Assembly: GCF_001758425.2 (NCBI RefSeq)
Contig: NZ_MDSS02000031.1
Coordinates: 1-41,242, forward strand
From: Nesterenkonia sp. PF2B19
Lineage (GTDB): Bacteria > Actinomycetota > Actinomycetes > Actinomycetales > Micrococcaceae
Direction of reading: 5' to 3'
DNA length: 41,242 bases
Part shown: piece after piece, positions 1 to 41,242 of the stretch
How the letters are laid out: the number at the start of each line of letters is the position of its first letter
How positions within the stretch are numbered: position 1 is the stretch's first letter
Notes under the pieces: model-generated
Databases searched by the model: none
What the model saw: the letters and a program-made list of their open reading frames with translations, nothing else
Told to the model about the DNA's origin: nothing
Program-made: the position numbers and the translations under genes

Positions 1-923
1 CTCCGGGGGGCCGGGGCGCACCCGGCCAGCCCGCGGGAGTGCGGTGGTCCTCCGCGCCCGGGGCCGCGGACGGGACCGCGGCCGAGCAGCAGACCACCCT
101 GGCCTACGCCCGGGCGGAGATCCTGCTGGACCGGTACGCAGTGGTGACCCGCGGCTCGGTGCTCGCCGAGCAGCAGACCGGTTCCCCTGGGACAGGGACC
201 GCGCCCGGCGCGTCATCCGGGACGCGTCCGGCCTCTCATCCGAGAGGGTGCGCGCCGTCTCGCCGCTGTCCGGAGGCTTCGCCGCCGTCTACAAGGTGCT
301 CGCCGCCGCGGAGGACGCCGGGCAGGTGCGTCGCGGCTATTTCATCGAGCAGCTCGGTGCCGCCCAGTTCACCACCTCCGCCACCATCGATTCTCTGCGG
401 GCCACCGCCGACGCCCTCGAGGACCGGGCGGCCTCTGAGGCCTCCCCGGGACCCTCCGGGACCACGCACGGCACCCGCTCCGCTGACCACCCTGGCGGCG
501 GGCCGCGTTCCGCCTGGGAGCACTCCTCCCCCAACCCGGTGGACCCGGAGACCGCCCGAGAGGTGCTGGTCCTGGCGGCCACCGACCCGGCCAACGCCTA
601 CGGCGCCGCCCTGGATTGGCCCGCCCTGGAGGACAGCCGACACCGTCCGGGACGCAAGGCCGGCGCCGTCGTCGTGCTCCACCGCGGCGAGCTCCTGCTG
701 TATATGGAGCGGGGCGGCCGGACTCTGCTGGTGTTCACCGAGGAGGAGCACCTGCTGGAGGCCGCCCGCGCAGGCGCTGGTCGAGCGCCTGCGCCAGGCC
801 CGCACCGGCCGCGTGGCCGTGGAACGTGTCAACGGGCAGCCGGTGCTCGGCACCCGGCTCGGGGACGCCCTGCGCCGTGCAGGTTTCCACTCCTCACCGT
901 CGGGGCTGAGGTTTTCCGGTTAG
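1..923 (+). pseudogene. lhr: Lhr-type ATP-dependent helicase, C-terminal part, two frame breaks
   Basis: This is the 3' end of a large DEAD/DEAH-box helicase gene that starts before the window. Lhr-family proteins are about 1500 residues and act in DNA repair. Conserved Lhr C-terminal blocks are visible: RYAVVTRGSVLAE, GGFAAVYKVL, RRGYFIEQLGAAQF, ATDPANAYGAALDWP, HRPGRKAGAVVVL, MERGGRTLLVF and GRVAVERVNGQP. They do not lie in one frame. The first block is in the frame of position 39, the middle blocks (from about 182 to 765) are in the frame of position 44, and the last block returns to the first frame and ends at TAG 921-923. The pattern is a one-base loss near 180-184 and a one-base gain near 762-770, the latter in a CCC run. 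The two breaks compensate each other, so sequencing error is more likely than a dead gene. Family identity is secure from the motifs; helicase motor domains are outside the window. Confidence 0.82.
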
Positions 924-932
924 GCTGATGCC

Positions 933-1655
933 ATGACTCTCTGCCTTCCGTTCCTGATGTTCCAAGGTCAGGCCCAAGAGGCCATCGACCTCTACCTGGA
1001 GACGTTCCCGGACGCCGAGCTCATCGAGATCCAGCACCACCCCGAGGGGACCGAGATCTTCGACGCAGGCAACGGCGACGAGGACGAGGTCGCCGAGGTC
1101 GAGGAGGACACGGCGAGTGAGGAGCACGAGGGCGCCCCGGCCGACGAGACAGACCTCGATGCCGATGACGACACCGATGACGAGGGCGGCGTCGAGCATG
1201 ACGACGCCGAAGGGACGGCCCCGGACGAGGGCGACACCTCAGCGGGCGACGGCGCTGTGACGCCCACCGACGAAGACCCCTCGCCGGCCACCGGCACGGA
1301 CCTGACCACGGTGGATGCCGAGGCGACGCCCGCGGCCCCCACCCGGCTGGTCGCCACCGCCCAGGTGCTCGTGGGTGGACAGGTGCTGATGATCCAGGAC
1401 AGCCTGGTGCGGCACGAGTTCAGCTTCACACCGTCGGTCTCGGTGGCCGTGGTGGTGGACACCACCACCGAGTTCGACGAGATCGTGGAGAAGCTCAGCG
1501 AGGGCGGCAGCTTCCTCATGGAGCCCGGCGACTACGACTTCGCGAAGAACTTCGCCTGGGTGCAGGACCGCTTCGGCATGTCCTGGCAGGTCAACCACCC
1601 GCTGACCGCACCCGACGAGAATATCGCCCAGGCCCAGGCCCCCGACTGGGGCTGA
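933..1655 (+). CDS. VOC/PhnB-like (glyoxalase-fold) protein with long acidic insertion
   Basis: A 240-residue protein of the PhnB / '3-demethylubiquinone-9 3-methyltransferase-like' VOC family. The N-terminus (LPFLMFQGQAQEAIDLYLET, residues 5-24) and C-terminus (VQDRFGMSWQVNHPL, ending near residue 228) match the fold. Usual members are about 130-160 residues. Here roughly 90 residues (about 46-135) very rich in Asp and Glu are inserted between two strands, with runs such as EVEEDT and DADDDTDDE, followed by a Pro/Thr/Ala-rich stretch. The substrate cannot be deduced; such proteins are often uncharacterised. The start ATG has no clear Shine-Dalgarno, but TAGGCT (921-926), a -10-like hexamer, lies 6 nt upstream, so a leaderless transcript is likely. 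That hexamer overlaps the lhr stop codon. Confidence 0.82.
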   Translation: MTLCLPFLMFQGQAQEAIDLYLETFPDAELIEIQHHPEGTEIFDAGNGDEDEVAEVEEDTASEEHEGAPADETDLDADDDTDDEGGVEHDDAEGTAPDEGDTSAGDGAVTPTDEDPSPATGTDLTTVDAEATPAAPTRLVATAQVLVGGQVLMIQDSLVRHEFSFTPSVSVAVVVDTTTEFDEIVEKLSEGGSFLMEPGDYDFAKNFAWVQDRFGMSWQVNHPLTAPDENIAQAQAPDWG

Positions 1656-1732
1656 GCCCGCAGCCGCAGGCGGCTCGGCGACGGCCGAGCGGCCGGGTTC
1701 GGCGTGCTCAGCTCAGACGGTACGCTGGTCAG

Positions 1733-2815
1733 GTGGCTCAGACGTCTCCCCTCCCCGTTCGCGACGGGGTCAATGCCACCCGCCTGCGGCTCCCTCGCAC
1801 CGGCCCCTGGGAGACCATCCACGACTACGTACTGGAGACCTTCGGCCACATCGACCACGGCGGCATCACCCGCAGGTTCGACGACGGCGAGGTCGTCGAC
1901 GCCGCAGGCCGGCCGTTGACGACCTCCACCCCGCTGGGCGCCTGCGAGTTCCTCTGGTACTACCGATCCGTCAGCGACGAGCGTCCGCTGCCCGTGACCG
2001 AGGAGATCCTCCACGAGGACGAGCACCTGGTGGCGGTCGACAAGCCGCACTTCCTGCCCACCACCCCGGCGGGCCGATACGTCCAGGAGTCCCTGCTGGT
2101 GCGCCTGCGCCGCCGCCTCGACCTTCCCGACCTCGTTCCGATCCACAGACTGGACCGGGGCACCGCCGGCGTCGTGATCTTCTCCAAGGAACCCAGCACC
2201 CGTGGGGCCTATCAGCTGCTGTTCGAGAACCGGCAGGCGGACAAGACCTATGAGTGCGTCAGCGCCCTGCCTGCCGAGCCGCAGCACCAGCTGAGGTCCA
2301 AGGATGGTGGTCCCCCGTCGTTCGCCTCCCGGTTCCCGCTGACCGTGCGCAACCGCATCACCAAGACCAAGGGCGTCGTGGTCTCCGAGCTGCAGCCCTA
2401 TGAGGTCGCCGACTCCGGCAGACGCCCGCAGGATCGTCGCGCCCCGAGGCGCGGGCGCCGGCGCACCACTCCGGTGCCCGGGCCCAACGCCTCCTCGCGC
2501 ATCGAGCTGCTGAGCACCGGCCGGAACCGAGCCGGGGACGCCGTCGGGCACTTCCGGCTGATCCCGCACACCGGCAAGACCCACCAGCTGCGCATCCACA
2601 TGGCCCTGTTGGGACTGGGCATCCTGCACGACCGCTTCTACCCGGAGCTGCTCGACGACGCTCCCGACGATTTCGACCGCCCGCTGCAGCTGCTGGCCCG
2701 CACCCTGAGCTTCATCGATCCCCTCAGCGGGGAGCCCAGGACGTTCACCTCCCGCCGGTCGCTGGTGGAAGCACCGACGACGAACCCCCTGGAGGCAGCC
2801 CCGTGGACGGACTGA
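1733..2815 (+). CDS. RluA-family RNA pseudouridine synthase
   Basis: A 360-residue enzyme expected to isomerise uridine to pseudouridine in rRNA or tRNA. The family motif HRLDRGTAGVV is at residues 138-148, with the catalytic aspartate at about D141. GKTHQLRIHMALLG near the C-terminus is the conserved RluA 'HQIRVH' block. An Arg-rich insert (about residues 225-250) separates the two and is not typical of E. coli RluA. The start is GTG at 1733: TACGCT, a -10-like hexamer at 1721-1726, lies 6 nt before it and no Shine-Dalgarno is seen, so translation is probably leaderless. The 3' end overlaps the DedA gene by 13 nt, suggesting cotranscription. The target RNA is unknown. Confidence 0.88.
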   Translation: MAQTSPLPVRDGVNATRLRLPRTGPWETIHDYVLETFGHIDHGGITRRFDDGEVVDAAGRPLTTSTPLGACEFLWYYRSVSDERPLPVTEEILHEDEHLVAVDKPHFLPTTPAGRYVQESLLVRLRRRLDLPDLVPIHRLDRGTAGVVIFSKEPSTRGAYQLLFENRQADKTYECVSALPAEPQHQLRSKDGGPPSFASRFPLTVRNRITKTKGVVVSELQPYEVADSGRRPQDRRAPRRGRRRTTPVPGPNASSRIELLSTGRNRAGDAVGHFRLIPHTGKTHQLRIHMALLGLGILHDRFYPELLDDAPDDFDRPLQLLARTLSFIDPLSGEPRTFTSRRSLVEAPTTNPLEAAPWTD

Positions 2816-3435
2816 TCGCTGCAGCCCAGGCCCTGGACGACCCTCAGCTGCTCGAGGAGTGGGGCTGGTGGTACTTCGCCGCGCAGCTGATGGCCGTGGC
2901 GTTCACCGCCTTCGTGCCGCCCTTCCCCTCCGAACTGATGGTGATCGCCTCCGGGTCCATGGCCGCCGAGGGGCTGATGCCCCTGGGCCTCGTGCTCGCC
3001 GTGACCACGCTGGGCTGTCTGCTGGGCGACATCGGCGTCTACCTGCTGTTTCGGTACCAGCTGATCCGGGTGCTGCACCGGTGGAAATGGGGACGGCTCA
3101 TCCACCGCAAGCTGCTGCGCCTGTCCATCAGAGCCGGCGGGGCCTCCACCTGGGTGGGGCTGCTGCTGATCCGAGCGATCCCCGGCGGCCGCTGCGCCTC
3201 CATGGCAACCGCCGGCATGATGCGGCTGACCTGGCCGTTCCTCGTGCCGCTCGCCCTCGCCGGGGCCGTGACCTGGTCGTTGTGGCTGGTCGGGCTAGGT
3301 TACATTACGGGAACAACTACGGGACTCCCCCCGTGGGCGAGCACGGTCGCCGCCGTCGCAGTAGGTACTCTGGTGGGGTTGATCATCGCCGTGGTCTCCG
3401 CGCGACGGCGACGATCACGTGCGAGTTCGGCCTGA
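2803..3435 (+). CDS. DedA/VTT-domain integral membrane protein
   Basis: A 210-residue polytopic membrane protein of the DedA (SNARE-associated/VTT) family, whose members act in lipid scrambling and membrane homeostasis. Visible family features are the N-terminal FVPPFPSELMVIASG segment, a following hydrophobic helix with GCLLGDIGVYLLFRYQ, the RAIPGGRCASMATAG motif at about residues 125-140, and C-terminal helices ending in an Arg-rich tail (ARRRRSR). GTG at 2803 is the start and overlaps the upstream pseudouridine synthase gene by 13 nt, so the two are probably translationally coupled. Substrate and partners are unknown. Confidence 0.85.
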   Translation: MDGLIAAAQALDDPQLLEEWGWWYFAAQLMAVAFTAFVPPFPSELMVIASGSMAAEGLMPLGLVLAVTTLGCLLGDIGVYLLFRYQLIRVLHRWKWGRLIHRKLLRLSIRAGGASTWVGLLLIRAIPGGRCASMATAGMMRLTWPFLVPLALAGAVTWSLWLVGLGYITGTTTGLPPWASTVAAVAVGTLVGLIIAVVSARRRRSRASSA

Positions 3436-3531
3436 GCCTCGGCAGAGGGCTGCTGGCCGGTTCCGCACGCCTGACACAGCTGGACCTCCGCTGTCCCGCA
3501 CATCCTGTTCCTCACGAGGGGAGAACGCACC

Positions 3532-5832
3532 GTGACTGACCGGTCCTCAGAGTATTCACCGTCGGTCACCGCCCCTGCAGAAGAGCACCCCGAGCCGCAT
3601 CCTGATGAGCTCCAGGGCGCCGACGAGCAGGGAACCGACGAGCAGATCGACGACGAACAGGGCGCCGACGAGCCAGTCGACGAACCTGGCGACGAGGCGA
3701 CCGCCGACGACGCCGCAGCGGATCCTGGACAGGACAGCGAGTCCGGCGCCGAAGCCGATGACCTGGAGGCTCCCGCCGAGTCCGGAGTGATCGGCGCGGA
3801 GGCCGCCGCCCACGAGATCACTGAGCCCGCCCAGCACGAGCCCGCCCCGTCCGAGCCCGCGGATCCGACGTCAGAGTCGGACGTGACCGGGCCCGAGAGC
3901 GCACAGTCCGACGACGACGGCGCTGCTCGTGACTCCGAGGCGGGCCCCGGCACTGACACGCAGCCGGCAGTGTCCTCGGACACCGGTGAGGTGCGGATGA
4001 GCCGCCCGACTCCTGTGCTTCCTCCCGAGGCCCGCCCGGAAGAGAAGGAGGCCGGGCTCAGCGAGTTCTTCGACACCCTGGACGCGCGTTTCGCCGCGGC
4101 CACGGAGAAGCTCGCGCACGCCTTCCGCCGGCCCGAGCCCGGGGAGCAGATCGCCGCTCCCCTGGACCCGCGCCGAGCCCAGGGCCATGTGGTGGACCCG
4201 ATTCCGACGGGGAGGCCGCCCTGGAGGAGCAGGCACTCCCCCAGGACGTCGATGACGCCTGGACCGGGCAGGACTGGTCCCACCAGGACCGGACCCACGA
4301 CGACTGGCCCGCCCAGGACTGGACGCACCAGAGCTGGAACCCCCAGGCAGAGGCCGACCCTGACGCCGACCAGCCCCACGCCGACCAGCACCACGCCGAC
4401 CAGCCCCGCGCCGACCAGCACGAGCCGTCGGTGGCTGCGCCGCCGTCGCCGTCGCCGAGGACACCGACCGCCCAGCATCGGATGCCGCGACTGATGCCTC
4501 CCAGGGGGCCGCAGAACCGGAGGCCACGGCCCAGGACCTGCCACCGCACCTGGAGGAGGACGAGGCCGACGACGTCGACCTCCCCGACGAGCAGACGGCC
4601 TCCGAGCTTGACTCCTACACGCAGCGGGCGCAGGAGCATCCCCCGCTGCCGACGTCGGACATCCTGCCGGACGAGGATGCCACCATGGTCACGCTGCCGC
4701 CGATCGACGCCCAGACCGGCGACCCGCGCACCAGCCGCATCCCCCTGCCGCGACCGCCCAAGCACGACGGCCGCCCGCTCCCCTGGGAGGCTCGGGAGCA
4801 GGAGGCCGAGGAAACGCGCCTGCAGGATGCCAGCGCCGCCCGTCGGCGCGCCGTGATCATGGAGAAGGCCGCCGCCATCGAGGCCGCCACCGACCATGAG
4901 GACGACGACGCGGACGAGTACGCGGATGACGAGGAGGACCTGTACACCTACATCCCGCCGTACAACCTCCCCTCCCGGGACCCCGACCCGCGGCCGGGAG
5001 CCGTCGACCTGGCTCGCCAGATCTTCGTCAGCGTCAGTGCGGTGGCCGCGCTGGCCTCCGCGCTGTGGATGCTGGGAGCCTTCGGCGGTCCGGCCATCAT
5101 CGGGGGCAACGGACTTGAGACCCTGGTGGACGGCTGGTATTCGGGCGACGCCGCGCTGCTGACCCCCGACGCCGGTCACTACTGGCTCTGGCCGGTCATC
5201 GCGCTGGGACTGCTGGGACATGCGTCCATCAGTGGACCACCACACAGATCTCGACTCCCCGGCAGCGTCGCTCGGGCTGGCTGGTCGGCATCGCCTCGCT
5301 GATGATGCTGGTCTGGACGGCCGCCGTGCACGCGGGCATGCTCGCCGTCGCTGTGCTGGCCGCACTGGCCGCGGCCCTGGCCCTGGTGGACGCCGTCCGT
5401 CAGTTCACGCTCCATACCGCGCGGAACACCATCGAGCGCCGCTTCACCGACTCCACGGTGGGGCTGTTCACCGGCTGGGCCCTGGTCGGGGCGATGTCCT
5501 CCGTCTCGGCCGCCCTGACCGCCATGGGCGTGCGGATCCCCGGCTTCCCGGCGATCCTTTGGGCCATGATCGGCCTGGTGGTATGCATCTGGATCACCGC
5601 GTTCTACGCCATGACGGAGCGCGGCCGGATGACCATCGCGCTCGGCCTCGGCTGGGGCATGTTCTGGCTCGTGTTCCCCCGTCTGCTCTCCGAGACGCCC
5701 TCGGTGTGGGTGGCGATCGGGGCGGCCATGGGCGCCTTCGTGGTCATCCTGGCCACCGAGTCCCGACGGCACCGGATCAATCACGCGGAACGCCGCGCGG
5801 CCATGGGCCGCCCGGTGGACGACATCATCTGA
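3532..5832 (+). pseudogene. Long acidic membrane protein, reading frame broken three times
   Basis: I read this as one gene of about 767 codons rather than three. GTG 3532 follows GAGGGGAG. The first part (3532 to about 4200) is a very acidic tail (DEQGADEPVDEPGDEA-type repeats) and then a coil-like LSEFFDTLDARFAAATEKLA block. Coherent acidic sequence continues in the next frame from about 4203 to 4430 (QDWSHQDRTHDDWPAQDW, ADQPHADQHHADQ). It continues in the third frame from about 4430 to 5215 with a first hydrophobic helix (IFVSVSAVAALASALWMLGA), and returns to the first frame to 5832 with several membrane helices and the end GRPVDDII. Each change is a one-base loss. Adding one C to GACCCG near 4200 restores the frame exactly. 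No known family was recognised; the topology is a long charged cytoplasmic N-terminus plus a multi-helix membrane domain. Gene callers may instead report pieces at 3532-4494, 4685-5302 and 5302-5832. Confidence 0.6.
4365..4424 (+). repeat. Four tandem 15-bp repeats inside the acidic gene
   Basis: Units start at 4365, 4380, 4395 and 4410 and share the core GCCGACCAGC. They encode ADQPH/ADQHH/ADQPR/ADQHE in the frame I consider coding here. The repeat ends just before the second inferred frame break. Confidence 0.8.
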
Positions 5833-5910
5833 CACCGTCCGGCATACTCATCCGGCGTGCCCAGGGTGCGCCCATGGGCGGAGAGGCCCGGGGTGCGGTA
5901 TGAATGGACT

Positions 5911-6450
5911 ATGAGCGTGCGCACCCCCGATCCCAACCCGGGATGGCTGAACGAGGCAGACCTCTACGAGGCTCGCCGTCGACTCCCCATGGTCTACGTG
6001 GAGGCCATCCCAGTCCGCCAGGACTCCCTGGGCTATGTCACCGAGGTCGGGCTGCTCTACACGGCCGATGACGACGGCCGCTTCTACCGCACGGTGGTCT
6101 CCGGTCGCGTGATGTACCGGGAGACGATCCGGGCAGCCCTGCTGCGGCACATCGAGAAGGACCTCGGCTCCCTGTGTCTGCCGCAGATCCCGCCGTCGCC
6201 GACACCCTTCACCGTGGCGGAGTACTTCCCCTACCCGAGCGAGACCGGGCTGGTGGACGACCGGCAGCATGCCGTCTCCCTGGCCTACGTGGTCCCGGTC
6301 TCCGGCGAGTGCCAGCCCCGCCAGGATGCCCTCGAGCTGTCCTGGCTCTCTCCGGAGCAGGTGCTCAGCGACGAGGTCCAGGGAGAGTTCGTCGGCGGAC
6401 GCGGTCAGCTGGTCCGCCAGGCCCTGGCGCACGTCGGCTTCGCCGGCTGA
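5911..6450 (+). CDS. DUF4916 / Nudix-like protein
   Basis: About 179 residues starting RTPDPNPGWL near the N-terminus, a hallmark of the actinobacterial DUF4916 family, which has a Nudix-like fold. Further conserved blocks are VTEVGLLYTADDDG, VSGRVMYRETIRAALLRHIE, FTVAEYFPYPSE and HAVSLAYVVPV. The canonical Nudix box is not complete (RETIRAALLRHIEKDLG is the nearest match), so hydrolase activity is uncertain. ATG 5911 is chosen because the family homology begins directly after it. GTG 5857 in the same frame would add 18 residues and has CATACT 8 nt upstream, so it is a real alternative. It is the last + gene before the inositol locus and is followed by a large palindrome. Confidence 0.72.
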   Translation: MSVRTPDPNPGWLNEADLYEARRRLPMVYVEAIPVRQDSLGYVTEVGLLYTADDDGRFYRTVVSGRVMYRETIRAALLRHIEKDLGSLCLPQIPPSPTPFTVAEYFPYPSETGLVDDRQHAVSLAYVVPVSGECQPRQDALELSWLSPEQVLSDEVQGEFVGGRGQLVRQALAHVGFAG

Positions 6451-6530
6451 CCGTCCTCCTCCGCGGCACCCGGGCGGCTGACGTCGCCACTTGCCCCCGC
6501 GCCCTCCCTTCCCCCGCCCACCCCTCCCGC

Positions 6531-6598
6531 TGAGTTGGTCGGACGTTGTGGAAACTCGAGTCGATCGAGCCGAGTACCCACAACTCCAGACCAACTCA
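6531..6598. repeat. Palindromic repeat family 1, copy A
   Basis: A 68-bp inverted repeat with outer arms TGAGTTGGTC / GACCAACTCA and centre TCGATCGA, 81 bp after the DUF4916 stop codon. The right arm matches the other copies well, while the left arm has several changes (GGACG where other copies have TGGAG or CGGAG). It is probably a terminator-like hairpin separating the upstream gene from the inositol operon. Related copies are at 19849-19918, 23200-23267 and 37147-37212. Confidence 0.85.
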
Positions 6599-6625
6599 CC
6601 GCTCCTCAGTGACCGCTGACGCAAT

Positions 6626-6659
6626 ATGTCTTGACATTAGAACATCCACGCGACAGAGT
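6626..6659 (+). promoter_or_regulatory. iolE operon promoter with candidate IolR operator
   Basis: The inverted repeat ATGTC-TT-GACAT occupies 6626-6637. A consensus -35 box, TTGACA (6631-6636), overlaps its right half. After 17 bp comes CAGAGT (6654-6659), a weak -10 candidate. The same TGTC-NN-GACA core lies in front of iolG, the ABC binding-protein gene and gntR. A repressor bound here would block RNA polymerase. Assignment to the GntR regulator at 25356-26093 is an inference. Confidence 0.65.
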
Positions 6660-6722
6660 GGTGCACACCACGTCATCACCAGCTCGTCGCCGCCACCGGC
6701 CGACGACGTCGAGGAGGCCGCA

Positions 6723-7682
6723 GTGACCACCACTCCCGCCCGCACCCCCAGCACCGCCGAGGACGGCACCCGCTCTCCCATCCTCATCGGCACCGCCCCG
6801 GACTCGTGGGGCGTCTGGTTCCCGGACGACCCGCAGCAGACCCCCTGGGAGCGGTTCCTCGACGAGGTGGTGGAGGCGGGCTATCACTGGATCGAGCTCG
6901 GCCCCTACGGATACCTGCCCACCGACGCTTCCCGCCTGGCCGATGAGCTCTCCGCCCGGGATCTGAAGGTCTCCGCCGGAACGGTCTTCACCGCCTTCCA
7001 CCGCGCCGGGGCCGACGAGCGCCAGGCCACCTGGGATCAGATCCACCGCGTCGCCGAGCTGACCTCCGCTGTGGGCGGGGAGCACATCGTGGTCATTCCG
7101 GCCATGTGGCGCGACGACGTCACCGGCGAGGCGGTGGAGCCCGGAACCCTCGACGCCGACGGCTGGCGACGCCTGGCCGAGGGCCACGACGAGCTGGGCG
7201 CGGTGCTCGAAGAGAAGTACGGCCTGGCCCAGCAGTTCCACTCCCACGCGGACTCCCATGTGTGCTCCATGGACGAGATCCTCCGTTTCCTGGAGGAGAC
7301 CGACCCACAGCGGGTCAGCCTGTGCCTGGACACCGGCCATGCCGAGTACGGCGGTGCCTCCTCCGCCGAGCTCATCCGGCGCCATCCGGACCGCATCGGC
7401 TACCTGCACCTGAAGCAGATCGACCCGGAGGTCATGGAGGTCGTCCGCCGCGACGACCTCACCTGGGCCGCCGCCAACAAAGCCGGTGTCATGGTCGAAC
7501 CGCCCGGCGGCCTTCCGGACCTCTCCGAGGTCATCGATGAGCTCGAGCAGCTCGGCCGCTCCTTCTTCGGCATCGTCGAACAGGACATGTACCCGGTGAC
7601 GTCCTTCCACGACCCCCTGCCGATCGCCGCTCGCACCCGGAAGCACCTCTGCGGCTGCGGCTCCCGCACGCGCATCCGCTGA
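6723..7682 (+). CDS. iolE: IolE-like inosose dehydratase / sugar isomerase family protein
   Basis: A 319-residue TIM-barrel protein of the AP-endonuclease-2-like xylose isomerase superfamily. It is the first gene of the iol operon and the best candidate for dehydration of 2-keto-myo-inositol to the trione. Evidence: IGTAPDSWGVWFPDDPQQTP near the N-terminus, GYHWIELGPYGYLPTD, and metal-binding-type blocks QFHSHADSHV, LCLDTGHAEYGG and YLHLKQIDPE. GTG 6723 is chosen because GAGGAGG lies just upstream; in-frame starts further up would run through the promoter and the palindrome. The C-terminus (CGCGSRTRIR) is unusual and lies next to a 12-bp tandem repeat, so a small indel there is possible. Assignment as IolE rests on family and position; a related isomerase activity cannot be excluded. 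Confidence 0.8.
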   Translation: MTTTPARTPSTAEDGTRSPILIGTAPDSWGVWFPDDPQQTPWERFLDEVVEAGYHWIELGPYGYLPTDASRLADELSARDLKVSAGTVFTAFHRAGADERQATWDQIHRVAELTSAVGGEHIVVIPAMWRDDVTGEAVEPGTLDADGWRRLAEGHDELGAVLEEKYGLAQQFHSHADSHVCSMDEILRFLEETDPQRVSLCLDTGHAEYGGASSAELIRRHPDRIGYLHLKQIDPEVMEVVRRDDLTWAAANKAGVMVEPPGGLPDLSEVIDELEQLGRSFFGIVEQDMYPVTSFHDPLPIAARTRKHLCGCGSRTRIR

Positions 7683-7726
7683 CGGGGCCGGAGCCGCAGA
7701 CGAAGCCGCAGACGCAGCCGCAGACG
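7656..7726 (+). repeat. Short inverted and tandem repeats between iolE and iolC
   Basis: CTGCGGCTCC (7656-7665, the end of iolE) is complementary to GGAGCCGCAG (7690-7699), giving a GC-rich hairpin. From 7691 three 12-bp units with the core AGCCGCAGACG follow (7691, 7703 and 7715). This may be a processing or partial termination point inside the operon, or simple sequence expansion. No T-tract is present. Confidence 0.5.
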
Positions 7727-7789
7727 CAGCGCACCGAATCTCCTCACAGCAGACCCCACATCACTCCTGGCACACCCGAAGGAGCACCC

Positions 7790-8776
7790 ATGACCCACGA
7801 GCTCATCACGATGGGACGCATCAGCGTCGACATCTACCCTGACGACATCGGCGTCGGCCTGGCCGACGTCACCCGCTTCGGCAAGTACCTGGGCGGTTCG
7901 CCGGCGAACGTGGCCGTGGCCGCCGCCCGGCACGGACGACGCACCGCGGTGATCACCCGCACCGGGGACGACCCCTTCGGCGAGTTCCTCCACCAGGAGC
8001 TGCGGCGCTACGGCGTCGACGACCAGTGGGTCACAGCGGTGCCGGAGCTGCAGACCCCGGTCACCTTCTGCGCCATCCGGCCGCCCGAGGACTTCCCGCT
8101 CTACTTCTATGGACGCTCCCCCAGCGCCCCGGATTGGGAGATCGAGGCGAACGAGCTCGACACCGATGCCATCGCCGCGGCCCGGATCTTCTGGTCGACC
8201 GTCACCGGGCTCTCCCGCCCACGTTCCCGCCAGGCGCAGGTCACCGCCCACGAGGCCCGCCCGCAGGCCTCGCTGACGCCTGGCCAGCACACGGTCCTGG
8301 ACCTCGACTACCGTCCCATGTTCTGGGACTCGGTGGAGCAGGCTCGAGAGCAGGTCGCCCGGATCCTGCCGCATGTCACCGTGGCGGTGGGCAACTCCGA
8401 GGAGTGTGCGGTGGCCGTGGGCGAGGGCACCCCGGACGACCAGGCGGACCGCCTGCTGGAGGCCGGAGTGAAGCTCGCCGTCGTCAAACGAGGCTCCGCC
8501 GGCGTCATGGCCGCCACCGCCGAGGAGCGGGTGGTCTCCAAGCCGCTGCCGGTGGAGACCGTCAACGGGCTCGGCGCCGGTGACTCCTTCGGCGGCGCGC
8601 TGGTCCACGGCCTGCTCGCCGGATGGCCGCTGGAGCAGGTCCTGGACTACGCCAACGCCGCCGGCGCCCTGGTCGCCACCCGGATCGCCTGCTCCGATGC
8701 GATGCCCACCCCCGACGAGGTCACCGCGCTGCTGGCCGAACGCGGCCGCCCCGTCCCCCAGGAGGTCCGGGCATGA
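7790..8776 (+). CDS. iolC: 5-dehydro-2-deoxygluconokinase
   Basis: A 328-residue PfkB/ribokinase-family kinase that phosphorylates 5-dehydro-2-deoxy-D-gluconate at C6 in inositol catabolism. The N-terminal GGSPANVAVAAARHG (residues 35-49) is the sugar-binding signature, and NGLGAGDSFGGA (259-270) is the ATP/anion-hole signature with catalytic base D265. AAGGAG precedes ATG 7790 at normal distance. The stop overlaps the next start in an ATGA arrangement, so the two genes are translationally coupled. Confidence 0.92.
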   Translation: MTHELITMGRISVDIYPDDIGVGLADVTRFGKYLGGSPANVAVAAARHGRRTAVITRTGDDPFGEFLHQELRRYGVDDQWVTAVPELQTPVTFCAIRPPEDFPLYFYGRSPSAPDWEIEANELDTDAIAAARIFWSTVTGLSRPRSRQAQVTAHEARPQASLTPGQHTVLDLDYRPMFWDSVEQAREQVARILPHVTVAVGNSEECAVAVGEGTPDDQADRLLEAGVKLAVVKRGSAGVMAATAEERVVSKPLPVETVNGLGAGDSFGGALVHGLLAGWPLEQVLDYANAAGALVATRIACSDAMPTPDEVTALLAERGRPVPQEVRA

Positions 8777-9830
8777 GCCGCACCGACCCGCCCCGCACCT
8801 CCGAGGCGCTGACCCCGGTCCACCAGCTGCGCCGCGAGATCTCCCCTCCGCAGAGCACATCGCCCGACGACGAGGATCCGCGCCGCTATGAGCCGCTCAC
8901 CCGCCTCCGACTGGAGCACCCGGAGTCCGTGGCGGCCGCCGCGCAGTCCCGACGACGTCACCCAGGCCCGGTGCACGGACGACAGAGCTTCATCATCGCC
9001 GCAGACCATGCCGCCCGCGGCGCCTTGGCGGTGAAGTCCGATCCGCAGGCCATGGCGGACCGGCGCCGGCTGCTCGACCGCCTCCGCATCGCCCTGGCCC
9101 ACCCGAAGGTGGACGGCGTGCTGGCCTCCCCCGACGTGCTCGACGACCTGCTGCTGCTGGGCGCCCTGGACGGCAAGCTGATCTTCGGCTCCATGAACCG
9201 AGCCGGCCTGCCGGGCCTGGTCAATGAGATCGATGACCGCTTCACCGGGCACACCGCCTCAGCCCTGAGTGCCCTCGGGGCAGACGGCGGGAAGATGCTC
9301 ACCCGGATCGCCTTCGACGACGCCGCCACCACCTCGGTGCTGGAGAGCACCGCCCAGGCGGTGGACCAGCTGCACGCCGACGGACTGATCGCCATGGTGG
9401 AGCCGTTCATCTCCCGCACCGAGGCCGGCCGCGTGGTCAACGACCTCTCCACCGAGGCGGTCATCCAGTCGGTGGCCATCGCCCAGGGGCTCGGTGCCAG
9501 CTCAGCGCGCACGTGGATGAAGCTGCCGGTGGTCGAGGACATGGAGCGCGTCATGGCCGCCACCACGCTGCCCACGGTCCTGCTCGGCGGAGACCCCTCC
9601 GGGCGCACCGACGAGGTCCTGGAGACCTGGCGCCGCGCCCTGGCGCTTCCGGGCGTGCAGGGACTCACGGTGGGCCGGACCCTGCTCTACCCTGACGGCG
9701 GTGACGTCGCCGCCGCCGTCGACGCCGCCGCCTCGCTGCTCAACGACAGCACACCCGGCGGCTCACCCGACGCCACAGATCCTGCACCGACCGGAGGACT
9801 CGCCCCGGCCGGCGCCACGAAGGAGGACCG

Positions 9831-9834
<4 letters not shown>
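8773..9834 (+). CDS. Cgl0159-type (beta/alpha)8 aldolase-like protein, probable DKGP aldolase
   Basis: A 353-residue TIM-barrel protein of the Cgl0159 family, which accompanies iolC in actinobacterial inositol clusters. Blocks seen are FIIAADHAARGAL near residues 75-88, VDGVLASPDVLDDL, and TWMKLPVVEDMERVMAATTL with a KLP lysine placed like the Schiff-base lysine of class I aldolases, then VLLGGDPSGR and LTVGRTLLYP. The start ATG 8773 overlaps iolC by 4 nt and the stop overlaps iolD by 4 nt. No IolJ-type class II aldolase is present in the window, so this protein probably cleaves 2-deoxy-5-kepto-gluconate 6-phosphate (DKGP) to DHAP and malonic semialdehyde. The activity is inferred from position and fold, not from a characterised close homologue I can name. 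Confidence 0.75.
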
Positions 9835-11818
<1,984 letters not shown>

Positions 11819-11819
<1 letters not shown>

Positions 11820-13366
11820 TGACCACCACCGAGACGACTCCCCAGACCACTGACGTCCAGAGCGCCGGCGTCGCCGAGATCACCCACTGGATCGACGGCA
11901 CCGCCGACGCCGGCCACGGCACCCGCCGCCAGGACGTGTTCAACCCTGCCACCGGTCAGGTCAGCGGCACCCTGCACCTGGGCGACGGCGAGGACCTGGA
12001 GAAGACCCTGCTGGCCGCGCGGCGCGCCGCCGACCTCTGGGCGGAGACCTCGCTGTCCAAGCGCATGGCCGTGCTGTTCCGATTCCGCGAGCTGGTGGCC
12101 TCCCACACCCAGGAGCTGGCCGCGCTGATCACCGCCGAGCACGGCAAGATGCTCTCCGATGCCGCCGGGGAGGTCGCTCGCGGCCTGGAGGTCGTGGAGT
12201 TCGCCTGCGCGGCCCCGCAGACGCTGAAGGGCGACTACTCGGACCAGGTCTCCACCGGGATCGACGTCTTCTCCTTCCGGCAGCCCCTGGGTGTGGTCGC
12301 CGGAATCACTCCGTTCAACTTCCCCGTCATGGTGCCGCTGTGGATGGCTCCGGTGGCGATCGTGACCGGCAACGCGTTCGTGCTCAAGCCCTCGGAGCGG
12401 GACCCCTCGGCCTCCCTGCTGCTGGCCCAGCTGTGGAAGGAGTCCGGGCTGCCCGACGGCGTCTTCCAGGTGCTGCACGGCGACAAGGAGATCGTGGACG
12501 GCCTGCTGACCCATGAGCTGGTCGACGGCGTCTCCTTCGTGGGGTCCACTCCGATCGCGCAGTACGTCTATGAGACCGGCACCCGGCACGGCAAGCGCGT
12601 CCAGGCCCTCGGCGGGGCGAAGAACCACGCGGTGGTCCTGCCCGACGCCGACCTCGACCTCGCCGCCGATCACCTCTCGGCCGCGGCCTTCGGCTCCGCC
12701 GGCGAGCGCTGCATGGCGATCTCCGTGGCCGTGGCGGTGGGCGACGCGGCCGACGCCCTGGTCGAGAAGGTGGGCCAGCGCGCCCGGGACATCACCGTCG
12801 GTGACGGCACCCAGGCCGAGGCGGAGATGGGCCCGCTGATCACTCCGGCCTCCAAGGAGCGCGTGCAGCGCCTCGTGGGCGAGGCGGAGGCCGACGGCGC
12901 CGCCGTCGTCGTGGACGGGCGTGATCTGGTGGTGGACGGCCGGGAGGAGGGCTTCTTCGTGGGCCCGACCGTGCTGGACCGGGTCCAGGAGCACATGTCT
13001 GCCTATGAGCAGGAGATCTTCGGGCCGGTGCTCGCGGTGGTCCGCGTGGACACCCTGGAGGACGCGATCCGGGTGATCAACGCCAACCCATATGGCAACG
13101 GCACCGCGATCTTCACCGGCTCCGGCCATGCGGCCCGCACGTTCCAGCGGCAGGTCACTGTGGGCATGATCGGGGTGAACGTGCCGATCCCGGTGCCGGC
13201 GGCGCAGCACTCCTTCGGCGGGTGGAAGGACTCGCTGTTCGGGGATCACCACATCTATGGCCCCGACGGCGTGCACTTCTACACGCGCGGGAAGGTCATC
13301 ACCCAGCGCTGGCCGCATCAGAACGACGAGTCGACCGCGTCGCTGAACTTCCCGTCCAACGGCTGA
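11819..13366 (+). CDS. iolA: CoA-acylating methylmalonate/malonate-semialdehyde dehydrogenase
   Basis: A 515-residue aldehyde dehydrogenase of the MMSDH class that converts malonic semialdehyde to acetyl-CoA and CO2 with NAD. It has ITPFNFPVMVPLWM (163-176) for cofactor binding, LGGAKNHAVVLPDAD, and the catalytic cysteine in GSAGERCMAI (about C298). The start ATG 11819 shares one base with the iolD stop (TGATG). It is the last gene of the first + operon: palindrome copy E begins 17 bp after the stop. Confidence 0.93.
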
Positions 13367-13382
13367 GACCCTCCCCGCCCGA

Positions 13383-13446
13383 AGATCGTCCCTCCGTGAG
13401 AGATCGTGCCTGAATCCACAGACGATCTCTCACGGAGGGACGATCT
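13383..13446. repeat. Palindromic repeat family 2, copy E
   Basis: Perfect 25-bp arms (13383-13407 and 13422-13446) of the form AGATCGTCCCTCCG... and its complement enclose a 14-nt loop containing CCTGAATCCA. The same loop word and nearly the same stem occur at 40487-40546. It lies 17 bp after the iolA stop codon and before the iolG promoter, so a terminator role is likely. No T-tract follows. Confidence 0.88.
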
Positions 13447-13484
13447 GTGTGGCGGGGCACCGCACTGAAATCCATTTCGTCCGA

Positions 13485-13519
13485 ATGTCTGGACAAAGTA
13501 ATGTGATGCGTCCTACAGT
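13485..13519 (+). promoter_or_regulatory. iolG promoter with candidate IolR operator
   Basis: ATGTC-TG-GACAA (13485-13496) is the operator-like inverted repeat. TGGACA (13490-13495) serves as -35 and TACAGT (13514-13519) as -10, with an 18-bp spacer. The -35 overlaps the operator in the same register as at iolE. A second inverted repeat, GTGATG (13503-13508) / CATCAC (13526-13531), flanks the -10. Confidence 0.68.
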
Positions 13520-13564
13520 GAGTGACATCACGGAACATCGCACGATCGAGGAGAGCTGAGACCA

Positions 13565-14629
13565 ATGTCGACACCGCAGCAGTCCGAACTCCGCGTCGCC
13601 GTCGTCGGCGCCGGGCGCATGGGCTCGGACCACGTGGACCGCCTCGCCCACCACACCCTGCGCGCCCGGGTCAGCGCGCCGTCCGTGGACGTCGACCGCG
13701 AGCGGGCCGCCGCCGTCGCCGCCACCGCCGGGGACGCCGCCGGAGAGCCACAGGTGTTCTCCAGCGTGGACGAGCTGCTGACCGCCGAGGCGGCCGACGC
13801 CGTCGTGCTGGCCACCCCGGGATTCCTCCACGAGGAGGCCCTCCTGAAGCTCCTCGACGCCGGGATCCCCGTGCTGTGCGAGAAGCCGCTGACCCCGGAC
13901 CCCGACTCCGCCCTGCGCGTGGTGGAGGCCGAAGTCGCCGCTGGCCGCCAGCTCATCCAGGTGGGCTTCATGCGCCGCTTCGACGCCGGCTACCGCCGGC
14001 TGAAGGACGCGATCGCCTCCGGCGAGCTGGGCGAGCTGCTGATGCTCCATCACCAGCACCGCAACCCGGAGGCGCCGGCCGAGTTCACGGACGAGATGGT
14101 CATCCATGACTCCGTGGTCCACGAGTTCGACGCCGTCCGGTACTTCACCGGCGAGGAGATCACCGACGTCTCCGTGCGGATCGGACGGACCACCTCCCGG
14201 ACCGGCAACGTGCGGGACCCCCAGCTGGTCACTGTGCAGACCGAGTCCGGACTGCTGGCCACCGTGGAGATCTTCGTCAACGCCCAGATCGGCTACCAGG
14301 TGCACACCCAGGCCACCTTCGAGAACGGTCTGGTGAAGATCGGCGAGGGCTCCGAGGTCGAGGTCACCACCGCCGGCCGCACCGGCGTCGAGGTCGACGC
14401 CGGATTCGTCACCCGGTTCCGCGACGCCTACGACCTCGAGGTCCAGCAGTGGGTGGACGCCACCCTGCGCGGCGAGATCGCCGGGCCCAGCGCCTGGGAC
14501 GGATACGCCACCGCCGCCTGCTGCGCCGCCGGCGTCGCCGCCCAGCAGAGCCGCACGGTCGAGCATGTGGCGCTGGCGCCCAAGCCCAGCTTCTACGCCG
14601 CCGCCACAGGCTCCCCCGCCCTGGCCTGA
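13565..14629 (+). CDS. iolG: Inositol 2-dehydrogenase
   Basis: A 354-residue Gfo/Idh/MocA-family NAD-dependent dehydrogenase. The Rossmann motif VAVVGAGRMGSDHVDRLA starts at residue 11; the catalytic lysine is in CEKPL (about K107); DSVVHEFDAVRYF (D182, H186) matches the Asp-x3-His pair of myo-inositol dehydrogenases. It oxidises myo-inositol to 2-keto-myo-inositol, the first pathway step. GAGGAGAG (13548-13555) precedes ATG 13565. Of the three dehydrogenases in the locus this one has the clearest IolG features and its own promoter. Confidence 0.88.
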   Translation: MSTPQQSELRVAVVGAGRMGSDHVDRLAHHTLRARVSAPSVDVDRERAAAVAATAGDAAGEPQVFSSVDELLTAEAADAVVLATPGFLHEEALLKLLDAGIPVLCEKPLTPDPDSALRVVEAEVAAGRQLIQVGFMRRFDAGYRRLKDAIASGELGELLMLHHQHRNPEAPAEFTDEMVIHDSVVHEFDAVRYFTGEEITDVSVRIGRTTSRTGNVRDPQLVTVQTESGLLATVEIFVNAQIGYQVHTQATFENGLVKIGEGSEVEVTTAGRTGVEVDAGFVTRFRDAYDLEVQQWVDATLRGEIAGPSAWDGYATAACCAAGVAAQQSRTVEHVALAPKPSFYAAATGSPALA

Positions 14630-14677
14630 GCCCGACCACTCGCAGACCCTGCCCCCACCTGCCCCGAGGACCCCTCC

Positions 14678-15552
14678 ATGAAGTACGCCCTGGACCCCAC
14701 CCCCTTCCACCGGACTCACTCGCTGCTGGAGTTCCCGCGGCTCGCCGCGACCTGGGATTCGACTGGCTGCAGATGACCCCGCACCCGGACTTCATCCCGT
14801 TCTTCAACCACCCCAAGGCCGACGACGACCTCGTCGCCCGCTTCCGCGCAGCCTGCGCGGATGCCGGCGTCGGCGTCTCCTCCGTGCTGCCGGTGCTGCG
14901 CTGGTCCTCCCCCGACCCGGACGCCCGCGAGGCCGCCGTCCGGTACTGGAAGCGGGTCATCCAGATCACCGTGGACCTGGGAGTGGAGCAGATCAACACG
15001 GAGTTCTCCGGCCGGCCCGAGCTCGCGGAAGAGTCGGAGCGCGCCTTCTACCGCTCCCTGGAGGAGCTGCTGCCGATCATCGAAGCCGAGGGGCTCAACG
15101 TGGCCATCGACCCCCACCCTGATGACTTCGTGGAGCAGGGGCTGGCCGCCTGGCGGGTGATCCGCGGAGCCAACTCGAAGAACCTGAGCTTCGTCTACGT
15201 CGCCCCGCACACCTTCCACTACGAGGATCCGATGGCCGCCATCCTCGACGAGGTCGGCGACCGGCTGCGAGTGGTCCACGTGGCCGACACCTATGACCAC
15301 CACCGCTCGGACGGCCTCCGGTACATCACCAACCCCCCGGGCAACGCGGCCCGGGTGCACCAGCACAACAAGATCGGCGTCGGCGACGTCGACTGGGACC
15401 ACTTCTTCGCAGAGCTCGCCCGCAACGGCTTCGACCAGCGTGAGGACACGGTCATGGTCACCAGCGTCTTCGGCGAGAACGAGGACGCCATGGAGGTCTC
15501 CGCCTATCAGCTGCGTCAGATGCGCGAGCGCATGGCGGCGGCTCGGGGCTGA
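14678..15552 (+). pseudogene. iolH: IolH-like sugar phosphate isomerase/epimerase, frameshifted
   Basis: The true start is ATG 14678 (MKYALDPTPFHRTHSLLEF), typical of actinobacterial IolH-type isomerases and preceded by GAGGA. This frame stops about 30 codons in. From about 14750 the homology continues one frame back: LGFDWLQMTPHPDFIPFFNH, VRYWKRVIQITVDLGVEQ, AIDPHPDDFVEQGLAAWRV, HVADTYDHHRSDGLRYITN, MVTSVFGENEDA. Restoring one G in CTCGCCGCGACC (near 14740-14747) gives GCG-GAC-CTG-GGA and one intact frame of about 291 codons. A one-base loss, probably a sequencing error, is the simplest reading. The protein is expected to be a TIM-barrel isomerase of inositol catabolism; its exact reaction is not established. 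Confidence 0.82.
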
Positions 15553-15605
15553 CCCGCCCCCCCTTCCCGCCCCGACCGGGCCCCGCGCCCGGATTCCCCT
15601 CCAGG

Positions 15606-15626
15606 CGCCCGACGTCGCGTCGGGCG
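15606..15626 (+). terminator. Hairpin between iolH and the MFS transporter gene
   Basis: CGCCCGAC (15606-15613) pairs with GTCGGGCG (15619-15626) around a 5-nt loop. It lies 53 bp after the iolH stop and 46 bp before the transporter start. There is no T-tract, so partial termination or mRNA processing is as likely as full termination. Confidence 0.45.
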
Positions 15627-15672
15627 TCCGTGAGGCGCACCCACCACCCGGCACAGACAGGATCGCCAGATC

Positions 15673-17109
15673 ATGGACACACACCGCACACGCCCGGCCC
15701 CTGACGGGAGCGTCGGCTCCGGGCGGAAGAAGAGCACCGTCCTCATCTACCTCTTCGGGGCTCTCGGAGGGCTCAACTGGGGCTATGACACCGGAGTCAT
15801 CTCAGCGGCCCTCGTGTACCTGCGCCCCGAGTTCGAGCTCAGCAGCTGGGCCGAGGGCTGGATCGTCACCGGCCTGATCATCGGTGCCGTCTTCGGCGCT
15901 GCCGTCGGCGGACGTCTCTCGGACAAGTACGGCCGATGGAAGATCCTCATGGCCACCGCGGTGACGTTCATCGTCGCGCCCATCGGCATGGCGCTGGCCC
16001 CGGACCCCAACACGCTGTTCGTCTTCCGTTTCATCGTCGGCCTCGGCTCCGGACTGGCTGCGGTGACGCTGCCGGTCTACCTCTCGGAGATCTCCCCGGC
16101 GCGGATCCGCGGAAAGGTCACCGCCTTCTACGCCCTGGCGATCGTCACCGGCCAGTTCATCGGCTTCATCATCGGACTGGCCTTCGCGCCGCTGGAGTCC
16201 TGGCGATGGATGCTCGGGCTCTCGGTGGTCCCGTCGCTGCTGTTCGCCGTCGGTCTGGCGTTCATCTGGGAGACGCCCCGCTGGCTGGTCAAGAAGGGCC
16301 GAGAGGCCGAGGCCCTGACCATTCTGCACTACGACCGCACCCCCGAGGAGGCCGAGCGGGAGCTGCAGGAGATCCACATCATCAATGAGGCGGAGAAGGC
16401 AGCCGGCGCTCAGAATCTCAGGGCACTGCTGCAGCCCTGGGTGAAGCCGATCCTCTTCGTCGGCCTCGGTCTGGCGATCCTGCAGCAGATCATGGGCATC
16501 AACACGATCATCTACTACGCGCCCACCACGCTGCAGAACGTCGGCTTCACCGACCAGGCGGCCATCGCCGCCAACCTGATCATCGGCGTCATGAACGTGC
16601 TGGCCATCTGGCTGGCCCTGACCTACGCGGACCGCTGGGGGCGCCGGCCGCTGCTGCTCGCAGGGGCCGCGGGCACGTGCCTGAGCCTGGCGGTGCTGGC
16701 GCTGACCAACCTGCTGCTGCCCGAGCCGGACGGCTTCGGCGTCGTCGGGATCGTCACCCTGACCTGCATGGCCGTCTACATCTTCATGTTCCAGGCCAGC
16801 TGGGGCTCCATGGTCTGGGTGATGCTCGGGGAGATCTTCCCGCTGGGCGTCCGTGCTGCGGCCATGGGCCTGGCCACCACCGCCCTGTGGTTCGCCAACG
16901 GCGTCGTCGCCCTGGGGTTCCCTCCGGTGCTGGAAGCGGTCGGCGTGGGCTGGCTGTTCGCCGGGTTCTCCGTGATCTGCTGCGCCGCCCTGGTGTTCAC
17001 CTACCGGCGAGTGCCGGAGACCAAGGGAAGGTCGCTGGAGGAGATCGAGTCCACCTTCCGCAACACCGCCGGCATGCCGGTGGTGCCGAACCCGAAGCGC
17101 ATGCGCTGA
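15673..17109 (+). CDS. iolT: MFS sugar/inositol:proton symporter
   Basis: A 478-residue major-facilitator transporter of the sugar porter family with 12 predicted membrane segments. Signatures: GGRLSDKYGRWKIL in loop 2-3, ETPRWLVKKGREAEA after helix 6, YADRWGRRPLLL in loop 8-9, and the C-terminal PETKGRSLEEIE. QQIMGINTIIYYAPT in helix 7 is typical of sugar porters such as IolT and XylE. Its place between iolH and an inositol-type dehydrogenase supports inositol uptake. It is one of two importers in the locus; the other is the ABC system on the - strand. Confidence 0.86.
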   Translation: MDTHRTRPAPDGSVGSGRKKSTVLIYLFGALGGLNWGYDTGVISAALVYLRPEFELSSWAEGWIVTGLIIGAVFGAAVGGRLSDKYGRWKILMATAVTFIVAPIGMALAPDPNTLFVFRFIVGLGSGLAAVTLPVYLSEISPARIRGKVTAFYALAIVTGQFIGFIIGLAFAPLESWRWMLGLSVVPSLLFAVGLAFIWETPRWLVKKGREAEALTILHYDRTPEEAERELQEIHIINEAEKAAGAQNLRALLQPWVKPILFVGLGLAILQQIMGINTIIYYAPTTLQNVGFTDQAAIAANLIIGVMNVLAIWLALTYADRWGRRPLLLAGAAGTCLSLAVLALTNLLLPEPDGFGVVGIVTLTCMAVYIFMFQASWGSMVWVMLGEIFPLGVRAAAMGLATTALWFANGVVALGFPPVLEAVGVGWLFAGFSVICCAALVFTYRRVPETKGRSLEEIESTFRNTAGMPVVPNPKRMR

Positions 17110-17143
17110 GTGGCTGCAGGACCTCTCATGAAGGAGACCAGTG

Positions 17144-18346
17144 ATGAGTGAGCAGAGAATCGGCGTCGCCGTCATCGGCGCCGGGATGGCAGGGGCGGCC
17201 CACGCGGCGGCCTGGCGAGCCGCCACCACGGTGCGCAGCCCTTTCCCCCGCCCGGTGAAGCTCGCGGCGATCGCCGACCTCGCCGAGCCGCTGGCCCGTG
17301 ATGTCGCTGGCCGCTACGGGTATGAACGGGTGGAGACCGATTGGCGCGCACTGCTGGAGGCCGAAGACGTCGACGTCGTCTCCGTGGTGGTGGCCAACCG
17401 GCTGCACCGGGAGATCGTCGAGGCTCTGGTGGCCGCCGGCAAGCATGTGCTGTGTGAGAAGCCGCTGGCCGACACCCTCGACGACGCCCGTGCCATGGCG
17501 GAGACCGCGCGGCGAGCCGAGGACGCCGGCCAGGTGGTCCGCATCGGCTTCACCTTCCGCCGAGCCCCGGGACTTGCCGCTCTGCGTGAGCTGGTGACCT
17601 CGGGAGCATTGGGCGAGGTGGTGCATCTTCACGGCCGGTACCTGGCCGACTACGGCTGCGATCCGCAGGTCCCGATGACGTGGCGCTACCGGGGCGGCCC
17701 AGGCTCTGGGGCCCTGGCCGACGTCGGCAGCCACCTGCTCTATGCCGCGGAGTTCCTGGCCGGGCCGATGCGCTCCGTGGCCGGGGCACAGTTCCGCACC
17801 GTGATCCAGGAGCGTCCGCTGCCGGTGGGGTCCACGGTGGGACATGGGAAGGCGGAGGTCAGTGAGGAGACAGAACCGGTGACCAATGACGACTGGGCTG
17901 GTTTCACGGCGCAGTTCGACGTCGCCGCCGGCACCTTTGAGGCCTCCCGGGTGTCCCCCGGGCACCCCAACGGTCTGCGCCTGGAGATCTCCTGCCGCGA
18001 CGGAGCCGCCGTGTGGGACCAGGAGCGTCCTGCGGAGATCCAGGTCCACACCCGGGACATCGGCGGCAACCGCCAGACCGACAACGGCTTCCGCACCGTG
18101 AACCTCGGACCCGGACACCCCTATGTGGGTGAAGGTTTCGCGATGGCCGCCCCGGGCATCGGCTTCGGCCAGAACGACGGCTTCGTGTTCCAGGCCCGCG
18201 CGTTCCTGGAAGAGGTGGCCGGGCTGGCCGCGGAGGACTCCTGGCCGCGGAACGCCAGCGTCGAGGACGGCGTGCACAATATGGAGCTGATCGAGGCGAT
18301 CGCCGCCTCGGCTGCCGCCGGCGGGTCCGAGGTCAGGGTTCCCTGA
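17144..18346 (+). CDS. Gfo/Idh/MocA-family dehydrogenase, inositol locus
   Basis: A 400-residue NAD(P)-dependent oxidoreductase. Seen are the Rossmann motif VAVIGAGMAGAAHAAAWRAA, CEKPLADTLDDA with the catalytic lysine, and GALADVGSHLLYAAEFLAG in place of the D-x3-H active-site segment. It is longer than IolG and belongs to a different branch, so a scyllo- or chiro-inositol, or another polyol or sugar, may be its substrate. AAGGAG (17131-17136) favours ATG 17144 over the GTG three bases earlier. It lies 34 bp after the transporter gene and is probably in the same operon. Confidence 0.85.
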   Translation: MSEQRIGVAVIGAGMAGAAHAAAWRAATTVRSPFPRPVKLAAIADLAEPLARDVAGRYGYERVETDWRALLEAEDVDVVSVVVANRLHREIVEALVAAGKHVLCEKPLADTLDDARAMAETARRAEDAGQVVRIGFTFRRAPGLAALRELVTSGALGEVVHLHGRYLADYGCDPQVPMTWRYRGGPGSGALADVGSHLLYAAEFLAGPMRSVAGAQFRTVIQERPLPVGSTVGHGKAEVSEETEPVTNDDWAGFTAQFDVAAGTFEASRVSPGHPNGLRLEISCRDGAAVWDQERPAEIQVHTRDIGGNRQTDNGFRTVNLGPGHPYVGEGFAMAAPGIGFGQNDGFVFQARAFLEEVAGLAAEDSWPRNASVEDGVHNMELIEAIAASAAAGGSEVRVP

Positions 18347-18402
18347 CCTCCGCACCTGACGCCCCGCCGCAAGACCCGCACACGTCGGGTCGAGCTGGTG
18401 TG

Positions 18403-18729
18403 TCAGTGGGCCCCGCGGATGCGCATGGACCGCAGTCGCTCGCCGTCGACGGCGAAGGTGAACTCCGAACGCCCGTTGGCGTGGTTGCTGCGCCAGTCGG
18501 CGATCACGGTGACGGCCTCGCCGTCGGCCTCCACAGATTCGACATCCATGGTGCCGCGGGCGCCGATGAACTCGACGTCGCTCCAGGCCTTGATCTCGTC
18601 CCGGCCGGTGAAGATGCGGCCGAAGTCGTCGACGAACCCCTCCTCGCCGAACGCGGCGAGAAACGCCTCCTCATCGTGGCGGTTCACGGCGGCGACGAAG
18701 CTGCCCACAGGTTCGGGGATGTCCGGCAT
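18403..18729 (-). CDS. SnoaL/NTF2-like small protein
   Basis: A 108-residue protein with an NTF2-like (SnoaL) fold signature: PVGSFVAAVNRHDEEAFLAA, GRDEIKAWSD and a strand-rich C-terminus ending RSMRIRGAH. GGAGG lies just upstream of the ATG. It is 81 bp downstream of the isomerase gene in the same direction and probably cotranscribed. Proteins of this fold bind small ligands or act as isomerases/cyclases; the role here is unknown. Confidence 0.75.
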   Translation of the reverse strand: MPDIPEPVGSFVAAVNRHDEEAFLAAFGEEGFVDDFGRIFTGRDEIKAWSDVEFIGARGTMDVESVEADGEAVTVIADWRSNHANGRSEFTFAVDGERLRSMRIRGAH

Positions 18730-18810
18730 GATGCCTCCTGCGTGGGTCGTAGAACTGGTCGTGCCCAGGACCCTACGTGCCCTGCCCGCAGGAGCGAAAG
18801 AGCCTGCGCC

Positions 18811-19809
18811 TCACCGCAGCCCGGCCACACGTGCCGCCTCCATGAGCACCGCCGCCGCCTCCTGCACACCCTCCACAGCACCCAATGAGGTGTCTTCGTG
18901 CTCGATGTGCACAGCCATGTCGGCGTCCACGTCCGCGAGCGCGGTGAGGAATTCGGCCCACCAGGCGGCGTCGTGCCCGCGCCCCAGCGCCACGAAGTCC
19001 CAGGCGGAGGCGGAGGGCCACTCGTTGACGTACTCCTCCGCACCGATCTGCGTGCGGGGCTCGTCGGGACTCAGTCGGCGGAAGCTGTTGTCCAGCACTC
19101 CGCACCAGGCGGCCTCGGGATTGATCCGCACGTCCTTGACCGCCGCGTGCGCCACATGCCTGCCCAGCCGGCGCACCACATGGACAGGGTCCATCTGCTG
19201 CCAGAACAGGTGGCTGGCGTCCAGCTCCACCCCCAGTCGGCGCGCTCCGGTGCGCTCGAGCAGCTCCAGGAAGCTCGGCGGGTTGAACACCAGGTTCTGG
19301 GGGTGCAGCTCCAGGGCCACCGTGACGCCGTGCTCGGCGGCGAGCGCGTCGATCTCCGTCCAGAACGGGACGGCCACCTCCCACTGGTGCTCCAGGACGT
19401 CCAGCGCGCGGGAGGACCAGGCGTTGACCACCCAGGTGGGCTGGCCGGCACCGGGCTCCGCACCGGGCAGCCCGGACATGCACACCACTCGGGTCTGTCC
19501 CAGCGCCCCGGCCACTCGGATGCTGCGCCGCAGGTCCTCGGCGTGCCGTTCACCGGTGCGTGGGTCCGGATGGAGCGGATTGCCGTTGCAGTTCAGGCCC
19601 TGCAGCGACACCCCGGTGTCCTCGAAGATCCGCAGCCATTCGCGGGCGGCGGCGGGGTCGCCGTCGAGCTCCTCCACCGGGATGTGCGCGGCGGGAAGGA
19701 ACCCGCCGGTGTTGAGCTCGGCGGCGTCCAATCCGGCTTCTGCGACGATCTGCAGCGCGTCGGTCAGCGGACGGTCGTGCAGCGGCGCGGTGTACAGGCC
19801 CAGGTGCAT
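18811..19809 (-). CDS. Sugar phosphate isomerase/epimerase (xylose isomerase-like TIM barrel)
   Basis: A 332-residue protein of the AP-endonuclease-2-like superfamily, the third in this locus after iolE and iolH. It starts MHLGLYTAPLHDRPL. Metal-binding-type blocks are VALELHPQNLVFN, VELDASHLFWQQMDP, AHAAVKDVRIN and MAVHIEHEDTS. GAGGAGG precedes the ATG. Family members interconvert or dehydrate keto-inositols and sugars. Placement after the ABC importer and next to dehydrogenases suggests a step for an inositol isomer, but the substrate is unknown. Palindrome copy B lies between the ABC ATPase gene and this gene. Confidence 0.83.
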   Translation of the reverse strand: MHLGLYTAPLHDRPLTDALQIVAEAGLDAAELNTGGFLPAAHIPVEELDGDPAAAREWLRIFEDTGVSLQGLNCNGNPLHPDPRTGERHAEDLRRSIRVAGALGQTRVVCMSGLPGAEPGAGQPTWVVNAWSSRALDVLEHQWEVAVPFWTEIDALAAEHGVTVALELHPQNLVFNPPSFLELLERTGARRLGVELDASHLFWQQMDPVHVVRRLGRHVAHAAVKDVRINPEAAWCGVLDNSFRRLSPDEPRTQIGAEEYVNEWPSASAWDFVALGRGHDAAWWAEFLTALADVDADMAVHIEHEDTSLGAVEGVQEAAAVLMEAARVAGLR

Positions 19810-19848
19810 CAGGTCCTCCTCAGGGGTCGATCATGTCGTCATCGTCGC

Positions 19849-19918
19849 GCGAGGTGGTCTGGAGTTGTCGGTACTCGACTCGATCGACTCGAGCATCGAC
19901 AACTCCAGACCACCTCGC
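19849..19918. repeat. Palindromic repeat family 1, copy B
   Basis: A 70-bp inverted repeat with core 19851-19916, 22 bp downstream of the ABC ATPase stop on the - strand. Relative to copy D it has GAGGTGG instead of GAGTTGG, matched by CCACCTC in the right arm, and TTGTCG matched by CGACAA. These paired changes keep the stem intact; only three mismatched positions are seen in the 33-bp core arms. Confidence 0.88.
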
Positions 19919-19939
19919 CGAGGGCCTCGACAGGGCGCC

Positions 19940-20839
19940 TCACTGGGCGGGGCGCCCGCCCAGGGTCTGCTCCAGGTCCGCCTCGACCTGCTTCAGCTCG
20001 GCGGTATGGCCGCCCAGCTGGGCCAGCTCATGGCTGAGCTCCTGCAGCTCCGCACCCCCGGCCATCTGTGCGGTGAGATCATCGATGCTGATCTCGTCCT
20101 TGACGTGGTACCCGATGGAACGGCCACGTTTGAGGACCATGAACCGGTCCCCCACGGGGAAGGCATGGTGCGGGTTGTGGGTGATGAACACGACCCCCAG
20201 GCCCCGGTTCTTGGCCTGCATGATGTAGCGCAGCACGACGCCGGACTGCTTGACCCCCAGCGCGGCGGTCGGCTCATCGAGGATCAGCACCTTCGCGCCG
20301 AAGTACACCGCCCGGGCGATGGCCACGCACTGCCGCTCACCGCCGGAGAGCGTGCCGATGGGCTGGTCGACGTCGCGCAGGTCGATGCCCATCTCGAAGA
20401 GCTCCTCCTTGGCGATGCGCTTCATGGCCGGCACGTCCAGCCGCTTCAACGGCCCCCAGCCCACGGTCAGCTCCGAGCCGAGGAAGAAGTTCCGCCACAC
20501 CGGCATGAGCGGCACCACCGCCAGATCCTGGTACACGGTGGCGATGCCCACCTCCAGGGCGTCGCGCGGAGAGTCGAAGACGGTCTCCTCCCCGTTGATC
20601 CGCATGACGCCGTCGGTGTGCTGGTGCAGCCCGGCGATGATCTTGATCAGCGTGGACTTCCCGGCGCCGTTGTCGCCCAGCACGCAGGTGACCTGCCCGG
20701 CGTGGACGTCCATGGTGACGTCCCTCAGGGCGATGATGTTGCCGTAACGCTTCCCCGCTCCTTCGAGCCGGACCAGCGGGGTCGCCTCGACGCCGTCGGC
20801 GACGTCGTCGTGGGGTGACTGCGATGTCGTCTCACTCAT
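19940..20839 (-). CDS. Sugar ABC transporter ATP-binding protein
   Basis: A 299-residue single-domain ABC ATPase of the carbohydrate uptake CUT2 type. Walker [10 protein letters not shown] is at about residues 55-63, the signature is LSGGERQ, Walker B is [11 protein letters not shown], and the H-loop is VFITHN. Many CUT2 ATPases (RbsA) are about 500 residues with two domains; this one has one domain, as in FrcA. The start ATG at 20839 follows AGGAGG and is 8 nt from the permease stop. It energises import together with the two following genes. Confidence 0.9.
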
Positions 20840-20847
20840 GGCCCCTC

Positions 20848-21918
20848 CTATTTCTTCTCGACCCGACGGCGGACCATCAGGTTCACGATCGTGGCCAGCA
20901 GGAGCATCACACCCAGGAAGAAGCGGAACCAGTCCGGGTTCCATTCGGCGTAGATGATGCCGCGGGAGGCCATGCCGAAGATCAGCGCGCCCAAGGCTCC
21001 GCCGATGGCCGAGCCGTAGCCGCCGGTCAGCAGGCAGCCGCCGATGACGGCGCCGATGATGTAGAGGAACTCGTTGCCGATGCCCTCACCGGACTGGACG
21101 GTGCTGAACGCGAAGAGCTGGTGCATGCCCAGCACCCAGGCGCAGAACCCCACGCCCATGAACAGACCGATCTTGGTGGCGGTGACGGGCACACCGACCG
21201 CGCGGGCGGCGTTCTGATCCCCGCCGACGGCGAAGATCCAGTTGCCGATCCTGGTGCGCAGCAGAATGAAGGAGGCCACGGCCACCAGCAGGATCCAGTA
21301 GAAGATCGTGATGCGGAAGTTCACCCCGAAGATCGTCACGGAGGAGGCGAAGATCGCCTGGGCGGAGGCGAATCCGTCCATGGTGGAGATCGGCGGGGAG
21401 GAGACCGAGCCGCCGATAAGCCGGGTCAGCGCCAGGTTGAGTCCGGTGAGCATCAGGAACATGGCCAGCGTGACGATGAAGCTGGGCAGCTTGGTCTTGA
21501 TGAAGATCAGCCCGTTGATCGCCCCGATGGCCAGCGAGACGACCAGCGCCAGGGCCACGCCGACCCAGATGTTCGTGGCGAAGTACCAGCTGAACAGGGA
21601 GGCCATCAGCGCTGAGGAGATCACGGCCACTCCGGTGGAGAGGTCGAACTCTCCACCGATCATCAGCAGCGAGACGCCGACGACCATGATCCCGATGGTG
21701 GAGGCCCCGTAGAGCACCGTGGAGATGCCTCCGGGGGTGGTGAAGGGCGGCGCGACGACGGCGAAGAAGATGAACACCACCATGGCGCCCACCGCCGCCC
21801 CGACCTCGGGGCGCGCCATCAGGGTGCCGATCAGACTCCGCTTGCTGACCCGCTCGTCGGCGCCGTCGTCGGGAGCCGCGGGTGCCGCCCCGGCGGGGGC
21901 GGTGGATGTCGTGGTCAT
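20848..21918 (-). CDS. Sugar ABC transporter permease (RbsC/FrcC type)
   Basis: A 356-residue polytopic membrane protein of the branched-chain/ribose permease family. A cytoplasmic Ala/Thr-rich N-terminus is followed by about 9-10 hydrophobic helices, including [20 protein letters not shown], which is a typical RbsC segment (GGIDLSVG in homologues), then [20 protein letters not shown] and [15 protein letters not shown]. The ATG at 21918 is chosen because the residues upstream are Arg-rich non-homologous sequence. It lies between the binding-protein and ATPase genes with short gaps. Confidence 0.9.
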
Positions 21919-21938
21919 GAGTCTTGTCCCTTCCGGTC

Positions 21939-23054
21939 TCAGCGCAGTCCGGCGTCGGCGAACTCGAGCACGGACTCGGCGTTCTCGACGTCGACGATGT
22001 TGGGTCCGGTCAGCACCGGCAGTCCGCCGCCCGGCTCGAAGGCGCCGTGGAAGTGCAGCCACAGCGAATCCACCGCCAGGTAGCCCTGCAGCCAGGGCTG
22101 CTGGTCGACGGCGAAGAGGATCTCCTCGTCGACGACAGCCTGAGCGATGTCCGCGTTGAGGTCGAAGGAGCCGACGTTGATGTCCGAGCCGGAGGACTGG
22201 ACCTCGTCCAGGATGGTCATGGTGAAGGGACCCCCGAGGCCGATGATCGCGTCGGCGTCGCCCGCGGAGTCGACCTTCGCCCGGACCGTGGAGGCGACCT
22301 GCGTCATGTCCGAGCCCTCCACATAGAGGTTCTCGGTGTCGGGCAGGACCTCCCGGATGCCGTCGCAGCGGGACTCGAGGCCCACGTGTCCCTGTTCCTG
22401 GATCACGCAGATGGGGTGCTCGATGCCCTGCTCGTCCAGGTACTCGCCCACGGCCTCGCCGGCCACCGACTCGTTCTGTCCGAAGTGGGCGAAGGCTCCG
22501 GCGTCGAAGGCCTCCTCCTCTCCGGCGTTGAGCGAGACGACCGGGACGCCGGCGTCGATGGCGCGCTGGACAGCGGGAGTCATCGCGTCCGGCTTGGCCA
22601 TGGTGACCGCGATGCCGTCAGCGCCGGCGTCGATGGCGGACTGGATGAGCTCCGCCTGCTGGGCGCCTTCGCGGTGAGAGTTGTAGACCAGGTTGATGTT
22701 GTCCTTGGCGGCGGCCTCCTCGGCGCCGCTGCGCACGTAGTCCCAGAAAGTGTCGCCTTCCACCGCGTGGGTGATGAGGTAGACGGTGCGCTCCTCGGTG
22801 TCCGCGCCGCCGGCGCGCTCGGTGTCCACGCCGCCGGCGCGCTCGGCGTCGTCGCCTCCGGCGTCGGCCCGGCCCCCTTCGGAGGAGCAGGCCGAGACGA
22901 GCAGAGCGGCGATGCCCAGCACGGCGGCGAATCGGGCCGAGGCCCGACGACGGGTGCGACGAGATGTGGAGACGGCCGGGGAGGCAGGGCCGGGAGGCGC
23001 GGGTTCAGCGGAGGTGGAGGGGGATTCGAGGGTGCTGCGAGTGATGCGAGGCAT
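21939..23054 (-). CDS. Sugar/inositol ABC transporter substrate-binding lipoprotein
   Basis: A 371-residue type I periplasmic-binding-like protein. The N-terminus has a basic stretch (SRRTRRRASAR), a hydrophobic segment (FAAVLGIAALLV) and the lipobox LVSAC, so it is a lipid-anchored lipoprotein. Its linker holds a duplicated ERAGG-x-DT unit. The mature part has VYLITHAVEGDTFWDYV, SAIDAGADGIAVTMAKPDAM and GVPVVSLNAGEE, as in ribose/inositol-type binding proteins. AAGGAGA precedes the ATG. It is the first gene of the importer operon, with a candidate IolR operator about 95-105 bp upstream, supporting inositol or a related polyol as ligand. Confidence 0.9.
   Translation of the reverse strand: MPRITRSTLESPSTSAEPAPPGPASPAVSTSRRTRRRASARFAAVLGIAALLVSACSSEGGRADAGGDDAERAGGVDTERAGGADTEERTVYLITHAVEGDTFWDYVRSGAEEAAAKDNINLVYNSHREGAQQAELIQSAIDAGADGIAVTMAKPDAMTPAVQRAIDAGVPVVSLNAGEEEAFDAGAFAHFGQNESVAGEAVGEYLDEQGIEHPICVIQEQGHVGLESRCDGIREVLPDTENLYVEGSDMTQVASTVRAKVDSAGDADAIIGLGGPFTMTILDEVQSSGSDINVGSFDLNADIAQAVVDEEILFAVDQQPWLQGYLAVDSLWLHFHGAFEPGGGLPVLTGPNIVDVENAESVLEFADAGLR
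22806..22853 (-). repeat. Tandem 24-bp duplication in the lipoprotein linker
   Basis: Two adjacent 24-bp units (22806-22829 and 22830-22853) sharing GCCGCCGGCGCGCTCGG encode the repeated ERAGG-x-DT segment between the lipobox and the folded domain. It is probably a flexible spacer that varies in copy number. Confidence 0.7.
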
Positions 23055-23136
23055 GATCTCTCCTTCGAGCCTGCGGCCACGGGGTCGCTGCCGCCGTGGC
23101 CGTCGTAGGCTCCATCCTGAGTGACTCGCATCACAA

Positions 23137-23158
23137 TGTCAATAGGATGTCAGGACAT
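23137..23158 (-). promoter_or_regulatory. ABC importer promoter with candidate IolR operator
   Basis: On the - strand the inverted repeat ATGTC-CT-GACAT occupies 23158-23147. A consensus -35, TTGACA (23142-23137), follows 4 bp later, and after 17 bp comes CAGGAT as a -10 candidate. The core TGTC-NN-GACA is the same as at iolE, iolG and gntR. The word TGTGATGCG occurs in both this promoter and that of iolG, and here GTGA/TCAC forms a small second inverted repeat. Confidence 0.65.
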
Positions 23159-23199
23159 ATGCACAAATTGCGCCCTCGGCCTGGCCCCGCCTCCCGACG

Positions 23200-23267
23200 T
23201 GAGTTGGTCCGGAGTTGTGGATACTTCGAGCGATCGACTCGAGTATCCACAACTCCGGACCAACTCA
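23200..23267. repeat. Palindromic repeat family 1, copy C
   Basis: A 68-bp inverted repeat, 37 bp downstream of the stop of the - strand dehydrogenase gene. The outer 26 bp of each arm pair perfectly. Compared with other copies, TCCGGAG replaces TCTGGAG and the other arm carries the matching change. It separates the gntR-iolB-dehydrogenase unit from the promoter of the importer operon. Confidence 0.9.
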
Positions 23268-23303
23268 GCGGGGTGGGCTCTCATTGCGGCAGGCCGGAAT
23301 CCC

Positions 23304-24320
23304 TCACCGGCGCACGCGCACGGCCCTCCCCGTCTCGAGAGACTCCTGGGCGGCGTCGGCCACGCGGGAGGCGTCCACCGCCTCTTCCGGCGGGCACGGG
23401 TTCTCCCGCTCGCCCCGGATCAGCTCCACGAAGGCCCGCATCTCCGCGCGATAGGCCTCCGCGAACCGCTCATGAAAGGTCCGATGCGGCGTCCCGGCGG
23501 GGAACCTGACCCCCGGCTCGGCGGACCGTCCGGCATAGGAGTCGTCCAGCCCGACCTGCAGCGTGCCGGCGGAGCCTTGCAGCTCCAGGCGGACATCGTG
23601 GCCCGCCCCGTTGTACCGGGTGGCCGAGACGGTGGCGACCGTGCCGTCCTCCAGCTCGGCGAGCGCGACGGCGGTGTCGACGTCGCCGACCTGCCCGATC
23701 GCCGGGTCCCCGTTGTTGGAGCCCCGCGCGCAGACCTCCACGATCCGCTGGCCGGTCATCCATTGCAGGATGTCGAAGTCGTGGACCGAGCAGTCGCGGA
23801 ACAGCCCGCCGGAGGTGGCCAGGAACTCCACCGGCGGCGGGGTCATGTCGGCGGTGATGGCCCGGATGGTGTGCAGCCAGCCCAGGTCGCCGCGGTCCAG
23901 CGCCTCCTTCGCAGCCAGGCAGCCGGGGTCGAGACGCCGCTGCAGGCCGATCTGCACGGTGCTCCCGAGCCGGGACACCGCTTCGAGCACCGGCAGCGCC
24001 GCCTCGGTGGACTCGGCCACCGGCTTCTCACAAAAGGCGGGGATCCCCGCCTCGGCGGCCCGCAGGATCAGCGGCGCGTGGGCGGCTGTGCCCACGGCGA
24101 TCACGACGCCGTCGGGCGAGCCGCCGCCGGGCGCCCCGGTGAAGAGCTCGTCGACGTTCGGGCGCGCCCGGCAGCCGATGTCCGCGGCGACCTGCCGGGC
24201 GCGGGCGGCGTCGACGTCGGCGATCACCAGCTCGACGCCGTCGTCGGCGAGGGCCTGGAGGTGGCGGGCGTGCATGACGCCGATGCGTCCGACGCCGATC
24301 AGTCCGACGGTGGTGGTCAT
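23304..24320 (-). CDS. Inositol 2-dehydrogenase-like Gfo/Idh/MocA oxidoreductase
   Basis: A 338-residue NAD-dependent dehydrogenase. The Rossmann motif VGLIGVGRIGVMHARHLQAL is at the N-terminus, the catalytic lysine is in FCEKPVAES, and the active-site segment is DCSVHDFDILQWMTG with the D-x3-H pair of myo-inositol dehydrogenases. The sequence is distinct from IolG at 13565 and is in the iolB operon. ATG 24320 is 8 nt after AGGAG; the GTG at 24329 directly abuts that site and is unlikely. It may act on myo-inositol or an isomer such as scyllo- or D-chiro-inositol. Confidence 0.86.
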   Translation of the reverse strand: MTTTVGLIGVGRIGVMHARHLQALADDGVELVIADVDAARARQVAADIGCRARPNVDELFTGAPGGGSPDGVVIAVGTAAHAPLILRAAEAGIPAFCEKPVAESTEAALPVLEAVSRLGSTVQIGLQRRLDPGCLAAKEALDRGDLGWLHTIRAITADMTPPPVEFLATSGGLFRDCSVHDFDILQWMTGQRIVEVCARGSNNGDPAIGQVGDVDTAVALAELEDGTVATVSATRYNGAGHDVRLELQGSAGTLQVGLDDSYAGRSAEPGVRFPAGTPHRTFHERFAEAYRAEMRAFVELIRGERENPCPPEEAVDASRVADAAQESLETGRAVRVRR

Positions 24321-24360
24321 GGTGTGCACTCCTGACGCCGGGTCGCGTGGATGACGGGGA

Positions 24361-25293
24361 TCAGCCGGAGAAGGGCAGCCGGGGGTCGATGTCTTGGCCC
24401 TCCCAGGTCCGGCGGATCCACCCGTGGTGGGGATCGTCGCTGATCAGCCACTCGCGCACCGGGCCCGGGCCGGCCATGACGTTGAGGTAGTACATGTCAT
24501 GCCCGGGAGGGGTCATGGCCGGGCCGTGCCAGCCGTAGGGCACCAGGACGACGTCGCCGCTGCGCACCTCCGCGGTCACGTCGATCTCGCGCTCGTCCGA
24601 GGCGTAGACGCGCTGATAGCCCATGGCGTCCGGGCCGCCCTCCTCCGGAGTGGGGACCGGCATATCCTTCGCGGTCTGCATCTCGAAGTAGTAGATCTCC
24701 TCCAGGGCGGTCTCCCCTTCGGCCTCCTCGTCATGCTTGTGCGGCGGGTAGGAGGACCAGTTCCCGGCGGGCGTGAGGACTTCACAGACGATGAATCGGT
24801 CCGCCTCAAGCGTGGCGGGCGTGCCGAAGTTGTGGACCTGACGGGAGCAGACGCCGGCCCCGCGCAGCTCCAGCGGCACCTCCTGGACGCTCAGATGCCG
24901 CACGGGATGCTCGGCCGCGGCGGGCGCGGAGGCCACCGCCACGCGTCCGCCCTGAGCAGAGCCGATGGTGAGCGCCTGCCGGATGCCGGTGTAGAGCACG
25001 TCGGTGGGGCCATGGAAGACCGACGGCCGCCCGGCGAGCTCGTAGCTCGCGCCGGCGACCTCCACGGTGAACGATCCGGTGAGCGGCACCACGATGCGCT
25101 CCTCCTCCTGGGCGTCCAGGGTGAGGGTCTGGCCGGGACTGAGGTCGGCCACGCGCAGCCCGGTGTGCTGCCAGCCGGGCACCTCGGTGGTCGAGTCCGG
25201 GGTCCCGAGGTCCAGCATCCAGTCGCCGCGGGCGGCGGAGCCGGCGGGGTGGAACCAGGGCGAGGCGGGGGCTTCGGGGCGTGAGGAGGTCAT
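24361..25293 (-). CDS. iolB: 5-deoxy-glucuronate isomerase
   Basis: A 310-residue double cupin enzyme that isomerises 5-deoxy-glucuronate to 5-dehydro-2-deoxy-gluconate between the IolD and IolC steps. The family block SSYPPHKHDEE supplies metal-binding His and Glu residues. EEIYYFEM, VLVPYGWHGPAMTPPGHDMY and YYLNVMAGP are further IolB motifs. The start is ATG 25293, after AAAGGAC. It is the only pathway gene encoded on the - strand; it sits between gntR (62 bp upstream) and a dehydrogenase gene. Confidence 0.93.
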   Translation of the reverse strand: MTSSRPEAPASPWFHPAGSAARGDWMLDLGTPDSTTEVPGWQHTGLRVADLSPGQTLTLDAQEEERIVVPLTGSFTVEVAGASYELAGRPSVFHGPTDVLYTGIRQALTIGSAQGGRVAVASAPAAAEHPVRHLSVQEVPLELRGAGVCSRQVHNFGTPATLEADRFIVCEVLTPAGNWSSYPPHKHDEEAEGETALEEIYYFEMQTAKDMPVPTPEEGGPDAMGYQRVYASDEREIDVTAEVRSGDVVLVPYGWHGPAMTPPGHDMYYLNVMAGPGPVREWLISDDPHHGWIRRTWEGQDIDPRLPFSG

Positions 25294-25355
25294 GGCTGTC
25301 CTTTCCAGGCGAGAGGGCAGGGTGGAACGGGCGATGGTGGCGCCTGACGGGTCGG

Positions 25356-26093
25356 TCAGTTCACCAGGGTGATGTCGAAGGAGTACATGTCCGCCCGGTA
25401 GACGTGGTGGCCGCATTCGACGGCGATGCCGCGGCTGTCCAGGGCGGTGCGGTCCATCATCACCAGCGGGGCGCCGACCTCGGTGTCGAGCAGCTCGGCC
25501 TGTCGGGCATCGGCCGCTCCGGCACCGACGGTCTGGTGGGCCATACGGAAGTCGATCCCCGCGCGGCGCAGGAGGTTGTAGAGCCCGTCGGACTCGAGCT
25601 CGGCCTGCTCGAAGTCGGCGATGCCGCGCGGCACCCAGTTCTCCATGAGGGCGAGCGCGCGGCCGTCCACAGTGCGCAGGCGGACCATGTGATGGACCTC
25701 CGCTCCGCGGGTGAGGTTGAGCTGCTCAGCAATCTCGGTCTCGGCCTCCACCAGCTCCAGCGACAGGACGGTGGTCTGCGGCGTCGCCCCTTCGTCCTGG
25801 AGGTCGTTGTAGAGGCTGGAGAGCCGCAGGTTGCGCCGCACCGGCGCCCCGACCACCTGGGTGCCGACGCCGCGACGGCGCACCACCAGCCCATTCTGGA
25901 CGAGCTGATCCATGGCCTGCCGCATGGTGGGGCGGGAGAGGTTGTAGCGCTTGGCGAGGGCGATCTCGTTCTCCAGCTTCGTCTCCGGGGGCAGCAAGCC
26001 GTCCCGGATGGCCTTCTCGAAGGCGGAGGCCACCTGATGGTAGAGCGGCACCGGCGATGACCGATCCAGGGTGATGTCGAGGTCACGGGTCAC
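25356..26093 (-). CDS. iolR: GntR/HutC-family regulator, probable inositol repressor
   Basis: A 245-residue regulator with an N-terminal winged helix-turn-helix (LENEIALAKRYNLSRPTMRQ, then QNGLVVRRRGVGTQVV) and a C-terminal UTRA ligand-binding domain (VHHMVRLRTVDGRALALMEN, ECGHHVYRADMYSFDI). Inositol regulators of actinobacteria such as C. glutamicum IolR are GntR-type. AAGGAG stands before GTG 26093. A copy of the shared TGTC-NN-GACA repeat lies 31-42 bp upstream, indicating autoregulation. The inducer is probably an inositol intermediate; this is not shown by the sequence. Confidence 0.85.
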   Translation of the reverse strand: MTRDLDITLDRSSPVPLYHQVASAFEKAIRDGLLPPETKLENEIALAKRYNLSRPTMRQAMDQLVQNGLVVRRRGVGTQVVGAPVRRNLRLSSLYNDLQDEGATPQTTVLSLELVEAETEIAEQLNLTRGAEVHHMVRLRTVDGRALALMENWVPRGIADFEQAELESDGLYNLLRRAGIDFRMAHQTVGAGAADARQAELLDTEVGAPLVMMDRTALDSRGIAVECGHHVYRADMYSFDITLVN

Positions 26094-26114
26094 GGGGTCT
26101 CCTTCGTGCGTGTA

Positions 26115-26136
26115 ATTGTCAGTTTGTCACGACAAT
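26115..26136 (-). promoter_or_regulatory. gntR upstream operator candidate
   Basis: TTGTC-AC-GACAA (26124-26135) carries the TGTC-NN-GACA core found at three other inositol promoters. A further ATTGTC at 26115-26120 pairs with GACAAT at 26131-26136, giving overlapping inverted repeats. I could not place a convincing -35/-10 pair. Confidence 0.58.
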
Positions 26137-26313
26137 CGCATCTTTGGAAGAGTCTATGGGCTCATGATGTGATCCCGCCCATGATGCCACCGGACCGACG
26201 ACCTGACGACGCCCACCGGAGACGCTGGCCGGAGCGTCGGTGCGCGTCCAGGCGCGGCCGGTAGACTGGGCCGCTGCCGCAGGACGCGCCCGCCGATCGA
26301 CGAAAGGGCCTCG

Positions 26314-26852
26314 ATGACCACCCCCGCCCCGGAGAAGACCACCCGACGCCGTCGCCCCCGCCGCCAGCCGCCGCTCAGCGGCCTCGACTGCGCCTCGGAT
26401 TCGCCGGATGGGTCGTCTCCTGGCTGGTCCCCACCTTCGTGATGGGTGGACTGCTGCTGGGACTCTCCTTCGTGCCCGGCCTCGACGACGACGGCTTCCT
26501 CACCCCACTGATCCCACTGATCGGCGGCGCCGCCGTCGGCATCGGCATCCCGGGCACACTGCTGGTGACCTGGCTGTACCGGCACCACCTCAACCCGACC
26601 CTGCATGTGTTGGGCTATGTGGTGGTCGGCCTGCTCTACGGGCCGGTGGTCCTGCTGGCCGGCACCGGCGGCCTGATGCCCATGCTCATCCCGCTCGTCG
26701 GCTTCCCCGCCGGGGTGCTCCTCGGTGTGGGCCGCTGGGCCGCCCAGCCGCTGGCGACCGTGATCGATCCCGCCACCGACGAGACTCCCGCAGACGACAC
26801 CCCAGCAGACGACGACGTCGACACCGTCTCACCCACCCCTGGCCGCCGCTGA
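26314..26852 (+). pseudogene. Small membrane protein with basic N-terminus and acidic tail, frameshifted
   Basis: ATG 26314 follows GAAAGGG and opens a basic N-terminus (MTTPAPEKTTRRRRPRRQPP). This frame stops at about 26441. One frame back, a continuous hydrophobic protein starts no later than about 26385 (RLRLGFAGWVVSWLVPTFV) and ends at 26852 with an acidic ADDTPADDDVDT tail. About four membrane helices are visible. A one-base loss near 26375-26385 joins the two parts into about 179 residues. A shorter reading from GTG 26439 would cut into the first helix. No family recognised; the pyridoxal kinase gene follows after 11 bp. Confidence 0.6.
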
Positions 26853-26863
26853 AGGACATGACG

Positions 26864-27697
26864 ATGACGCAGACCCTCCCGCAGACCACCCGCCCGCCGA
26901 TGACCTTGACGATCGCCGGCTCCGAAGCCACCGGCGGTGCCGGCGCGCAGGCCGACCTGAAGACCTTCCAGGAGCTGGGCAGCTTCGGCATGATCGCTCT
27001 GACCTGCATCGTCTCCTTCGACCCGAAGGATGACTGGAACCACCGCTTCGTGCCGGTGGAGCCGCAGGTCATCGCGGATCAGATCGAGGCCATCTTCGGC
27101 GACTATGACGCCGAGGCCCTGGACACGGTGAAGCTGGGCATGATGGGCACTCCGACCACGATCTCCACGGTCTCCGAGGCCCTGGCCGCGCGCCGTCCGC
27201 GGCACGTGGTGCTGGACCCGGTGCTGATCTGCAAGGGGCAGGAGCCCGGGCACGCCCTGGACACGGACAACGCCCTGAAGTCCGAGCTGCTCCCGCAGGC
27301 CACCTTCGTGACGCCGAACCATTTCGAGGCCGAGCAGCTCTCCGGCATGACGGTGCGCAGCCTCGAGGACCTCACCGCCGCCGCCCACGAGATCCACCGG
27401 ATCTCCGGGGCAGCCGTGTTGGCCAAGGGCGGAGTGCGGCTGGAGGGCCCGGATGCCGTCGACGTCTTCGTGGACGAGGACGGCGCTGAGGTGCTCCGCT
27501 CGCCGAAGATCGGCGAGCATGCCGTCTCCGGTGCCGGATGCTCGCTCGCGGCCGCCGTCGCCGCCGAGCTCTCCAAGGGCGCCACGCCGCTGGAGGCCGC
27601 CCGCCGAGCGAAGGAGTTCGTCACCGCGGGCATCCGTCAGCGGGTGGCGGGAGGCACGCCGTTCGACGCGCTGTGGCAGGGCGGCCTGCGCGGCTGA
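26864..27697 (+). CDS. pdxK: PdxK/ThiD-type pyridoxal (hydroxymethylpyrimidine) kinase
   Basis: A 277-residue ribokinase-fold kinase. TLTIAGSEATGGAGAQADLK is the ThiD/PdxK substrate-binding block; ALTCIVSFDPKDDWNHRFVP resembles B. subtilis PdxK (a ThiD paralogue that phosphorylates pyridoxal and HMP). LDPVLICKGQE is next, and SGAGCSLAAAVAAEL holds the GAGC version of the anion-hole motif seen in PdxK rather than the GTGC of ThiD. ATG 26864 is preferred over ATG 26858 because AAGGAC lies 8 nt before it and only 2 nt before the other. Confidence 0.82.
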   Translation: MTQTLPQTTRPPMTLTIAGSEATGGAGAQADLKTFQELGSFGMIALTCIVSFDPKDDWNHRFVPVEPQVIADQIEAIFGDYDAEALDTVKLGMMGTPTTISTVSEALAARRPRHVVLDPVLICKGQEPGHALDTDNALKSELLPQATFVTPNHFEAEQLSGMTVRSLEDLTAAAHEIHRISGAAVLAKGGVRLEGPDAVDVFVDEDGAEVLRSPKIGEHAVSGAGCSLAAAVAAELSKGATPLEAARRAKEFVTAGIRQRVAGGTPFDALWQGGLRG

Positions 27698-28092
27698 CCG
27701 CTCCGGCGCCTCTCCCCGCACTCCGGCCTCAGATGCCGACATTCCCGCCCGCCCGACGGGCAGGAGCCTGAGCCGGCCCCAGATGCGAGAGAGGCCCGGG
27801 CGGTGCCGTTCTCACCGCCCGGGCCACAACCCTGACCGAGCACCTCTCCGGAGGCCGTTGCACCGAAACCTCCGGGGTCTCCAAGCCAGGTTCTCGTGAT
27901 GCACGTACACCGTTTCTGTACGTCACGAACTATTTTCCTCCGGCAACGATGGATCCCTCTAGTCGACTTTCGTCTAGTGTTGCGGGGCCCGCACGGCGTG
28001 TTGTCCAGCTGACCTCCAGGTTCACCACAGGCTGCCTCCAGGTCAGCGCTTCCAGCTCGTGAAAACCTGGAGATGCCGGGCTACGCCGCGGC
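27698..28092. other. 395-bp convergent intergenic region with several inverted repeats
   Basis: No gene is seen between the pdxK stop and the sensor kinase stop. It holds a strong hairpin (27793-27825), an imperfect inverted repeat at 27890-27930 (left part GTTCTCGTGA...ACGTACA, right part TGTACGTCACGAAC), and an AT-richer stretch around 27925-27985 with TCTAG words at 27958-27962 and 27973-27977. Two overlapping inverted repeats lie at 28008-28072 (GCTGACCT with AGGTCAGC; CTCCAGGTT with AACCTGGAG). A small RNA or a double terminator is possible. Confidence 0.6.
27793..27825 (+). terminator. GC-rich hairpin downstream of pdxK
   Basis: GGCCCGGGCGGTG (27793-27805) pairs perfectly with CACCGCCCGGGCC (27813-27825) around a 7-nt loop, 95 bp after the pdxK stop. 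There is no T-tract, as is common for actinobacterial terminators. Confidence 0.7.
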
Positions 28093-29277
28093 TCAGTCCT
28101 TCTTCACACCCTGCACTGTGACCACCCAGTGCCCCTTCCGGTCGAAGCCGGCCCGAGCCTGACCGCCGAAGGCCGCCGCGCGGTCCCGGATGCCGATCAG
28201 TCCCGCCCCTGAACTGGACCAGCGGGACACCGCCCGGCGACGTGAGGCCACCGTGTTGGTCACCGTGAGACCGGTCTCCTCCTCCCCTGCCCACACGCGG
28301 ATCCAGCATGTCTGCCCATGGCCGGCGTAGCGGGCCACGTTGGTGGTGCACTCCTGCAGGATCCGGTAGAGCGCGGCGTGGACGGAGCGTGACAGCTCGG
28401 AGAGGTCGCCGTCGGCCTCACAGCTGACCGTGAACCCGAGGCCGCGCAGCTGCTCGCAGAAGGTCTCCGCGCCTGTGCGGATGTCCAGTTCGGTGGCCGA
28501 GGAGGTGGGAAGGTCTTCCAGGGCCCCGTCCTCGCGCAGCAGGTTGAGCATGCGGCGCAGGTCCTGCAGGGCCGCTCGGGAGGAGTCTCCGATGACCTCG
28601 ACGGCGTTGCGGTAGGAGTCCTCGGTGTCAGCCATCTGCGCCGCCCGGGACTGCATGGCGATGATGGTGATGTCATGGGCGACGATGTCGTGGAGATCCC
28701 GGGCGATCGATTTCCGCTCGGCAGCCACGGACTCGCGGTGTCGCGCCTCGACCTCCTCCAGCTCTCGCCGGGACTGCAGCCGGGCGTTGGTGACCTTCCG
28801 GAAGGCGGACCCCAGCCCGTAGGAGCCCATGATCAGCAGCACCATGATCGCCATGAGGACCACCCCGCTGGTGGGGTCCTCCAGCTGGTTCGTCAGGAAC
28901 CCGGTCCAGATCAGCGTGGCCGCCAGCAGGGACCGACGGAACAGCTTGGTGGTGACCATCGCTCCGACGCCGACCAGCAGGACGGCCAGCACCAACGAGT
29001 AGGCCAGGCCTTCGGTGAACAGAGACACCGCCACCATGATCAGCCCGACGACGGCCGCCCAGGTCACCCGCACCCACAGCAGCACCACGCAGCCCACGCT
29101 GAGCAGCCCGGCCATGGCGATCTCCACAGGGAAGGACTTCCCCTCGAGCATCTCCAGGATGATGTCGGAGCCCAGGGCGATGCCGAACAGCAGGGTGACG
29201 ACCACCAGCAGCCACTTGTTCAGGTCCCGGGCGTACCAGAACCCCTGCGATTCGAACTCTCCTGCGACACTCGGCAC
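28093..29277 (-). CDS. Two-component sensor histidine kinase (HisKA_3/NarL-type)
   Basis: A 394-residue membrane kinase. About five to six hydrophobic segments fill residues 20-155, then a coiled linker (RRELEEVEARHRES), the phosphoacceptor in IARDLHDIVAHD (H196), an N-box-like ILQECTTNVARYAGHG and the G-box SGAGLIGIRDRAAAFGG. GTG 29277 is the start; TAGACT on the - strand lies 6 nt before it, so the mRNA is probably leaderless. It is divergent from its probable partner response regulator, with a 95-bp gap. The signal is unknown. Confidence 0.88.
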   Translation of the reverse strand: MPSVAGEFESQGFWYARDLNKWLLVVVTLLFGIALGSDIILEMLEGKSFPVEIAMAGLLSVGCVVLLWVRVTWAAVVGLIMVAVSLFTEGLAYSLVLAVLLVGVGAMVTTKLFRRSLLAATLIWTGFLTNQLEDPTSGVVLMAIMVLLIMGSYGLGSAFRKVTNARLQSRRELEEVEARHRESVAAERKSIARDLHDIVAHDITIIAMQSRAAQMADTEDSYRNAVEVIGDSSRAALQDLRRMLNLLREDGALEDLPTSSATELDIRTGAETFCEQLRGLGFTVSCEADGDLSELSRSVHAALYRILQECTTNVARYAGHGQTCWIRVWAGEEETGLTVTNTVASRRRAVSRWSSSGAGLIGIRDRAAAFGGQARAGFDRKGHWVVTVQGVKKD

Positions 29278-29372
29278 GCAGCCAGTCTACGAGGACGGCC
29301 CCCGTCAGCTCGGCGGCAGGCTCCGGCCCCGTGCGCGCCGGACATCCAGGTCACGCTCCTACAATCGTGCTC

Positions 29373-30095
29373 ATGACCGACACGCCCGCCGATGAGGCCC
29401 CGACGGCGCCGACCCCCCGCGCCCCCGAGATCCGGGTCCTCATCGCCGATGACCACCCGATGATGTCCACCGCGCTGCGCACCTATGTGGACTCCACCCG
29501 AGGCATGCGGTGCGTGGGTGAGGTGCGGGACGGCAAAGCCGCCGTGGAGCTCGTGGCCCAACTGATGCCCGACGTCGTCGTGATGGACATGCACATGCCC
29601 GGCACCGACGGCATCCAGGCCACCGGACAGATCCGCCGCATGTTCGACACCGTCGCGGTGCTGGCGGTGACCACGTTCTCCACGGAGCGGTACGTGATCC
29701 CCGCACTGCGCGCCGGGGCGGGCGGGTACATCGTCAAGGACGCCGAGCCGGAGGAGATCATCGAGGCGATCCGGCAGGCCCATGACGGGCTGGCGCCCTT
29801 CTCCCCCTCGGTGGCTCGGGAGCTGATGCTCTCGGTGAAGGACGACCCTGCCCAGGTGGAGTCCATGCTGCGCCGCTACCCGGAGCTGCCGCGCATCCCG
29901 GAGCGGGAGCTGCAGGGGCTGAAGCTGCTGGCCAGCGGCCGGTCCAACGCAGAGATCGCCGCGGAGATGGTGGTCTCGGAGGCGACGGTGAAGGCCTATA
30001 TGGGGCGCCTCATGCAGCGCCTCGGCGTCCGCGACCGGGTGCAGCTGATCATCCGCGCCACGGAGCTCGGCCTGGTGGAGCCGGCGCTGGACTGA
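29373..30095 (+). CDS. NarL/LuxR-family response regulator
   Basis: A 240-residue regulator. The receiver has VLIADDHPMM (acidic pair) and the phosphoacceptor in VVVMDMHMPGTDG (D72). The C-terminal helix-turn-helix is LLASGRSNAEIAAEMVVSEA followed by TVKAYMGRLMQRLGVRDR. Residues 1-18 are a Pro/Thr-rich extension. TACAAT (29360-29365), a strong -10, is 7 nt before ATG 29373 with no Shine-Dalgarno, so translation is likely leaderless. It pairs with the divergent HisKA_3 kinase. Confidence 0.9.
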   Translation: MTDTPADEAPTAPTPRAPEIRVLIADDHPMMSTALRTYVDSTRGMRCVGEVRDGKAAVELVAQLMPDVVVMDMHMPGTDGIQATGQIRRMFDTVAVLAVTTFSTERYVIPALRAGAGGYIVKDAEPEEIIEAIRQAHDGLAPFSPSVARELMLSVKDDPAQVESMLRRYPELPRIPERELQGLKLLASGRSNAEIAAEMVVSEATVKAYMGRLMQRLGVRDRVQLIIRATELGLVEPALD

Positions 30096-30141
30096 GGAGG
30101 CCCAGCCCGGGCCCCCTCAGACCACGTCCCGTGCCGCCCGC

Positions 30142-31482
30142 TCACCCCGCGATCGGGTTCTCCAGCTCTCCGGCGTGGATGAGCGAGCCGGAGGCGTCGG
30201 CCAGGTCCACCATGTGCCGGGTGTTGCGCAGCTGCAGCCTGTTCAGGCAGGAGTGCGCATAGCGCGGCACCCGCAGGTCCAGCCGACGACGGCGGCTCAC
30301 CCCCTCCGCCTCGCCGCGGGCCTCCTGCTCCGCCACCACCTGGCTCACCACCTCCCAGAAGGCGGTGTCGGTGAGGACGCCGTCGGCATGCAGCACCCCG
30401 GCCAGGTGACGCAGCACCCCGCCGAAGACATCGGTGAAGATCAGCTGGGCGGCCTCGTCGTCGTCGATGACGTGCCGCATCCGGGAGATGTCCTCGTCCA
30501 GCTCCCGGTCACCGATGACGGCGGCCTCCTCGCCGATGTCCTTCATGAACACCCCGGTGACCCGGCCCTCCCGCAGCCGCAGGATGATGTTCTCCCCGTG
30601 CGGCATGAACGCGAGCTCGTGGACCTCCAGGCAGTGCAGCACCGGCAGCAGGTAGGCCCGCAGGTACTCGCCCAGCCAGGCCCGGGGCTTCAGCCCGGAG
30701 TCCTCGATGAGCGCCGCGGCCATCGAGGCGCCGCGCGCGTCCCGGTGCAGCAGCGCGGCCATGGTCATCAGCCGGTCGTCGGGCTCCTCCCGTTCGCCGA
30801 GCCGGGCGATCGGGCTCTCCCGCCACAGGGCGGCCAGCATCTTCTGCTGGTCGGAGGAGGCCTCGGCCCGGTGGTACGCGTCGCCGGTGTAGCCGATGGC
30901 GGCGTGCTCGCGCAGCACGTCGAAGCCGAGCTCAGCCAACCGGGCGTCGCCGCGCACCTGGACTGCCACCCAGTCATTGATCGCGGGGGTGGCACGCATG
31001 TAGGCCGGGGAGAGCCCGCGCAGGAAGCCCATGTTCTGGATGGACAGTGCGGTCTTGATGTAGGACCGCTCCGGGTGCCCGACGTCGAAGGCGGTCCGGA
31101 TGGACTGCTGGGGCTGCCAGGCCCCGGGCCCCTCCCCCAGCACCACAAGATCACGCCGGGCGATGTCGGGGGCGAAGCTGACCGCCACCCGGTGGCGGAA
31201 CTGCCAGGGGTGCACCGGCAGGAGCACGTAGTCGGCCGGGTCCAGGCCGAGGTCATGGAGCCGGGCGTGCAGGCGGGCCCGCCCCGCGGCTCCGAGCTCC
31301 AGCTCCCAGTGCTGAGCCTCCGTACGCCCGGCGCCGAGGTCCAGCCGAGTGTGGGCCCGTCGGGCGGCCACCCATACGTAGCGGAAGGTTGCACCGGACT
31401 CCGGCGCATAGGCGCGCAGGTCGTCCACACTGAAGCCGATGCGCCCGTTGGTGGCCACGAAGCAGGGATGCCCCTCGGTCAT
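30142..31482 (-). CDS. IucA/IucC-family NIS siderophore synthetase, main part
   Basis: A 446-codon reading frame that begins at an internal family position (MTEGHPCFVATNGRIGF). Full-length NRPS-independent siderophore synthetases have about 130 more residues, and these are encoded at the end of the preceding frame (31479-32729). Synthetase motifs seen are the ATP-binding GHPCFVATNGRIGF, LLPVHPWQFRHR, YIKTALSIQNMGFLRGLSPA and FMPHGENIILR, and the FhuF-like C-terminal half. Codons ending LQHTEAA run in frame straight into the ATG, so that ATG is not the true start. A one-base loss in a GGGGG run at about 31562 (six G expected) explains the split. The enzyme would join hydroxamate units, as DesD does. 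The final product cannot be read from sequence. Confidence 0.82.
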   Translation of the reverse strand: MTEGHPCFVATNGRIGFSVDDLRAYAPESGATFRYVWVAARRAHTRLDLGAGRTEAQHWELELGAAGRARLHARLHDLGLDPADYVLLPVHPWQFRHRVAVSFAPDIARRDLVVLGEGPGAWQPQQSIRTAFDVGHPERSYIKTALSIQNMGFLRGLSPAYMRATPAINDWVAVQVRGDARLAELGFDVLREHAAIGYTGDAYHRAEASSDQQKMLAALWRESPIARLGEREEPDDRLMTMAALLHRDARGASMAAALIEDSGLKPRAWLGEYLRAYLLPVLHCLEVHELAFMPHGENIILRLREGRVTGVFMKDIGEEAAVIGDRELDEDISRMRHVIDDDEAAQLIFTDVFGGVLRHLAGVLHADGVLTDTAFWEVVSQVVAEQEARGEAEGVSRRRRLDLRVPRYAHSCLNRLQLRNTRHMVDLADASGSLIHAGELENPIAG

Positions 31483-32729
31483 GGCCGCCTCGGTGTGCTG
31501 CAGGTCCCCGGCGACGTCGAGGTCCCGCCGTCCGCGGGCCAGCTGGGCGGCGGAAGGCCCCCGCGATGGTTCTTGAACGCCGCGCTGGCCAGGGTCGCGG
31601 CGACCTCCTCCAGGTAGGTGCCCAGCAGGTCCTCGGGGATGCCGAGGAGGTGCTGCAGCTCGACGATCAGCTCTTGGGCGTCCAGGGGGCGCTGATGGCC
31701 GTGGACGGCGTCGAGGCGCTGCAGGCTCTCCTCGTCGAGGACCCAGTGGTCCAGGGCCAGGCGGCGGGCTCGGAACCGGTAGGTGCTGGCGCCGGGGACC
31801 TCCAACCTCCAGAGTGGCGCAGCGCCGGCGGGCTCGCCCGGGTCCTGCTCTGCCGTCGGCCTGAGGAGCTTCTCATGGCTGAACTCCGCCAGCGCCTTGG
31901 CCACCAGGTGCCGCTGGGCGAGGGCCATGTGCTCGGGCCGCAGATGCTGCGTCCCCGCGTCACCCCCTGACCCCACCTCTGCGGCCGACCCGGCGGCCGA
32001 CCCGGCGGCCGACCCGGCGACCGACTCTGTTCCCACCCCTGCGGCCGCCGCCTCGGGGCGGGTCCCGCGGGCCAGCACGCTGAGCATGGCCCGTTTGTCC
32101 GGCAGGGCGATCTCGCGCAGCTCCTCGAAGCCGACCTCGCGGTTCTTCCGGCGCACCGCATCGTTCTCCACGTCCGGCTCCACCACGAGACGGCCTGCGC
32201 CCAACGACCAGCAGTGCGCGACGACGGCCCGCATGATCGCACTGGTCAGTCCGTGGCGCCGGCGTGTCACGTCCTGCGGCGCCGGTGCGACGAGCAGATG
32301 CATGCCCAGGTCACCGGTCTCGGCGTCGTGGACGTCGGTGAGCACCACGCGGGTCGGGTCATAGGTCTCCACGCAGACCAAGGCGTCTCCGGCCTCCTCC
32401 CCGATCCAGGCGTCCTGGGCGTCGTCGTCGGTGATCTGCTCCAGGTACCGACGCACCTGTCCACGGCTGAGGTGCCCCATCTGCCAGTGGTGGGCGCCCG
32501 GGTGGGTCAGCCACCGGTGCACTCGGCCGGCGTCGGTCTCCGGATCAGCGGGCCGGAACACCAGCGGCAGGTCCGAGGTGCCGCAGGCCGGCTCCGTCAG
32601 TGCGGGGTCGTCGACGATCGGCACGGCACCGGCAGGGGTGTCTCCCGTGTCTGTGGCCTGTCGGGTCTCGGTCGTCTGTGTGGACATGGTCGCCTGTGGG
32701 GTGATGGTCGTCTGTGGGGTGATGGTCAT
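31479..32729 (-). CDS. GNAT acyltransferase fused to the N-terminus of an IucA/IucC synthetase
   Basis: A 416-codon frame. Residues about 1-35 are Thr/Gln-rich. About 36-210 form an IucB/DesC-like acyltransferase: FRPADPETDAGRVHRWLTHP, AHHWQMGHLSRGQV, DLGMHLLVAP, VVEPDVENDAVRRKNREVGF. It would acylate an N-hydroxy diamine. A Gly/Ala/Ser linker with AGSAAGSAAGSAA follows. The rest, LAQRHLVAKALAEFSHEKLL to TLASAAFKNHRGG, is the N-terminus of an IucA/IucC synthetase that continues in the next frame at 31482. The ATG overlaps the monooxygenase stop by 4 nt (ATGA). With the frame restored the product would be one bifunctional protein of about 860 residues. The last 28 or so codons of this frame are out-of-frame sequence. 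Confidence 0.8.
   Translation of the reverse strand: MTITPQTTITPQATMSTQTTETRQATDTGDTPAGAVPIVDDPALTEPACGTSDLPLVFRPADPETDAGRVHRWLTHPGAHHWQMGHLSRGQVRRYLEQITDDDAQDAWIGEEAGDALVCVETYDPTRVVLTDVHDAETGDLGMHLLVAPAPQDVTRRRHGLTSAIMRAVVAHCWSLGAGRLVVEPDVENDAVRRKNREVGFEELREIALPDKRAMLSVLARGTRPEAAAAGVGTESVAGSAAGSAAGSAAEVGSGGDAGTQHLRPEHMALAQRHLVAKALAEFSHEKLLRPTAEQDPGEPAGAAPLWRLEVPGASTYRFRARRLALDHWVLDEESLQRLDAVHGHQRPLDAQELIVELQHLLGIPEDLLGTYLEEVAATLASAAFKNHRGGLPPPSWPADGGTSTSPGTCSTPRRP
31981..32028 (-). repeat. Four 12-bp tandem repeats in the GNAT-synthetase linker
   Basis: Units at 31981, 31993 and 32005 are identical (GCGGCCGACCCG) and a fourth at 32017 is degenerate. They encode the repeated AGSA linker between the two enzyme domains. 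They are probably variable in length between strains. Confidence 0.85.
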
Positions 32730-34069
32730 CGTGGCACCTCCGCGGTGGTGGGGAGTCCGAACTGCTGGAAGGCGATGCGCCGCTCCAGCGGGTAGTGCTC
32801 CTCGCCGGTGATGGTGGCGAGGATCGAGGCGCTGCGCCAGGCGCCCATGCCGAGGTCCGGCGCGGTCAGCCCGTGAGTGTGCTCCTCGGCGTTCTGCACG
32901 AAGATCCGTCCGCCGAGCGTGTCGATGCGGTAGTCCCGCCCGACGGCGAGGCGGCCGGCGGCGTCGCGGCCGATGAGGTGTTCCACGGGTTCCAGGAAGC
33001 TCGGGTCCCGGGGCGTGTAGCCGGTGGCGAGAATCAGGTGGCCCGTCTGGTGCTCGGCCTGCTCGCCCAGCTGCCGGTGCACCAGCTGCAACCGGTGGGA
33101 CCCGTCGGCGGGATCCCAGACGGCGCCGGTGACCTCTGTGTCGGTGAGCATCCCGACCTCGAGGGGCCGGTGGGCGCTGAGCCGATAGAGGGCGTCATGG
33201 ATCCGGTCGATGGTGGCGGTGCTGATTCCCTTGTAGAGCCCGCGCTGCTCACGGGTGAGCTGGTCGCGCACGCCCTCGGGCAGGCGGTGGAAGTGATCGG
33301 TGTACTCGGGAGAGGTCAGCTCCAGGGTCAGCCGGGTGTCCTCCATGGAGAAGAAGCGCGGGGACCGGGTGATCCAGTCCAACCGCAGGTCGTGCTCCCG
33401 ATGGGACTCCAGCAGGTCCAGGAAGATCTCGGCCGCGGACTGCCCGCTGCCCACCACGGTCGCCGATCCGGCGGCGAGGATCTCCTCGCGGCGGTGCAGG
33501 TAGTCCGCCGAATGGGTGGCTGCCGGCGAGGCGTCCACATCCTCCCGCAGCGCGGCGGGCACATGCGGGGCGGTGCCGATGCCCATCACCACGTGGCGTC
33601 CCCGACGGACCTCCACCCCGTCCGCGGTGACCGCGGTGACCACGAAGGTGTCGGTGGCGGCGTCGTGCTCCACGGACTCCACCTGACGTCCCCAGCGCAG
33701 GGAGGGGAGCCGATCGGCGGCCCACCGGCAGTAGGCGTCGTACTCGCTGCGCAGCGGGTGGAAGTCCTCGCGGATGTAGAACGGGTAGAGCCGCCCGGTC
33801 TGCTTGAGCCAGTTCAGGAAGGAGAACTCGGAGGTCGGGTCCGCCATGGTCACCAGGTCGGCGAGGAACGGCACCTGGATGGTGGCGTCGGTCAGCATCA
33901 TGCCGTGGTGCCAGGCGAAGCCGTCGCGGGAGTCGAGGAAGACGGCGTCGACGTCCTCCAGGGGGTGGGCCAGGCAGGCCAGCCCGAGGTTGAAGGGACC
34001 GATGCCGATTCCGACGACGTCGTGCACGGCGCCTCCGCCAGCTTCCTCCGGGGTCGGTGTGCTGGTCAT
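32726..34069 (-). CDS. Diamine/lysine N-hydroxylating monooxygenase (siderophore)
   Basis: A 447-residue flavoprotein of the lysine N6-/ornithine N5-/cadaverine N-monooxygenase family. FAD binding: VVGIGIGPFNLGLACLAHP. Substrate region: QVPFLADLVTMADPTSEFSF and NWLKQTGRLYPFYIREDF. NADPH binding: ATVVGSGQSAAEIFLDLLES. C-terminal family block: LILATGYTPRDPSF. It hydroxylates the primary amine made by the decarboxylase. Start and stop both overlap neighbours by 4 nt, so the siderophore genes form a tightly coupled operon. DesB-like cadaverine hydroxylation is likely but not certain. Confidence 0.92.
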   Translation of the reverse strand: MTSTPTPEEAGGGAVHDVVGIGIGPFNLGLACLAHPLEDVDAVFLDSRDGFAWHHGMMLTDATIQVPFLADLVTMADPTSEFSFLNWLKQTGRLYPFYIREDFHPLRSEYDAYCRWAADRLPSLRWGRQVESVEHDAATDTFVVTAVTADGVEVRRGRHVVMGIGTAPHVPAALREDVDASPAATHSADYLHRREEILAAGSATVVGSGQSAAEIFLDLLESHREHDLRLDWITRSPRFFSMEDTRLTLELTSPEYTDHFHRLPEGVRDQLTREQRGLYKGISTATIDRIHDALYRLSAHRPLEVGMLTDTEVTGAVWDPADGSHRLQLVHRQLGEQAEHQTGHLILATGYTPRDPSFLEPVEHLIGRDAAGRLAVGRDYRIDTLGGRIFVQNAEEHTHGLTAPDLGMGAWRSASILATITGEEHYPLERRIAFQQFGLPTTAEVPR

Positions 34070-35568
34070 CGAGAGGCCTCCTCGGCGAGACTGGCCGGCG
34101 CTCCGGCCCGGTGACGGTGCAGGATGCGGGCGCATTCGGCGACCTCGTCCAGGCTCTGGGCCACCTGCTCGGCGGTGGTCTCCGGGTCCAGCAGCGTGAG
34201 CTTCAGACAGGGCCGGGAGTCCAGGACGGTCTTGGCGACCATGACCCGCCCAGACTCCTGGAGCACCTGGCGGACCAGCGCGACCAGCGCATCGGCGTCC
34301 TGGTCCCCCACGCCTGCCGGCTGCCACCGGAAGAGCACCGTGGTGAGATCGGTGGGAGCGAGCAGCTGCAGCTCATCGTGGCCCTCCACGTGGCGATGCA
34401 CCTCCTGGGTGAGGTCCAGCAGGGCGTCCCAGGCCCGCCCGACGGCGTCGACGCCCGCCCCGCGCAGGGTCGCGTAGAGCTTCAGGGCGTCGAAGCGTCG
34501 GGTGGTCTGCAACGACTTGTCCACCTGATTGGGCTCGGCGCCGCCGGCGGGGTTGAGGTAGTCGGCGTGCCAGGCTCCTCGCCCCAGGTCTGCGGGGTCG
34601 CGCACCACCAGGGCGGAGGAGGAGACCGGCTGGAACCAGGCCTTGTGGAAGTCCAGCGTCACGCTGCGGGCCGATTCGATGCCGGCCAGCCGATGGGCCT
34701 GGCGCTCCGAGGCCAGCAGCCCGCAGCCGTAGGCGGCGTCCACGTGGAGCCAGAGGCGCTGGCCGCGGCAGATCTCGGCCAGCGGTTCGAGCGGATCGAT
34801 GACCCCGCGGTCGGTGGTGCCGGCAGTGGCGGCCACGGCCATGGGAACCCGGCCGTCGGCGGCGATCTCCTCGAGGAGGCGCCGCAGGGCTGCCGGGTCC
34901 ATGCGGCCGGCGTCGTCCGAGTCCACGGTGATGACCGCGTCGTCGCTGAGGCCGAGGAGCAGCGCGGCCTTGGCGATGCTGAAGTGGCTCTGCGAGCTGG
35001 TGAGCACCACCAGCTGCTGCTGGCGCACCGCACGGGCGGGCCCGGAGGTGCCGGTCAGGGCCGCCTCCCGGGCCAGGAACAGGGCCTGCAGGTTGGACTG
35101 GGTGCCTCCCGAGGTGAAGATGCCGTCGCCCCGGCTGTAGCCGATGCGCCCGGCGATCCAGCTGATCAGGCGGCGCTCCAGGAACGTGCCGATGCGGGAC
35201 TGGTCGTAGGTGTCCACGGAGGGGTTGACGGCGGCGAGCACGGCCTCGGCGGCCACAGCGTGCACGTCGACGGGACAGTTCAGATGGGACAGGTACGCCG
35301 GGTGGTGGTACCAGACGGCTTCGGCGAGGAAGAGCTCGTCGAGCTCCTGGAGCAGGGCGGGGCCGCCGATGCCGGGGGCGTCGAGGTCGACGGCGGCGGC
35401 TCGGTCGGCGAGCTCACGCTGAGGCGTGTTGGTGGAGGGCGCGTCGGCGGAGGCGAGTCGCAGGGAGATCCGCGAGCTGACCTCCCCCATGAGGGCGTCA
35501 TAGGACCCGGTGGCTCCGGGGCGCAGAAGGGTGAGCTGATCTGGGAGGACATCATGTGAAGCTGTCAT
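34066..35568 (-). CDS. PLP-dependent amino acid decarboxylase (DesA/DABA-decarboxylase type)
   Basis: A 500-residue group II decarboxylase. GIFTSGGTQSNLQALFLARE is the PLP phosphate-binding block, LWLHVDAAYGCGLL holds the PLP-pyridine aspartate, and SVTLDFHKAWFQP carries the HK Schiff-base lysine. It would make the diamine of the siderophore: cadaverine from lysine as for DesA, or 1,3-diaminopropane from 2,4-diaminobutyrate. ATG 35568 has no Shine-Dalgarno; a promoter with -10 TATGCT ends 8 nt before it, so the message is probably leaderless. It is the first gene of the operon. Confidence 0.9.
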   Translation of the reverse strand: MTASHDVLPDQLTLLRPGATGSYDALMGEVSSRISLRLASADAPSTNTPQRELADRAAAVDLDAPGIGGPALLQELDELFLAEAVWYHHPAYLSHLNCPVDVHAVAAEAVLAAVNPSVDTYDQSRIGTFLERRLISWIAGRIGYSRGDGIFTSGGTQSNLQALFLAREAALTGTSGPARAVRQQQLVVLTSSQSHFSIAKAALLLGLSDDAVITVDSDDAGRMDPAALRRLLEEIAADGRVPMAVAATAGTTDRGVIDPLEPLAEICRGQRLWLHVDAAYGCGLLASERQAHRLAGIESARSVTLDFHKAWFQPVSSSALVVRDPADLGRGAWHADYLNPAGGAEPNQVDKSLQTTRRFDALKLYATLRGAGVDAVGRAWDALLDLTQEVHRHVEGHDELQLLAPTDLTTVLFRWQPAGVGDQDADALVALVRQVLQESGRVMVAKTVLDSRPCLKLTLLDPETTAEQVAQSLDEVAECARILHRHRAGAPASLAEEASR

Positions 35569-35576
35569 GTGAGGGG

Positions 35577-35604
35577 AGCATAACTGCAATTACGTCATAT
35601 TCAA
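35577..35604 (-). promoter_or_regulatory. Siderophore operon promoter
   Basis: On the - strand TTGAAT (35604-35599) and TATGCT (35582-35577) are separated by 16 bp. The region is AT-rich against the background and contains an imperfect palindrome, TAACTGCAATTA (35581-35592). No match to the DtxR/IdeR iron box was found, so the iron control site is not identified. Confidence 0.55.
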
Positions 35605-35898
35605 GTGCTGTAATCCTGTGAGGTTGCTGGAAGCTGCTTGTGGGCCCGGTGCACTGCCGATGGCCCGGGCCCGTCGGCGCGGCCGCGAGGGCCTGCCAGG
35701 ACGCAGGTGTCCCGCGCTGACCGGAGGTACAAGAAAGCCCACCCAGCCCTCGCTGCCCCATGCTCAGAGTGAGGCATGTCACCAACCTGTGACGTTGCGC
35801 GTCGTCGACACCTGCGGGCTGGCATCCGTCGCACACGCAGTGACTCTCGGGTAACATGTGGGGCGGCGCACATCACCGACCAGCTGCTGGAGGCCCTC
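35605..35898. other. Divergent intergenic region between siderophore and acyl-CoA dehydrogenase genes
   Basis: Together with the promoter entry this makes a gene-free stretch of about 330 bp. A GC hairpin, GGGCCCGG (35642-35649) with CCGGGCCC (35665-35672), stands about 40 bp upstream of the siderophore -35. TAACAT (35852-35857) is a weak -10 candidate for the + strand gene. No other structure was seen. Confidence 0.5.
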
Positions 35899-37131
35899 AT
35901 GCGAGCCGAGATCGACCCGGACTACGACGTCACGACGCCCCGCGACCTGGACTACTACGGCGTCTTCGCGGACATCCCTGATCAGGACCGTGCCTGGTGG
36001 ACCCGTGCCCGGGAGTTCTCCACGGGCCTCGAGGAACGCATGACGCAGTGCTGGGAGGCCGGAGAGTACCCCGTGGATCTGGTCCGAGACGCTGGCGCCC
36101 GCGGGCTGCTCACCGACGGGGTCGACGTCGACGGCGTGGGCGAGGGCCTGAGCACCCTCTCCCCTCTGGCGGCCGGACTGGTCAACATGGAGACCTCCCG
36201 GACCGACGGCTCCCTGGGCACCGCACTGGCCGTGCAGGGCGGTCTGGCACTGCGCACGCTGGCGATGTTCGGCTCCGATGAGCAGAAGCAGCAACACCTC
36301 GCCGACCTGGCCACCGCCCGCACCCTGGGCTCCTTCGCCCTGACCGAGCCCACCCACGGCTCCGACTCGGTCTCCCTGGAGACCACCGCGCAGCTGGTCG
36401 GCGATGAGACCACCGGCCACTACGTGCTCAACGGCGCCAAGAAGTGGATCGGCAACGGCGCCTCCGGCGGCATCACCTTCACCTGGGCCCGGGTCTCCGG
36501 CGGCGAACACGACGGACAGGTCCGCTGCTTCCTGGTCGACCAGGAGACGGAGGGCTACCGGGCCGAAGTCATCGAAGGCAAGGCCTCGCTGCGCGCCATC
36601 CACCAGGCGGTCATCGAGTACCACGACGTCACCCTGCCCGCCGACGCAGTGCTGCCCGGCTCACACTCGTTCAAAGACACCTCCAAGGTCCTCTTCGCGA
36701 CCCGGCTGGGAGTGGCGTGGTCCGCCGTCGGACACGCCGCCGCCGTCGTGGAGGCCGCCCTGAACTATGCGACCCAGCGGGAGCAGTTCAGCAAGCCGCT
36801 GGCCGGGTTCCAGCAGGTCCAGGAGCGGCTGACCTGGATGACCTCCGAGCTGACCTCCATGCAGCTGCACGTGCGGAAGGTGACCGAGCTCGACGCCGCT
36901 GGGAAGCTCTCCGGCCCGCAGGCCTCGATGGCGAAGTACCACAACACTCGCAAGGCCCGGGCGATCGCCCAGGTGGCTCGCGACATGCTCGGCGGCAACG
37001 GCATCCTGCTGAAGAACAAAGTGGCCCGGCACATGGCTGACATCGAGGCCATCCACACCTATGAGGGCACCGAGTCAGTGCAGTCCCTGATCATCGGGCG
37101 CGACCTGACCGGGCACTCCGCCTTCGCCTGA
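35899..37131 (+). CDS. Acyl-CoA dehydrogenase (glutaryl-CoA dehydrogenase-like)
   Basis: A 410-residue flavoenzyme. Family blocks: LGSFALTEPTHGSDSVSLET (FAD/substrate), YVLNGAKKWIGNGASGGITF, YATQREQFSKPLAGFQQVQE, AKYHNTRKARAIAQVARDML, GGNGILLKNKVARHMADIEA, and the catalytic-base region IHTYEGTESVQSLIIGRDLT (YEGT). These features are closest to glutaryl-CoA/short-chain dehydrogenases. CTGGAGG precedes ATG 35899 by about 5 nt; earlier in-frame codons are not homologous. It lies divergent to the siderophore operon, and a link to lysine breakdown is possible but unproven. Palindrome copy D begins 15 bp after the stop. Confidence 0.88.
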   Translation: MRAEIDPDYDVTTPRDLDYYGVFADIPDQDRAWWTRAREFSTGLEERMTQCWEAGEYPVDLVRDAGARGLLTDGVDVDGVGEGLSTLSPLAAGLVNMETSRTDGSLGTALAVQGGLALRTLAMFGSDEQKQQHLADLATARTLGSFALTEPTHGSDSVSLETTAQLVGDETTGHYVLNGAKKWIGNGASGGITFTWARVSGGEHDGQVRCFLVDQETEGYRAEVIEGKASLRAIHQAVIEYHDVTLPADAVLPGSHSFKDTSKVLFATRLGVAWSAVGHAAAVVEAALNYATQREQFSKPLAGFQQVQERLTWMTSELTSMQLHVRKVTELDAAGKLSGPQASMAKYHNTRKARAIAQVARDMLGGNGILLKNKVARHMADIEAIHTYEGTESVQSLIIGRDLTGHSAFA

Positions 37132-37146
37132 CCCCTCCCCCGCGCT

Positions 37147-37212
37147 GAGTTGGTCTGGAGTTTTGGGTACTCGACTCGATCGAGTCGAGTACCCAAAACT
37201 CCAGACCAACTC
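37147..37212. repeat. Palindromic repeat family 1, copy D (perfect)
   Basis: A perfect 66-bp palindrome with arms beginning GAGTTGGTCTGGAGTTTTGG and centre ACTCGATCGAGT. It has no unpaired loop beyond the turn. GTTTTGG with CCAAAAC replaces the GTTGTGG / CCACAAC pair of copies A and C, another paired change. It lies 15 bp after the acyl-CoA dehydrogenase stop. Confidence 0.95.
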
Positions 37213-37272
37213 GCGAGCCCTTCAGCCGCGAGCTCTCCCTGCGGGGACTCGATCCTGCCTACAGTGACAGCT

Positions 37273-37836
37273 ATGCTGCTGATCTCGATGAGCACCTCGC
37301 TGGACGGGTTCACCGCGGACCGCACCGGCGACTTCAGCTGGGGCGCCCCGGACGAAGAGCTGTTCCGTTTCCATCTGGACACGGTGCGCGGGCTCGGAGC
37401 CTGCCTGTGCGGGCGTCGCCTCTACGAGACGATGCTCCCCTGGGAGACGGATCCGCTGATGCGGGAGAACGCCCTCGGTGCGGAGTTCGCCGACGTCTGG
37501 GCCGCGCTGCCGAAGATCGTGTTCAGCCGCAGCCTGGACCAGGTAGAGGGGAACGCCCGGCTGGCGCAGCGCTCCCTGGCCGAGGAGATCCCCGCGGTGC
37601 TCGCCGCGACCGAGCAGGACGTGGAGATCGGCGGCCCCACGCTGGCCGCCCAGGCTGTGGAGCTCGGACTGGTGGAGGAGTACCAGATCTTCCGGCACCC
37701 GATCATCCTCGGCGGAGGCACTCCCCTGCTGCCGCCAGTGGACGAGGCCGTACCCCTGGAGCTGGTGGAGAGCCGCGTCTTCGGCGGCCGCGTGGTCTAT
37801 GAGCGGTATCGACGTGCCGAGGGGTCACGGGGCTGA
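37273..37836 (+). CDS. DHFR/RibD-C-like reductase family protein
   Basis: A 187-residue protein of the RibD C-terminal / dihydrofolate reductase-like family (COG0262). Typical parts are [72 protein letters not shown], and [19 protein letters not shown]. It probably binds NADPH; the substrate is unknown and such proteins are rarely true DHFRs. TACAGT (37260-37265) is 7 nt before ATG 37273 with no Shine-Dalgarno, suggesting a leaderless start. Confidence 0.83.
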
Positions 37837-37850
37837 TCGGCACCGAGACC

Positions 37851-39277
37851 TCAGCATTCGATGACGTTGACCGCCAGCCCGCCCTGGGCCGTCTCCTTGT
37901 ACTTGGAGGACATGTCCGCCCCGGTCTCGCGCATGGTCACGATGACCTCGTCGAGGCTGACCCGGTGCGAGCCGTCCCCCATCAGCGCCATCCGGGCGGC
38001 ATTGACGGCCTTCGTGGCCGCGATGGCGTTGCGCTCGATGCACGGCACCTGCACCAGGCCTGAGATGGGGTCACAGGTCAGCCCGAGATTGTGCTCCATC
38101 GCGATCTCCGCGGCATTCTCCACCTGCTCCGGAGTACCCCCGAGCACCTCACACAGCCCGGCCGCCGCCATCGAGGAGGCCGACCCCACCTCTCCCTGGC
38201 ACCCCACCTCGGCGCCAGAGATCGAGGCCTGCTCCTTGTAGAGCACCCCGATCGCTGAGGCAGTGAGCAGGTACCGCACCACGATCTCGTCGCGCTCTTC
38301 TCGCGCGGCGTAGCTCCCCCCGGGGCCGTAGTGCGTGGCGTAGAAGCCCACCGCGGGGATGATCCCTGCCGCCCCGTTGGTCGGCGCCGTGACCACCCGC
38401 CCGCCGGAGGCGTTCTCCTCGTTCACGGCCAACGCCACCAGGTTCACCCACTCCTGCCAATAGGCGTGGGAACGCTCGGGGTCCTTCTCCGTCAGCTGGG
38501 CATGCCAGTCGGGCGCACGACTCGGACCTTCAGGCCCCCGGGGAGGACACCGGTCCGACGCAGGGCAGAGTTCTTGCACTCCTCCATGACCTGCCAGATG
38601 TGCAGCACCCCGGCACGCACCTCCGCTTCGCTGCGGACGGCGGTCTCATTGGCCATCATCACCTCGGAGACGGCCCGGCCGGTGCTGCGGCAGTGCTCCA
38701 TGAGCTCGGCCGCCGTGGTGAAGGGGTGGGGAACCTCCGCCTCGGTGGACTCCACGGCATCACCCAGTGAGGCGTCCTCCGCTTCGGCGGCGGTGAGCAC
38801 GAACCCTCCTCCGATGGAGAAGTAGGTCTGCTCGGCCAGGACGCCGCCGTCGTCGTCGAGGGCTGTGATGGCCATTCCGTTGCTGTGCTGCGGCAGGAAG
38901 GTCAGGGGCCTCAGCACCAGATCCTCGGTGCGCAGCGCGATGTCACGGCGTCGCCCCAGCTGCTCGGCCACCCGGACCGTCCCGGTGGCGCGCATATCGG
39001 CCAGCCGGTCATCGACCTGACGGGGAAGGATCTCCTCCGCGTCCCAGCCCTCCAGGCCCAGCAGCACGGCGTCGAACGTGCCGTGGCCCTGCCCGGTGGC
39101 GGCCAGGGAGCCGTAGAGGTCCACCCGGACCTCCGCGAGAGGACCGCCCTCCCCTGCCTCCAGAGGGGCGGTCAGCTCCTCGACCACGAACCGCCGCGCA
39201 GCCCGCATCGGCCCCACCGTGTGCGAGGACGACGGACCGATCCCCACACTGAACAGATCAAACACACTGATCGCCAT
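37851..39277 (-). pseudogene. sdaA: L-serine dehydratase (single-chain, 4Fe-4S), frameshifted
   Basis: Converts L-serine to pyruvate and ammonia. The N-terminal half (39277 to about 38520) has SVGIGPSSSHTVGPMRAA and ends VLPGGLKVR. The C-terminal half continues one frame back from about 38520 as [16 protein letters not shown], then [17 protein letters not shown], with cluster cysteines in [28 protein letters not shown] and [11 protein letters not shown]. One base lost in GTCCGAGTCG near 38520 (GTC-CGN-AGT-CGT expected) explains the split. With it restored the protein is about 475 residues, normal for type II serine dehydratases. ATG 39277 is 6 bp after the gcvT stop, so serine dehydratase and the glycine cleavage T-protein are coexpressed. 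An assembly error is likelier than a dead gene. Confidence 0.88.
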
Positions 39278-39283
39278 GACGGA

Positions 39284-40465
39284 TCACCTCTCCCTGCGGT
39301 AGAAGGGCAGCTGGACGACTTCGAAGGGCTGCGCCTTGCCGCGCACGTCGATGTCGAGCCGTGTACCGGGCTCGGTGAACTCCACGTCCACATAGGCCAT
39401 CGCGATCGGGTGGCCCAGGGTGGGGCTGGGCTGGCCAGAGGTCACCACGCCGATCTGCTGACCGGCGCGCTCCCCCTCGGCGGCCAGCACCGGGTATCCC
39501 CCGCGGCCTGCGCGGCGGCCCAGGCCCTTCAGCCCGACGAGCCGCTGACCCGTGGTCTTCCCACGGCCCTCGGCCTTGGCCTGCTGCAGCGCGGCGCGGC
39601 CCACGAAGTCCTCCTCCTTGGAGAAGGACACCACAGGCAGTCCGGCCTCGAAGCTGACCCGCTCGGTGGAGAGTTCATTGCCGTAGAGCGGCATCCCGGC
39701 CTCCAGGCGCAGGGAGTCGCGGCAGGCCAGCCCGCAGGGGGTGAGGCCGTGCTCCTCGCCACGGCTGAGCAGCGCCCGCCACAGGGCGCCGGCCTTGTCG
39801 TCCCGCAGGAACATCTCGAAGCCGTCCTCGCCGGTGTACCCGGTGCGGGCCAGCAGGATCTCCTCGCCGCCGATCGTCACGGTGTCCGCCGCGTAGTAGG
39901 GCAGGTTCTCCACAATGGTGGTCTCGTCCAGGCGCACCAGAGAGGAGACGATGGCCTCCGCCTTCGGTCCCTGGACGGCGATGAGACTGATCGCCTCGGA
40001 CTCGTCCCAGACCTCCACGTCGAAGCCGGTCGCACGCTCGGCCATCGCGGCATACACGGTCTCCCGGTTGCCGGCGTTGGGGACGATCAGATACTCGTCC
40101 TCCGTGATGCGGTAACCGATGAGATCGTCGAGGATGCCGCCGTCGGGCGCGCAGATCAGCGAGTATTTGGCCTTGCCGACCTTCACCTTGGCCAGGTCCC
40201 CCACCAGCGCGGTGTTCAGGTACGTGGCAGCGTCGGGGCCGGCCACGCGGATCTCTCCCATGTGGGAGAGGTCGAAGAGTCCGGCGGTCTCGCGCACCGC
40301 CCGGTGCTCGGTGAGCTCGGAGGTGTACTTCAGGGGCATGCGCCAGCCGCCGAAGTCGGTGAAGCTGGCGCCCAGCGCCTCGTGCTCGGCCGCCAGGGCG
40401 GTCTCGCGCAGCGGGGTGTCCGCCGACGTCGTCGTCTGCGTCTGCTGCGGGGTGGTCTCAGTCAT
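39284..40465 (-). CDS. gcvT: Glycine cleavage system T protein (aminomethyltransferase)
   Basis: A 393-residue enzyme transferring the methylene group from aminomethyl-lipoyl H protein to tetrahydrofolate. Motifs: FTDFGGWRMPLKYTSEL, LFDLSHMGEIRVAGPDA, ILDDLIGYRITEDEYLIVPN, ARTGYTGEDGFEMFL, CGLACRDSLRLEAGMPLYGN, with the catalytic-region aspartate in CRDSLR. A Thr/Gln-rich N-terminal extension of about 17 residues precedes the fold. AGGAG stands before ATG 40465. sdaA follows directly, with no gcvH between them. Confidence 0.95.
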   Translation of the reverse strand: MTETTPQQTQTTTSADTPLRETALAAEHEALGASFTDFGGWRMPLKYTSELTEHRAVRETAGLFDLSHMGEIRVAGPDAATYLNTALVGDLAKVKVGKAKYSLICAPDGGILDDLIGYRITEDEYLIVPNAGNRETVYAAMAERATGFDVEVWDESEAISLIAVQGPKAEAIVSSLVRLDETTIVENLPYYAADTVTIGGEEILLARTGYTGEDGFEMFLRDDKAGALWRALLSRGEEHGLTPCGLACRDSLRLEAGMPLYGNELSTERVSFEAGLPVVSFSKEEDFVGRAALQQAKAEGRGKTTGQRLVGLKGLGRRAGRGGYPVLAAEGERAGQQIGVVTSGQPSPTLGHPIAMAYVDVEFTEPGTRLDIDVRGKAQPFEVVQLPFYRRER

Positions 40466-40486
40466 GGAGCGTCTCCTGATCGGTTC

Positions 40487-40546
40487 ATCGTCTCTCCGTG
40501 AGAGATCGTCCCTGAATCCAACGACGATCTCTCACCGAGAGACGAT
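40487..40546. repeat. Palindromic repeat family 2, copy F
   Basis: 24-bp arms (40487-40510 and 40523-40546) with one mismatch enclose a 12-nt loop beginning CCTGAATCCA, the same loop as copy E at 13383-13446. It lies 30 bp downstream of the gcvP stop on the - strand and 22 bp before gcvT, where it may end or reduce transcription from gcvP into gcvT. Confidence 0.88.
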
Positions 40547-40575
40547 CTGTGCGGGTGCGTCGGCGTCAGCGGCCG

Positions 40576-41242
40576 TCAGCTGATCTCGAACGCCTCGGGC
40601 GGCGGGCAGCTGCACACCAGGTTGCGGTCCCCGTGGGCGCCGTCGATACGGCTCACCGGCGGGAAGTACTTGTCCTGCAGCACCCCGGGCACCGGGAAGG
40701 CGCCCTGCTGCCGGGAGTAGGCCCGGTCCCAGTCGTCGGAGGCGACGACGGCGGCCGGGTGCGGAGCATGCCGCAGCGGCGCGTCCGCAGCCTCCACCTC
40801 GCCGTCGATGACCTGCTGGATCTCGGCCCGGATGGCGATCATCGCCTCGATGAACCGGTCGATCTCCGCCAGGTCCTCGGACTCGGTGGGCTCCACCATC
40901 AAGGTCCCGTTGACCGGGAAGGCCAGCGTCGGGGCGTGGAAACCGTAGTCGATGAGCCGCTTGCACACGTCCTCGGCGGTGATCCCGGAGCGTTTGGTCA
41001 GCTCCCGCAGGTCCAGAATGCACTCGTGGGCCACCAGGTCCCCCTCCCCGGTGTAGAGGGTCGGGAAGTGATCCGCCAGGCGCCGGGAGATGTAGTTTGC
41101 GCTCAGCAGGGCGTGCGCGGTGGCGCTGGTCAGCCCCTCGGCACCCATCATCGCCAGATACGCCCAGGAGATGGGCAGCACGCCGGCCGAGCCGTAGGGG
41201 GTGGAGGTCACCGGGGCGCCGCCGCGGCTGGCCGCGTCGGTG
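40576..41242 (-). CDS. gcvP: Glycine dehydrogenase (decarboxylating), C-terminal fragment
   Basis: The last 222 or so residues of the glycine cleavage P protein; the gene continues beyond the window end. Family blocks: [97 protein letters not shown], and the C-terminal [20 protein letters not shown]. The PLP lysine lies outside. The frame is open to base 41242, so the true start is not in the window. Confidence 0.95.

Follow-up and report, generated by a model that had tools for sequence, protein, structure and literature searches.

Four long palindromes of one sequence family lie within a 41,242-nucleotide contig of Nesterenkonia sp. PF2B19 (NZ_MDSS02000031.1; this whole stretch is termed the window herein), and they raise the question of why the two arms of each copy match, what such an element does beyond the ends of genes, and how it came to occupy these sites. 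An earlier note, made from the letters of the window alone, had proposed a recurring terminator or mRNA 3'-end element, or else a small mobile palindrome, and had attributed matched changes in the arms to selection on a stem or to arm-copying during spread. Here, the family was judged to be REP-like but to match no known repeat family tested, and its two halves seem to have been kept matching through errors of copying made as the DNA is replicated.

The four copies are real, each with a core of 66 bp to which the ends first proposed add zero to two flanking bases per side, and the distances of 15 to 81 bp from a preceding stop codon were reproduced by measurement (Table 1). Copy D is indeed a perfect palindrome, with 33 of 33 positions paired, and copies A, B, and C pair at 26, 30, and 28 of 33. 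All of the paired changes previously listed are present: T4 to G with G19 to C in copy B, T10 to C in copy C, and G17 to T in copy D. Palindrome copies (81 nt including flanks) top the direct-repeat list of the window, and a hairpin scan at an arm score of at least 10 returned 10 hairpins, compared with 0, 0, and 1 in three block shuffles. Copies B and D are among those 10; copies A and C, which are less perfect, fall outside the limits of the scan. Because the copies head the repeat list, the scan exceeds its shuffles, and the genome-wide matches are set off by a sharp gap in E value, they are not attributable to chance.

Table 1. Palindrome copies, the stretches leading to them, and other hairpins in the window
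Feature	Positions	Strand	Description
Copy A	6532..6597		66-bp palindrome; 81 bp past the stop of a DUF4916/NUDIX gene
Copy B	19851..19916		66 bp, with pairing out to 19849-19918; 23 bp past a minus-strand ABC ATPase stop codon
Copy C	23201..23266		66 bp; 37 bp past the stop of a minus-strand iolG-like gene
Copy D	37147..37212		Perfect 66-bp palindrome; 15 bp past an acyl-CoA dehydrogenase stop codon
C-rich, G-poor leader between stop codon and copy A	6451..6531	+	C 0.66, G 0.14 (last 50 nt); candidate Rho-loading region
C-rich leader between stop codon and copy D	37132..37146	+	C 0.73, G 0.13
Ordinary single-copy hairpin	27793..27825		13-bp GC hairpin between convergent genes; comparison case
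Second, unrelated hairpin repeat family, member	13383..13446		16 bp past a methylmalonate-semialdehyde dehydrogenase (iolA-like) stop codon
Second, unrelated hairpin repeat family, other window member	40487..40546

The family is not confined to these four copies. A covariance model built from 20 copies found 22 places in the 3.70-Mb genome (70% GC; assembly 96% complete, in 134 contigs), and the 44 matches to them on both strands had E values of 5.3e-8 or lower, followed by a next match at 0.41. Two irregular copies were omitted from the alignment and arm statistics, namely, C77b, in which a run of 22 T expands one arm, and C134b, which has short deletions. The 66-bp length is kept in 20 of the 22 copies, the two nearest copies are 369 bp apart, and there are no dimers. 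The consensus arm can be parsed into a pair of 11-bp modules, GAGTTGGTCTG and GAGTTGTGGGT, with ACTCG and then a TCGATCGA-type center after them; GAGT occurs at positions 1 and 12 of the arm, and ACTC at positions 23 and 28. The ends, GGTC, and the center are near-invariant; arm positions 17 to 22 vary.

The distribution is narrow. Among the other congeners (E 0.001; 26 of the 30 genus genomes at least 90% complete), one sister species, G029, carries two copies and 28 of 29 carry none. A search of 295 genomes at the family level found the palindrome only in the source genome and G029, under stricter filters that return 16 of the source genome's 44 matches, such that weak copies may escape. Candidate relatives in genomes G081 and G176 of the taxonomic family proved to be long perfect hairpins of a different kind, having chiefly the center in common with the family. 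Exact patterns had no matches in viral contigs and 0 and 2 matches in a species-genome collection from which near relatives may be absent; the two matches were single arms in Planctomycetota without a palindrome, at about chance level by a rough estimate. With no viral contigs matched and no convincing match in that collection, a phage or widely distributed element was rejected. A known RNA family was likewise rejected: nothing in the window reached an Rfam gathering score, and six other palindrome loci yielded only microRNA matches far under those scores. Searches of open-access literature, which leaves most subscription papers outside its scope, turned up no title or abstract describing such a palindrome family.

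Site-by-site comparison with G029 showed both shared and unshared copies. Copy C43 occupies an orthologous site in both species; the similarity spans the palindrome and ends at its outer edge, and this pair, inspected for one-sided arm replacement, has differences on both arms. The second G029 copy is opposed by a syntenic site in the source genome that keeps one arm-like half, the rest having been either lost in the source genome or gained in G029. C134a is missing from the syntenic G029 site, G029 lacks the palindrome at the sites of copies A and D, and the site of copy D is also empty in G021. The palindrome is therefore dispensable, at least in the sister, at sites A and D. The block 3' of copy A is conserved in the sister species and is probably the promoter of the next gene. 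For copy C, a MAFFT alignment made a half-arm remnant in the sister look plausible, but the arm profile failed to recover it even at E 100, and it was set aside. Elsewhere, G029 lacks one copy of the second hairpin family while keeping the adjoining ordinary terminator, and another congener has a different perfect palindrome near the orthologous site of copy A.

Gene context was taken from a map made by a simple codon-scoring script, which ignores RNA genes and misses some genes. On this map, 11 of the 22 copies are in codirectional gaps, 8 are in convergent gaps, 2 (C134a and C104) are in divergent gaps, and 1 is within the open frame of a Na:Ala symporter, toward its C-terminal end and past the Pfam domain. 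Convergent gaps were enriched, with 8 of the 21 intergenic copies compared with 10.0% of the intergenic bases sampled (321 kb of genome, with one 3.4-kb overlap; 61.7% codirectional, 28.3% divergent; p = 6e-4). This count places C60 among the codirectional copies because its next feature is a plus-strand tRNA; disregarding that tRNA gives 9/21 (p = 9e-5), and a strict count with both stops within 90 bp gives 6/21 (p = 0.014). Copies in codirectional gaps lay closer to the upstream stop codon (n = 11; mean relative position 0.27, p = 0.007). Altogether, 17 of 22 copies are within 100 bp past a stop and 19 of 22 have a gene 3' end on at least one side, although the overall 3'-adjacent share is only slightly raised (19/21 versus 71.7%, p = 0.039). 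Placement after stop codons, as described for the window, thus holds for all four copies there but not throughout the genome, where a 3'-end role is not obvious for the two copies in divergent gaps and the one in the open frame.

The bases following and preceding the hairpins bear on how transcripts might end at these sites. Sense tails of the palindromes were depleted in T, with 0.62 T per 8 nt compared with a background of 1.09 (p = 0.008), and all 26 sense tails of 18 copies (C134a, C134b, C104, and C77b omitted) had two T or fewer in 8 nt. Tails of ordinary single-copy hairpins from the same genome were enriched, at 1.79 T per 8 nt versus 1.09 (p = 8e-4; 24 tails of 16 hairpins chosen from 31). 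In the sample, strong hairpins outside the palindrome family were found mostly (20/24) in gaps with a gene 3' end on at least one side, with 3 inside gene predictions and 1 in a divergent gap. Between stop codon and palindrome, C minus G averaged 0.207 (22 flanks of 17 copies; C118b, C77a, C77b, C134a, C104, and the 8-nt left flank of C44 omitted), compared with 0.037 in 153 other 3' regions (p = 6e-5) and 0.062 before ordinary hairpins (22 flanks of 14 of the 16, without L122:2744 and L127:15333; p = 0.008). The tail tests and the latter leader test used rounded input values. A C-rich, G-poor composition is the character described for Rho-binding regions (PMC9927376), although the C-rich leader could instead reflect an insertion preference. 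No U-rich tract follows directly after the hairpin, as it would in an intrinsic terminator, and the family fits the description of U-lacking 3' ends in PMC8269248, namely, a stable hairpin and a U count below 3 over 8 nt. The T-poor tails and the C-rich, G-poor leader together lead us to prefer a Rho-assisted end at which the hairpin would act as a barrier. The 3'-end placement in the earlier proposal is supported; an intrinsic terminator is not.

The matching of the arms was examined across 20 of the 22 copies, in which 89.4% of cells were paired. Cells changed on both sides numbered 32 compared with 14.8 in shuffles, and the covariation score was 0.173 compared with 0.093, values reached by none of 500 shuffles; pairs with two-sided change (10 versus 7.9) were reached by 71 of 500, in a control that leaves relatedness among copies in place. 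In sense orientation, for 11 copies whose direction was set by the gene upstream (10 from the source genome, 1 from the sister), mismatches among 341 pairs comprised 7 G-U, 10 A-C, and 30 others; because G-U do not exceed A-C, there is no preference for wobble. Scoring the 7-nt core between GAGT and ACTC in 44 arms (20 source-genome copies and 2 sister copies) revealed 5 arms that score higher flipped than forward. Two are clearly flipped, the left arm of C63 (9.6 bits flipped, -7.8 forward) and the right arm of C104 (8.4 bits flipped, -4.3 forward), with chance values over 44 arms, calculated post hoc, of about 0.003 and 0.017, and the right arm of C118a and both C67 arms are weakly flipped. 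Since the C63 and C104 flips break arm pairing, selection on the stem would not favor them. At an ordinary terminator (L115:14437-14478), the G029 orthologue has a loop that is the exact reverse complement (ATGATT/AATCAT) and a stem pair changed from C-G to A-T, a single case rather than a count.

Lack of a G-U excess, flipped cores, and the inverted terminator loop point to a mutation process behind the paired changes, and template switching during replication fits the covarying arms better than RNA selection. Arm-copying was thus the better supported of the two causes first suggested, and selection on an RNA stem was not upheld as the main one. Template switching at quasipalindromes has also been studied in E. 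coli. Homogenization of arms and inversion of the spacer or loop between inverted repeats are its described outcomes (PMC8604942, PMC8794818), and both have likenesses here. The cases described there concern yeast genes and genes for RNA, among them loop inversions in bacterial rRNA, whereas the marks reported here lie within individual copies of a bacterial repeat dispersed over the genome.

Compared with known repeats, the family is closest in placement to the GTAG/CGTC REPs, extragenic palindromes of 20 to 40 bp (Di Nocera et al. 2013, PMC3733652). As described there, these are mostly downstream of genes, between unidirectional or convergent ORFs, and some of their families are species-specific. 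The present family shares the intergenic placement mainly downstream of genes but differs in its 66-bp length, its lack of dimers, and its mere 22 copies, and the 20 aligned copies with flanks have no shared unpaired GTAG/CGTC tag. The Y1 transposase family PF01797 (RAYT, GTAG class), which the transposase search covered, was absent from the source genome (G000, 96% complete) and G029, and RAYT-driven REPs were rejected on that ground; the transposase family was found in 1 of 30 genus genomes, G009, which lacks the palindrome. We judged the family to be REP-like by placement, with size, tag, and transposase all differing from those of REPs. A second likeness is to Streptomyces transcript ends that lack U and are highly structured, likened to I-shaped terminators in PMC8269248, which also cites hairpin protection of Rho-dependent ends. 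Both have a strong 3'-end stem followed by 8 nt that contain fewer than 3 U, but the Streptomyces ends are a class of observed transcript ends and not a one-sequence repeat family, while the palindromes here are known from DNA sequence.

Three other explanations were weighed against these data. A recurring intrinsic terminator, with its RNA stem under selection and its paired changes being ordinary compensatory mutations, would account for a hairpin past stop codons and between convergent genes, for covariation that beats shuffles on most measures, and for the use of like sites by the genome's single-copy hairpins. We consider it distinctly unlikely because palindrome tails are T-poor while ordinary hairpins are T-enriched; sense-orientation mismatches without a G-U excess and flipped segments that break pairing also argue against it, and one mismatch among 31 stem pairs would be expected to make little difference. 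A site for a dimeric protein, in which the GAGT/ACTC modules 11 bp apart and the fixed TCGATCGA center matter as sequence rather than as hairpin, would explain the near-invariant ends, GGTC, and center beside variable arm positions, and the constancy of length. It appears very improbable given that 28 of 29 other congeners are without the palindrome and that copies are tied to gene 3' ends, with only two in divergent gaps.

A nonautonomous transposable palindrome, MITE-like or REP-like, whose transposase is encoded elsewhere or has since been lost, is consistent with similar copies dispersed over unrelated loci in a species-restricted manner and with the empty sister sites of A, D, and C134a. 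Expansion in one species and empty or reduced orthologous sites are the traits of the small mobile palindrome first proposed that were borne out. Against transposition stand the absence of PF01797 from source genome and sister and, by eye in the flanks of 20 copies, of direct repeats that would mark a target-site duplication. Because all pattern matches with at most one mismatch are inside the 22 palindromes, no longer element with the palindrome's ends is visible as a parent; an insertion sequence could be missing from the data, since the genome is 96% complete and in 134 contigs. On balance, we regard transposition as unlikely.

We favor, with moderate confidence, a low-copy extragenic palindrome family that behaves like REPs, is outside the REP classes tested, serves as a 3'-end barrier, and keeps its arms through template switching. 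This reading takes copy number, placement, tails without T runs, the C-rich leader, flipped segments, and presence or absence between species directly from the results; from these we infer how the family spreads and the parts played by Rho and 3'-end protection. The family would have expanded in one species, mainly at 3' intergenic sites, and a transcribed copy would fold into a hairpin of up to 31 pairs, most likely a 3'-end barrier. Rho may load on the C-rich stretch past the stop codon, transcription would stop beyond the palindrome, and exonucleases would then trim back to the hairpin. During DNA replication, template switching would copy one arm from the other, as the chief upkeep of matching, and at times flip the segment between the internal GAGT and ACTC repeats.

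Spread and upkeep might even proceed without a transposase, if a replicating strand switched into a hairpin elsewhere and partly overwrote an existing 3' hairpin with the family's arm and center, an idea we consider decidedly improbable. One hint is the second G029 copy, the right arm of which is orthologous to the source-genome site that has no left arm or center, though a deletion in the source genome would look identical; the different palindrome in a congener near the site of copy A is another. If true, such transposase-free spread would make the family a self-templating, sequence-converting 3'-end element.

Covariation between stem arms is commonly accepted as proof of functional RNA structure. 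The presence of flips and the absence of a G-U excess suggest that a mutation process can yield the same signal. If confirmed, the 22-copy family and its sister species would offer a natural test of the ways in which long bacterial hairpins originate, remain perfect, and spread.

This genome carries a second hairpin family, with arms resembling GATCGTCTCTCCGTGAGAGATCG, every arm being a near-palindrome in its own right; it is unrelated to the 66-bp palindrome family. Seven such hairpins were found in this genome with ≤1 mismatch, in addition to the one in locus L115, and none in the 29 other congeners.

Second-family hairpins and blocks conserved in the sister species
Feature	Location
Second hairpin family member	window 13383-13446
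Second hairpin family member	window 40487-40546
Second hairpin family member	L115:14326-14387
Sister-conserved block	window 6624-6647
Sister-conserved block	window about 23120-23165

An ordinary terminator at L115:14437-14478 and its ortholog in the sister species (L129) have exactly inverted loops, and a stem pair is compensated between the two species. In the 66-bp family, the copy at L038:2733-2816 has 22 T in one arm facing 4 A in the other, a run reflecting either slippage or an assembly error. In congener G021, the surroundings of the orthologous site of 66-bp copy A hold a perfect palindrome of another kind, 28 bp long (L091:701-728). It too lies upstream of the same downstream gene; the neighbor on its other side is not the same.

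Both sister-conserved blocks contain TGTC-TTGACA-like motifs and lie upstream of inositol-catabolism genes; they may serve an IolR-type regulon as operators or promoters.
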